A stretch of DNA of 40,967 bases from a virus. Below are positions 1-40,967 of this stretch, one piece after another. The notes below the pieces were generated by a model. That model was not told where the DNA came from. It made no database searches and was given only the letters and a program-made list of their open reading frames with translations. Every line of letters begins with the position of its first letter. The stretch's first letter is position 1. Location: the IMG/VR virus record IMGVR_UViG_3300023223_001001, positions 1-40,967 of that record. One strand, given 5' to 3'. Both the position numbers and the translations under genes were made by a program.

Positions 1-144
1 CCTGTCTGGAAAACTACAACTAGTACACTCACCAACATCAGGCACACCCACCTACAAGATTTATCATTTCCCTCAAGAGATATTTGCAGAGATTCCATTA
101 ACCATATCTGACTGTAAAAAATATCACATGGAGATACAGGATTC
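1..144. repeat. Terminal direct repeat (left copy)
   Basis: These 144 bases are identical to 40824-40967, checked base by base from CCTGTCTGG to AGGATTC. The repeat lies inside the terminase reading frame, which stays open across the joint. This is what a circular or circularly permuted molecule looks like when linearised. A true physical terminal repeat of this length cannot be excluded from sequence alone. Confidence 0.95.
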
Positions 145-1066
145 AATAGAATATCAACAGATACACGAATCAGAAGATCTATTCCAGGCTCACTGTAAGG
201 GTTGGTTTTATGCAGCTAGAGGTAGACCACTCACACTAAACATGATTAGAAGGTGTTATGACAGTAACATAGGATTTCTCACACCTAACCAAATCAAAGC
301 TCTCAAAGAGAAACATGGCAATGACATGTATGTAACTGCAGGAATTGACTGGGGTAGTAACAAATCAGGTAAATCATACACCGTCTTTACCGTACTGTTA
401 TGTTTTAGAAAGACTGCATATGAGCCAGCACATTACCAAATAGCATACATGAAGAAATTTACTAAAGAAAGATCAGATACAGAGGAGGCATTAGATATTC
501 TTCCACTCATTAATCTGTATCATGTGGATAATACTGCAGCAGACTTAGGATTTGGCAAGTCAGGCGTTAAAATATTACAAGACGGTTTATCACACCTAGG
601 AGTAAAAGGATTAGGCAGAGGCAGAGTTCATGGTGTGTTTACTTTGGGTAATCTCCTAGAAGAGACACACACATATCAAATGGAGGCAGAATCAGAGGGA
701 ATCAAGAACCCATTCCTTAAAGTACACAAGACAGAAAGAGTGGATGATTTGATACAGATAGTAAAGTCTACCATTCCTAATGTAACGGACCCAACAAACA
801 AAGATAAAGCCAAACCCAAACTAGTTATTCCCTATGAGAATCCCCATGACGTGGATTCATTGGAACAAGGATTACTCAAGATAAAACGTGCTGATCTAGA
901 AGATGACACACTAGGTATGAAATCAGAAGGCGATAAAAGACAAAAACCTGAAAAACTATACGAACATTACTGGGACGAGGTGTCTGCATTAATTCACGCG
1001 TTTATTGCATTTGAGAATCACGATCCTGATGCGTTTAAAATGAAGGTAGTTAAGAGACGACGTTAA
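1..1066 (+). CDS. terL: Terminase large subunit, C-terminal part (continues from 40018)
   Basis: This is the 3' part of the DNA-packaging motor gene. The frame is open from base 1 and joins the ORF starting at 40018, giving a 623-aa protein after closure of the circle. This part holds the RNase H-like nuclease that cuts concatemeric DNA. The first catalytic Asp is in AGIDWG (about residue 385 of the whole protein), a second acidic cluster is in YHVDNTAADLG (about 445-450), and the last is in HYWDEVSALIH near the C-terminus. The basic tail ends KRRR. The first internal ATG (128) is not the true start, because upstream codons are coding and carry the ATPase. Confidence is high from motif order and from the portal gene downstream. 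Confidence 0.93.
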   Translation, partial: LSGKLQLVHSPTSGTPTYKIYHFPQEIFAEIPLTISDCKKYHMEIQDSIEYQQIHESEDLFQAHCKGWFYAARGRPLTLNMIRRCYDSNIGFLTPNQIKALKEKHGNDMYVTAGIDWGSNKSGKSYTVFTVLLCFRKTAYEPAHYQIAYMKKFTKERSDTEEALDILPLINLYHVDNTAADLGFGKSGVKILQDGLSHLGVKGLGRGRVHGVFTLGNLLEETHTYQMEAESEGIKNPFLKVHKTERVDDLIQIVKSTIPNVTDPTNKDKAKPKLVIPYENPHDVDSLEQGLLKIKRADLEDDTLGMKSEGDKRQKPEKLYEHYWDEVSALIHAFIAFENHDPDAFKMKVVKRRR

Positions 1067-1120
1067 AGTAGCAGAACTACGTTAAACACAAATTTTATAA
1101 TCCTCAAAGGAGGTGAAATA

Positions 1121-1258
1121 ACGGACAACGAAACTAAAAAGTACATAGATTCCGAAATAACTCGTTTTGGAATGGATATTCAAATCACGTTCAATAGAAT
1201 CAAACGAGATATGAATGATGTACAAAATAGATTAAAAAAATTAGAAGAAAATAACTAA
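1121..1258 (+). CDS. Small coiled-coil protein with probable ACG start
   Basis: A 45-aa charged helical protein ending KKLEENN, reading TDNETKKYIDSEITRFG after the start, with heptad-like hydrophobics. A perfect Shine-Dalgarno GGAGGTGA sits so that GGAGG is 7 nt before ACG. The same spacing precedes the ATG of the minus-strand gene at 25919. No ATG, GTG or TTG is available in frame near this site. The first in-frame ATG is at 1172 and would give only 28 aa. The gene follows terminase and precedes a convergent mini-gene. Its function is unknown; it could be a small packaging or assembly factor. Confidence 0.6.
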   Translation, partial: TDNETKKYIDSEITRFGMDIQITFNRIKRDMNDVQNRLKKLEENN

Positions 1259-1259
1259 A

Positions 1260-1349
1260 TTAGTCGTTAGATTTTTCTGATTCTTTTCTTGCAAGAAATC
1301 TCGATAGAAAATCATAGTCGTCGTCCTTTTCTTGTGATTTATTTTCCAT
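1260..1349 (-). CDS. Tiny acidic protein on the opposite strand
   Basis: A 29-aa ORF (MENKSQEKDDDYDFLSRF...) rich in Asp, Glu and Lys. It runs against the flanking packaging genes and its stop abuts that of the small gene ending at 1258. No clear Shine-Dalgarno precedes it. An AT-rich stretch at 1375-1435 could hold its promoter. It resembles short acidic ORFs of archaeal viruses only in composition. It may be real or chance. Confidence 0.35.
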   Translation of the reverse strand: MENKSQEKDDDYDFLSRFLARKESEKSND

Positions 1350-1448
1350 GTTTCTTTTTGAAATCACTATCTTTTATTGTTTGTTATTAATTTTTGATTG
1401 AATTATTAATAACTTTTATATCTAAATCTTAACAATTGTTAATAACAT

Positions 1449-1616
1449 ATGGTTCATTGTTTAGGCCATAAACATGGCACTAATTGTAATAAGGTAGTTC
1501 GTACTACTCGTCATACTCCATGTTGGGAAAATTACCAACTATGCTCAAAGTGCAGTAAATCTAAGAAAACATTAGAATATCGTGTAATAATTGATAGTCA
1601 GTTAAAATGCATATAA
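1449..1616 (+). CDS. Small Cys/His protein before portal
   Basis: A 55-aa protein with a Cys/His-rich pattern (HCLGHKHGTNC, then CWENYQLCSKC), plausibly one zinc site. It is the only gene between the packaging block and the portal. Its last codons (TGC ATA TAA) are also the TATA box of the portal promoter, so coding and promoter sequence overlap. Function unknown. Confidence 0.6.
   Translation: MVHCLGHKHGTNCNKVVRTTRHTPCWENYQLCSKCSKSKKTLEYRVIIDSQLKCI
1605..1616 (+). promoter_or_regulatory. Archaeal TATA promoter of the portal operon
   Basis: AAATGCATATAA followed by CTTTT, beginning 34 nt upstream of the GTG at 1639. The same motif at the same distance precedes 5989, 6880 and 8860. The spacing places transcription initiation at or next to the start codon, that is, a leaderless mRNA. 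No Shine-Dalgarno precedes the GTG, which agrees. Confidence 0.8.
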
Positions 1617-1638
1617 CTTTTAAAAGCACGTTTAAATT

Positions 1639-3327
1639 GTGACTTGGTCTCTACGCGGTATTCGAAATAACATAGCTAAAGCTATTCAACCAACTAGTTA
1701 TACACCAAAAACAACAAAGAACAATATTCCTTCATTATCTTTACAAGCATTAAAACAACAAATGAGCATGCCAATTACTGAACTATCTCCTGGAATGTCT
1801 CAGCCAGTTTGGGGACCAGAATTATCTACAGTGGGTGCATATTCTAGAGAAGGGTACGCATCAAAAACATTTGATACGCCTGCAATTCCATTTGTTACAC
1901 AGGCATTGCCATTACAGGTAGACGAGGATGTACAACTTGTAATTAATAGATTATCTTCTCAAGTTACAGGTGGTGAGCATTATATCAAAACTGTCACCCA
2001 ATCCCTCACAGACTATTTGGAAGAATTTTCACATGACATTGATTTTGATACATTTGATACTATCCTCGTCAAGGAATTATTATGGTATGGTAATTCTATT
2101 TGGAAACCTAGAATGGGAATTAGTAATGTTAGATCCTTTGATGATTTGATGCATATTCCTATCTCTTCATTTGTTAGGATTTGGTGGGACAGACAACGCC
2201 AACCATACAAGTATGAGTTTAGAGGGGCTGAGTACCAAGGGTATCATAATCCAGGAGAAATTATTCACTTTAACTGGAATCCCGTAGATGCCTCTGTGTT
2301 TGGGACGGGCTTTGGTGTTGCAGCTACTTCCCAAAGAGTCTTTGATATGGTGATTAGTGGAGATGATACACAACAGGTCACACTACCTCCAATGCTTGAC
2401 AGAAAGTATGCCATAGAGTTTATCATGCAGATGGCCTCTCAAAGATATGTTACAAGAAATGTGTATCAGGCACCAGGTGCAACTGAAGATGAGAGAAACC
2501 AACTACAGTCATTTGTGGAACAACTACAGATAGGTCAGGATTTGGTGGCAGGAACTAGTTTAGAGGTTCAAGAATTAGGTACCAATACTAGAACATTCAA
2601 TCCACAAGAGTTCATTGAAACAGTTTCATCCCCAATCATGAAGGCACTCAATGACTTTTCAGGCAAACAAGGATCAGAGAACTCTCATACCTTTGCAAAT
2701 GCAGAAACTGCAAAAGAAGAGTCAGACGGTGGGCTATCAGCATTTACCATTAACGTAAAGACACAGATAGCAAAGAAACTGTTCCGTCCTTGGTATGATG
2801 CTAACCCATTCATGGGGGACCAATACCTAGATGGGTTAATTCCAATAGATTGGAAAGACGTAAAGTTTGATCTTAACTTTGGTACAATAGAAAAGAAAGA
2901 CATTCCAATTGAACAGAGAATAAAACTCATGGAGATGTACTTTAACTTGCCAATACCCAAAAATCCAAAAACAATAATGAAGATGTTTGAGGAGGCAGGA
3001 CTACCAATTAATGATGATGACTTTGAAATGGTAGATCAACAAATGAATGATCCGACAGGTTCTGCTGCACTAGGGAATGTAGATAATAATAATAACCCAG
3101 ATGAGAATTTGCCACAGAGCGATATTGGAGGAGGGGAGATAGAGCCACAATTTAACAATCAGATTATGGGAAATCCACCAATGGACGATCCTATATATGA
3201 TGATATGATGATAGATGTGAGAGGAGATGATAATATGATTCCTAGTGATTATTTCCAATCTGATGTGTCACAAGACTTTGATTATGGGCGATACTATGAG
3301 ACAAAGGGGAAGAAGAAGGAAAAATAA
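1639..3327 (+). CDS. Portal protein
   Basis: A 562-aa protein in the position expected for the dodecameric portal, between terminase and the head morphogenesis gene. It shows portal-like features: an N-terminal wing (residues 60-260) with the segment YGNSIWKPR and a beta motif around PGEIIHFNW, a helical stem/clip region near residues 330-380, and a long acidic, Asn/Gln-rich disordered tail after 470. The start is GTG, chosen because it lies 34 nt after the TATA box with no leader. The next gene overlaps it by one base (TAATG). Assignment rests on length, gene order and motif style. Confidence 0.85.
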   Translation: MTWSLRGIRNNIAKAIQPTSYTPKTTKNNIPSLSLQALKQQMSMPITELSPGMSQPVWGPELSTVGAYSREGYASKTFDTPAIPFVTQALPLQVDEDVQLVINRLSSQVTGGEHYIKTVTQSLTDYLEEFSHDIDFDTFDTILVKELLWYGNSIWKPRMGISNVRSFDDLMHIPISSFVRIWWDRQRQPYKYEFRGAEYQGYHNPGEIIHFNWNPVDASVFGTGFGVAATSQRVFDMVISGDDTQQVTLPPMLDRKYAIEFIMQMASQRYVTRNVYQAPGATEDERNQLQSFVEQLQIGQDLVAGTSLEVQELGTNTRTFNPQEFIETVSSPIMKALNDFSGKQGSENSHTFANAETAKEESDGGLSAFTINVKTQIAKKLFRPWYDANPFMGDQYLDGLIPIDWKDVKFDLNFGTIEKKDIPIEQRIKLMEMYFNLPIPKNPKTIMKMFEEAGLPINDDDFEMVDQQMNDPTGSAALGNVDNNNNPDENLPQSDIGGGEIEPQFNNQIMGNPPMDDPIYDDMMIDVRGDDNMIPSDYFQSDVSQDFDYGRYYETKGKKKEK

Positions 3328-3497
3328 TGCCTGAAAAACTCGAAAGATGTGTAGCAGATGTAAAAAAACAAGGCAATGTAGATAATCCTTGGGCAGTTTG
3401 TACGGCATCCATTGAAGAAATAATACATAAACAAATTATTGAATCTAGTCTAAACAGGAGGAGAGGATGTGGATGTCAAAAGAAGAAAAAGACTTGA
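3327..3497 (+). CDS. Small basic Cys protein between portal and morphogenesis genes
   Basis: A 56-aa protein beginning MPEKLERCVADVKKQGN and containing NPWAVCTAS, a small family often seen in viral capsid loci. The C-terminus is a basic Cys patch (RRRGCGCQKKKKT). Its start overlaps the portal stop as TAATG and its end overlaps the next gene by 31 bases in another frame, so the three genes are translationally coupled. Role unknown; a capsid-assembly accessory is likely from context. Confidence 0.75.
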   Translation: MPEKLERCVADVKKQGNVDNPWAVCTASIEEIIHKQIIESSLNRRRGCGCQKKKKT

Positions 3498-5161
3498 TAA
3501 TACTAGATAAAAACACTCTAGAGAAACAAAAACAACTCCGTTACAAAGAACTAGAGAATAGAGGAATACCAGAACCTGAAAGAAGTAGGGCAGTAGAGGC
3601 AGAGTTTACAGACTATCCAAATCCCAAACATGCCATTCCTTGGGGAATACCAATAACTGGAGTAGATTTAGCTGGAAATATCAATCTTGATTTAATTCCA
3701 GCTTCAAGTGAACCTCCAGTGATTCAGCCAAATACAGATAAAACAGAACCATTCCCTACAAGTTCAGTTAATCCATATCCCAATAACCCCACCCCTGATA
3801 GTAACAGTAAGGGAATCAAATCAAATACATACAATATCAAACATTTTCCTGCAGAAGAATTATCATCATCTAACTGGTTGGGAACAGCTAACGAATTAAA
3901 CTCTGAACCTCCATCTGTAGGAATTGAAGGGTTTAATTCTCATAAAGCAATTCCTGAATGGCGTTATCCAATAGAGGATTCACAAATGGTAGACATTAGC
4001 GTTCCACCAATAACTATCGAGCCAAGTGGTGGTGGTGGTCAGTTCAATGAAGCTGTTGTAACGCCAGAGAAAAAAGAAGAAAAGAAAAAATCATTACTAA
4101 AAAGACTAGCCCCTTGGATAGCCATACTAGGTGCAGGATTTTCTGCAGCACAATTAATTGATGACTATCTAAGTGATGCACCAGAAGAACCAAAAGCAAG
4201 AGAGAAATACTTTACACACACACCACTAGAACTAATCGGAGAGTTTACACTATCACCCACTCACACAGGAAAAGACGTATGTGATGATTACGTAGGCCAA
4301 ACTTTTGATTTAATGGATGTGACTAATAGACCAATCCTTCCTAGTGAAGGTAAAGGTTACACAGAACTTGTGCATCCAAATTGTCATTGTACATGGAAGA
4401 TAACAAAAAAACCAAAGGTAGGAGTAGATACCCTTACTAGAAAACAAACTACAGAATTCCATGATATAGAGAGCCACATAAAAAAGGCAGCAAAGAATCA
4501 CACACTCCACACCGTAAAACCTGATGGCTCTTTATCCAAGAGAACTAGAGGAACAAACCCGATAAAAGAATCAATTGGAAAGATAAGACATCAGGCAAAA
4601 TGGTTATCTGATGAATACCTCACAAAGGCAAAAGAGACTGCCAGAAACAATAACGGTGTACTATATTTGATAAGAGCTGCAACTGAAACAATTACAGACC
4701 ATAGAAGTGAAGGTGAACAGTACCGCAGAAAGTTATCAGGAAAGGAGTTAAACTCAATGGCAAGAACTGCAGTAGGTCATGGAATGGACATTAACCATAA
4801 TCCAGAGTATGCTACCGGTGGAATGATTGCAGATTCAGAATATGACCCACACCGAAAAGAGATACAAATGCTAGTGATAGAAACTGACTCACAAATTAAT
4901 CGATATATAGCTGATGGTTATATCAGTGCTGTATCCATTAATGGTGGTAATCCTCGTTCTCAAAATGTAGAGCCATGTTTTGAGGGTTGTACTGGTCCTG
5001 AGTGCGAATTGTGTAATGTACCTCAAGGAGTCATTTTAGGTGAGATGGATGGAATTGGAATGACTTGGGTAGTTACTGATCCACGTGGTATTATGTGGAA
5101 TGGTATTCATATCCCAGAGGCAACTCCAGGAATCAAATCAACAATTATTGAATTATTGTAG
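3467..5161 (+). CDS. Minor capsid/head morphogenesis domain fused to prohead protease
   Basis: A 564-aa multidomain head protein. Residues 75-200 are Pro/Asn/Ser-rich and probably disordered, and 206-232 is a basic then hydrophobic helix. Residues 270-312 carry CDDYVGQ...HPNCHCTW, the Cys/His signature seen at the end of SPP1 gp7/Mu gpF-type minor capsid proteins. Residues 430-564 resemble a viral prohead protease: MDINH (His444) and AVSINGG (Ser490) are spaced as the His and Ser of HK97-type proteases, followed by a CX3CX4CX2C cluster (504-516). A strong AGGAGG precedes the ATG. Joining both functions in one polypeptide is notable. Protease assignment is by motif only. Confidence 0.75.
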   Translation: MWMSKEEKDLIILDKNTLEKQKQLRYKELENRGIPEPERSRAVEAEFTDYPNPKHAIPWGIPITGVDLAGNINLDLIPASSEPPVIQPNTDKTEPFPTSSVNPYPNNPTPDSNSKGIKSNTYNIKHFPAEELSSSNWLGTANELNSEPPSVGIEGFNSHKAIPEWRYPIEDSQMVDISVPPITIEPSGGGGQFNEAVVTPEKKEEKKKSLLKRLAPWIAILGAGFSAAQLIDDYLSDAPEEPKAREKYFTHTPLELIGEFTLSPTHTGKDVCDDYVGQTFDLMDVTNRPILPSEGKGYTELVHPNCHCTWKITKKPKVGVDTLTRKQTTEFHDIESHIKKAAKNHTLHTVKPDGSLSKRTRGTNPIKESIGKIRHQAKWLSDEYLTKAKETARNNNGVLYLIRAATETITDHRSEGEQYRRKLSGKELNSMARTAVGHGMDINHNPEYATGGMIADSEYDPHRKEIQMLVIETDSQINRYIADGYISAVSINGGNPRSQNVEPCFEGCTGPECELCNVPQGVILGEMDGIGMTWVVTDPRGIMWNGIHIPEATPGIKSTIIELL

Positions 5162-5165
5162 TTAA

Positions 5166-5226
5166 GGCATTGTCAAGTTAACGGGGCTTTAGATCACAGT
5201 TTTCTAGTGTAAAGTGTCGAGACCTA
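5166..5226 (+). repeat. Left terminal inverted repeat of the mobile element
   Basis: About 61 bases whose reverse complement matches 5840-5900, with a perfect 18-bp core GTAAAGTGTCGAGACCTA at the inner end and a perfect GGCTTTAG block in the middle. Confidence 0.85.
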
Positions 5227-5289
5227 CGCAGGATGAATACACTACTTTTATATCTAATTTTAACGAAGAATATGTAGAGAAACTAGTAA

Positions 5290-5430
5290 ATGGAATACCT
5301 ATCAACTAAAAATTCATCTGATAAAAAAACTGATTTTTCATCTTCAGTTAGTTTTGATACTGTTAGTGTAACTTTAAAATTCAAAAGCGATGTTATTGAA
5401 TTTTCAAAACCAAAAATCAGAGCATACTAA
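5290..5430 (+). CDS. Small hypothetical protein inside the mobile element
   Basis: A 46-aa ORF (MEYLSTKNSSDKKTDFSSS...) with Ser/Lys-rich beta-like sequence. A TATA-like TTTTATATCTAA lies about 40 nt upstream. It sits between the left inverted repeat and the transposase remnant, and its stop overlaps the stop of a convergent mini-ORF. It could be a passenger or a chance ORF. Not recognised. Confidence 0.35.
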   Translation: MEYLSTKNSSDKKTDFSSSVSFDTVSVTLKFKSDVIEFSKPKIRAY

Positions 5431-5513
5431 TCGTTTTCATCCTTGCGAATAGTAATTCGATTACCTTGAATTACAAACTTAATTCTATCAGGTTCTCCAA
5501 TTCTAAAGGGCAT
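5427..5513 (-). CDS. Tiny basic protein, convergent, inside the mobile element
   Basis: A 28-aa ORF (MPFRIGEPDRIKFVIQGN...) with an alternating beta-strand pattern, slightly reminiscent of an AbrB-type strand but far too short to call. It ends against the stop of the preceding plus-strand ORF and its start overlaps the transposase remnant. Low support. Confidence 0.3.
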   Translation of the reverse strand: MPFRIGEPDRIKFVIQGNRITIRKDEND

Positions 5514-5649
5514 GCAGATTCATTACAATTACATTCGTGGACATATGGGAATTGATGGAAAGACCCCTAGTGAGAAGGCAGGGATTAAGATTGAGGGATT
5601 AAACAAGTGGATTACAATTATTCAAAATGCCAGTAACCGAAAAGTTTAA
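5512..5649 (+). pseudogene. DDE transposase C-terminal remnant
   Basis: The 45 codons from ATG read MQIHYNYIRGHMGIDGKTPS then EKAGIKIEG and NKWITIIQNAS. This is the familiar C-terminal end of integrase-core (DDE) transposases, where a YN(F/Y)IRPHxxLxGKTPAExAGI motif follows the catalytic Glu. The N-terminal and catalytic parts are missing and an in-frame stop lies just upstream (5467), so this is a fossil. Its place inside a pair of long inverted repeats identifies the surrounding DNA as an IS relic. Confidence 0.75.
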
Positions 5650-5660
5650 GATCTATCTAA

Positions 5661-5740
5661 TTAAGAAAGAATAAGCAACCCCCACTCTTTGCAAAGGCTT
5701 GTTAACTGTGGGGGTATCGACTTTGCTTATTCTTGATTAA
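5661..5740 (+). ncRNA. Long GC-capped hairpin within the mobile element
   Basis: Outer arms 5661-5678 and 5723-5740 pair at 16 of 18 positions. They continue on the 5' side directly into a perfect 7-bp inner stem (CCCCCAC 5679-5685 with GTGGGGG 5708-5714), closing a 22-nt loop. An 8-nt bulge lies on the 3' side. It directly follows the transposase remnant. It could be a structural RNA, a strong terminator protecting downstream genes, or an internal inverted repeat of the element. Confidence 0.55.
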
Positions 5741-5839
5741 ATATTATGTTCAACGTATTTGTGTATATTGGTCATGTACCACGTCTCTAGTGTATATAAG
5801 AGTACCGTACCGTACAATAACCCCAAGTAAAAAACAAAA

Positions 5840-5900
5840 TAGGTCTCGACACTTTACGGTACAAAATCCATAACTAAAGCCTCGTTGACTTGCCAGAGCC
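5840..5900 (-). repeat. Right terminal inverted repeat of the mobile element
   Basis: Reverse-complement partner of 5166-5226, with inner core TAGGTCTCGACACTTTAC and an outer tip reading GGCTCTGGCAAGTCAACG on the minus strand. The DNA from the end of the transposase remnant (5649) to 5988 holds only the hairpin, this repeat and the scaffold promoter. Confidence 0.85.
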
Positions 5901-5953
5901 CAAAATTCTCGAAAAAGTTTTAAAAACCATTAAACTTTCATCTATTTTTTATT

Positions 5954-5965
5954 AAATGCATATAA
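5954..5965 (+). promoter_or_regulatory. Archaeal TATA promoter of the scaffold-like gene
   Basis: AAATGCATATAA, beginning 35 nt before the ATG at 5989. It matches the portal promoter exactly over 12 bases. It lies just beyond the right end of the mobile element, so the gene retains its own promoter despite the insertion. Confidence 0.8.
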
Positions 5966-5988
5966 CTAAATTGGTTCTCTAAAAAATC

Positions 5989-6816
5989 ATGAATAATAGT
6001 CTAATAGATAGACTTCGTGAAGCAAAAACTCTAGCTGATGCTGATCCTATTCTTAGAAAACTTGGTGCAGATGGACCTATTAGAAAACTTGTGGAAGCAA
6101 GTATTCTTCAAAGAATGAATCCAAACCCAGCAAGTTATGAATACGGTGTATCTATGCTAAATGAGGCAATCCAATATTTGGATAAAGAGGAAGAGCCAGC
6201 ATCTCCTGAAACTCCTGGAATAAAACCAAAAGGTGATCACTTTGTTAAAGAGGAAACCTTGGATAATCACAATCCAGAAGGCGGTCTTGCAGGTTCTGAG
6301 CAATCATCTGAAAATACCGAACCATACTCTGGTGAAGGTACAAAAACTGGTGATGAAGACATGACTAATGCTCCTGACACTGAGAATCAAATGTCAGAAA
6401 TGGCACCCCCCCCAATGTCCGGATTACATCCAGACATTGCAAAAACAATGGGAGCCAAAATTCCAACTATGCCTCCAATGAATGCAGGTGATCAATTGAA
6501 ACAAACTCGTTATACAATTCAACAGTATCATGAGACAGTTGTAAAACCACTACTTGCACACACCAAGAAACAGGATATGGCAATTAGAAAACTCTCACAA
6601 AAAATCAGAGAGACTGAGGCAAAAAGTGGAACTTATACACTTGATATGGATGTGATAAAAAACAACGCATCAACAAGAGTTAGAGAAACGACTACCACCA
6701 CACTTCCAGTTAATCCACGAGAGCAAATTGTAAATTCACGAAATCCAAACAGAGATTTTGATCTTAGCCAAGCTAGAAACGAAATTCGAACAATGAATAA
6801 TAACATGTCAAGTTAA
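5989..6816 (+). CDS. Probable scaffolding/assembly protein
   Basis: A 275-aa, largely helical, acidic protein with low-complexity Glu/Pro/Gly-rich sequence at about 65-125, a Met/Pro-rich linker at about 130-165 and a predicted helical segment at about 170-215. It has no enzyme motif. Its place immediately before a decoration-like protein and the major capsid protein is the usual place of a capsid scaffold. The leaderless start is fixed by the TATA box 35 nt upstream. The name is inference from position and composition; another internal head protein is possible. Confidence 0.55.
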   Translation: MNNSLIDRLREAKTLADADPILRKLGADGPIRKLVEASILQRMNPNPASYEYGVSMLNEAIQYLDKEEEPASPETPGIKPKGDHFVKEETLDNHNPEGGLAGSEQSSENTEPYSGEGTKTGDEDMTNAPDTENQMSEMAPPPMSGLHPDIAKTMGAKIPTMPPMNAGDQLKQTRYTIQQYHETVVKPLLAHTKKQDMAIRKLSQKIRETEAKSGTYTLDMDVIKNNASTRVRETTTTTLPVNPREQIVNSRNPNRDFDLSQARNEIRTMNNNMSS

Positions 6817-6845
6817 TTGACAAATTTTTTCTTTCTTTTTCTATA

Positions 6846-6857
6846 AAATGCATATAA
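6846..6857 (+). promoter_or_regulatory. Archaeal TATA promoter of the capsid gene pair
   Basis: AAATGCATATAA, beginning 34 nt before the ATG at 6880. The preceding TTTTTTCTTTCTTTTT (6825-6840) is a pyrimidine run that could end the upstream transcript. Confidence 0.8.
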
Positions 6858-6879
6858 TCAAATACTAAATACACCAATC

Positions 6880-7383
6880 ATGGCAAACACAAACAGATTT
6901 CTAGGTCTTGCTAGAGGTCCAATCGACCACAAGTCCAGTTCTGTTATCAATCAAATAGCCAACGGTGCCATCGACATGGGTTCAATCGTTGCAGTCACCA
7001 CCACAATCAATGCCTCAGAAACCTTACCTAGAGTAGAACAAATAGCTAGTCAAGGAAGCGGTTTGACGTATGGAATTGCTGTGGGTGGAGATGCAGATGG
7101 AATTTATGGAAATGGTTCTGCAAGTGTAGATGATTCAACTCGTGCAGCTACAGCAGCATTAGAAGGAGTAGTAGTAGTAACACAAGGTAGATGCCTTGCC
7201 AGAGTTTCTGGTGATGGTGCTAGTGTAGTTACTATAGGCGATCCTTTAACACAATCTGCTACAACTGGTGTATTAGAATTTGCAACAACTGGTGATACAG
7301 TAATTGCATTTGCACTAAATGACGTAGGTGCAGGCGACATCGATATGATTGCAGTAGATGTTCAAAGGGCAGGAGTTGTTTAG
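6880..7383 (+). CDS. Capsid decoration/cement-like protein (DUF2190-like)
   Basis: A 167-aa Gly/Ala/Val/Thr-rich all-beta protein just before the major capsid gene. The C-terminal half, with GDPLTQSATTGVLEFATT followed by a hydrophobic strand ending MIAV, follows the pattern of the DUF2190 family of head-stabilising proteins. It has no signal peptide. Only six bases separate its stop from the major capsid start, so the two are one transcription unit. The role is inferred from family pattern and position. Confidence 0.65.
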   Translation: MANTNRFLGLARGPIDHKSSSVINQIANGAIDMGSIVAVTTTINASETLPRVEQIASQGSGLTYGIAVGGDADGIYGNGSASVDDSTRAATAALEGVVVVTQGRCLARVSGDGASVVTIGDPLTQSATTGVLEFATTGDTVIAFALNDVGAGDIDMIAVDVQRAGVV

Positions 7384-7389
7384 ATAATA

Positions 7390-8571
7390 ATGTCTAAATC
7401 ACAACTGAACAGACAACTAATTTTGGGACTTCCAGAATTTGCACATGTCAAAGAAGCACTACAATCAAACGCATTTGCTAGAGGTGCCGATGTTTGGCAG
7501 CCAATTAGAGAAACCCCATTAGAGGTATTTTTCGCTAAAGGCGAACATTCTTTTGAGAAAGAGATAGCAAATCCTAATCTTCCTGCAATATGGAAGGATA
7601 GATATGATCTTAGAATCGGAGAAATGGCAAAAGGAAATGCCTACAATGGTGGTAGACCAATGCAAGAAACAGTATCTGTTCCAAACAGTTTATCTGCTTT
7701 GAAAATCGCAGATGAGATTTTGGAAGGCGCAGAGCCTTATTCCGGATGGAAGCAATACTCTCGTGTCATAGATATGAGTACACCAAAAGTCAACGTTCCA
7801 ATCACAAAGTACACTGATACTGTGGGTGGATCAATTAATGACCAAAAAGGTATTCGTATCTTCAAAGAAGGCGGTACAGGAACACCCCCACCAATTGGCG
7901 GTAAGGTAGAAACTGTAGAGCTAGATACCTCAGGTACAAACAATTCTTACAGAGGAACATTGGCTGTAGAAAGAAATGACGTCAAGGATAACAACTTTTT
8001 AGCAGTAGAGCAGTCACTAAAGAACGCAGGTAACGAATTCTACTTTATGGTAGGAGAAGATCTTATCTCATCCCAAGTGACAGCAGCAGTAAACACTGAT
8101 ACAAAAGCAAACCTTGATAGTGCAACTCCTTCAAACTCCGAACTAGAAGCCCTAATTGAAGTAATTAGAGGCAGATTCCCAGGCTCACAAAGAAATAGAG
8201 CAGATACAATGTTTATCCATCCTCTTGATGCAGCACTAGCTGTAAAGAACGCAGGAACAGATGGAGAATATGCATTTATCAGCAGATTCTTGTTAGGTCC
8301 AACTGATGCAACAGATGTTGTAAATAATTCAGGATTGGCCATGGCTCTGGGATTAAGAAATGTTTGGGAAACTCCACAAATCACACAAGGTGACGTCCTT
8401 ATCACAAAGAGAGACATTAACCAAGTTGTAGGTCTTAGAGAAGATCTTACAATTGAGAACTTTGATCTTTCAGTTGGTGGACTATACGAAAGTGATTTGG
8501 TAATTAGATACGACAAGAAAGCAGCACATAATGACGTAGGTTCATTCTTGATTACGGCATTTAACGTATAG
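7390..8571 (+). CDS. Major capsid protein (HK97 fold)
   Basis: A 393-aa protein with the length, position and motif style of HK97-fold capsid proteins: an N-terminal helical arm (1-100), an E-loop-like Gly-rich stretch around 150-175 (GGTGTPPPIGGKVETVEL), a spine-helix region around 185-220 and an A-domain with FIHPLDAALAVKNAG at about 275. The C-terminal strand block GDVLITKRDINQVVG then DLVIRYDKKAAHNDVGSFLI is typical of archaeal tailed-virus capsids. It follows the decoration protein and precedes a small zinc protein. Confidence is good from context. Confidence 0.82.
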   Translation: MSKSQLNRQLILGLPEFAHVKEALQSNAFARGADVWQPIRETPLEVFFAKGEHSFEKEIANPNLPAIWKDRYDLRIGEMAKGNAYNGGRPMQETVSVPNSLSALKIADEILEGAEPYSGWKQYSRVIDMSTPKVNVPITKYTDTVGGSINDQKGIRIFKEGGTGTPPPIGGKVETVELDTSGTNNSYRGTLAVERNDVKDNNFLAVEQSLKNAGNEFYFMVGEDLISSQVTAAVNTDTKANLDSATPSNSELEALIEVIRGRFPGSQRNRADTMFIHPLDAALAVKNAGTDGEYAFISRFLLGPTDATDVVNNSGLAMALGLRNVWETPQITQGDVLITKRDINQVVGLREDLTIENFDLSVGGLYESDLVIRYDKKAAHNDVGSFLITAFNV

Positions 8572-8581
8572 GAGTATTGAA

Positions 8582-8797
8582 ATGGGTACACTGATTTGTT
8601 CAAGATGTAATGCAAAAACAGAAGCTAACTCCATTGAGGAAGGTCGTAAAAGACTAGATCATGGAGTAGGTCTTTACATAAGGAAACCTTGTGAGGACGG
8701 TAAAGCCGAGTTATTCTTTACAGGTGGAGCAAAAAAAGTCAAAAAGATTTCTAAAAAGACGATTGATACAAAATCTGCTGAATCCAAATCGGATTAG
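8582..8797 (+). CDS. Small zinc-finger-like protein after capsid
   Basis: A 71-aa protein with CSRCNAKTEANSIEEG near the N-terminus and a third Cys (KPCEDG), then a Lys-rich tail. GGAG lies 8 nt before the ATG, so unlike the leaderless genes it depends on a Shine-Dalgarno within the capsid operon. Small Cys proteins of this type often follow capsid genes in tailed viruses. Function unknown. Confidence 0.65.
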   Translation: MGTLICSRCNAKTEANSIEEGRKRLDHGVGLYIRKPCEDGKAELFFTGGAKKVKKISKKTIDTKSAESKSD

Positions 8798-8825
8798 CAA
8801 ACCTTTTTTTCTTTATTTATTTATT

Positions 8826-8837
8826 AAATGCATATAA
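8826..8837 (+). promoter_or_regulatory. Archaeal TATA promoter of the surface-protein genes
   Basis: AAATGCATATAACTTTT, identical over 17 bases to the portal promoter, beginning 34 nt before the ATG at 8860. The T-rich run at 8802-8820 just upstream may terminate the capsid transcript. Confidence 0.8.
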
Positions 8838-8859
8838 CTTTTAGTATAATTGTTATTTC

Positions 8860-9240
8860 ATGAGTGGTGGTTTACAAAGTTCAGCATATGAGAGAGACTC
8901 CACACCTGCTGGTACACCAATTGCATTAAACACAAAAATTTTAGAAAATGATTTTATAGTTACAAAAGCCATCTTGTCTGGCGATTCAGGATTACTTAGA
9001 ATATGGTGGTCATTTACAACAGGAGCTGATTATGAAGTTACTATTACAAAAAAAGGTGAAGCCGATCTTTTAGGTTTTCCGCTTAAAGCTAATGGAGATA
9101 ATTTATTTGTGCTAAAAGATGACGGATATTATAGATTTGATGTAGGTGTGAAGCCAGGTGATTTGATAAATTTGAGTTCTAGTGTGGCAATTAGTAAAGT
9201 AAATGATTTGCAAATTCAACAAATTCAGATAGGGGCATAA
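8860..9240 (+). CDS. Hypothetical virion protein, beta-rich
   Basis: A 126-aa protein with alternating hydrophobic strands (LLRIWWSFTTGADYEVTITK) and no Cys cluster. It heads an operon with two larger surface-type proteins and has its own late promoter. It is probably a small structural or fibre-associated protein. Not recognised further. Confidence 0.6.
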   Translation: MSGGLQSSAYERDSTPAGTPIALNTKILENDFIVTKAILSGDSGLLRIWWSFTTGADYEVTITKKGEADLLGFPLKANGDNLFVLKDDGYYRFDVGVKPGDLINLSSSVAISKVNDLQIQQIQIGA

Positions 9241-9245
9241 TCATC

Positions 9246-10469
9246 TTGGTTTTAGCATATCCTCCTCAACGTATGAAGCGTTCATTGGCTACAAATTCCA
9301 ATTATCAACCTCAAGGATTTGATGGTACTGGTGTACCTACAGGAATAGATCCATTACTAACAATATATCCACCAATAGCTGATAACACATTCCAGTTTTA
9401 CAAATTTTATCAGGTTAAGAAAAATCAGGTTCCCTCAACTCAAACCAATATGCCTCTAGTAATAATAGATACTTTGGGATCTGGAATATTTCAAGAAGCA
9501 TCAGGATTTGATATTAGGGCATTTGATAGTACAGGTTCACCATTAAACTATGAAGTTGAATCAATCACTACTGGAACTGGTGATTTTGTAATCCATGTTA
9601 ACGTAACAACAGTACAAGATGGTGAATTTATACAATTAACGTTTGGTAAACCAAGTGCCACTGACGGTTCAAATTCAGGTGCAGTGTATGATAGTAATTA
9701 TAGCGCAGTTTATCACTCGAATCAAACTACTTTTGGATTATTAGACACTAAAGATTCTACAGTAAACAATTTCGACGGAACTTCGCAAAACATGGATTCA
9801 ACAGACCAAGTGCCAGGGCCAATTAATGGAAGTCTTGAGTATAATGGGTCTGATGAATTTATTATAATTCCATCTAATTCAAAACTAGAGCCTGGTTCTG
9901 GGCCATTCACTGCATCATGTTTGGTAGAAAATGATGCTCCTACAGAAAGAAGAGACCCAATGGGAAAACAAGTTAGTGCATCACCTTTCATAGGATGGCT
10001 TTTTAGAGTAAGTGAATCTGGCGGAGATGGGAAATTATGGATTAGTCTAAGAGATAGTTTGGGAAGGATTAGTGTTCGTGGAAGTACTGTAACTGGTACT
10101 GGAAAAACGTTACTTGGTTTTACCTATGATGGTTCAGGCAATGCATCAGGTGTAAAATTATACGTAAATGGTTTACCAGAGATTAACAATATAGAAGAGG
10201 ACACTCTTACTCTTCCTGTATCTAATACTAGTGAGTTTAATATTGCACGTAGTGGTGATGATGCTGCTGCTTCTGGACTCTTTTTTGATGGAATTGCAGA
10301 TGAAGTAACCCTTGAACAAATTGAAAGAACAGCAGATTATATGAAGATAAAAGCTAACAATCAACTTAACAATAATGCATTTTGGTTTAAAACTCCACTA
10401 TTAGAAAATGGTGAGGATAATTTCTTGGTGGATGATATGGATAGAAACATTGTGGCGGTGCAATCATAA
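9246..10469 (+). CDS. DUF2341 plus LamG-like jelly-roll surface protein
   Basis: A 407-aa protein. Residues 55-155 follow the DUF2341 pattern (polar N-strand, SGFDIRAFDSTGSPLNYEVE, then FIQLTFGKPSATDGSNSGAV). Residues 165-350 look like a LamG/concanavalin jelly roll (LEYNGSDEFIIIPSNSKLEP, then KTLLGFTYDGSGNASGVKL). This architecture is common in archaeal and viral surface proteins that bind glycans. The start is taken as TTG 9246; the ATG at codon 10 is an alternative. Stop and next start are three bases apart. Likely a virion surface or receptor-binding component. Confidence 0.68.
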   Translation: MVLAYPPQRMKRSLATNSNYQPQGFDGTGVPTGIDPLLTIYPPIADNTFQFYKFYQVKKNQVPSTQTNMPLVIIDTLGSGIFQEASGFDIRAFDSTGSPLNYEVESITTGTGDFVIHVNVTTVQDGEFIQLTFGKPSATDGSNSGAVYDSNYSAVYHSNQTTFGLLDTKDSTVNNFDGTSQNMDSTDQVPGPINGSLEYNGSDEFIIIPSNSKLEPGSGPFTASCLVENDAPTERRDPMGKQVSASPFIGWLFRVSESGGDGKLWISLRDSLGRISVRGSTVTGTGKTLLGFTYDGSGNASGVKLYVNGLPEINNIEEDTLTLPVSNTSEFNIARSGDDAAASGLFFDGIADEVTLEQIERTADYMKIKANNQLNNNAFWFKTPLLENGEDNFLVDDMDRNIVAVQS

Positions 10470-10471
10470 TC

Positions 10472-12040
10472 ATGGTTAATGTAGAAATTGGAGATTTATT
10501 AGAGGAAGACGTACAAAATGCCTCAAAGATTATCTTTGAAAACGGTACAGGACTGACAAAAAGAGATGATGCCCTTTCATTGGCACAGCTTGCAAACGCA
10601 TTAAACACAGTAGATATATTTTCTGAGGCTGATTTTCCTGCTCCTGTTGGTGGATTTATCATATTGGAAAATAATACGCAATATGAGATAAAGGCACCAA
10701 TTACACTTACTAATCCATTTCTTTACGAAGCTGGAGTAGTATCTATTCTAAACTCTTCAGTTCGACAGATAAATAATATAACGTTTACAGGAACAGGACC
10801 ACTATTTCAAACTCTAAATCTCTCAGGTTCTGTAACTGCATTTGCTGATTCTGTAACCGAGCCTGGAGTTAAAACTACTGTAACAAGTGCTGGTCATGGT
10901 CTAAATAATGGGGATAAGGCAAATATCTTCAATGTAGTTACAGAGACTCAATACAACGGAATTGGACTTGTCGTATCAAATGTCACTACAAACACATTTG
11001 ATATTATAGTAGTATTTGTCAATACTGACACTGGCAATTTTGATACAGGCCCAATAACTATACATATCGACGTTGATGTTGTTGACGGTACAGGACTGCC
11101 TGGAACACAACACGCATTTGACTTGACATTTACAGAGGCCACAGGAGCTTTCCAATCATCATTTTTACTGATGAGCAGTGTTTCTAATTTCGACATTTCT
11201 GGCTTCATTAGAGAAGCACAATTTCTTCAAATTGAAGGTGCATTTGTGGGAATGTTTACAGATGGACTAGTACTAGATAATATAGGAAGTCATCGTATTG
11301 CAGTAGAGTTATTCCAGTCATTTAATACTAGTGGAACAGGTACCATGATTACTCTAACAGGTGTCAAGACACAGAATGCAACATTGTCTGATGTTAGATT
11401 TGTCATGGCAGCAGCAGCAGAATTTCCAATAAGAATAGATCCATCCATATCATCTACTGGAGATATAGAGATAATTAGAGCATCAGACAATGCAGTTGCA
11501 ACTGATTACTTTGACACATCTGCTGGAGGATTAGATGAAACTAGTCCAAGGGTAAGTGCAGTAATAGGAGGCAGTAGAAAATCATCAATAACTGCTGCAG
11601 AAGGACGTACCAATGGAGTATTAGAAGTGGATGGTTCAGGAGGAACAGACGTACCTGTTGTTGATATTACACCAGTTAGTGGGGACTGGATAGAAGACCC
11701 CTCAACAGAAGAATTTTCAATTAATACCACTACAGGACTCATAACGTATAATGGATTAAATCCTAAAATTGTACAGATAAAATACGAAATATCTGCTGCT
11801 CAGACAAGCGGTGGAAACCAAACCCTAGATTTTGATATTCACATTAATGGTATAGTCCAAACAAAATCCGAAAGAAATCTTGTTACTACGGGAGTCGGCA
11901 ACTTTTTGCAGGTTTTGTACAATGGTGGAATCTTTACACTTAATCCTGGAGATACAGTCCAACTCTTCAAGGATAACACCACCAACACAAATAACACTGA
12001 CATAATGGATGCAGTGGTATTAATCACCAGAGCAGACTAA
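10472..12040 (+). CDS. Beta-rich virion spike/fibre protein
   Basis: A 522-aa protein dominated by short beta strands and Thr/Gly/Asn turns. At about 135-180 it carries AGHGLNNGDKANIF followed by QYNGIGLVVSNVTTNTFDI, a motif recurrent in tail and surface proteins. The C-terminal 120 residues form another beta domain (DFDIHINGIVQTKSERNLVT). It has no catalytic signature. Its position after the LamG-like protein supports a capsid-surface or tail-spike role. Precise role unknown. Confidence 0.55.
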   Translation: MVNVEIGDLLEEDVQNASKIIFENGTGLTKRDDALSLAQLANALNTVDIFSEADFPAPVGGFIILENNTQYEIKAPITLTNPFLYEAGVVSILNSSVRQINNITFTGTGPLFQTLNLSGSVTAFADSVTEPGVKTTVTSAGHGLNNGDKANIFNVVTETQYNGIGLVVSNVTTNTFDIIVVFVNTDTGNFDTGPITIHIDVDVVDGTGLPGTQHAFDLTFTEATGAFQSSFLLMSSVSNFDISGFIREAQFLQIEGAFVGMFTDGLVLDNIGSHRIAVELFQSFNTSGTGTMITLTGVKTQNATLSDVRFVMAAAAEFPIRIDPSISSTGDIEIIRASDNAVATDYFDTSAGGLDETSPRVSAVIGGSRKSSITAAEGRTNGVLEVDGSGGTDVPVVDITPVSGDWIEDPSTEEFSINTTTGLITYNGLNPKIVQIKYEISAAQTSGGNQTLDFDIHINGIVQTKSERNLVTTGVGNFLQVLYNGGIFTLNPGDTVQLFKDNTTNTNNTDIMDAVVLITRAD

Positions 12041-12053
12041 ACATAAATATCTA

Positions 12054-12065
12054 AAATGCATACAT
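12054..12065 (+). promoter_or_regulatory. Variant late TATA promoter of the head-tail connector genes
   Basis: AAATGCATACAT, two mismatches from the other late boxes, beginning exactly 34 nt before the ATG at 12088. The conserved spacing argues that it is functional and perhaps weaker. Confidence 0.65.
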
Positions 12066-12087
12066 TCTTTGAACCACAAATTGGAAC

Positions 12088-12498
12088 ATGTCATCTACTC
12101 CTACTCAAGCATTTTCTGATTTAACTGAAACCAAAAGATTTCTAAACATTCCTCCATCAAACACTACAGCTAATGCCAAGATAGGTGTCTCTCAAAACAT
12201 GGCAGATAATTACGCAAACACTCAGATTGATCTACACGAATTAATCCCTCTTGCTGCTGTTCCTCCTACACTAGTATCTTATGGTTCTGCCTTGGCTGCT
12301 GCATATTATAATTATTGGCAAGCACCAGACAAAACAAAACTAACAGCTGATGTAAAATTATGGGAAGGCAAAGTCCAAGATTATATTCTGGCTACCTATG
12401 CCAAAAAGAATCCTAATGGACTGGCAGGAGGTAAATCATTCGGTGTAACTGCTGCTATGACAGGGAATATGAGAGGAACTGGTAATACTACACCATGA
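12088..12498 (+). CDS. Probable head-tail connector/adaptor
   Basis: A 136-aa helical protein. An N-terminal segment (FSDLTETKRFLNIPPSN) and a central helix with AAAYYNYWQAPDKTK give it the look of small helical head-completion adaptors that bind under the portal. It overlaps the next gene by ATGA and is the first gene after the surface-protein block, where connectors normally begin. The name is inference from gene order and helical pattern. Confidence 0.5.
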   Translation: MSSTPTQAFSDLTETKRFLNIPPSNTTANAKIGVSQNMADNYANTQIDLHELIPLAAVPPTLVSYGSALAAAYYNYWQAPDKTKLTADVKLWEGKVQDYILATYAKKNPNGLAGGKSFGVTAAMTGNMRGTGNTTP

Positions 12499-13475
12499 CC
12501 GCCGCAGCGACTACACTGAGAGATACCATAGAAGCAGCATGGAGTCTTACAGGTGAGTTATCCAAAGTTTCCACTGGATCTGGTTCTACTCTTATGGATG
12601 AGGTGGTACAGTTCTTTGACAGATTACAGGTAGTGGGAAATGAGGTAACAAAAGCAGTAATTGTACAAAAGATTAACGCAGAAGGAAATGAGGGATTAAT
12701 CCAACATCCAAACTTTAATGAGCTAATAGATATTTACGAAATTACAGTCAGATATAGAGTAGTAGATGTAAACGCTACAAATTATTCAGATTCTCTGGAT
12801 TTTGTAGAACAGATGGCTACAGAAGTGACACGCATACTAAAGACTGTGTATAATCCATCAACTACACTAAATGTCTATTTTAGAACCATGAATAACTGGA
12901 CTAATGAGGATGTAGACGTAGGAAATCAAAGAGATCTTCAACGAAAACTACGATTCACATTAACTACCATTACTTCAGATGATGAAGAGGTATATTCAGG
13001 ATTTGGGGGGGTATTAGTATTTGATACATCAGACTCACAAGGAGATAGCAAGCCAGGATCTGACTATACCTTTGTTTCTGTAAAAAATATAGATACAGAT
13101 GAAGGATTCTCACAGATTCCAACACTAACCAAGGATAAATCACAAGGGGTTGGAGTTCCATTATTGATGAGGGGGCAGTTCTCAGGCTCATTTAGTGCGT
13201 TAATGTATGCACAAAAGACAAACATTATCGGCAGTACAATAGAGAAACTACAGAATATTTACAGGCTTCAAAATAATTCTCCTATATCTGGACAGAATGC
13301 CGAAGTGGTACTATTGCGCTCAAACACCAACACAGAATCTCCAATATCAACACTCACTAGAAAATCATTCATGAGAATAAACAGACTTAAAGAAACTGAA
13401 TTTGATGAGGATTTACTATCATATACCGTAATTGGTACATTATCCAGACCTACAATATTTACGGAGAGTGTATAA
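12495..13475 (+). CDS. Tail-completion/tail-tube-like protein, possibly two domains
   Basis: A 326-aa protein. The N-terminal 165 residues (IYEITVRYRVVDVNATNYSD followed by a helix FVEQMATEVTRILKTVY) resemble tail-terminator/completion proteins. Residues 170-326 are beta-rich and Ser/Thr-rich with a long loop, as in tail-tube proteins. In most tailed viruses these would be separate genes. The start ATG overlaps the previous stop (ATGA). Functional split is inferred; no sequence search was possible. Confidence 0.45.
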   Translation: MTAAATTLRDTIEAAWSLTGELSKVSTGSGSTLMDEVVQFFDRLQVVGNEVTKAVIVQKINAEGNEGLIQHPNFNELIDIYEITVRYRVVDVNATNYSDSLDFVEQMATEVTRILKTVYNPSTTLNVYFRTMNNWTNEDVDVGNQRDLQRKLRFTLTTITSDDEEVYSGFGGVLVFDTSDSQGDSKPGSDYTFVSVKNIDTDEGFSQIPTLTKDKSQGVGVPLLMRGQFSGSFSALMYAQKTNIIGSTIEKLQNIYRLQNNSPISGQNAEVVLLRSNTNTESPISTLTRKSFMRINRLKETEFDEDLLSYTVIGTLSRPTIFTESV

Positions 13476-13480
13476 TAATA

Positions 13481-13903
13481 ATGGTTAATGTAGGAGATCA
13501 AGATAACTTTGTAGATACTCAGAATTCTATTCTAAATAATATTTCTGATTCTCTAACATATGATCAACTTACGGATCTAATATTAGATATTAATAGTAAT
13601 GTTACAAAACATCAACTTACAGATGATACAATAGACAATGTATTTTCACTTTACATGAATAGTTTAGAAGGCAACATGTGGATAACAAATCCAGAGTGGG
13701 CAGCCCTTTTAGCATTAACAGTTGAGACAAATGGCGTACGACCCTCAAAAGGATGGACTTTAACGTGGACTGACCAATCAAATAATATCGTCACAACTGC
13801 CTTTAATGCACAAATGAAAACACTACGCCCAATAGATAAAGGAATAGGCGTACTTCAATTATTCTTTAGACTGGAACTAGACGAGGTAATAGGCGTAGCA
13901 TAA
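13481..13903 (+). CDS. Hypothetical tail protein
   Basis: A 140-aa protein: an acidic helical N-terminus (NVGDQDNFVDTQNSILNNIS) and a beta C-terminus (WTLTWTDQSNNIVTTAFNAQ then GVLQLFFRLELDEV). It lies between tail genes and its stop overlaps the next start by one base. The position suits a tail-assembly or minor tail protein. Not recognised. Confidence 0.55.
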   Translation: MVNVGDQDNFVDTQNSILNNISDSLTYDQLTDLILDINSNVTKHQLTDDTIDNVFSLYMNSLEGNMWITNPEWAALLALTVETNGVRPSKGWTLTWTDQSNNIVTTAFNAQMKTLRPIDKGIGVLQLFFRLELDEVIGVA

Positions 13904-14577
13904 TGGCAACTTTAGACAGTATAATCAAACAGATGATACTTTCAGCATTTAGAAGTGCAAATATGACTTCTGCTAGTCCAGGTCATATCAATCGCTTTAT
14001 CGGAATTGAATCCCAAGGAGGAATGGATATTATTGGCTCTACAGAAGAGATTAACGAAGCAATACGAGAAGCTGTAGCACAAGTAATATCTAATCCAGAG
14101 ACTGCTGAGAGCCTAGTCGATGATTTATCTAGTTCTAGTCAAAAAACAGGAAAAGACAAAGGATTAGAAAAAGCAGGAGTAGGTGCAGCATCTAAAGTTA
14201 TTTCTGCTGGACAAAATCCAGCAGCAATTGTGGCACAAGGATTACCATTGCTTCCACATGGTGCATTGGTAACGTTTGCCATACTACTTACACCTCTAAT
14301 CTTTGACATACTAACCAAGCCAGGAGGACCTTTGGATTTGAGATTTAAGAGAATAATTTCTGATGAAGTCAATGCATTTCTTTCTAGACAATCACAAAGA
14401 GACACCGAAATGGGAGTTAGACAAGTAATCGTACAATCAAAGACAGGATTTACAGCAGTTAATGGACATAATAATTACAATACAGTAAAAGGAATTAGAG
14501 AAGGGGGAATTAACAAAGAACAACTAGACAGAATTGGAAAAGTTGATCACTCAAAAGGAGTATTCGATTTTGGCTGA
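13903..14577 (+). CDS. Tail protein with hydrophobic segment; short tape-measure candidate
   Basis: A 224-aa protein with a helical N-terminus, a Ser/Lys-rich linker (SSSQKTGKDKGLEKAG), a membrane-like stretch at about 120-140 (ALVTFAILLTPLIFDIL) and a polar tail. It is the only gene here with both helix and hydrophobic segment in the place where a tape-measure protein is expected. At 224 aa it would specify a very short tail. Its last 8 bases overlap the HNH start region. Confidence 0.4.
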   Translation: MATLDSIIKQMILSAFRSANMTSASPGHINRFIGIESQGGMDIIGSTEEINEAIREAVAQVISNPETAESLVDDLSSSSQKTGKDKGLEKAGVGAASKVISAGQNPAAIVAQGLPLLPHGALVTFAILLTPLIFDILTKPGGPLDLRFKRIISDEVNAFLSRQSQRDTEMGVRQVIVQSKTGFTAVNGHNNYNTVKGIREGGINKEQLDRIGKVDHSKGVFDFG

Positions 14578-15022
14578 TACAATAATACTTGATGATAGAT
14601 TCTGGTCCAAAGTAACTAAGACTGATTCTTGCTGGAATTGGACAGCTTATAAAAATAAGGATGGATATGGAAATCTCACCCTAAATAAGAAAACAGAAAA
14701 AAGATGGTGGAAATCTCACCGTCTTTCTTATGTGTATTATAAAGGAGAAATTCCAAAGGGACATGAGATTGATCACCTATGCAGAAACAGAGCTTGTGTT
14801 AATCCTGATCATCTGGAAGCTGTTTTTCATTTGGAAAACATTCAACGTGGCATGACAGGAAAAATAAACCATCATAATGGTCGCAAAACACACTGTAAGA
14901 GAGGCCATGAATTTAATGAGGAAAATACATATCGATACAAAAAAGGAAGAAGATGTCGTATTTGTTTCAGAATGCTTGACAGACAATACCATGCAAGAAA
15001 AAGGAGTGTGTCAATACTATAG
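14570..15022 (+). CDS. HNH homing-type endonuclease inserted in the tail operon
   Basis: A 150-aa protein starting at TTG 14570 with AAAAGGAG nine bases upstream. The HNH core is KGHEIDHLCRNRACVNPDHLE (His65, Asp68-His69, Cys71, Cys76, Asn78, His81), preceded by CWNWTAYKNKDGYG and followed by a zinc segment (HCKRGHEF ... RCRICFR). The first residues (M)ADTI copy the N-terminus of the downstream tail gene, and the Shine-Dalgarno is also duplicated after the HNH stop. This indicates insertion of a free-standing endonuclease at that gene's start. It is known that such HNH genes spread by cutting cognate sites lacking the insert. Confidence 0.85.
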   Translation: MADTIILDDRFWSKVTKTDSCWNWTAYKNKDGYGNLTLNKKTEKRWWKSHRLSYVYYKGEIPKGHEIDHLCRNRACVNPDHLEAVFHLENIQRGMTGKINHHNGRKTHCKRGHEFNEENTYRYKKGRRCRICFRMLDRQYHARKRSVSIL

Positions 15023-15522
15023 CGGACACCATATTTAGACTCACGAATCCTGGAGATACGGAGGCAAGTGTCGGTGATACGGAAAAAATAATCTTTAACA
15101 GTGGTGCTGTACCTGACAGTACAGGACGACTAGTCACAACTAGTTTTAGAATGGCAAGTGATCTTAATCCACATCCTAATCCTGATACCCCCCTTAATCA
15201 AATTCAGGATTCTCTATTGGGAGTAGTTGAGGTTACAATAGCTGGATATTTTGTAGATCATAATGCAACAAAAGGACCTGCCAATCTATACAATTGGTCA
15301 GTAGACCCAGATGTAAATGACGATTTTAGAAAGGGAAGATTTGGTGTCACTCTTGCAACAATGGCTGGAATTTTAGACATTATTCCAGCTACTGGACTAA
15401 ACGGTATAGGGTACATGTTATCAGAAGTTGAGGTAATTGATGGGGAAGATCCTAGAACAGAAGTAGGATTTATTGCAAAATTCCTTCTTAACGGAATACC
15501 TGCAAACGTGGTGCCAACATAA
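15019..15522 (+). CDS. Tail protein whose start was displaced by the HNH gene (ATA start)
   Basis: The frame encodes 167 aa from ATA 15019: I/M-ADTIFRLTNPGDTEASVG and onward without ATG, GTG or TTG until 15151, which would remove 44 residues. The ADTI residues match the HNH N-terminus but with different synonymous codons (GCG GAC ACC versus GCT GAT ACA). ATA overlaps the HNH stop TAG, and AAAAAGGAG lies 12 nt upstream. So this is read as the original tail gene, now started at AUA by termination-reinitiation. The product is beta-rich and precedes the tail hub. Exact role unknown. Confidence 0.6.
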   Translation: MADTIFRLTNPGDTEASVGDTEKIIFNSGAVPDSTGRLVTTSFRMASDLNPHPNPDTPLNQIQDSLLGVVEVTIAGYFVDHNATKGPANLYNWSVDPDVNDDFRKGRFGVTLATMAGILDIIPATGLNGIGYMLSEVEVIDGEDPRTEVGFIAKFLLNGIPANVVPT

Positions 15523-18506
15523 TGAGTCTATATGAAAAACAAGTAATTATCAACCCGATTAATCTCTGGTTGTCTGGCAGGGATTACTTTGTAGGAAATC
15601 AAGTAGAGGATGCTGCAGTTTTTTACGTTTGTGTAACTGATCATACCGCTAGTGGAGCCAATAGACCCCCTAGTGCATTTTGGTCATCTTTTGTACCAAT
15701 TGATCCTAATGTTGATATTTCAGATTTTGTAGAAACAATTCTAGATACGGAGATTGGTTCAGGTGAGGTTCGTTCTAGTACATTAAGAATTAACGCAGAC
15801 AGAGGCGCATTTATCACTGATACTAATGGTGGTCTTACTCCAATTATTGACCAGTTCACAAAGATTACTACAAAAATAACTGATCCTAATGGTGTATTAT
15901 ATCTAGCAACTCATGAGGTGGACATTATCCGCCCAACACAAGACGGACTGCAGGGAACGGTATTACCAGTAGACTTGTTGGGTCCCGAATTCTATCTACA
16001 AAAAACTCTCTTTGCAGACCAATTCTTCTTTAAATCCATGTTTTTTGTATCGAGTGGAATAATTACTCTCTACAACAAGAACAAAGGATTCTTTCAAGTA
16101 AGAGTGGCAGGAGCTGATGCAGATTCAGCCGGAGGAGGGGGATTTAATGATTTGCCTGTATTTACTGCCAATGATTATACGTTTAATCTAAATGAGATCC
16201 CACACTATGACGGACTAATTCAAGTAATGGACAGAGGAGGTTCAAGTGTAGCCGCTCAAGGAGCAGGTGATTTCTTTGAGATTGCATTTACTACAAATCC
16301 TACAAATGCTGAAGAGATTAACTTTAGGGGGTTTTCCAGTGGTGAGCCGTCTGATCAAACATCCATTCCAAACATCAAGAGTGATAATATCATACTAAAC
16401 CCTGCAGAAATGCAAGGAGAGGTAGATGCAACACTAGGAAACGTTGTAGGTACTTGGACTGATAGTTCTATTGGAACATTACCTAGACAAAACGCTGATT
16501 TTATTGGTGCATTAGAGGCATGGAGATTATTTCCTACTCATGTGTCAGGTGTCACATATCCAGAGGATTCCATTATTCTTGTAGTTAATACTCTAGATTC
16601 ACAGGGAGATAATTTTCATTACAAGGCAAATAAAGATACTGCAATAGCTCCACCTGTACCTCCTACTGCCTCTAATGCAGACTGGGATCAGTATTTTTTT
16701 ACCAACTTTCTTACTACGGAAGTGGGTCATATCCCTGCAAATTACTCATTTTGGACAGATGCCAAGTCTAACCAATGGAAATCAAATGGTGCAAAAACTG
16801 CTGGAACACTCCAAGATGATCCTCCACTTGATACTTCTATGAAAGTTTGGGATTCAAACCAAGTAAAAATAGATGGCGACCTACGTCAGACTTGGGTTGA
16901 TGTAAGAGCTACGGATCCTGCTGCAATACCTACTCCTTTTATCAGAAATAGTAATGTGTATCGTGGTTTTCGTGTATTAGTTGATGGTGTAGGAACTGGA
17001 GCTTTTACAGGATTTGATGATGATGTAATTCAGTGGGATGGTACTCAATGGCTAATCTTTCAAACTCCAGCTACTAGTAATTTAGTAGGTGTAGATGAGC
17101 AATCAAGGACATATCAGTTTGATACTGATACACCTGGAGCGTGGGCTGATGTTACCACCTCTATCGAACAGGCAAATGACGTATACCATGCAGTGTATAA
17201 CATTACCAATACTCAAGGCCACAACAACAAGGATAATGGAGGTGGAGGAAACTTTGGTCAAACTTCTGCAGTTACATATGAATTCAGATATGAAAAATCA
17301 GATTCAATTTTTGGGTTTAATTCGCCTACATTTTACAGACAGTTTGCAGGTGTTAATTTTAGAGTACCCTATCCATTTAATTCTAATAATGGTAACACCC
17401 TAGGCGAGGATTATGGGGACAACAATGATTCGCTAGAACCGGCAACGTTTGAAGCTGAAAATATGGGACTAACTAGTTCTGGACTCTCAGGATTTAATAA
17501 TATAGAAGCAGAAGATTTGGGACCGTTTGATGCACTAACGTTTTTTATTAATCATGAATGGCGTTATCAAAAAGATGGATCAGGTAATCTAGTTCTTGCT
17601 GGAAACTTTTCTTACAGATGCGCATTATATGACATTGATGATACGGTAGTAATTCAAGACTTTGTAGTGCCATTTAACAACTTGTGGGAAGCAGTATCAC
17701 TGCCTATTGGAGGATTTAAGACATACAAAGCTCGTGCAGCTTGGGCGTTTGGTGACGGGGTACAAAATATCTTCTTGCAAGAGTTAGAAGTGTTAAACTC
17801 ATTTAGATGGAGAAACATCAAAAAGATTGCCATACACTGGCTTGGACCATACGATGATCAGGGAAGGTTTCAACCTTGGGGTCAACTTGGATTTTTGTTC
17901 CCATCATTTCTTGATGCGTTGGCAGGGTTGTTCATTACAGGCTTTAACATAAAACTAAGTATAGATTCATTCCAGTGGGCTCATCCTGGGTTATCTATTA
18001 GTGCGCCCAATCAACAACGACCACTCCAACCAGAATTTTTTTATGAGCCACTAATCACTAACAAAATTCAAAACGACCAGGCAAATCAGGCAAAACTAGA
18101 GATTACGCAGTTTAGGCATAGGGAATTTGAAGTTACCACTGTAGGATTTAATGATTTGGGATTTGGTGATTCATTTTTCTTAGAGAACTCAAAACTAATA
18201 ACTACATCTGATAGAACGACTGCAGACCTTGATGCGTGGGTTACGGCTACTGTCTATACTGCCAATTTTAATGATGTCCAAGATGCTTCTGTAGGGTATA
18301 GATGTATCTTAGATCACACTTCCAGTGGAGCTAACCAACCACCAAACGCCACATTCTGGCAAGTTTTAGATAACCCTATTCCTAATACAATAAAACTAGT
18401 TGCAAAAAAAATAGTCCGTTCCATAGATAAAAGACCAACTGGACCGGCAGGATTTCTTAGAACCATAACAGGTGCCAGAAAACCATTAACAGGAGAAGAG
18501 ACCTAA
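15522..18506 (+). CDS. Tail hub/receptor-binding protein with carbohydrate-binding-like modules
   Basis: A 994-aa protein, the largest in the genome. Residues 12-55 (LWLSGRDYFVGNQVEDAAVF ... CVTDHTASGANRPPSAFW) and about 915-960 (ASVGYRCILDHTSSGANQPP ... FWQVL) are near-copies of the same Trp/Cys module. They are reminiscent of chitin-binding CBM5/12-like units W-x-Y-x-x-G-x-x-V-x-YxC-x-x-H. A looser copy occurs around 330-400. The region between is beta-rich with an early distal-tail-like part. It follows a small tail gene and precedes the fibre. Probable baseplate hub that also binds host glycans. Confidence 0.6.
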   Translation: MSLYEKQVIINPINLWLSGRDYFVGNQVEDAAVFYVCVTDHTASGANRPPSAFWSSFVPIDPNVDISDFVETILDTEIGSGEVRSSTLRINADRGAFITDTNGGLTPIIDQFTKITTKITDPNGVLYLATHEVDIIRPTQDGLQGTVLPVDLLGPEFYLQKTLFADQFFFKSMFFVSSGIITLYNKNKGFFQVRVAGADADSAGGGGFNDLPVFTANDYTFNLNEIPHYDGLIQVMDRGGSSVAAQGAGDFFEIAFTTNPTNAEEINFRGFSSGEPSDQTSIPNIKSDNIILNPAEMQGEVDATLGNVVGTWTDSSIGTLPRQNADFIGALEAWRLFPTHVSGVTYPEDSIILVVNTLDSQGDNFHYKANKDTAIAPPVPPTASNADWDQYFFTNFLTTEVGHIPANYSFWTDAKSNQWKSNGAKTAGTLQDDPPLDTSMKVWDSNQVKIDGDLRQTWVDVRATDPAAIPTPFIRNSNVYRGFRVLVDGVGTGAFTGFDDDVIQWDGTQWLIFQTPATSNLVGVDEQSRTYQFDTDTPGAWADVTTSIEQANDVYHAVYNITNTQGHNNKDNGGGGNFGQTSAVTYEFRYEKSDSIFGFNSPTFYRQFAGVNFRVPYPFNSNNGNTLGEDYGDNNDSLEPATFEAENMGLTSSGLSGFNNIEAEDLGPFDALTFFINHEWRYQKDGSGNLVLAGNFSYRCALYDIDDTVVIQDFVVPFNNLWEAVSLPIGGFKTYKARAAWAFGDGVQNIFLQELEVLNSFRWRNIKKIAIHWLGPYDDQGRFQPWGQLGFLFPSFLDALAGLFITGFNIKLSIDSFQWAHPGLSISAPNQQRPLQPEFFYEPLITNKIQNDQANQAKLEITQFRHREFEVTTVGFNDLGFGDSFFLENSKLITTSDRTTADLDAWVTATVYTANFNDVQDASVGYRCILDHTSSGANQPPNATFWQVLDNPIPNTIKLVAKKIVRSIDKRPTGPAGFLRTITGARKPLTGEET

Positions 18507-18507
18507 T

Positions 18508-20988
18508 ATGGGTGGAAAAGCCTATCGAGTTCCTGGTGCAGCAGACAGATTACGCAAACAACAAATGCAGATTAAAGATCTACAAGCAATTAACAGATTA
18601 AGAAATACTCCCAGAGCAGTGGCTGCAACTGCATTTGCAGGAATCAGTGCAGCTGGAGATAATGGTTCTACTGGAAACTTTTTAGCTACTAAAGGAGATA
18701 CCATGATTGGTCCTTTTGCATTGGCCCCTCCAGTTGATTTTAGAGTGGATATTGATGGAAGTAATACCATAGACATTGGAGAGTCTAGCAGTCAATCGCA
18801 ATACTCTAGTAATATTCAGCTAGATGATACTACAACTAGTGACATATTAGACATTATCAAAGGAGCCGCCTTTGATGGTCAAATACTTGTAATTAGAACA
18901 TTTGCTCCCACAAATCTAACCAAAACAATCAGACAAGCAACTTTGGCTAATGGAGGAAACGTCCAGACTCTAGATGAAAACGATATTGACTTGGGTGATT
19001 TACAACTACTTGAGTTAATCTTTGATGATAAGCTGATAATATTTTCAAATACTGGTGGTACTTGGAGAGTAAGAACACCACCAATTGGTGGAGGCGGAGG
19101 ACTCACTGAACCTGTAATACTTACACCAAATATAATAACTCCACAAACACTTCCAACCACATCTGTAGTTAATTGGGCTAACAACCCAAACGTAATAACT
19201 CTAGATAGAAATGTAGAGTTTAGTTTTTCCAATCTTCCAACATCTGGAAAATATGAAGGTGTTCTAGTCATTATTGATGTAGATGGTACTGGTGGATATG
19301 CCTCACCTGTATGGCCCATATCCTTAACTAATCCACCCATAGTAGATACTACAGCAAATACCAGAACATCTGTAATGCTATACACTATTGATGGTGGAAC
19401 TACTGTCACTCATGCTACAAGTGTAGGCAGTAGCACTAGTGGTGGGGCAACTGTGGCTCTGGATAACCTAGTTAGTCCAACTTTGAATGTAGGAATCAAT
19501 ATCAACAGTAAGGCCTTGACCAACATGGGCAACATTACATATGGTGCCACAGGCTTTGATATTGCCAATACTACAAATCCAGTCGATAATTTCTTTGTAG
19601 AACAGGTAAGATTCCGATCTGGAACAATTGTAGTTAATGTTCCAATGATTACAAGCGTAGGAGGCAATAGTATGAACATTAACCATCCAACTGGTTCAAG
19701 CATTAATTTTAGTGAGAATGGGACAGCTAATGTTTTCATTGATGGTGGGGGGTTAATCACAAGCAATAATCTAATCTTACAAAATATTCTCACACTTAAT
19801 GACAACGCAGGCGACCCCCTTTCCAATGGTCAGTTTGCAAGAAATAGCATAGATGTTAAAGTATTTTCAGGCGGTGCAGTAAGAAATCTTAGTAATATTG
19901 GCGCAGGCTCTCCATTAACTACAAAAGGTGATATTTTTACATTTGATACAGCAGATGCACGACTTCCAGTGGGCACAAATGGTCAAGTATTAACTGCAAA
20001 TTCCGCAGTCGCGTTAGGTGTAGAGTGGGCAACAGGTGGAGGAGGTGGAGGAGCTACCACAGAACTTGATAACCTTACAACTACTGCCATTAATGCATCT
20101 TTACTATTTGGCACTACAGGACTGGATATAGGCAACACCACAAACCCTGTTGACCAATTATTCTTTGGAACAGGAAGACTGCAAACCAATCTACTCACTG
20201 CAAATGCTCCATCATTTACCACTCTATCTGGAAGCACTTTTGATATTAACTTCCCAACTGGTTCATCTTTGGCTATTTATGAAAATGCCGTTTCAAAGTG
20301 GAATATTAATGGCAGTAGAATTCTTGGTCCCAATATTATTCTCGATAACACCTTAACAATTAATGATTCCTCAACTAATCCTGCTGCAAACGGTCAATTC
20401 TCAAGGAATGGAAGTGTATTAGGTATTCAGATTCCAGAATTTTCAGTTAGACGTGATTCTTCAGTAGCAGGAGATAATGCTACAATCAATCTAGTAAAAG
20501 TAGATCCAAATCCTGTAAATGGTGAGGATATAGCAGAAATTAATTTCCAAATAGATGATTCGGGTGTTATCACAACTTATGGTTCCATTGCTGTAGAAAA
20601 TATTGATATTTCTGATAACTCCGCTTTATCTCTTAATGTAAGAGCCGATAACGGTCTAATTTCTGGTTTGATTTTAATTGGAGATGATAACAATCAACGA
20701 ATCATGATGCTTATGGGGGGAACTGACCAAGCACGAATTCAGCCAGTATTAGGACAAATGGGTTATTTTGTAACTACACAAGTGACTGATTTCTCATTAA
20801 ATATTGGTACTGCTGGAAGTCTAGAAATACCTCAAATTAACGACGGTAATCCTTCAGTTAATGATTTGAATTCTGGCTTTGGTGCATTTGATGGTGCAAT
20901 AGGTCAAGACATTGCAGATGGTGACCTCTACATTAGAAAATCAGCTTCAGTTTGGTCACGGTATGTAGAAGATAGTGTAGTAACATAA
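18508..20988 (+). CDS. Tail fibre with internal duplication
   Basis: An 826-aa fibre-type protein. After a short basic helical N-terminus (KQQMQIKDLQAINRLRNT) it contains the fibre motif FLATKGDTMIGPFALAPP. Two roughly 190-residue repeats follow: both contain NTTNPVDxxF, an I/F-N-x-PTGSS stretch, an L-T-x-N-D block and NGQF-x-RN. The linker SPLTTKGDIFTFDTADARLP and NGQVLTANSAVALGVEWATG match repeats widespread in tail fibres. A Gly-rich hinge (GGGGGG) separates the repeats. C-terminal residues (IGQDIADGDLYIRKSASVW) resemble fibre-tip sequences. It begins one base after the hub gene. Confidence 0.75.
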   Translation: MGGKAYRVPGAADRLRKQQMQIKDLQAINRLRNTPRAVAATAFAGISAAGDNGSTGNFLATKGDTMIGPFALAPPVDFRVDIDGSNTIDIGESSSQSQYSSNIQLDDTTTSDILDIIKGAAFDGQILVIRTFAPTNLTKTIRQATLANGGNVQTLDENDIDLGDLQLLELIFDDKLIIFSNTGGTWRVRTPPIGGGGGLTEPVILTPNIITPQTLPTTSVVNWANNPNVITLDRNVEFSFSNLPTSGKYEGVLVIIDVDGTGGYASPVWPISLTNPPIVDTTANTRTSVMLYTIDGGTTVTHATSVGSSTSGGATVALDNLVSPTLNVGININSKALTNMGNITYGATGFDIANTTNPVDNFFVEQVRFRSGTIVVNVPMITSVGGNSMNINHPTGSSINFSENGTANVFIDGGGLITSNNLILQNILTLNDNAGDPLSNGQFARNSIDVKVFSGGAVRNLSNIGAGSPLTTKGDIFTFDTADARLPVGTNGQVLTANSAVALGVEWATGGGGGGATTELDNLTTTAINASLLFGTTGLDIGNTTNPVDQLFFGTGRLQTNLLTANAPSFTTLSGSTFDINFPTGSSLAIYENAVSKWNINGSRILGPNIILDNTLTINDSSTNPAANGQFSRNGSVLGIQIPEFSVRRDSSVAGDNATINLVKVDPNPVNGEDIAEINFQIDDSGVITTYGSIAVENIDISDNSALSLNVRADNGLISGLILIGDDNNQRIMMLMGGTDQARIQPVLGQMGYFVTTQVTDFSLNIGTAGSLEIPQINDGNPSVNDLNSGFGAFDGAIGQDIADGDLYIRKSASVWSRYVEDSVVT

Positions 20989-21021
20989 CTTTTTTTAATC
21001 CCTTTATTCACTAAAGATTGA

Positions 21022-21303
21022 ATGGTTGTTGATGATTCTATTATAGAGGTTAATATCTTAACATTAGATGATAAAATATTAAAATTATCCTTAGAACTTG
21101 ATCCCCTATTCGAAATTCGAGTTGGATTCAAAAAAATAAAGAAATACATTAAACGAGTTCAAAATGATAAAGGACTAGATGAAGATATTGAGGTAATACC
21201 AAACCCAGATGATCTTTCAGATGTAGACAATGCCAAGGTGAGACAGATTATTTATGATGATTGTATTAAAAAATTTAACGCGTTGAGATTAACTGATGAC
21301 TAA
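21022..21303 (+). CDS. Small acidic hypothetical protein after the fibre
   Basis: A 93-aa protein of alternating acidic and hydrophobic residues with a basic helix in the middle (RVGFKKIKKYIKRVQNDKG). Its stop overlaps the next start (TAATG). It is probably an accessory of the fibre locus, such as a chaperone, but nothing in it is diagnostic. Confidence 0.6.
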   Translation: MVVDDSIIEVNILTLDDKILKLSLELDPLFEIRVGFKKIKKYIKRVQNDKGLDEDIEVIPNPDDLSDVDNAKVRQIIYDDCIKKFNALRLTDD

Positions 21304-21860
21304 TGTCAATAGAGGGATTACCTTTAATTTTATTCAAAGTAGTTCCCCCAATAACTGGAGACGGATTGGCTGATAATTATTACAACTTTCCAACTTTTAG
21401 TAATGATAATATCTCTTCATTAATTCAACAAATTGGATATAATAACGGAGCTAAATTACTCATATTACTTCATCAAACTCCTATTGTTATAGGGAGTGGA
21501 AATGCAAAATCTTTACATCGGTCTGATGATTCCACTGCATACCAAAACACAACTGGTAATGTAGTTCACGTTATTGTAACTCCAATAATTACCAACGATG
21601 GACCTCTTAACTCTTACAAAATTTATTCTGCTCCTAATAATGATAGCCTTACTGGAGCAACTGAGGTTTTTGACTTAGCTGATTTTACAATAAATTGGGA
21701 TATATCAGCTAGTTTCGATAGGTGGACATCTGCTCTTGTACCAATTCAAGATAATCACTTTATTGTAATTGAAAACACTGGAACGGGTGGGGCACTGTTT
21801 AGGATTGAAACCAATGACACACAAGGACCCTTTTCATTGGTAGTAGAACCACCAGTATAA
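21303..21860 (+). CDS. Hypothetical beta-rich distal tail/surface protein
   Basis: A 185-aa beta-sandwich-like protein (FRIETNDTQGPFSLVVEPPV at the end, NSYKIYSAPNNDSL in the middle). It is last in the late block, typical of host-contact proteins. It is translated by overlap with the preceding gene. No signal peptide or catalytic motif. Confidence 0.6.
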   Translation: MSIEGLPLILFKVVPPITGDGLADNYYNFPTFSNDNISSLIQQIGYNNGAKLLILLHQTPIVIGSGNAKSLHRSDDSTAYQNTTGNVVHVIVTPIITNDGPLNSYKIYSAPNNDSLTGATEVFDLADFTINWDISASFDRWTSALVPIQDNHFIVIENTGTGGALFRIETNDTQGPFSLVVEPPV

Positions 21861-21926
21861 GGATGATAATACCTTGAAAATTCTAGCAATATTTCCATTT
21901 AAAGATTAAGATATAGTAAAAATAAT

Positions 21927-21948
21927 CTTTCTGCTCGTCAGCAGAAAG
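21927..21948. terminator. Perfect hairpin between convergent late and secreted-protein genes
   Basis: CTTTCTGCT-CGTC-AGCAGAAAG, a perfect 9-bp stem with a 4-nt loop. On the minus strand it is followed by ATTATTTTTAC, as a stem-plus-T-run terminator for the minus-strand gene ending at 22032. On the plus strand it is followed by a purine-rich GGAAGGAGGAGG. The rest of 21861-22031 holds only an unsupported 15-codon ORF. Confidence 0.55.
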
Positions 21949-22031
21949 GAAGGAGGAGGCGAAGAAAAAATAAAGGGATTTGAGAGTATGGTATTATCAT
22001 ACATCTCTTATCTGCTAGCTTTAGCATGTCA

Positions 22032-22946
22032 CTAATTGCAGTGCGAATCAGCGGTTAGTGATTGCCTTGGTTCATTTCTGAACGATGATGGAAGATCATT
22101 CCATACAACATCATTCAGCCATGACATATCAGGCTCCCACGTAACAGTGCCCATTGCATACTCTACTACAAAGTCGTCAGTGTACACACTTGTATAGTTA
22201 CCATGATTTGCTGTGACTTTTACGTCATAACAAAATTCTGGATAAAAGACAGGATATGTTATATCATCTATCTCTACACGTATTGTGCCACCTACTCCTG
22301 ATACCATCTCAACAGATTTTAAGGTGTAATCATCTCTTGTTATTTCAAGAGTTACATTTGCACCCTCTATTGTTGTGTTATTTCTAACACTGTACACGAC
22401 ACCATTAAAATCAAACTTGTCTCCAAGTCTGATAGTATCAAGTGTTCCTGTACTTTTTATGGCCATCAGGAAAGTATCTTCCACATTATCTCTACTGATA
22501 ACAGGGATGTCCCATTTTGTAATGTCTGCACCAATAGAGCTTTTAGGCTCTATAGTTTCTTGAGGAATTATTTCCTTGCTGGTACTACTACTACTACTAA
22601 TACTACTACTACCATTGGTTATAGACAGGGTACTTTCCTCCTCCATCAATGCTAAGAATCTGGACACTTTCCCATTTTCCAACACTGTAAACTTTAACAT
22701 CTCTGTGTTAGTTACAGGGTGTGCATAGATGGCTATACCGAATTGATAATTTTTCAGAGAAAATCCGCCTGATTTGTATAGTTTTATTTCAGAATCAGGG
22801 TCCTCGAATAGATTATCAAGTCCATAAAACACATTGGTTGTAGTTTCTATTTCAGCTTCTGCATTACTAACTAATGATGTTATCATTAGTATTGCTGCTA
22901 AAGCAATGAGTGACGTTGTTTGAAGTTTTGCTTTTATTTTTTTCAC
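22032..22946 (-). CDS. Secreted or membrane-anchored virus-encoded protein
   Basis: A 304-aa protein whose N-terminus MKKIKAKLQTTSLIALAAIL... ending VSNAEA is a textbook signal peptide. The rest is beta-rich, with a Ser-run linker at about 110-125 and Trp-rich C-terminus. It is the only large gene opposed to the late block. The upstream ATG at 22985 is unlikely: a TATA-like ATATAAAA lies about 26 nt upstream of the GAGGAGGTGAAA segment, so transcription would begin after that ATG. The start is GTG 22946 or possibly ATA 22937, which stands 8 nt after GGAGG. It could be an envelope/S-layer-facing protein, superinfection-exclusion factor or adhesin; not recognised. Confidence 0.7.
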   Translation of the reverse strand: MKKIKAKLQTTSLIALAAILMITSLVSNAEAEIETTTNVFYGLDNLFEDPDSEIKLYKSGGFSLKNYQFGIAIYAHPVTNTEMLKFTVLENGKVSRFLALMEEESTLSITNGSSSISSSSSTSKEIIPQETIEPKSSIGADITKWDIPVISRDNVEDTFLMAIKSTGTLDTIRLGDKFDFNGVVYSVRNNTTIEGANVTLEITRDDYTLKSVEMVSGVGGTIRVEIDDITYPVFYPEFCYDVKVTANHGNYTSVYTDDFVVEYAMGTVTWEPDMSWLNDVVWNDLPSSFRNEPRQSLTADSHCN

Positions 22947-23061
22947 CTCCTCTTTTTGTTGTGAAATTTTTATATTTTTCAACATGAGGTAGTTTGAATC
23001 AACCTTTTACTTAAACTTACAGTTGTAATTATAAGTATAATTATAAATATAACCATATTTA

Positions 23062-23766
23062 ATGTATAGTATGAACCTTCAGGCATTTCACAACAAACAA
23101 TCTATCAAGAAAAAATACCTTACACGTTTAGAAGAACATTACAAATTAGATCAAATAATCAAGGGTCAATATTGGGAAAATGGAAAAGGTTGTGCAATTG
23201 GCTGTACAGTACATTCAGATTCTCATAATTGTTACGAGATAGAATTGGGAATACCTGAATGGGTTGCGAGACTAGAAGACACTCTATTTGAAGGACTACA
23301 AAATGAAAAGGCCAAAGAATTTCCTTTAAAATTGTTAAATTCAATTCCTATAGGATTTGATAATTGGCAACACATCTATCATCAATTATGCGTGTTTATG
23401 TTAGAGAAAATTTGTAAAAATATTGATAATCCAATTGTAGTTAAAGCAATTTGTGATATAATCACACTACACAAAACAGAATCAAAAGACGAGTCTGCTT
23501 GGTCTGCTGCTGAGTCTGCTGCTGAGTCTGCTGCTGAGTCTGCTGCTGAGTCTGCTGCTGAGTCTGCTGCTAGGTCTGCTGCTGAGTCTGCTGCTGAGTC
23601 TGCTGCTTGGTCTGCTGCTAGGTCTGCTGCTGAGTCTGCTGCTAGGTCTGCTGCTGAGTCTGCTGCTGAGTCTGCTGCTAGGTCTGCTGCTTGGTCTGCT
23701 GCTAGGTCTGCTGCATACTATGACATATCAGAAAAACTAATAGAACGGCTACAGGCAGAATCATGA
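23062..23766 (+). CDS. Protein with conserved N-terminal domain and SAAx 4-residue repeats
   Basis: A 234-aa protein. Residues 1-135 ([20 protein letters not shown] then [16 protein letters not shown] and [19 protein letters not shown]) match a domain I recognise from many bacterial and phage hypothetical proteins, often followed by Ala-rich repeats. Residues 145-222 are tandem SAAx units with x limited to Glu, Arg, Trp or final Tyr. The repeat should form an amphipathic helix. The start is ATG 23062; ATG 23071 (MNLQAFHN) is an alternative. A TATA-like AT-rich stretch lies 25-35 nt upstream. Function unknown; horizontally shared family. Confidence 0.7.
23494..23717 (+). repeat. 12-bp tandem repeat tract (TCTGCTGCTnnG)
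   Basis: About 18 consecutive in-frame 12-bp units TCT GCT GCT followed by GAG, AGG or TGG. The nine bases of Ser-Ala-Ala are identical in every internal unit. Only the fourth codon varies, and always among GAG/AGG/TGG. The identity at synonymous sites implies recent unit turnover. Confidence 0.95.
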
Positions 23767-23891
23767 AAACGCTTGTCAAATGTCCTTACTGTAGTTATAT
23801 ATTCAAAACTGGCAAGCCTCTTGTGGCTCAATGCTCTCAAATTGGAGGTGGATGTGGTAAGAGTTTTCCAGTAAAGGATAATGAGTATTAA
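23763..23891 (+). CDS. Zinc-ribbon microprotein
   Basis: A 42-aa protein with CPYCSYIF and later CSQIGGGCGKSF, giving a CX2C...CX6C zinc-binding pattern. Its ATG overlaps the stop of the repeat-protein gene (ATGA), so the two are co-translated. Probably binds nucleic acid or protein; no specific role can be assigned. Confidence 0.65.
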   Translation: MKTLVKCPYCSYIFKTGKPLVAQCSQIGGGCGKSFPVKDNEY

Positions 23892-23952
23892 ATTTTACAG
23901 ATTCATTAAAACAATCATAACTTTTAATACTGTATTTTTTAACTAAACCTTA

Positions 23953-24354
23953 GTGTCTGCTGAAGTAAAATTAGAACTAAAAAACCCAATAATCAATTAT
24001 AATAAAAAACCTGTGAAAAACACTGATTCTATCAGAGAATTACAAAAACAAAATCCTACACTCACACAAGAACAACTAATTGATAAATGTCCAGATATGA
24101 CTTTTGGAAATATCTTACCCACTTTACTTTTACAGGTTCCCTCACAAGATCCAGTTGAAAAACTGAAATTATTCAGATGGGCTTCAAAAATTGAAGATAA
24201 AATGATAACTGGAAAGGGAGAACTAATCCTTGATATTAGTCAGATAACTGAATTGTATGATTTTGTAGGAAAGGTTCAAACTGCCAATATTGTTACAATA
24301 TCGCCGATTCTGATTTATCTTGATGAACTCAAAGAAAAGTTAAAAGGTTCATAG
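23953..24354 (+). CDS. Hypothetical cytoplasmic protein
   Basis: A 133-aa soluble helical protein (SIRELQKQNPTLTQEQLIDK, then a charged C-terminus). It starts at GTG 23953 without a Shine-Dalgarno. AT-rich TTTTAATACTGTATTTTTT upstream could serve as its TATA box, so a leaderless mRNA is likely. It stands alone between the repeat-protein and membrane cassettes. Not recognised. Confidence 0.6.
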   Translation: MSAEVKLELKNPIINYNKKPVKNTDSIRELQKQNPTLTQEQLIDKCPDMTFGNILPTLLLQVPSQDPVEKLKLFRWASKIEDKMITGKGELILDISQITELYDFVGKVQTANIVTISPILIYLDELKEKLKGS

Positions 24355-24445
24355 GCCTGGTTTCTAACAAATACAGCAATATCTCTTATCATGCACCAAT
24401 ATCTCTATGTTTTGTGACCGATTCTTTTGTAATAGAATAACTCCT

Positions 24446-24461
24446 TTTTTTAAATAAATAA
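24446..24461 (+). promoter_or_regulatory. Putative TATA box of the membrane-protein cassette
   Basis: TTTTTTAAATAAATAAAT-type run about 25-30 nt before the GTG at 24477. Upstream (24380-24415) the decamer CAATATCTCT occurs twice, about 20 nt apart, and may be a regulator site. Confidence 0.45.
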
Positions 24462-24476
24462 ATACCTACAATTTTA

Positions 24477-24860
24477 GTGAGGAGTATGGAATTCATACTC
24501 TTGTTTGTAGGTTTATTTATTGCATTTATTATAGATATTTTATGGTGGACTCAAAAATCATTTCAAAAAGCAGAAAAAGGATTTGAGGCACATGAGCATT
24601 ATCACATAGGGATAGAACTGGTAATACTATACATTGTTGTTTCACACTTTTCAGATTCAATTTTTAATGTAATTCTAATCGGTGCTGCAATTGGATTTGT
24701 TCTAGCTGAATGGTCACAATCAAAGGAAATTAAAGGAATTAAGATAGTGCCGGGTCATCCTTTTGCGTTAGGTTCTTCTCACTTCAAGTCAAGTAGCATT
24801 ATAGCTATAGCATTAAGCATTATTGCAGTTATTAGTTATCTGTATTTACTGAATATTTAG
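24477..24860 (+). CDS. Membrane protein with His-rich loop; possible lysis-cassette member
   Basis: A 127-aa protein with three or four membrane segments (residues about 4-22, 48-66, 70-85 and 106-125) and a His-rich stretch EAHEHYHIGIE after the first. It starts at GTG 24477, placed for a leaderless transcript; ATG 24486 is an alternative. It is followed by a second small two-helix membrane protein, as in holin-type cassettes, but no lysin was recognised nearby. Confidence 0.6.
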   Translation: MRSMEFILLFVGLFIAFIIDILWWTQKSFQKAEKGFEAHEHYHIGIELVILYIVVSHFSDSIFNVILIGAAIGFVLAEWSQSKEIKGIKIVPGHPFALGSSHFKSSSIIAIALSIIAVISYLYLLNI

Positions 24861-24869
24861 GATAAAATC

Positions 24870-25058
24870 ATGAACATTAAAATCTCTCAATTCATACCAC
24901 TGGTAGGAACTATGGGAGGTTTTGCATTATTGACTCTTACCGGATTTGAAGATATTAAATTCACATTAGACCCAAGCCATATCTGGGCTTTCATGTCTAT
25001 TACTATTGGTAGTGCAGTAGTTCATAAAGCATCTAAATTAAAGTGGAAACCATCATGA
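24870..25058 (+). CDS. Small two-helix membrane protein (holin-like)
   Basis: A 62-aa protein with two hydrophobic segments (VGTMGGFALLTLTG and IWAFMSITIGSAVVH) and a basic C-terminus (KASKLKWKPS), a holin-like layout. It sits between another membrane protein and a soluble partner that overlaps its stop. The lysis role is inference; other membrane roles are possible. Confidence 0.55.
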   Translation: MNIKISQFIPLVGTMGGFALLTLTGFEDIKFTLDPSHIWAFMSITIGSAVVHKASKLKWKPS

Positions 25059-25495
25059 GTAAACTCCAAGAACTAGAGCAGCAAATTTTTGATCTAGATC
25101 TTAGAGTAGATAAACTTGAATCTCTATCCAACAAGGTTATCACAAAAGATAAAATCAAATCCATAGTATCCAACGGAGAGAAATATCAAACTAATTTCAT
25201 AAAAACTAAACATGGAAACGGAATTAAAAGCGGTGATGAACTCCTAGTAAAAATCAGAGGAGCCGAAGTAGTTACCGGTAAAATATCCCACAAAGGGAAA
25301 TTACTCATGATTGATCAATCTCATGCTAAAGATGAAGATAATGACGCTTCCACTATCAACTTTAAACTAAGAAAGAGATCTAGACTATGGAGAACCGTAG
25401 GACTACAGCCAGGAACCTACGAATTACATTTGTGGTTTTATGATAAAGACTCTGGAGAACGTGGTTTATACAGAGATAAATTTCAAATAGTCTAA
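25055..25495 (+). CDS. Coiled-coil plus beta-domain protein
   Basis: A 146-aa protein: an N-terminal coiled coil (KLQELEQQIFDLDLRVDKLE) and a C-terminal beta domain ending in ELHLWFYDKDSGERGLYRDK. The start is ATG 25055, overlapping the previous stop (ATGA); an upstream GTG at 25043 is less likely. It may assemble with the preceding membrane protein. Not recognised. Confidence 0.6.
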   Translation: MSKLQELEQQIFDLDLRVDKLESLSNKVITKDKIKSIVSNGEKYQTNFIKTKHGNGIKSGDELLVKIRGAEVVTGKISHKGKLLMIDQSHAKDEDNDASTINFKLRKRSRLWRTVGLQPGTYELHLWFYDKDSGERGLYRDKFQIV

Positions 25496-25581
25496 TCTTA
25501 GTTAGTTGTTTTATTTCACACTAAAATCAAGACTACCCCCAAATACAGTAAAAAGGGGATTTTATAGAAAAAAAGAAAAGA

Positions 25582-25710
25582 TTATTTTGATTTTAACCAT
25601 TCTTTGAATTCCTTGTTGGTTTTTTCTAGATCGTTTTTGTATTCTTGAAGAGTCATACCGTTTTTTTTTGCATATTGTTCTCTATAATAGTCTAATCGTG
25701 TATATGTCAT
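25582..25710 (-). CDS. Small helical protein, second gene of the minus-strand pair
   Basis: A 42-aa charged protein (MTYTRLDYYREQYAKKNGMT then a Lys/Glu helix). The ATG overlaps the TGA of the preceding minus-strand gene, so it is its translationally coupled partner. Function unknown. Confidence 0.55.
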   Translation of the reverse strand: MTYTRLDYYREQYAKKNGMTLQEYKNDLEKTNKEFKEWLKSK

Positions 25711-25919
25711 TTCATTTTATGAGTACTTGAATCTTTTAAGTTTTCTTTAATATCTCTGATTTGATTTTCTAAATCAAATAAAAGTTTGGTAGTTTCTTCT
25801 TGATCTTCTAATAGATCTATTAGAGTATCTTGAACTAACTTACTAACTGACAAATCCTCGACTAATGCAGAAATTCTTTTAGTTGTATAATCAGCTTTTT
25901 TCTTTATATCGTCACTCAT
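25707..25919 (-). CDS. Small coiled-coil regulator candidate, divergent from the early operon
   Basis: A 70-aa helical protein (MSDDIKKKADYTTKRISALV, then a long acidic coiled coil). The start ATG 25919 is chosen because GGAGGTGA lies immediately upstream with 7-nt spacing; the longer frame from 25943 would overlap this ribosome site. The first 30 residues could form a ribbon-helix-helix- or helix-only DNA-binding segment. The gene is transcribed away from the long early operon across a palindrome-rich region, the usual place for a regulator. Confidence 0.6.
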   Translation of the reverse strand: MSDDIKKKADYTTKRISALVEDLSVSKLVQDTLIDLLEDQEETTKLLFDLENQIRDIKENLKDSSTHKMK

Positions 25920-25941
25920 TGTTTCACCTCCAACATAGATC

Positions 25942-25985
25942 ACAAAATTTGTATTTAACTAAAGTAACATGATTCCCAAATTTGG
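25942..25985. promoter_or_regulatory. Two palindromes in the divergent control region
   Basis: ACAAAATTTGT (25942-25952, perfect with a one-base centre) and CCAAATTTGG (25976-25985, perfect) lie just upstream of the minus-strand gene pair, 33 bp centre to centre, roughly three helical turns. Both share an AAATTTG core, suggesting a common repressor. Confidence 0.5.
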
Positions 25986-26025
25986 AAACACGATCATTTA
26001 ACTAGATCTTATTGTAACAAATATT

Positions 26026-26150
26026 GGCGGAAGTTTACAAGTACAGCACCGAGCTCCTTCTAGGAAGAAACCCGATGCTGTGAGAGCCCCAATGGCAAAT
26101 ACGGATAGATTCCGTAAGAGTTTGCGAGACTCTCTGTATGACATCCCGCC
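26026..26150. other. GC-rich island with stacked hairpins (RNA or coding)
   Basis: The ends GGCGG (26026-26030) and CCGCC (26146-26150) can pair. Inside lie ACAGCA/TGCTGT (26043-26048 with 26076-26081), ACGGA/TCCGT (26101-26105 with 26111-26115) and AGAGT/ACTCT (26117-26121 with 26129-26133). Composition is visibly GC-richer than the flanks. The same DNA is open in one frame from 26002 to 26232, so it may instead be protein-coding. Confidence 0.4.
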
Positions 26151-26232
26151 TGTATTTCCAAAATTACCACATCATGAAAAAGAGGTTTATTGGGATGCCA
26201 TACGATATTTTACTTTCCAAGCATTACTTTAA
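26092..26232 (+). CDS. Small hypothetical protein in the GC-rich island; start uncertain
   Basis: 46 aa from ATG 26092 (MANTDRFRKSLRDSLYDIPP then HHEKEVYWDAIRYFTFQALL). The frame is open back to 26002 (…GGSLQVQHRAPSRKKPDAVR), so the real start could be further upstream at a GTG or non-standard codon. Codon choice is GC-richer than neighbours, which suggests a foreign or host origin. No Shine-Dalgarno precedes the ATG. Confidence 0.4.
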   Translation: MANTDRFRKSLRDSLYDIPPVFPKLPHHEKEVYWDAIRYFTFQALL

Positions 26233-26271
26233 CAAAAAACATTAGATTTAGTTGACTAAAGGTGTACTAAT

Positions 26272-26289
26272 GTTTGAGTATACTTAAAC
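26272..26289. promoter_or_regulatory. Palindromic operator candidate before the early operon
   Basis: GTTTGAGTATACTTAAAC is an 18-bp palindrome with one mismatched pair, flanked by AAAGGTGTA (26258-26266) and its near-complement TATACCTTT (26290-26298). It lies 70-90 bp before the first gene of the long operon. Likely a dimeric regulator site. Confidence 0.5.
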
Positions 26290-26353
26290 TATACCTTTAA
26301 TAAGGTAGTATGTTTTAGCTATAGTACCACATCATGTATACGAAAAAGAGGGG

Positions 26354-26431
26354 TCTTAGTGCCTGTAATTAAAGTAGAACAAAAAGTTCTAGATTTAGTA
26401 GAAGCTTCCCTACCATCTACAGGCACTAAGA
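26354..26431 (+). promoter_or_regulatory. Long-range stem that sequesters the first start codon of the early operon
   Basis: TCTTAGTGCCTGTA (26354-26367), which contains the GTG start at 26359, is exactly complementary to TACAGGCACTAAGA (26418-26431). One G-T and one G-C pair extend the stem to 16 bp, with 50 nt between the arms. Formed in mRNA, it would bury the start codon, and the GAGGGG Shine-Dalgarno partly, inside a stem. Confidence 0.55.
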
Positions 26432-26571
26432 TCGACTCTACTCATTTAGTAAGGGTAGCACTAAAGAATTTATCAAAATCTCTCTTGACACAGGAAGATT
26501 ACCTTGTCTTGATTGGTCAATCTCATACAGATGATTCTCTTCTTAGTTCTTTGGAGGATTATAAGAAATGA
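26359..26571 (+). CDS. Small helical protein heading the early operon
   Basis: A 70-aa helical protein (MPVIKVEQKVLDLVEASLPS) that starts with GTG 26359, with AGAGGGG seven to eight bases upstream. The start lies inside a 16-bp long-range stem. It may be a DNA-binding or adaptor protein; not recognised. Its stop overlaps the next ATG (ATGA). Confidence 0.6.
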   Translation: MPVIKVEQKVLDLVEASLPSTGTKIDSTHLVRVALKNLSKSLLTQEDYLVLIGQSHTDDSLLSSLEDYKK

Positions 26572-26798
26572 AAAAGAAAGAATTTTCCCATATCAGACTA
26601 ACTAGCCAATCCATTCGTGGTAACTACTTTGGAGCTTACGAATCCTCAGATGAAAACGCCAAGATGGGTTATCAGATTTTTATTTCAACTACTAAAGATG
26701 TTCACAGTACCTGTGAATGTATGGGATACGTACACGGTAAGGAGTGCTATCATTTGAAATCAGCTAAAGATTTGGAGGCTATCCTTTTTGTCAAATAA
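26568..26798 (+). CDS. SWIM-type zinc-finger protein
   Basis: A 76-aa protein with STCECMGYVHGKECYHLKSA near the C-terminus, a CxC...CxH pattern characteristic of SWIM zinc fingers, which bind DNA or protein in archaea and viruses. Coupled to the preceding gene by ATGA; its last ten bases overlap the next gene's TTG start. Confidence 0.75.
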   Translation: MKKKEFSHIRLTSQSIRGNYFGAYESSDENAKMGYQIFISTTKDVHSTCECMGYVHGKECYHLKSAKDLEAILFVK

Positions 26799-27198
26799 TT
26801 TTGTCGAGCAACCAACCAAAGAAGGAGAGGCTAAAGACTGTCCTAACTGTGGAAAACCTCTAGTAGCTCGACTCAAAGTTTACAAGGATTGGCCAGATAA
26901 AGTAATTTGGCAGAATAAAGAAGATACAGAAGCTCACTACACTAAAGATGGTAACTGTAAAGGAGAAACTCCCAAAGAGGAACCAAAACCAGACAATAAA
27001 AAACAAACTGAACTTCCAAAAGATGCCACTCTGTCAGTAGAACATGAACGCATAATTTCAACCAAAGCTCGTTTGTTATGGAGAATTAGATTACAAGTAG
27101 AGGCTACTATCAAAGCTCTAGAATCGGATCCAAATGGTGGCATGATTTGGGAAATGACCAAAATTATCTATCAAGAATTGTATGGAGATAAAAAATGA
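26788..27198 (+). CDS. Zinc-ribbon protein with helical C-terminus
   Basis: A 136-aa protein starting at TTG 26788. Residues 18-62 include CPNCGKPLVARL and a distant His/Cys (AHYTKDGNCKG), forming one zinc site. A Lys/Pro linker follows and a helical C-terminal half (RIISTKARLLWRIRLQVEAT). The layout resembles single-strand or template-binding accessory proteins, but no family is recognised. Start overlaps the SWIM gene by 11 bases. Confidence 0.65.
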   Translation: MSNNFVEQPTKEGEAKDCPNCGKPLVARLKVYKDWPDKVIWQNKEDTEAHYTKDGNCKGETPKEEPKPDNKKQTELPKDATLSVEHERIISTKARLLWRIRLQVEATIKALESDPNGGMIWEMTKIIYQELYGDKK

Positions 27199-27452
27199 TG
27201 AGTGTTGATACTTCTCTAGATGCTTGGTCTAAAGTAATGGATGAACTACCAACAAGACAAAAACAGGTACTACGTGCTATTACAAAACACCCAGATCATA
27301 CTAATAATGAACTCTCTAAAATTCTAGGGATTCCTCTACAGTCAGTCACTCCCAGAACTGGAGAATTACTAGCTCTAAACTTAATCAAAAGAGTAGAGAA
27401 AAGAGCTTGTGCAGTAACAGGAGGCAGCTCTTGGACATGGAGTGTAGTCTAA
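27195..27452 (+). CDS. Winged-helix DNA-binding protein
   Basis: An 85-aa protein: PTRQKQVLRAITKHPDHTNN then ELSKILGIPLQSVTPRTGEL is a helix-turn-helix with the recognition helix at about 48-62, followed by a wing (RVEKRACAVTGGSSWTW). Such stand-alone winged helices act as replication or transcription regulators. Two ATGs in tandem; the first overlaps the previous stop. Confidence 0.75.
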   Translation: MMSVDTSLDAWSKVMDELPTRQKQVLRAITKHPDHTNNELSKILGIPLQSVTPRTGELLALNLIKRVEKRACAVTGGSSWTWSVV

Positions 27453-27549
27453 TGTTATATGTAGGAATTCTAGCGTGGCACGACTATAATCATGTTAAAT
27501 TAATTTTCTTTAATTATGGATGTGTAGTTTGTGGTATGGACCTCTAACT

Positions 27550-27753
27550 ATGACTAGATCAATTACTCTTAAGGAAGAACTAATCAAAAAATTAGGACTT
27601 AATTCTACTAATTTATCAGCTATTTTCTACGGAAGAATGGAAGAAAAGAAGAAACTCCGTGCTTTTGCTGAAAAAATTACAAAAACTCCTGATACTGTAC
27701 GAGTCTATACTCCTCTAACAGAAAAAAAAGAGAGAGAGAGAGAGAAACTTTGA
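27550..27753 (+). CDS. Small helix-turn-helix protein with Arg/Glu repeat tail
   Basis: A 67-aa protein; SITLKEELIKKLGLNSTNLS resembles an HTH. The C-terminus ends in alternating Glu-Arg encoded by a (GA)n tract. ATG 27550 is preferred over GTG 27520, which would add ten residues with no ribosome site. The 27453-27549 gap holds no other gene. Its TGA overlaps the next TTG. Confidence 0.55.
   Translation: MTRSITLKEELIKKLGLNSTNLSAIFYGRMEEKKKLRAFAEKITKTPDTVRVYTPLTEKKEREREKL
27730..27746 (+). repeat. (GA)n tract, partner of a (CT)n tract
   Basis: A run of alternating GA (about eight units) preceded by A8, at the 3' end of the HTH gene. It is complementary to the (CT)n run at 28081-28100, which is also flanked by T-rich sequence, so an RNA stem of about 24 bp could enclose the gene at 27750-27998. 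Confidence 0.7.
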
Positions 27754-27998
27754 ATCTTCGAGAAAAATTTCAAATAATGCGTAAAGTCATTATTACTCGT
27801 CAAGAGATAACTGAGACTGAATTTATTCTAGAATTAGATGATAAAGGGATAGGACAGGCTACTTATAATAAAATCAAAGTAGATTTTAGAATTAATGCCC
27901 TAAAAACAGGAATTCATTATGATAAAAAAGAAAAAACTTACAGAGTAGGCTCTAAACAAACCACTCTTTACAATACATTAGAGGAGAAATTGAATTGA
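27750..27998 (+). CDS. Small wHTH-like protein
   Basis: An 82-aa protein starting at TTG 27750 (overlapping TGA): EITETEFILELDDKGIGQAT then YNKIKVDFRINALKTGIHYD suggests a compact winged-helix. It is enclosed by complementary GA and CT tracts. Role unknown; a second DNA-binding protein directly after an HTH gene. Confidence 0.6.
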   Translation: MNLREKFQIMRKVIITRQEITETEFILELDDKGIGQATYNKIKVDFRINALKTGIHYDKKEKTYRVGSKQTTLYNTLEEKLN

Positions 27999-28118
27999 AT
28001 TTATTATTAATTAATAATATAATTTTTAATAATAATAATAATAATAATAAATTTTTTTTATTTTACTTTTTTTATTTTTCTTCTCTCTCTCTCTCTCTCT
28101 TTTTGGAAGGCAACACTC
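27999..28118 (+). repeat. Low-complexity spacer: (AAT)n, poly-T and (CT)n
   Basis: After the stop at 27998 come TTAATTAATAATA-type repeats, an (AAT)7-like run (28029-28050), a T-rich block and (CT)9 (28081-28100), then TTGGAAGGCAACACTC before the next ATG. No ORF is seen. A T-rich stretch could terminate transcription and an AT-rich TATA could restart it. Confidence 0.75.
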
Positions 28119-28496
28119 ATGAGTAACAAAGATTTTCCTGTTCCATCTATCTCTAATGAGGAAACAGTAGTAGGAGTACATAGTTCAGGAATTCAACTAG
28201 AGGAGGGAGCCAATACATCAAATAGTAGATACTATTGTAGTAACTGTAGAAAAAAAATCCATTGCTACGTCAAAGTGAATAGAGATACAAAGGAAGCCAA
28301 GGTTCATGTCACTTGCAAGGATAAGCTCTGTGAGTGTAAATGTAAAACTCACTACTCCTGTAAATCCTGCGGTTATCTGCATCCATACGGTCAAAAATGT
28401 GACAGAGAAGATACATTACCTACTCCAACTCCTGAACAAGATAAAAACTGGCAGAAACTTTTAGCTAGTTTTAACAAAGAGGATGAAAAAAAATGA
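28119..28496 (+). CDS. Cys-rich multi-zinc protein
   Basis: A 125-aa protein with at least ten Cys: YYCSNCRKKIHCYVKV, CKDKLCECKCKTHYSCKSCG and the closing YLHPYGQKC. Two or three zinc sites are likely. It is preceded by GGAAGG 12-16 bases before the ATG and opens a run of zinc microproteins. No enzyme motif. Confidence 0.7.
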   Translation: MSNKDFPVPSISNEETVVGVHSSGIQLEEGANTSNSRYYCSNCRKKIHCYVKVNRDTKEAKVHVTCKDKLCECKCKTHYSCKSCGYLHPYGQKCDREDTLPTPTPEQDKNWQKLLASFNKEDEKK

Positions 28497-28633
28497 TGTG
28501 TACTGACTGTATTCTACCTAACCAATTTACATCTCAATCTTGGACTCTAATGCAGGAGCACTACGGCAAAATCCATCCAGACATTAAGAATCCAGGCAAA
28601 TACTTTACAAAGAAGGCCAAGACCAAAAAATGA
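28493..28633 (+). CDS. C2H2-like zinc microprotein
   Basis: A 46-aa protein (MMCTDCILPNQFTSQSW then EHYGKIHPDI) with a CX2C and HX4-5H pair. Its first ATG overlaps the previous TGA (ATGATG) and its stop overlaps the next ATG. Probably a DNA- or RNA-binding finger. Confidence 0.65.
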   Translation: MMCTDCILPNQFTSQSWTLMQEHYGKIHPDIKNPGKYFTKKAKTKK

Positions 28634-28779
28634 CCACTTTACAAAAACATACAGGAGCAAGTAGCTTGAAAACAAAACAGATTCTAAAATGTGAGTTCTG
28701 TCCTTTCACTACTGAGAGTCCAATAGGGTTACGAGTACACAGAGGTAAACAACATGAAATAAAGAGGGATGGATTTTGA
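28630..28779 (+). CDS. Classical C2H2 zinc-finger microprotein
   Basis: A 49-aa protein with one complete C2H2 finger: CEFCPFTTESPIGLRVHRGK followed by QH, i.e. CX2CX12HX4H. This finger type is common in archaeal viruses and binds DNA. Coupled on both sides by 4-bp overlaps. Confidence 0.75.
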   Translation: MTTLQKHTGASSLKTKQILKCEFCPFTTESPIGLRVHRGKQHEIKRDGF

Positions 28780-29342
28780 ATTTCCCAGACAAGAAATATC
28801 AAATAATCTACGCTGACCTTCCTTTAACCTATAATGATAAAGCTCTGGCTGGAAATCGTGGAGCTGGCTGCAAATATGATTTGATGTCTGATGAAGAATT
28901 GATCAATCTTCCTGTCAAAGAAATAACTGATAAAAACTGTGTTTTGTTCCTATGGGCAACATTTCCAAAAATCCAATTATGCCTAGATTGCATAAAATCA
29001 TGGGGTTTTGAGTACAAAACAGTAGCCTTTGTGTGGGTAAAAAAGTCCATGAATGGAAGAAATTTTATGGGAATGGGTAGGTGGACTAGAGCAAATTCTG
29101 AAATTGTATTATTAGCAACTAAAGGAAAACCAAAAAGACTAGATGCAGGAATATCGCAAATCATAGATATGCCTGTTAGGGAACATTCAAAAAAACCAAA
29201 TATTGTACGTAATAAGATAATTCAACTCATGGGAGATCTACCTAGAATAGAACTATTCTCAAGAACTAGAGTACATGGATGGGACACCTTTGGAAACGAC
29301 GAAAAATTACAAAATCAACCATTGGAGTCATTCTTATCTTGA
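28776..29342 (+). CDS. MT-A70-family methyltransferase with altered catalytic motif
   Basis: A 188-aa protein from TTG 28776. The body follows MT-A70 adenine-N6 methyltransferases: N-terminal KYQIIYADLPLTYN, later VLFLWATFPKIQLCLDCIKS, WVKKSMNGRNFMGMGRWTRA and HSKKPNIVRNKIIQLMG then RIELFSRTRVHGWDTFGN. The catalytic motif that should read DPPW is DLPL (residues 14-17), so the Pro and Trp needed for base stacking are changed. All other family motifs are intact. It could be a variant enzyme, a substrate-binding partner, or inactive. Viral homologues usually methylate DNA to evade restriction. Confidence 0.75.
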   Translation: MNFPDKKYQIIYADLPLTYNDKALAGNRGAGCKYDLMSDEELINLPVKEITDKNCVLFLWATFPKIQLCLDCIKSWGFEYKTVAFVWVKKSMNGRNFMGMGRWTRANSEIVLLATKGKPKRLDAGISQIIDMPVREHSKKPNIVRNKIIQLMGDLPRIELFSRTRVHGWDTFGNDEKLQNQPLESFLS

Positions 29343-29542
29343 TTTGTAAAGGAATTTGCAGTAGATTTAAGGCTCGAAAACCAGCTAAAGGCGGATGGTA
29401 CATAAAAAATAAGAGGTGCCTGCATTGTGAAATATTTATAGTTGGAAGGGATAAAATACACTGCCCCTGCTGTGGGTCCCATATGCGAGGGTCACCAAGA
29501 AACAAAAAGTACAAGGCTCAATTACGAGGAATAATAAACTGA
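29339..29542 (+). CDS. Zinc protein of a Nitrososphaeria-type family
   Basis: A 67-aa protein starting at TTG 29339 (overlapping TGA): ICKGICSRFKARKPAKGGWY then KRCLHCEIFI and CPCCGSHMRGSPRNKKYK. I recognise the CPCCG-x-RxxPRNKKYK ending as a family widespread in ammonia-oxidising archaea, which supports the host call. The longer frame from 29279 overlaps the methyltransferase and is not used. Function unknown. Confidence 0.7.
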   Translation: MICKGICSRFKARKPAKGGWYIKNKRCLHCEIFIVGRDKIHCPCCGSHMRGSPRNKKYKAQLRGIIN

Positions 29543-29946
29543 GTTTCATAGGCCGCGCTGAGCGAGAAGTAGAAACTATTCTAACCAGACTATTACTTCC
29601 TGATCTAATTAGAACTCAAGTTCCATTAACTGCACTAATAGATTATTCAGAATATACTACACTACGAGAAGAAGTTCAAAAACATAATTTCGACATGGTG
29701 ATATTCAGGAGAAACAAACCTCACCTGATTGTTGAGATAAATTTCAAACACGGAGAACAGGCAGCTAAAAAATGGCGAGAAATTTTTGAACCAATGCTAA
29801 AAAGATACAAACATGATATTCTACTAATCCAAGATTACGAATGTGACTATCTATTCAAGCCAGAAGACTATACCAAACATGTCTTATCCTGGAATGATGT
29901 GTTAGATGTTTGTAATGCACTAAAACTATCAAAAATATCCATTTAA
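29539..29946 (+). CDS. PD-(D/E)XK-like nuclease with CTG start
   Basis: 135 aa from CTG 29539: (M)SFIGRAEREVETILTRLLL, then HNFDMVIFRRNKPHLIVEIN followed by FKHGEQAAKKW. The Asp...Glu-x-Asn arrangement (D then VEIN) plus downstream basic helix is the PD-(D/E)XK nuclease pattern, with Asn replacing Lys. The first ATG in frame is at 29695 and would cut off the whole N-terminal domain. CTG overlaps the preceding TGA exactly as ATG and TTG do elsewhere in this operon. Possible restriction, resolvase or repair role. Confidence 0.6.
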   Translation: MSFIGRAEREVETILTRLLLPDLIRTQVPLTALIDYSEYTTLREEVQKHNFDMVIFRRNKPHLIVEINFKHGEQAAKKWREIFEPMLKRYKHDILLIQDYECDYLFKPEDYTKHVLSWNDVLDVCNALKLSKISI

Positions 29947-29987
29947 TTACTAGTATTTTTTACTAAAATCAACGGTTCAACTCCCTG

Positions 29988-30039
29988 GTAGCCGAGAGCA
30001 TACACCATCATAACGCGTTTTGATGTAGGTATGGGCTAC
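29988..30039 (+). ncRNA. Multi-segment hairpin in an intergenic gap
   Basis: Arms pair as GTAGCC/GGCTAC (29988-29993 with 30034-30039), CATAC/GTATG (29999-30003 with 30029-30033) and CATCA/TGATG (30006-30010 with 30021-30025), capped by AACGCGTT. A 5-nt bulge (GAGAG) separates the first two stems. No ORF covers it. It could be a small RNA, a processed leader or an attenuator. Confidence 0.5.
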
Positions 30040-30099
30040 TTTACATTCAAAATATGTTTTTACATCGTTGGCAAAAAGGCATAAAATACCACACATTCT

Positions 30100-30117
30100 T
30101 ATACCAGTATTGGTATA
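30100..30117. promoter_or_regulatory. Operator-like palindrome before 30125
   Basis: TATACCA-GTAT-TGGTATA, a perfect 7-bp inverted repeat with a 4-bp spacer, ends eight bases before the ATG at 30125. A TATA-like ATAAAATACC lies 10-20 bp further upstream (30080-30090). It would block an internal promoter of the operon when bound. Confidence 0.55.
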
Positions 30118-30124
30118 GAAAACC

Positions 30125-30262
30125 ATGAAATTACAATTATTCATATGTGAAGAAACTCTAAAAGGGAAACCTTGTGGAAATGAGTTCTCTTCCAAAAAAG
30201 ACCCAAAATCTAAAAAAATAGCCGATAGGCCACGGTGTAGTAAATGCGGAAAGAGAGTATGA
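30125..30262 (+). CDS. Zinc-ribbon microprotein
   Basis: A 45-aa basic protein with LFICEETLKGKPCGNEF and RCSKCGKRV, four Cys for one zinc. First gene after the hairpin and palindrome, so probably the head of a sub-operon. A Lys/Ser linker separates the knuckles. Confidence 0.65.
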   Translation: MKLQLFICEETLKGKPCGNEFSSKKDPKSKKIADRPRCSKCGKRV

Positions 30263-30302
30263 ACTCTACAAATAATCTAGAGTGTTTAGCGAGGCGTGAA
30301 TT

Positions 30303-30422
30303 ATGATTGTACCTGTTTGTTTTAATCCTAATTGTGCTGAAATGGAAACATCTGTAGATGGATATTGTTCTAATTCTTGTAAAAAAGAACATAAAATTAT
30401 TCTTGAGGATGATGAACAATGA
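30303..30422 (+). CDS. Zinc microprotein
   Basis: A 39-aa protein (PVCFNPNCAEME then YCSNSCKKEHKI) with CX4C and CX3C pairs, reminiscent of the FCS/MYM-type knuckle. Overlaps the next ATG (ATGA). Confidence 0.6.
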   Translation: MIVPVCFNPNCAEMETSVDGYCSNSCKKEHKIILEDDEQ

Positions 30423-30514
30423 CCAAAGTAAAACTCGGTAAAATTAGAGATTTCGTAACAAGGTTATTTCACCCAAGACATTTTGATTATAATTATGCAG
30501 GAGAACAATCATGA
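30419..30514 (+). CDS. Tiny basic protein
   Basis: 31 aa, MTKVKLGKIRDFVTRLFHPR then HFDYNYAGEQS. No Cys. A basic amphipathic helix in the first half. Coupled by ATGA on both sides; supported mainly by this overlap pattern. Confidence 0.5.
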   Translation: MTKVKLGKIRDFVTRLFHPRHFDYNYAGEQS

Positions 30515-30651
30515 AAGAACGTTTTTCGATGCCTGAATATTTTGATTTAGAAACTACATGTGCAAGTTGTGAAACTAGAACCAAAAAGAAAACTGAATTG
30601 GTTTGTGATTACTGCCATGAAAACGAGTTAAAACCTGAGGTATTAGAATAA
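30511..30651 (+). CDS. Zinc-ribbon microprotein
   Basis: A 46-aa protein with CASCETRTKKKTELVCDYCH, a compact CX2C-X12-CX2C ribbon. Its stop overlaps the next start (TAATG). Confidence 0.65.
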   Translation: MKERFSMPEYFDLETTCASCETRTKKKTELVCDYCHENELKPEVLE

Positions 30652-30758
30652 TGTCTAGTCATTGTATGTTTATCTGCCAAAACTGTGGCAACATAATAAA
30701 ATCAAATACACGACAACATTATCAAAGAGATTGTATTTTTACGGTGAGAATATCATGA
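30651..30758 (+). CDS. Zinc microprotein (C2HC-like)
   Basis: A 35-aa protein, HCMFICQNCGNIIKSNTRQH then YQRDC, fitting a CX2C-X9-HX4C knuckle. Start and stop each overlap neighbours. Confidence 0.6.
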   Translation: MSSHCMFICQNCGNIIKSNTRQHYQRDCIFTVRIS

Positions 30759-30868
30759 CTGGTGAAACAAAATTGAATGGAAGTTGTTCTGCATGTGGAA
30801 ATGCAATTTATGTTTATAATTCTGTCAAAGTTGGTAAGTGTTTCAGATGCAGAGGTAAGCAAAATTGA
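30755..30868 (+). CDS. Zinc-ribbon microprotein
   Basis: A 37-aa protein with CSACGNAIYVYNSVKVGKCF followed by RC, a minimal zinc ribbon. The ATG at 30755 overlaps the previous TGA; a longer frame from 30662 runs through the preceding gene and is rejected. Confidence 0.65.
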   Translation: MTGETKLNGSCSACGNAIYVYNSVKVGKCFRCRGKQN

Positions 30869-31119
30869 ATAACGGTTTAACGGAAGACAATGTAACTGTA
30901 GTTCCATTTGATGATTATCAAGATAATGACAATGTTACTATTTATTCTAATCATCCCGAACAATTCAAACAACAAATCCTAAACAATCAGGCAATAGTAG
31001 AGAAAATCAAAATTATTTTTGATGATGGAAGTGTAGATGATGATACATTTTTTCCAAAACTAGAGAAGATTCTAGACACTACAGATCATTCAGAATGTCC
31101 AACGGAGTCTAAATCATGA
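30865..31119 (+). CDS. Acidic hypothetical protein
   Basis: An 84-aa strongly acidic protein starting at TTG 30865 (overlapping TGA), with runs such as FDDYQDNDNV and FDDGSVDDDTFFP. No Cys pair. An acidic DNA-mimic or inhibitor is conceivable but unproven. Confidence 0.55.
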   Translation: MNNGLTEDNVTVVPFDDYQDNDNVTIYSNHPEQFKQQILNNQAIVEKIKIIFDDGSVDDDTFFPKLEKILDTTDHSECPTESKS

Positions 31120-31310
31120 GTGAGTGTATTTTACCCGAAGACCAATTGGCAAGAATTGAAGATAATTCTCATGAATCTACATTATGGTATTGTGATTTTT
31201 GTTCCAATTGGTTTGAAAATAAAGAAGATTTAACCAAACATTATATTTTTCCAGATGGAGAACAAGGTGAAATTTATTGCGACCATAGTGCAGGGAGTAA
31301 AACAGCATGA
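31116..31310 (+). CDS. Zinc-finger microprotein
   Basis: A 64-aa protein with WYCDFCSNWFENKEDLTKHY (CX2C-X12-H, C2H2-like) and a later YCDHS. Coupled to both neighbours by ATGA. Confidence 0.65.
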   Translation: MSECILPEDQLARIEDNSHESTLWYCDFCSNWFENKEDLTKHYIFPDGEQGEIYCDHSAGSKTA

Positions 31311-31534
31311 CTTGTGATTATTGTGAGATAATTGATGATGGTATTTTTCATGATAGATGTGGAAAAGATGAAGATTATGAAATAATCGTAGATGCCCCTG
31401 ATGAATACACAGGGGATATTGATTCACCTTACATTTTTCATTCATGTGAAGAACATTATAAATTAAAAGATACTATCAGTTGGGGAATGGTAAAATCAAA
31501 TCATGAACAATTAGTGGAGTTAGATCAAGGTTGA
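31307..31534 (+). CDS. Cys/His acidic microprotein
   Basis: A 75-aa protein with MTCDYCEIIDDGIFHDRCG and later FHSCEEHYKL, giving two CX2-3C/H zinc pairs in an acidic background. Overlaps the previous stop by ATGA. A 22-bp gap with AAGGAG follows before the next gene. Confidence 0.6.
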   Translation: MTCDYCEIIDDGIFHDRCGKDEDYEIIVDAPDEYTGDIDSPYIFHSCEEHYKLKDTISWGMVKSNHEQLVELDQG

Positions 31535-31556
31535 CAGTACAAACAAGGAGTAAAGC

Positions 31557-31679
31557 ATGAAACCTGAGTGTCCTAAATGTGGATTTAAAGGAAAGACTCC
31601 AGAAGATGTTTTCAAACATAATTCCAAGAAACATCCCAACATGATTAATTTTGTAATAATGGAGAAGTTTAACGGATGA
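31557..31679 (+). CDS. C2H2 zinc-finger microprotein
   Basis: A 40-aa protein, ECPKCGFKGKTPEDVFKHNS then KKHP: CX2C-X12-HX4H. AAGGAG is seven to eight bases before the ATG. Stop overlaps a mini-cistron. Confidence 0.7.
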   Translation: MKPECPKCGFKGKTPEDVFKHNSKKHPNMINFVIMEKFNG

Positions 31680-31711
31680 CACTTTCAAACAAAGGTGATA
31701 CAAAGAAATGA
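31676..31711 (+). CDS. 11-codon coupler mini-cistron
   Basis: MTLSNKGDTKK, starting on the previous stop (ATGA) and ending ATGAATG on the next start. It carries no obvious function of its own and looks like a short relay that keeps ribosomes on the message. Confidence 0.35.
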   Translation: MTLSNKGDTKK

Positions 31712-31878
31712 ATGTAATTTGTGAAGATAATTTCAAATTCATGAAACATCTTGCTTACTTACAGTTGATAAAAGGACATGAAGATAATTTTGATTATGTA
31801 CACAAAGCATTATCAATAATAGAGAAAGAATATCCAGAATCAAAAAATACCAATAAAGAAGAAGGTGAAACGATATGA
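31708..31878 (+). CDS. Small helical protein
   Basis: A 56-aa protein (MNVICEDNFKFMKHLAYLQL then a Lys/Glu helix). One Cys only. Coupled at both ends by 4-bp overlaps. Function unknown. Confidence 0.55.
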   Translation: MNVICEDNFKFMKHLAYLQLIKGHEDNFDYVHKALSIIEKEYPESKNTNKEEGETI

Positions 31879-32123
31879 GTGAAGATACATTCCAATGGAT
31901 CTATACTATGTTACAAGGACAAAGAAAACTACATGATAAAATGAAAGAAAACCTAGAACAAAATAAACCTGTTTTAGTATATGAAGATCTAAAGCATTGT
32001 ATTAATTATGTAGATACAGAACTATCACAACTATTTCAATTAGCAGAAAAGCAAGGAATTAAGATAAAGACATTTCCTTACAAACCTCAAAAGACAAAAG
32101 AAGGTGAGGATAAACTGAAATGA
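31875..32123 (+). CDS. Small helical protein
   Basis: An 82-aa helical protein (TFQWIYTMLQGQRKLHDKMK, then a second helix and a basic tail), probably oligomeric. Coupled at both ends. Not recognised. Confidence 0.6.
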   Translation: MSEDTFQWIYTMLQGQRKLHDKMKENLEQNKPVLVYEDLKHCINYVDTELSQLFQLAEKQGIKIKTFPYKPQKTKEGEDKLK

Positions 32124-32278
32124 AGTTTAAAGTTGTATGTCCTAAATGTCTTAGAATTTATGAACAACCAATCCCATTGATTTCAAAAGAAAACACCATG
32201 AAATTCAAATGTGAGAAATGTGATATTGTGTTAGTTAGGTTTGAAAATACAGTTGAAGATGGAGGTAAAGTAGAATGA
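32120..32278 (+). CDS. Zinc-ribbon microprotein
   Basis: A 52-aa protein with VCPKCLRIYEQPIPLISKEN then FKCEKCDIVLVRF, a CX2C-X19-CX2C ribbon with flanking beta strands, as in transcription-factor-type ribbons. Resembles the protein at 36651. Confidence 0.7.
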   Translation: MKFKVVCPKCLRIYEQPIPLISKENTMKFKCEKCDIVLVRFENTVEDGGKVE

Positions 32279-32487
32279 AAGAATTAGAGTGGGAATGTGT
32301 TAGTTACGACAAAAATGGTAATCCCCAACTAGAAAGACCGTTTACAGAACTAGAAAATCTATGTCATACTTGCAGAATCCCATCACAAATTCCCTTAAAC
32401 TACAATAATGAATGTATGAAATGTTCCGCTAAAAGAAGAAAATCAGAACAATTGAGAAATATCAATAAAGAAGAAGATAAAGCATGA
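32275..32487 (+). CDS. Zinc-ribbon microprotein
   Basis: A 70-aa protein: LCHTCRIPSQIPLNYNNECM then KCSAKRRKSEQ, a CX2C-X15-CX2C ribbon followed by a basic tail. Coupled by ATGA overlaps. Confidence 0.65.
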   Translation: MKELEWECVSYDKNGNPQLERPFTELENLCHTCRIPSQIPLNYNNECMKCSAKRRKSEQLRNINKEEDKA

Positions 32488-32804
32488 CTTTGTTAGTTGT
32501 TACTTACAAATCATGCAAAGCTAATATCCTTCTAGATGATGATATTATATCAATTCAATATATTGGTAGTAATGAACAAGGTAAAGGCCATGCTAGAAAA
32601 TTAATTGAAAAAATAGAATCACTTGCAAAAAATAATAAAGTAAAAGAAATTTGGGTTCCAACTGTGGTTAGTGAAAAATTATCTATTTTGCTTAAACATA
32701 TGCAATACCAATATGTTAATTTTGGCATACATCCTATGATGCCCAACAGAGAAGATGTTATGGGTTATCAAAAAACACTTGAGATTGAGGGAAAAACGAT
32801 ATGA
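32484..32804 (+). CDS. GNAT-family acetyltransferase
   Basis: A 106-aa protein with the acetyl-CoA-binding signature of GNAT enzymes: NEQGKGHARKLIEKIESLA (Q-x-x-G-x-A type motif A) at about 31-48, preceded by beta strands and followed by KEIWVPTVVSEKLSILLKHM (motif B region). It is shorter than typical GNATs. Known roles include modification of proteins, small molecules or RNA; substrate unknown. Confidence 0.75.
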   Translation: MTLLVVTYKSCKANILLDDDIISIQYIGSNEQGKGHARKLIEKIESLAKNNKVKEIWVPTVVSEKLSILLKHMQYQYVNFGIHPMMPNREDVMGYQKTLEIEGKTI

Positions 32805-32911
32805 TCCCTCATTGTATTGATTGTAGTTTTCATTTACGAAAGATTACTACGTTGGGAGATTCTTGTCAGATTTACATCTGTATATGTGGTAAGAGGTATT
32901 TTGAAAAATGA
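32801..32911 (+). CDS. Zinc-ribbon microprotein
   Basis: A 36-aa protein, HCIDCSFHLRKITTLGDSCQ then IYICICGKRYF, with CX2C and CX1-3C pairs. Start overlaps the GNAT stop. Confidence 0.65.
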   Translation: MIPHCIDCSFHLRKITTLGDSCQIYICICGKRYFEK

Positions 32912-32949
32912 TCGTCGAAGATTTAGATTTACGAGGTAAGAAAGAATGA
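32908..32949 (+). CDS. 13-codon coupler mini-cistron
   Basis: MIVEDLDLRGKKE, starting on the preceding stop (ATGA) and ending on the next ATG (ATGA). It contains GAGGTAAGAAAGA, a possible ribosome site for the downstream gene. Probably a relay. Confidence 0.35.
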   Translation: MIVEDLDLRGKKE

Positions 32950-33260
32950 GATGTAAATTATGTACTAAAACACAACAGAAAACCAGAGGTAAGACTTGGG
33001 AACTATGGAGTATTTGTAAAAATTGTTTTACTGAAATTAAAAAATCTGATATTATTCCTGTTCGAAATAAATTAATTTCTGTGAATTGTTTATTCTGTCT
33101 GAAAACTATACCTGCAACTCCACAAGGAGGAAAAGCATTTTGTAATTCATATCATAGATCTGGTTATTACCACCGAAAAAAATCCAAAGAACTAGGAATA
33201 AATCAATGGAATCTCATGGCATTAAATGGTCAAAATACAGTCGAGGTTGATGACAGTTGA
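32946..33260 (+). CDS. Cys-rich protein with two or three zinc sites
   Basis: A 104-aa protein: CKLCTKTQQKTRGKTWELWS then ICKNC, and a second unit NCLFCLKTIPATPQGGKAFC followed by NSYHRSGYYHRKK. The second half resembles zinc-anchored HNH-like or Fcf2-type folds but lacks a clear HNH triad. Coupled to neighbours. Confidence 0.6.
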   Translation: MRCKLCTKTQQKTRGKTWELWSICKNCFTEIKKSDIIPVRNKLISVNCLFCLKTIPATPQGGKAFCNSYHRSGYYHRKKSKELGINQWNLMALNGQNTVEVDDS

Positions 33261-33472
33261 TATTATACAGAATACTTTGCATGTTAAGAAGAGATCATCA
33301 CTATCATGAAGAAGTTATGATTGATGAAAACACCACTAGAAATTATTGCAAGTGTGGTAAGTGGTTAGGATTTGATTGGTCATATATAGGGGGTTACAAG
33401 AAATCAATAAATAAAATTTCAGAACTAAAAAGAAAGCTAGAATGGTCGAATACCGATGAGGTTGATGGTTAA
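33257..33472 (+). CDS. Small zinc-like protein with helical tail
   Basis: A 71-aa protein from TTG 33257 (overlapping TGA): RRDHHYHEEVMIDE then YCKCGKWLGFDW, and a helical basic tail (SINKISELKRKLEW). Zinc site incomplete or shared (H..H..C-x-C). Confidence 0.55.
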   Translation: MILYRILCMLRRDHHYHEEVMIDENTTRNYCKCGKWLGFDWSYIGGYKKSINKISELKRKLEWSNTDEVDG

Positions 33473-33685
33473 ATGAGCCCTAAAGTTATCTTGTGTATGT
33501 TTGGTTGTGATGTTCATTTAGCACATAGATTAAAAAAAGGATATGATACAGGTTTGGAATACGAAACTGTGAATCTTAGATTAATGGAAGATGAAGTATT
33601 TTTAACTCCTAGTGAGGTATCTGAATTACGTGATTATTTGACAGACTGGCTTAACTGTAATACAAAAGGAGTAGAAGGGAAATGA
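33473..33685 (+). CDS. Small hypothetical protein
   Basis: A 70-aa protein (MSPKVILCMFGCDVHLAHRL then an acidic C-terminus). It immediately follows the previous stop (TAAATG) without overlap. Not recognised. Confidence 0.55.
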   Translation: MSPKVILCMFGCDVHLAHRLKKGYDTGLEYETVNLRLMEDEVFLTPSEVSELRDYLTDWLNCNTKGVEGK

Positions 33686-33924
33686 CGAAATTTAATTCTA
33701 AGGAGGCTGTATTTGAATTTGAAGAAAAATATAGAACATGCAGTGTTTGCCACACTCTTAGATGGGTTGAAGTAAAAAAATTCCAATGGCTACGAAAGTT
33801 ACTTGGCAGGAAAACCAAAATCTATCATGGATGCACTAAAATTCCTATTTTCTGTGAAAAGTGTAAAGGAGTAACTCATTACGGATGCTCATGTAATACA
33901 GTATCGAGGCATGATTTCAAATGA
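33682..33924 (+). CDS. Multi-Cys zinc protein
   Basis: An 80-aa protein: CSVCHTLRWVEVKKFQWL ... CTKIPIFCEKCKGVTHYGCS then CN. At least seven Cys, two zinc sites. Coupled on both sides. Confidence 0.65.
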   Translation: MTKFNSKEAVFEFEEKYRTCSVCHTLRWVEVKKFQWLRKLLGRKTKIYHGCTKIPIFCEKCKGVTHYGCSCNTVSRHDFK

Positions 33925-34013
33925 AATGTAAAAAGAAAGTTGTTGAGGGAAATCATGCTTACTGTATGTTACATGAGTATTGTAAGGAACACAAGGGGTA
34001 TCATAGAAAATGA
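33921..34013 (+). CDS. Cys/His microprotein
   Basis: A 30-aa protein, MKCKKKVVEGNHAYCMLHEY then CKEHKGYHRK, with C...C-x-x-H...C-x-x-H spacing suited to one zinc. Coupled by ATGA. Confidence 0.55.
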   Translation: MKCKKKVVEGNHAYCMLHEYCKEHKGYHRK

Positions 34014-34195
34014 CAGAAGTAATGTGTACTCATTGTAATGGTACAGGCAAAGTAAAACCAGGTGCAAAATTTACAGGTGCTTCAAGTCAATGTAAAGTGT
34101 GTGGATTTACTGCTTTGGGAAGTACACAAGTAAAACAATTCGAAAAGAGAGGTAATTTATGTCGTGAATGTTCAGGAGATTTTGACTACTCATGA
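34010..34195 (+). CDS. DnaJ-like zinc microprotein
   Basis: A 61-aa protein with CTHCNGTGKVKPGAKFTGAS then QCKVCGFTALG and LCRECSGDF. The CxxCxGxG-like start matches the DnaJ Cys-rich module in miniature. Coupled by ATGA. Confidence 0.7.
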   Translation: MTEVMCTHCNGTGKVKPGAKFTGASSQCKVCGFTALGSTQVKQFEKRGNLCRECSGDFDYS

Positions 34196-34281
34196 CATTT
34201 CAGCCAATACGTATCTACTACTTACGAGATAATTGTGATACTATCGCAAATACCAAATGGAGAATTGTATCTTATGACTAA
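34192..34281 (+). CDS. Tiny hypothetical protein
   Basis: 29 aa (MTFQPIRIYYLRDNCDTIAN). One Cys. It overlaps the next gene by eight bases. Supported only by the overlap style. Confidence 0.4.
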   Translation: MTFQPIRIYYLRDNCDTIANTKWRIVSYD

Positions 34282-34396
34282 TCAGCCAAAGTGTAATCAC
34301 TGTAAGTTACCGATTTCAATTAGAAACGCTAGTGGATTCTGTGACCACTTGTATTATCCGTTTAACTGTGATGTGTGTGAGGGTATGATTGAATGA
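34274..34396 (+). CDS. Zinc microprotein
   Basis: A 40-aa protein starting MTNQPKCNHCKLPISIRN then FCDHLY and FNCDVCEGMIE: CX2C-C-CX2C. Its MTNQ start parallels the MSNQ starts of the genes at 34650 and 34724. Confidence 0.6.
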   Translation: MTNQPKCNHCKLPISIRNASGFCDHLYYPFNCDVCEGMIE

Positions 34397-34518
34397 AAGA
34401 TATTACAAAAATAGTTTGTTCTACTTGTAATCAAACAATGAAAATAATGAATTATAGAACTTGGAAATGTGATTCATGTGGGTTTACTACAACAAACAAA
34501 GGAGATGAATTTCAATGA
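34393..34518 (+). CDS. Zinc-ribbon microprotein
   Basis: A 41-aa protein, IVCSTCNQTMKIMNYRTWKC then DSCGFTTTNKG: CX2C-X12-CX2C. A classical short zinc ribbon. Coupled by ATGA. Confidence 0.7.
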   Translation: MKDITKIVCSTCNQTMKIMNYRTWKCDSCGFTTTNKGDEFQ

Positions 34519-34649
34519 CAGTTCAGCCAAAGTGGTACGAGGCAAAATGCCAAGATTGTAACAAAGATTTAGGTCATGTTGGAGATGGTGAGTTTTTTGT
34601 TTGGGAAGATGAACCAATATGTGATGATTGTTATGGGGGCGTTAACTAA
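34515..34649 (+). CDS. Zinc microprotein
   Basis: A 44-aa protein, KCQDCNKDLGHVGDGEFFVW then CDDCYGG, CX2C-X19-CX2C, LIM-like half-site. The next gene begins on the base after the stop with CTG. Confidence 0.65.
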   Translation: MTVQPKWYEAKCQDCNKDLGHVGDGEFFVWEDEPICDDCYGGVN

Positions 34650-34727
34650 CTGTCTAATCAATATGGAGGTTATCCTATAACTTATCCTAGTAAAACAGTT
34701 TTACAAGATTGGGGGTTGACGAACTGA
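34650..34727 (+). CDS. Tiny protein with CTG start
   Basis: 25 aa, (M)SNQYGGYPITYPSKTVLQ. The frame begins with CTG directly after the previous TAA; no ATG, GTG or TTG precedes it in frame. The start CTG TCT AAT CAA parallels CTG AGT AAT CAA of the next gene. Its TGA overlaps the next CTG. Confidence 0.45.
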   Translation: MSNQYGGYPITYPSKTVLQDWGLTN

Positions 34728-34825
34728 GTAATCAAGATGTATGGAACTGTATTAAATGTGGTGCAGATACTAAAAATGAAGAAGAATATCTAAATCATGA
34801 TTGTCCTTACTGGAGTGAATTATGA
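34724..34825 (+). CDS. Zinc microprotein with CTG start
   Basis: 33 aa from CTG 34724: (M)SNQDVWNCIKCGADTKNEEE then YLNHDCPYW, a CX2C-X13-HX1C finger. CTG overlaps the TGA of the preceding frame in the same way that ATG does elsewhere. No other start could include the CIKC pair. Confidence 0.55.
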   Translation: MSNQDVWNCIKCGADTKNEEEYLNHDCPYWSEL

Positions 34826-34980
34826 AACAAGATAATCAAACGGGTAGGAGCCACATAGATTCAAGGGGTTTTACTGGATTCTTTACTTGTGATTGTAAAG
34901 AACACGCTTATCATTCAAACTGTAATAGCACTAATGCTAATTGCACGTGTCAACTAACCCAAAGGAGAGAGCGTTCTTGA
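34822..34980 (+). CDS. Cys-rich microprotein related to the N-terminus region of the PAPS-reductase gene
   Basis: A 52-aa protein with FFTCDCKEHAYHSNCNSTNA then NCTCQLTQRRERS. The last 30 bases (CAACTAACCCAAAGGAGAGA...) closely match 35617-35650 inside the PAPS-reductase-like gene, but with a one-base difference that creates the stop here. The two loci share a duplicated module. Confidence 0.6.
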   Translation: MKQDNQTGRSHIDSRGFTGFFTCDCKEHAYHSNCNSTNANCTCQLTQRRERS

Positions 34981-34982
34981 AG

Positions 34983-35031
34983 TGCTATAATATAGCAATC
35001 TATATTAACAAGGAGTTGCTATAATATAGCA
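34983..35031. promoter_or_regulatory. Twin palindromes TGCTATAATATAGCA
   Basis: The 15-bp perfect inverted repeat TGCTATA-A-TATAGCA occurs at 34983-34997 and again at 35017-35031, 34 bp apart (about three helical turns). The second copy ends on the A of the ATG at 35031, and AAGGAG lies between the copies. This looks like a two-site operator over an internal promoter or ribosome site. Confidence 0.65.
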
Positions 35032-35159
35032 TGAATACAACAAATTGTCAAGTTTGCTTTGAAGAAATGAAAAGCGACGAAACATTTACTATGAATCCTG
35101 AAGGTTGTTTGTGCCACCTTGGATGTAGTAAAAAAACAAGAAAAGAGGCTGAGAACTGA
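35031..35159 (+). CDS. Zinc microprotein under the twin palindromes
   Basis: A 42-aa protein, NCQVCFEEMKSDETFTMNPE then GCLCHLGCSKKTRK: CX2C...CX1CX3C. First gene after the twin operator. Stop overlaps the next start (TGATG). Confidence 0.65.
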   Translation: MNTTNCQVCFEEMKSDETFTMNPEGCLCHLGCSKKTRKEAEN

Positions 35160-35332
35160 TGCCTTGTAAATGTGATGCCTGTCAAGCAGGTCGTTCAAGT
35201 TCAGAAACACTTTGTTTTCTTGCAGGTTGTTTTGATGTTGTGCAGCAGTCAGGAGTATGCCACGACCATTATGAAAATGGCTTTGCATACGATAGAACTG
35301 AACCTGTGGACAGTGAGGGAATGAAACTATGA
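35159..35332 (+). CDS. Cys-rich microprotein
   Basis: A 57-aa protein with CKCDACQAGRSSSETLCFLA then GCFDVV and VCHDHYENG. Six Cys and two His could bind two zincs. Coupled on both sides. Confidence 0.6.
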   Translation: MPCKCDACQAGRSSSETLCFLAGCFDVVQQSGVCHDHYENGFAYDRTEPVDSEGMKL

Positions 35333-35424
35333 CCATCAAATACTGTAGAATCTGCTTGATTCAAGAAAATGTACAGGTGATTAAAGATGGCCTTTGTCCT
35401 GACCATGAGGAATATGATGACTAA
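35329..35424 (+). CDS. Zinc microprotein
   Basis: 31 aa, KYCRICLIQENVQVIKDGLC then PDHEEYDD: CX2C-X15-CX2H. Coupled by ATGA and overlapping the next gene by eight bases. Confidence 0.6.
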   Translation: MTIKYCRICLIQENVQVIKDGLCPDHEEYDD

Positions 35425-35530
35425 TTATTTCCTATTCTCATGTAAATGCGGACATTACTTTATCGGTAAAAAAATCAAAGGTGCTTGTTCTAAATGCTAT
35501 GCTAGATTTGAGGGTGAAAAGTTAAAATGA
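35417..35530 (+). CDS. Zinc-ribbon microprotein
   Basis: 37 aa from the second of two tandem ATGs (the first is 35414): FSCKCGHYFIGKKIKGACSK then CYARFEG, CX1C-X14-CX2C. Stop overlaps the PAPS-reductase-like start. Confidence 0.6.
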   Translation: MTNYFLFSCKCGHYFIGKKIKGACSKCYARFEGEKLK

Positions 35531-36318
35531 AACTTTATGCTTGTTGTCAACATTGTTTTCCTGAAGTTGGAATGTGTCCTCATAAACATTGGTATCCTTG
35601 TATGACTTGTAGTACTCCTCAAGTAACCGAAAAGGAGAGATCGTTCTTGAGTAAATATATCGTATCTTATGGTGGTGGTGTAGATTCTACTGCTATGATT
35701 TTCAAATTAGTAGAGGATAAAGCACCATTAGATTATGTAGTGTTTGCAGATACAGGTAACGAACACCCTGAAACCTATTTCTTTGTAAATAATTACATGA
35801 AACCATACTTAGAATCAAAAAATATTCCTTTTACAATCGTCTATCCATTCAAGAAACGTTCCTTATGGAGTAGGTGTTTTCAGCGTAAAGTCATTCCTGA
35901 TATGTTGCAAAGATGGTGTACTAGAGATGTAAAAGTAAAACCAATACACAAATTTTACAAGACTCTCAAATCAGATATTGTACAATATATGGGGATTGAT
36001 TATCAAGAATCTCATAGAATAAAACCAAGTGGTCAAGATTGGATTACTAATTCCTATCCATTAGTTGATAACAAAATGAATCGTGACGATTGTGTTAGTT
36101 TAATTGAATCTTTAGGCTTCCCTATACCTGTAAAAAGTGGATGTTTCTTTTGTCCATACAATAACAAAGCCCGATGGGTTGATATTCGAGATAACTATCC
36201 TGCACTTTACAAATTATCAGAAATGTTGGCAGATAATAACAAACATAAAAATCAAAAATTGATTAGATTAACTGAAAAAGACGAAACTAATCTTTGTGAT
36301 GGGGTATGTATGACTTGA
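35527..36318 (+). CDS. PAPS-reductase-like ATP-pyrophosphatase with N-terminal zinc module
   Basis: A 263-aa protein. Residues 1-40 are a Cys/His module (CCQHCFPEVGMCPHKHW then CMTC). From about 41 it is an adenine-nucleotide alpha-hydrolase: VSYGGGVDSTAMIF is the PP-loop (SGGxDS type), FADTGNEHPE is the second conserved strand, RWCTRDVKVKPIHKF and SGCFFCPYNNKARW are hallmark motifs of viral PAPS-reductase-like proteins. TTG 35647, seven bases after AAAAGGAGAG, could start a short form lacking the zinc module. In viruses such proteins are associated with DNA modification or defence evasion; the substrate is unknown. Confidence 0.85.
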   Translation: MKLYACCQHCFPEVGMCPHKHWYPCMTCSTPQVTEKERSFLSKYIVSYGGGVDSTAMIFKLVEDKAPLDYVVFADTGNEHPETYFFVNNYMKPYLESKNIPFTIVYPFKKRSLWSRCFQRKVIPDMLQRWCTRDVKVKPIHKFYKTLKSDIVQYMGIDYQESHRIKPSGQDWITNSYPLVDNKMNRDDCVSLIESLGFPIPVKSGCFFCPYNNKARWVDIRDNYPALYKLSEMLADNNKHKNQKLIRLTEKDETNLCDGVCMT

Positions 36319-36446
36319 TTAAAGACATCAAAGGTGGATATGAAGAAACTCTAAAGGGAGTAACTAAAACTTACAAATGGATTGAAGGCAGAGGATATAT
36401 CGAAATACCAAAGTGTAGTTTGGGAAAGGAGGAGGAAGTTAGTTGA
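36315..36446 (+). CDS. Small hypothetical protein
   Basis: 43 aa from TTG 36315 (overlapping TGA): MIKDIKGGYEETLKGVTKTY then GRGYIEIPKC. Possible small beta domain. Its GGAGGAGG-rich end supplies a ribosome site for the next gene. Not recognised. Confidence 0.55.
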   Translation: MIKDIKGGYEETLKGVTKTYKWIEGRGYIEIPKCSLGKEEEVS

Positions 36447-36616
36447 CGTACAAAACTAGGGATGGAAAACCCTATCCATATTGCAAAAGGTGCAAAGTGC
36501 GTGAGTTTGATATTACTCTCACATTTCATAAAGAATGTGGTAAACAATACACACGAAACCCAACATCTAACAAAAATAGCAGTAAATATGTTCAGGAGCA
36601 ATTAAAACGAATATGA
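36443..36616 (+). CDS. Zinc microprotein, basic
   Basis: 57 aa from TTG 36443 (overlapping TGA), with GGAGGA 6-11 bases upstream: YPYCKRCKVREFDITLTFHK then ECGKQYTRNP, CX2C-X11-HX2C. The basic tail suggests nucleic-acid binding. Confidence 0.6.
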   Translation: MTYKTRDGKPYPYCKRCKVREFDITLTFHKECGKQYTRNPTSNKNSSKYVQEQLKRI

Positions 36617-36651
36617 CTGAAATACGTAAGATTAAGGAGAATTCAAAATAA
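36613..36651 (+). CDS. 12-codon coupler mini-cistron
   Basis: MTEIRKIKENSK, starting on the previous stop (ATGA) and ending TAATG on the next start. It contains TAAGATTAAGGAGA, the ribosome site of the downstream gene. The mini-cistron at 36803 contains the same 14 bases, so these are related modules. Confidence 0.4.
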   Translation: MTEIRKIKENSK

Positions 36652-36806
36652 TGAAAATTAGAATAGTTTGCAGAAAGTGTTTTGATATTTATGAGATGCA
36701 AGTGCCTATCGTTGAGGAAGGTGTTGATGGAAAATTCTATCATGAAGCTTGTGGCGGATTACTATTCATGATGATTAGAGATAAAGGAGATAAGATTCAA
36801 CAATGA
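36651..36806 (+). CDS. Zinc-ribbon-like microprotein
   Basis: 51 aa, IRIVCRKCFDIYEMQVPIVE then FYHEACGGLLF: CX2C...HX2C, similar in plan to the 52-aa protein at 32120. TAAGGAGA lies eight bases before the ATG. Confidence 0.65.
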   Translation: MKIRIVCRKCFDIYEMQVPIVEEGVDGKFYHEACGGLLFMMIRDKGDKIQQ

Positions 36807-36844
36807 TTCTCAAATTACATAAGATTAAGGAGAGTAAAAATTGA
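36803..36844 (+). CDS. 13-codon coupler mini-cistron
   Basis: MILKLHKIKESKN, starting on the previous stop and ending with TTGA on the next start. It carries the same TAAGATTAAGGAGA segment as 36613-36651. Confidence 0.4.
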   Translation: MILKLHKIKESKN

Positions 36845-37068
36845 TTGAGTTTCTTATAACAAATTGGGTATTATTCACGATTATAGTTTTCATATTGACT
36901 TCCTCAACTTGTACTTGTTATCATGTGACCAGAAAAGATAGAATATTTACTGACACAAGAATACATGAACGATTTGATCCAGAAAGACAACTAAGAATAA
37001 TGTTAGGATTAGAGCCTGTTATTATTGCTAAACACTCGATTAAGAATATCAACGAGGTATCTGACTAA
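36841..37068 (+). CDS. Single-pass membrane protein
   Basis: 75 aa from TTG 36841: an N-terminal membrane helix (ITNWVLFTIIVFILTSSTC) and a charged cytoplasmic tail (RFDPERQLRIMLGLEPV). First membrane protein of the operon end. Stop overlaps the next ATG (TAATG). Confidence 0.6.
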   Translation: MIEFLITNWVLFTIIVFILTSSTCTCYHVTRKDRIFTDTRIHERFDPERQLRIMLGLEPVIIAKHSIKNINEVSD

Positions 37069-37373
37069 TGGAATTAGATAAACGCATTGAACAATATGAG
37101 GAACGACGTTGGATAGATTGTGCATGGGATGACATAAATGATGAGAAAGAATTTGAGTTAATTTTGACTTATCTCAAAGAAAACAAACAACTCAAACAGA
37201 AACTAGAGAAGACAGAGGAACTATGTAAGAGAATTAGATTAACTGGTATTCCTTCATGTATAGACGAACACACACAACATTTACACGTAAAATTAGAAGC
37301 AAAAATGGAACTAGTGATAGAGTTAGAAGAAATACTTGGCGAACAGGACCAGGAGGCGGTAAAGAATGAGTAG
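37068..37373 (+). CDS. Coiled-coil protein
   Basis: A 101-aa Glu/Lys-rich coiled coil (EFELILTYLKENKQLKQKLE and a second helix ending EEILGEQDQE). Probably dimerises; no catalytic residue pattern. AGGAGG near its end serves the next gene. Confidence 0.6.
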   Translation: MELDKRIEQYEERRWIDCAWDDINDEKEFELILTYLKENKQLKQKLEKTEELCKRIRLTGIPSCIDEHTQHLHVKLEAKMELVIELEEILGEQDQEAVKNE

Positions 37374-37560
37374 AGATGTTATACAAAGAAGTCTAGACGA
37401 ATATGATCCAACTGATTGCACCGAATGTGGAGAAAAGTTAGAAAATATCTCATATTATAACGGCTCTGGATATGGTTCTTTTTCATTTCCATATCACGGA
37501 CAATGTCTTAAAATAGTTCAAGCAAGACAGTCCCAACCAAATGTACAGGATAAGGAATGA
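37366..37560 (+). CDS. Zinc microprotein, last gene of the long operon
   Basis: A 64-aa protein with DCTECGEKLENISYYNG then YHGQCLKIVQ: CX2C-...-HX2C. Overlaps the previous gene by eight bases. It closes the 26.4-37.6 kb operon; a non-coding structured segment follows. Confidence 0.6.
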   Translation: MSRDVIQRSLDEYDPTDCTECGEKLENISYYNGSGYGSFSFPYHGQCLKIVQARQSQPNVQDKE

Positions 37561-37591
37561 AAGAACATCCTGTTTAAATAATAATCAAATC

Positions 37592-37668
37592 TAATTCTAA
37601 ATGGTGTAGCGAATCTCTTTGGAGCTGCAATTACTTAGATGAGGAGCCAACACCACCCTTTAGAATTA
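37592..37668 (+). ncRNA. Structured RNA candidate closed by a 10-bp stem
   Basis: TAATTCTAAA (37592-37601) pairs perfectly with TTTAGAATTA (37659-37668); inside it GGTGT (37603-37607) pairs with ACACC (37650-37654). A 42-nt interior contains CTCTTTGGAG. It lies in a gene-free gap (37561-37697) between the long operon and the membrane-protein pair. It could be a small RNA or a terminator/attenuator. Confidence 0.5.
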
Positions 37669-37697
37669 CATAAAAACTAAGAACTCAACCTAAAATT

Positions 37698-37994
37698 ATG
37701 TCTGAGCATCTAGTTTCCATATTTGGAATCATCATATCAATTATAGGAATTATTGTCGCAGTATCGTTCAAACTTTACCTAAGTAATAGAAATAAAAATA
37801 CCATCTTGGACATCGATAAAGGAAAAATTGACACAGAGATAGAGCATTTCAAAGAAGAACTAACAGAATTCAAAAAAAATATTGAAAATATAGAGGAAGA
37901 CATACAAAAGAATCATCTAGATTACGATGCTATCCAGCTACAAATAGCAGATCTCAGAGAGAGACTAGCAAGAATTGAGGGACCAAAAAATTGA
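37698..37994 (+). CDS. Membrane-anchored coiled-coil protein
   Basis: 98 aa: an N-terminal membrane helix (IFGIIISIIGIIVAVSFKLY) followed by a long coiled coil to the C-terminus. The architecture resembles spanin-like or membrane-tethered adaptor proteins. Its stop overlaps the next TTG. Confidence 0.65.
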   Translation: MSEHLVSIFGIIISIIGIIVAVSFKLYLSNRNKNTILDIDKGKIDTEIEHFKEELTEFKKNIENIEEDIQKNHLDYDAIQLQIADLRERLARIEGPKN

Positions 37995-38743
37995 ATATTT
38001 TCTATCGAGAAACTATAGCAATCTTTCTTATCTTTGTAGCATTTTTTATAATAATAGTGTTATTTTACAGTGAAGATACTCCGAAATTTGTCTTCTCTCT
38101 AATCTACATGACACCAATTATTGTCATAGCAATTATGAGCGCCTCTTTAGCTAAAGTGTATAGAAAAGTACCGTGCTTCTACCATGCTTATCTATTACTT
38201 GCTATCTCCTTTTTTGCTCACGTAACAGCTGAAATTATCTGGGTAGTCATGGATTTATCAAATTTGTATGGATACCAAAGTTTTCCTGATATTTTTTATG
38301 CCATCTCTGCAATATTCTTATTTTTACACCCTTGGGCCATAATGAAGCATTTCAAAATCCAACCTAAAAAAACATCATTCCTTCTCTTAATTGGCTGCGT
38401 TATCATTGGAAATCTAATCTACACTCATATCTCATGGGATTACCTAGACTCTGATAGCTTCCTCTTTGGTTTGATATTTGTAACTATGACTAACATTCTC
38501 TTAGGTTCTTCAATAGTAGCAATTATCACACTAAAGAAAACTAAAATATTTACAATTTGGATCCTATTCTGCATAGCATTTGTAATTAACGCAACTGCTG
38601 ACATTTACTACTATGCTAGTGAGAATTTTAGCGATTGGTCACAGGGAGATCTAGTAAATATTGCCTGGTTTGTAGTTTACATTATTATAATTTTTACACT
38701 AATCGAGCATCGTTACAAATACTCTGTTAGAAATGGCAGATAA
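37991..38743 (+). CDS. Seven-helix membrane protein, sensor-like
   Basis: A 250-aa integral membrane protein with about seven hydrophobic segments. The stretch AEIIWVVMDLSNLYGYQSFP then DIFYAISAIFLFLHPWAI resembles the membrane sensor part found at the N-terminus of archaeal and bacterial signalling proteins, here without any kinase or effector domain. Such a protein is unusual in a virus and may be acquired from a host. Start TTG 37991 overlaps the previous stop. Confidence 0.65.
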   Translation: MNIFYRETIAIFLIFVAFFIIIVLFYSEDTPKFVFSLIYMTPIIVIAIMSASLAKVYRKVPCFYHAYLLLAISFFAHVTAEIIWVVMDLSNLYGYQSFPDIFYAISAIFLFLHPWAIMKHFKIQPKKTSFLLLIGCVIIGNLIYTHISWDYLDSDSFLFGLIFVTMTNILLGSSIVAIITLKKTKIFTIWILFCIAFVINATADIYYYASENFSDWSQGDLVNIAWFVVYIIIIFTLIEHRYKYSVRNGR

Positions 38744-38748
38744 TACCA
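38734..38748. promoter_or_regulatory. TGG-N9-CCA motif, copy 1
   Basis: TGGCAGATAATACCA, spanning the stop codon of the 7-TM gene. Shares TGG, A at position 5 and TAATACCA with copies at 38769 and 38919. Confidence 0.55.
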
Positions 38749-38768
38749 TACATTAATAAGTAATAGTG

Positions 38769-38783
38769 TGGAATATAATACCA
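38769..38783. promoter_or_regulatory. TGG-N9-CCA motif, copy 2
   Basis: TGGAATATAATACCA, its last base being the A of the ATG at 38783, so binding here would mask translation or transcription of that gene. Confidence 0.55.
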
Positions 38784-38908
38784 TGACTAAATACACTACA
38801 CTAGAGAAAATAGGAATACTATGTATGATCTTTGGAATCTCATTGGCTTTACTCACTCCTACACTAGTGAAGATTTTTCCCATCTTAGATACTACTATCT
38901 TACCCTAA
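38783..38908 (+). CDS. Tiny single-pass membrane protein
   Basis: 41 aa: MTKYTTLEKIGILCMIFGIS then LALLTPTLVKIFPI, one membrane helix. It is flanked by operator-like repeats on both sides. A comparable short membrane peptide style is common in ammonia-oxidising archaea. Function unknown. Confidence 0.6.
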   Translation: MTKYTTLEKIGILCMIFGISLALLTPTLVKIFPILDTTILP

Positions 38909-38918
38909 TACTTTAATA

Positions 38919-38933
38919 TGGCATTTAATACCA
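38919..38933. promoter_or_regulatory. TGG-N9-CCA motif, copy 3
   Basis: TGGCATTTAATACCA within the wider palindrome ATATGG-N9-CCATAT (38916-38936), nine bases before the ribbon-helix-helix gene. Likely an autoregulatory operator. Confidence 0.6.
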
Positions 38934-38941
38934 TATAACTA

Positions 38942-39085
38942 ATGTCGAAACGAGTAACTATCATGATAGATGACGAATTAGACAAAAAACTACGTCTATG
39001 TCAAGCTAAAATAATTACGCAAACACAAACCTCCTGCAGTTATTCTAGAGTCTTAAACGAATCACTTCGTAAAGCCTTTAGATAA
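38942..39085 (+). CDS. Ribbon-helix-helix transcription regulator
   Basis: A 47-aa protein: SKRVTIMIDDELDKKLRLCQ is the strand plus first helix of the MetJ/Arc (RHH) fold, and SYSRVLNESLRKAFR is the second helix. Such dimers bind palindromic operators, and three TGG-N9-CCA motifs lie just upstream. It is probably an autoregulator and may control the neighbouring membrane genes. Too short for most gene finders but convincing. Confidence 0.8.
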   Translation: MSKRVTIMIDDELDKKLRLCQAKIITQTQTSCSYSRVLNESLRKAFR

Positions 39086-39329
39086 CTCCTTTACTTTTTT
39101 TATCAACTCTTAATTATTTGATAAATAGCACAACAACAAAGTCTTGTGACTAAATATTGTATAGCAACGTATAGCAGAAGAAGATAGCCATCAATGAAAC
39201 AACACCTACTTAGTTATTATCATAAATGATAAGAATACGTCATAACATGAGTTTAACACAATAATCCATAATCCTTTATATACTAAACTAGTAAAGTATT
39301 TCAATAATTAACATCTCTATAATATATAT
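39086..39329. promoter_or_regulatory. Intergenic control region with palindrome
   Basis: No ORF of note. It contains a pyrimidine run after the RHH stop (possible terminator), a direct repeat TATAGCA (39161 and 39172), the perfect palindrome TTATCAT-AA-ATGATAA (39217-39232), and an AT-rich promoter-like stretch (39313-39329) directly before the next ATG. Confidence 0.5.
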
Positions 39330-39623
39330 ATGAAAATGGGAAGATCAGACATCGAACATCAGGCAGATATTATATTAAACATGACTAATATCTTGGCTGC
39401 CAGATTTTTTAAATTTTCTAAAACTTTAACTCATAAAGACGACATGGAATATCTAACTGAACTAGCCAAATCAATAGGTTATCTTACAGGTGTGAGTACT
39501 AATGTAAATAAAACATTCAAGCAAGAAAAGAGACTCAAGATTGTAGAAGAGAAACTAAACAACACACAGTTACCAACTAATATGAAAATGTTTGAAGAAC
39601 CTCCTATGGAGAAATGGAAATGA
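39330..39623 (+). CDS. Small helical protein before terminase (TerS candidate)
   Basis: A 97-aa helical protein: RSDIEHQADIILNMTNILAA, then a basic coiled coil (KTFKQEKRLKIVEEKL) and a Met/Pro tail. A helical protein of this size two genes before the large terminase is where a small terminase subunit would be expected, but no DNA-binding motif is clear. Overlaps the next gene. Confidence 0.5.
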   Translation: MKMGRSDIEHQADIILNMTNILAARFFKFSKTLTHKDDMEYLTELAKSIGYLTGVSTNVNKTFKQEKRLKIVEEKLNNTQLPTNMKMFEEPPMEKWK

Positions 39624-39949
39624 AAATAAAATTATTAGTAGTAGGATTTACTTTATGTTTAGTAGGATTAGTAATAGTAGGAGGATTTTCTATCATAAAT
39701 GTTTACTCAGAAATTGATACTATACATCCTTGCCAGCAAGTAGGAATAGATCACATTAATTTATACACATTATCTCCTCAAAAATTCTATACTATGACTG
39801 AAAAAGAACATATACAATTTGGTGAAGAATACACACTAAAAATAAAAGATTTGCAACAAATTACTCTACAAAATAACTGTCTAAAGATGGACCCTATATG
39901 GTTTACAGAAGAATATAAGCAAACATTAAACGCCCTTATTGAGAAATAA
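39620..39949 (+). CDS. Membrane-anchored extracellular small protein
   Basis: 109 aa from ATG 39620 (overlapping the previous TGA); ATG 39614 is an alternative. An N-terminal signal/anchor helix (KLLVVGFTLCLVGLVIVGGF) and a polar domain with two Cys (HPCQQVG, QNNCLKM) that may form a disulfide outside the cell. Function unknown. Confidence 0.6.
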   Translation: MKIKLLVVGFTLCLVGLVIVGGFSIINVYSEIDTIHPCQQVGIDHINLYTLSPQKFYTMTEKEHIQFGEEYTLKIKDLQQITLQNNCLKMDPIWFTEEYKQTLNALIEK

Positions 39950-39951
39950 AA

Positions 39952-40008
39952 TTACCCCCGGTGTTTTCTTTCATGCCTAAACTCATGCCTACTAATTTAC
40001 CCCCCGTG
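39952..40008 (+). promoter_or_regulatory. C-run repeats and ATGCCTA repeats upstream of terminase
   Basis: TTACCCCCGGTG (39952) and TTTACCCCCCGTG (39996) are near-copies 44-45 bp apart in an otherwise AT-rich genome. The heptamer ATGCCTA occurs at 39973, 39985 and at the terminase ATG itself. Position suggests a packaging initiation or regulatory site. Confidence 0.4.
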
Positions 40009-40017
40009 ATTTGATAA

Positions 40018-40967
40018 ATGCCTAATCATACCTTTGATTATAGACTAGAACAGATAGAACAACAACTAGAAGAGATAGAATCGCCTCTAAACTCTGCACA
40101 GCTAGTAGCAAACAACGTCTGGGAGTGGGTACAAAAGTATAGACCAAACGTAGGCGGTGAAACAAGAAACTTTGATTTAATTCCATTTTGGAAGGAATTC
40201 TATCTAGATGATCACCAACGAAAAGGAGCACTATGTGGAAGGCAAGTATACAAGAGTACGGCTGCCACTGATCATTTAGGATATGTCCCAACCACTGGCT
40301 CATTCAAGACAGCAGGATACGTGGTTCACGATCCTGATAGTTTAGAGGCATTCAGTACTGAACGAGTCAGAGAGGGAACATTTTTAGCTAATCCCCAACT
40401 AGCATCATTTCTTCCACATGGCAGGGCAAACGTAAAGACAATAAAACTGACTAACCATAGTAGAATATACTTTAGACACTCCCAGCATAACTACGCCAAA
40501 GTGGAAGGATTAACTCTATGGATACTAGTCATGGATGAAGTACAGAAACACGATTTAACTAAACTACGAATAGCCATGCATACAATCCGTGCAAAAAAGG
40601 CACCATTAATCATGTTTGGTATTGGTGGAGAGGAAGGTAGCTCCTGGCATGACTTGGTTACTAGAGAGGCAGAGATTTACGACTGGGTGTATAATGATAC
40701 ATCAGACTATACAGATTCAATCACTGGTAAGATATGGCCTAATCAAGGATGGCGTAACAAACTCAAATATGATGATAATGAAGAAGGAAAGATAACCAAC
40801 ACACCTGAAGAATTGAGAATAATCCTGTCTGGAAAACTACAACTAGTACACTCACCAACATCAGGCACACCCACCTACAAGATTTATCATTTCCCTCAAG
40901 AGATATTTGCAGAGATTCCATTAACCATATCTGACTGTAAAAAATATCACATGGAGATACAGGATTC
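40018..40967 (+). CDS. terL: Terminase large subunit, N-terminal ATPase part (continues at 1)
   Basis: The first 316 residues of the 623-aa terminase motor. The Walker A region is GRQVYKST (about 74-81), a terminase-type loop with Tyr in place of the usual Gly. Walker B is LWILVMDE (about 167-174) with the catalytic Glu. IPFWKEFYLDDHQRKGALCG before Walker A is the adenine-binding area. The reading frame continues through the 144-base overlap into the nuclease domain at 1-1066. The start ATG 40018 is the first in frame after a stop; no strong Shine-Dalgarno precedes it. Confidence 0.93.
   Translation, partial: MPNHTFDYRLEQIEQQLEEIESPLNSAQLVANNVWEWVQKYRPNVGGETRNFDLIPFWKEFYLDDHQRKGALCGRQVYKSTAATDHLGYVPTTGSFKTAGYVVHDPDSLEAFSTERVREGTFLANPQLASFLPHGRANVKTIKLTNHSRIYFRHSQHNYAKVEGLTLWILVMDEVQKHDLTKLRIAMHTIRAKKAPLIMFGIGGEEGSSWHDLVTREAEIYDWVYNDTSDYTDSITGKIWPNQGWRNKLKYDDNEEGKITNTPEELRIILSGKLQLVHSPTSGTPTYKIYHFPQEIFAEIPLTISDCKKYHMEIQD
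40824..40967. repeat. Terminal direct repeat (right copy)
   Basis: Identical to bases 1-144. Only one copy should be counted in the closed genome. Confidence 0.95.

Follow-up and report, generated by a model that had tools for sequence, protein, structure and literature searches.

The window, by which we mean the whole stretch of 40,967 nucleotides analysed here, is a complete viral genome of 41 kb with an exact 144-bp terminal repeat, and the large terminase gene (PHROG match, E 4e-5) reads across the genome ends. According to this terminase and the order of the capsid and tail genes, the virus can be classified among the tailed viruses (Caudoviricetes); the order of the structural module was deduced from gene sizes and conservation in the clade, and portal and major capsid protein match no named family. 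Pfam recognised no replication gene in this complete genome, which suggests a strong dependence on the host. An accessory block is tiled by 50 plus-strand genes with a coding density of 93% (Table 1). Using a strict criterion (CX2-4C, at least four Cys plus His, at most 140 aa), 31 of them encode zinc proteins, 27 of which are of 80 aa or less (median about 50 aa), with zinc binding being predicted from the motifs. This agrees with the sequence-only reading, which had described about 30 zinc microproteins of 30-80 aa. Four further products (26568, 33257, 33921, and 34822) are also rich in Cys and His without satisfying this criterion. The description of the block as largely zinc microproteins has to be tempered, as about 19 genes encode other proteins (wHTH, MT-A70 methylase, GNAT-like, PAPS-reductase-like, membrane, and others).

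Table 1. Features of the accessory block and two clade-core zinc genes outside it
Position	Strand	Feature	Support
26359..37560	+	Accessory block of 50 co-directional genes, of which 31 encode strict zinc microproteins	
30125..37560	+	Best-coupled part of block, no gap >78 nt	Junction list
26568..26798	+	76-aa Cys/His protein, CxC + CxH, SWIM-like spacing without Pfam confirmation	Weak PHROG zinc-finger match
26788..27198	+	136-aa zinc protein, gene located upstream of wHTH	L233 (Nitrososphaeria genome) has weak homologue
27195..27452	+	Winged-HTH regulator candidate	PF13412 above cut-off; homologues in G233, G020
28119..28496	+	125-aa zinc protein, 10 Cys	Homologues in G020, Nitrososphaeria-binned contig L234
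28493..28633	+	46-aa C2H2-like microprotein	
28630..28779	+	49-aa C2H2-like microprotein	Sub-threshold zf-C2H2
28776..29342	+	MT-A70 family adenine methyltransferase	PF05063 E 1e-23
29339..29542	+	67-aa viral copy of zinc protein universal in Nitrososphaeria (CKGIC...CxxC...CPCCG), starts with TTG	
30125..30262	+	45-aa zinc ribbon-like; several relatives have this family	
30303..30422	+	39-aa zinc microprotein	
30511..30651	+	46-aa zinc microprotein	L235 (contig of Nitrososphaeria genome) has broken homologue
30651..30758	+	35-aa zinc microprotein	
30755..30868	+	37-aa two-CxxC ribbon	
31116..31310	+	64-aa zinc microprotein	
31307..31534	+	75-aa acidic zinc microprotein	
31557..31679	+	40-aa C2H2-like microprotein	
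32120..32278	+	52-aa two-CxxC ribbon, paralogue of 36651	
32275..32487	+	70-aa zinc microprotein	
32484..32804	+	GNAT-like acetyltransferase	Sub-threshold
32801..32911	+	36-aa zinc microprotein	
32946..33260	+	104-aa protein, 3 CxxC, related to 1449 family	
33473..33685	+	70-aa protein, strict only via CX3C	
33682..33924	+	80-aa zinc microprotein	
33921..34013	+	30-aa Cys/His protein	83% identity in G008, 64% in G233
34010..34195	+	61-aa three-CxxC protein, DnaJ/anti-TRAP-like	Sub-threshold
34274..34396	+	40-aa two-CxxC zinc microprotein; 53 aa if GTG at 34235 used	
34393..34518	+	41-aa ribbon, weak Cas12f/TnpB TNB-like	
34515..34649	+	44-aa LIM-like ribbon	Sub-threshold
34709..34825	+	38-aa zinc microprotein	
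34822..34980	+	52-aa Cys/His protein	Homologue in G012
35031..35159	+	42-aa zinc microprotein	
35159..35332	+	57-aa zinc microprotein	
35329..35424	+	31-aa zinc microprotein	
35417..35530	+	37-aa zinc microprotein, ATGACTAA overlap	
35527..36318	+	PAPS-reductase-like protein	PF01507 E 1.4e-8
36443..36616	+	57-aa zinc microprotein	
36651..36806	+	51-aa zinc microprotein, paralogue of 32120	
37366..37560	+	64-aa zinc microprotein	
1449..1616	+	Clade-core zinc protein, gene placed outside block, between terL and next large head gene	18/22 genomes
8582..8797	+	Clade-core zinc protein directly after major capsid gene, outside block	21/22 genomes

The block genes are real, selected, mostly of zinc type, and coupled. 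CxxC motifs with at least two knuckles occur in 27 of 68 plus-strand ORFs and in 3 of 56 antisense ORFs of the same DNA, so the zinc motifs are not due to chance. Codon position 3 agrees with that of the structural genes, 38 of the 50 claimed starts have an SD of 4 nt or more upstream, versus 41 of 279 other ATGs (15%), and an independent gene caller recovered 49 of the 50 stop positions, the missed one belonging to a mis-started gene. When compared to 24 other virus genomes, 29 of the 38 zinc proteins of the genome have no relative, so that for these it is codon phase, SD, and coupling that argue for selection. Where homologues exist, we looked for what had been proposed as refutation, namely stops in relatives and no synonymous bias, and the genes withstood it: pN was below pS in 50 of 54 pairs, and of the other four, three compare a sequence with itself and one is a tandem duplicate of recent origin. 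The 52-aa product of 34822, for instance, is 69% identical in G012 (pN 0.142, pS 0.709).

With regard to coupling, 28 of the 49 junctions are 4-nt ATGA/TTGA overlaps and three are 1-nt overlaps, in line with the head-to-tail overlaps of 1-8 bases described earlier, but 14 do not overlap and leave gaps of up to 178 nt. Because of these gaps and of a T-rich, probably terminator-like stretch at 27998-28119, the idea of one 11-kb operon was abandoned as unproven. One of the intergenic gaps, and no other, carries an operator-like direct repeat (34984-35030).

No microprotein reached a curated family cut-off in Pfam. The diversity of fingers proposed previously holds in part, with matches below threshold for C2H2 (four members match PF00096 under its gathering cut-off, best E 0.0016), the DnaJ central domain (best E 0.019), LIM, and ribbons, while SWIM and FCS families are absent among the matches listed, which include the best 25 of 65 sub-threshold families. 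PADLOC gave only a weak Cas12f-like ribbon resemblance, and an Rfam search returned no match. In viral contigs we found no relative of the PAPS-reductase-like protein and no match to five concatenated microproteins; two microprotein concatenations searched against 200 Nitrososphaeria genomes, the second without a positive control, gave three matches, one of them a broken remnant. The 27195 homologues in G233 and G020 occupy the matching place in their zinc blocks. The product of 26788 was also compared with an equally placed 138-aa protein of G233, and no homology was found.

Searches with the capsid protein found no relative among genomes or named phages, and the host was therefore reached through the 29339 family. 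It is almost certainly an ammonia-oxidising archaeon (AOA; Nitrososphaeria), because 29339-29542 falls in a zinc family universal in this class and relatives of the virus encode RadA and PCNA; a Nitrososphaeria-binned contig with a similar zinc block also links them. The gene, which had been placed at 29279, starts at TTG 29339, where a TTGA overlaps the MT-A70 stop. All 80 best genome matches of its family are from Nitrososphaeria, whose members carry 1-6 copies, and the viral product keeps the invariant columns C3, C7, C27, C30, C42, C44, and C45 and the M-x-C start. It is a viral copy of the host CKGIC/CPCCG protein, with which it shares this Cys framework, the M-x-CKGIC start, and 52-57% identity, although it has diverged and lacks the host C-terminal tail. 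No other block gene belongs to this family, which no Pfam or NCBIfam model covers; its structure model was poor (pLDDT 66) with no PDB match at E<=0.001, and the best E in a PDB sequence search was 0.02. As the host counterpart is nearly invariant across the archaeal class, it probably touches an essential and conserved machine.

The density of zinc microproteins exceeds the usual level of archaeal viruses, as had been claimed: the maximum per 11 kb is 28 in the window, at most 17 in relatives, and 6 in halovirus HF2. Related genomes carry 2-21 each, most unrelated viruses about 1 per 10 kb or less, and host loci 0.59 per 10 kb. The enrichment is clade-wide and extends to a second capsid lineage and the Nitrososphaeria-binned contig, with the window at the extreme. 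The known precedent is that of the HF1-group and other tailed haloviruses, which likewise have many CxxC proteins of less than 100 aa outside the virion module, often in overlapping genes, as does the window (Serpecor1 has 23 CxxC genes, 14 of <100 aa, and HF2 18 annotated in 77.7 kb; PMC7230728, PMC7911831). However, their CxxC density is lower (with our strict test HF2 has 10 and Hardycor1 5, with maxima of 6 and 4 per 11 kb), their hosts and proteins are unrelated to those of the window virus, and the latter shows no replication genes; searching a phage collection with capsid, terminase, and a host-type 29339-family query revealed no halovirus homology. Archaeal cells also have single-domain zinc microproteins, but these are scattered, conserved, and not in a viral operon. 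Early and accessory regions of phages contain many small, poorly conserved genes directed against the host or its defences. They resemble the block in that their genes are small, point in one direction, and are rapidly replaced next to structural modules that are conserved, but their proteins are mostly not zinc proteins, whereas about two thirds are in the block.

Between related viruses, the block region keeps its character and not its content. The nearest full relative (G001) is 85% identical in major capsid protein and 87% in TerL and shares 19 of 27 structural genes (median identity 71%), but only 1 of the 50 block genes, and none of eight relatives shares more than 3. Across 25 genomes, 369 zinc proteins form 267 families, with nine new families per genome and a curve that does not flatten. 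What recurs among relatives is a short skeleton of wHTH, 28119, MT-A70, and 29339. Homologues of 27195, MT-A70, 29339, and 33921 also lie within the zinc block of G233, which has no capsid match, and this shows that members pass between virus lineages whose capsids differ.

The explanation that we consider probable is that the block is a horizontally shuffled accessory arsenal of a tailed AOA virus, whose microproteins act on the host. The set would be a mixture of proteins that for the most part are not related to each other, made from a small number of long transcripts whose genes are coupled in translation. Each microprotein would fold around one or two zinc ions, which may substitute for the hydrophobic core missing in chains of 30-60 aa. 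The microproteins could act singly, as binders of host machinery in defence, transcription, translation, or turnover, and their replacement could reflect an arms race together with cassette exchange. A broader proposal, for which we see somewhat less than an even chance, is that tailed AOA viruses of at least two capsid lineages keep a hypervariable zinc-microprotein cassette on a skeleton of wHTH, MT-A70, and the host-mimic CKGIC protein, and exchange changing one-domain zinc proteins, each inhibiting or imitating a single host factor. These viruses would then have zinc microproteins as their standard means of taking over the host and countering its defences. AOA viruses influence a step that is central to the nitrogen cycle, and the block offers candidates for host control: about 35 compact, expressible proteins in one genome, about 270 families across 25 genomes, and the recurring skeleton.

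It is rather unlikely, although it is the strongest competitor, that the microproteins are chiefly nucleic-acid-binding regulators that switch transcription or the fate of RNAs, host and viral alike, in a circuit that also includes the wHTH 27195. The modulators of host transcription or RNA suggested by the sequence-only reading would be of this kind, and the weak C2H2, ribbon, and TNB-like resemblances, the wHTH genes within the semi-conserved block start, and the slightly basic mean charge of the clade zinc proteins (+2.6) are consistent with it. Small zinc proteins are known in this role from Brz in haloarchaeal gene regulation (PMC2253796), and AFV1p06, as cited in PMC7230728, counts likewise. 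Nothing singles this function out, however: the net charges in the window go from -15 to +15, with about ten clearly acidic proteins, which fits a mixed bag, and conservation would be expected of regulators in a fixed circuit but is not seen in the block proteins.

The other two origins considered for the set, local duplication with fast divergence of a few finger genes and one multi-protein machine with ratios fixed by coupling, do not account for it, since a single paralogue pair in the window (32120/36651, 35.4 bits) rises above shuffles preserving Cys and His (maximum 28.5). Duplication does occur, as seen in this pair and in the 29339 family, which G001, G008, and G010 have in tandem (dS 0.07 for one of the copies), and small proteins quickly lose detectable similarity; but the relatives of single members lie in otherwise different blocks, which transfer explains better, and we regard growth of the set by duplication as improbable. 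The proposed library, under selection, is retained without its growth mainly by duplication. The machine is disfavoured and very improbable: the 4-nt overlaps would suit it, but the set is not co-inherited, and recurrence is limited to the skeleton. That most ORFs are spurious or decaying, as many very short ones without homologues might suggest, is refuted for the block as a whole, although single genes could still be wrong, by the sense/antisense bias, SD, independent gene calls, and pN<pS, with even the 30-aa product of 33921 remaining 83% identical in G008 at pN 0.089 and pS 0.935.

The 40,967-bp window, a virus record, carries an exact 144-bp repeat at both ends, and the large terminase starts near its right end and continues from its left end. 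Because of this terminal repeat and the terminase running across the ends, the record represents a complete genome of ∼40.8 kb. In a Pfam scan of the window proteins, no polymerase, helicase, primase or other replication gene was found among those scanned. An HNH endonuclease lies between tail genes at 14570-15022 (PF13392, E 1.2e-12) and is probably a homing insertion.

Layout of the virus genome by window position
Region	Position	Strand
Packaging, head and tail genes	1-21900	
About 10 other genes	22-26 kb	
Zinc-microprotein block	26359-37560	+
Membrane and small genes, ahead of terL	37.7-40 kb	

The block has a coding density of 93%, with 50 tiled, co-directional genes (named here by start position). 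According to a strict criterion (CX2-4C plus at least four Cys/His, zinc binding being judged by motif), 31 of these encode zinc proteins, 27 of them of 80 aa or less, in agreement with the about 30 zinc microproteins counted in the sequence-only reading. CxxC-rich ORFs were 27 of 68 on the + strand versus 3 of 56 in antisense, and a Shine-Dalgarno match of at least 4 nt was present at 38 of the 50 block starts versus 41 of 279 other ATGs. Furthermore, neighbouring genes overlap by 4 nt at 28 of the 49 junctions, the composition at third codon positions is the same as in the structural genes, and synonymous codon choice scored positive in frame, the other five readings being mostly negative and one antisense frame slightly positive. 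Our home-made gene caller recovered 49 of the 50 stops; start sites are partly uncertain, and those of 29339 and 34274 were revised. Relatives also display the synonymous-site bias on which that reading had staked its claim, as pN was lower than pS in 50 of 54 homologue pairs of clade zinc proteins (at least 55% identity; same-family pairs are non-independent), the other four being self-comparisons in three cases and a tandem duplicate of recent origin in one. Direct cases of selection on window genes are 33921 (30 aa; pN 0.089, pS 0.935) and 34822 (pN 0.142, pS 0.709).

We compared densities with one caller and one zinc criterion throughout, for proteins of up to 100 aa. Of the 31 such zinc microproteins in the window, 28 fall within a stretch of 11 kb, while 21 related virus records contain 2-21 each and at most 17 per 11 kb, counts that are lower bounds in the several records that are fragments. 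Among unrelated viruses sharing an MT-A70 gene, most do not exceed ∼1 per 10 kb, with a few ranging up to 8 in 11 kb; Nitrososphaeria genomic loci have 0.59 per 10 kb. HF1-group haloviruses have been described as having many short CxxC proteins, which lack a known function and are encoded outside the assembly module (PMC7230728); for Hardycor1 the reported number is ten (PMC7911831). These are the same kind of microproteins, but their density is higher in the window: by our criterion the count is 10 in HF2 (no more than 6 in any 11 kb; 18 CxxC proteins in 77.7 kb by plain annotation) and 5 in Hardycor1. Zinc goes unmentioned in the main texts of an archaeal tailed virus survey (PMC8651126), a paper on soil nitrifier viruses (PMC11849493) and a survey of proviruses (PMC11705971), and work on elements integrated in Thaumarchaeota touches on it only in passing (PMC6563490). 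As far as this literature shows, such microproteins are of a known kind; what is new is their density, the host group and the turnover measured here.

The comparison of gain and loss proposed in the sequence-only reading revealed near-total turnover of the block. The related genome G001, with a capsid protein 85% and a terminase 87% identical to those of the window, shares 19 of 27 structural genes but, of the 50 block genes, just the one belonging to the 29339 family, and no tested relative has more than three block genes in common with the window. As non-zinc block genes are also replaced, this turnover is regional and not zinc-specific. Zinc microproteins of 22 genomes fell into 238 clusters, 210 of them singletons (single linkage at 32 bits, calibrated on Cys/His-preserving shuffles); three more viruses raised the set to 369 zinc proteins in 267 families, with ∼9 new families still gained per added genome. 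Unlike the other zinc families, those of 8582-8797 (after the capsid gene; conserved in 21 of 22 related genomes) and 1449-1616 (after terL; conserved in 18 of 22) are core families of the virion module, and they are possibly virion assembly factors.

Evolution by duplication, as previously suggested, finds little support within the window, where 32120/36651 is the only recognisable paralogue pair. Homologues across lineages fit cassette transfer among viruses of ammonia-oxidising archaea (AOA). In G233, where no match to the window capsid protein was found, a dense zinc block includes homologues of the wHTH gene 27195, MT-A70, 29339 and 33921; G020 has the gene order of the window (wHTH, 28119 homologue, C2H2-like microproteins); and other accessory genes of the lineage-B viruses G234 and G235 are 68-78% identical to those of G001 and G002. 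G001 also has three adjoining 29339-family copies (contig L108, 3512-4125), one pair being very recent (dS 0.07, dN 0.10). In the window, 34961-34980 (end of 34822) and 35631-35650 (in a PAPS-reductase-like gene) are 95% identical over 20 nt, perhaps a recombination scar.

The diversity of charge (-15 to +15) and motif disfavours one biochemical role. The most economical account is a mixed bag of independent small binders, in which zinc would stabilise the folds and coupling would give similar output per gene, the microproteins presumably being made together, early in infection, and each acting on putative targets. The host-type protein 29339 points to mimicry of a host factor by one or more members.

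The host is, with high probability, an ammonia-oxidising archaeon, because related viruses encode archaeal RadA and PCNA, the 80 best genome hits of the 29339-product family are all Nitrososphaeria, and L234, a contig that belongs to a Nitrososphaeria genome if it was binned correctly, encodes tail proteins and, after them, a zinc-microprotein operon of its own. The core of the 29339 family is nearly invariant from Nitrosocaldus to Nitrosopumilus, with 1-6 copies in each of five Nitrososphaeria genomes checked. The capsid protein has ∼50 relatives among viral contigs and none in the genome set and named phages searched; the terminase of a close relative weakly matches one named phage. Near 10001-10378 of the loci L177, L213 and L151 we observed a zinc protein whose 63-aa core hardly varies across Nitrososphaeria; most genomes checked have additional paralogues, and it falls in no Pfam or NCBIfam family. 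Its neighbours in some genomes include NAC-alpha-like and UbiD-like genes, named by sequence reading only.

Within the block, the near-palindrome GCTATAATATAGC occurs as a direct repeat (34984-34996 and 35018-35030) flanking a short intergenic gap and a Shine-Dalgarno sequence, with no further copy in the window at up to 2 mismatches. Complementary GA/CT microsatellites (27722-27746 and 28081-28104, 334 nt apart) surround gene 27750 and a T-rich gap; they could have arisen by slippage or base-pair with each other in RNA. Finally, TIGR-Tas systems appear to be present in tailed viruses of AOA, because the relative G010 (IMGVR_UViG_3300028610_003763; L144, 1-2200) has a gene for this RNA-guided endonuclease (NF052498, 167 bits versus a cut-off of 100) followed by an array with a regular 36-37-nt period, conserved edges TGAAAACC and ACGAGTCA and variable stretches of ∼9 nt, and four other relatives (L111, L117, L119 and L131) have CGAGT arrays with similar spacing.
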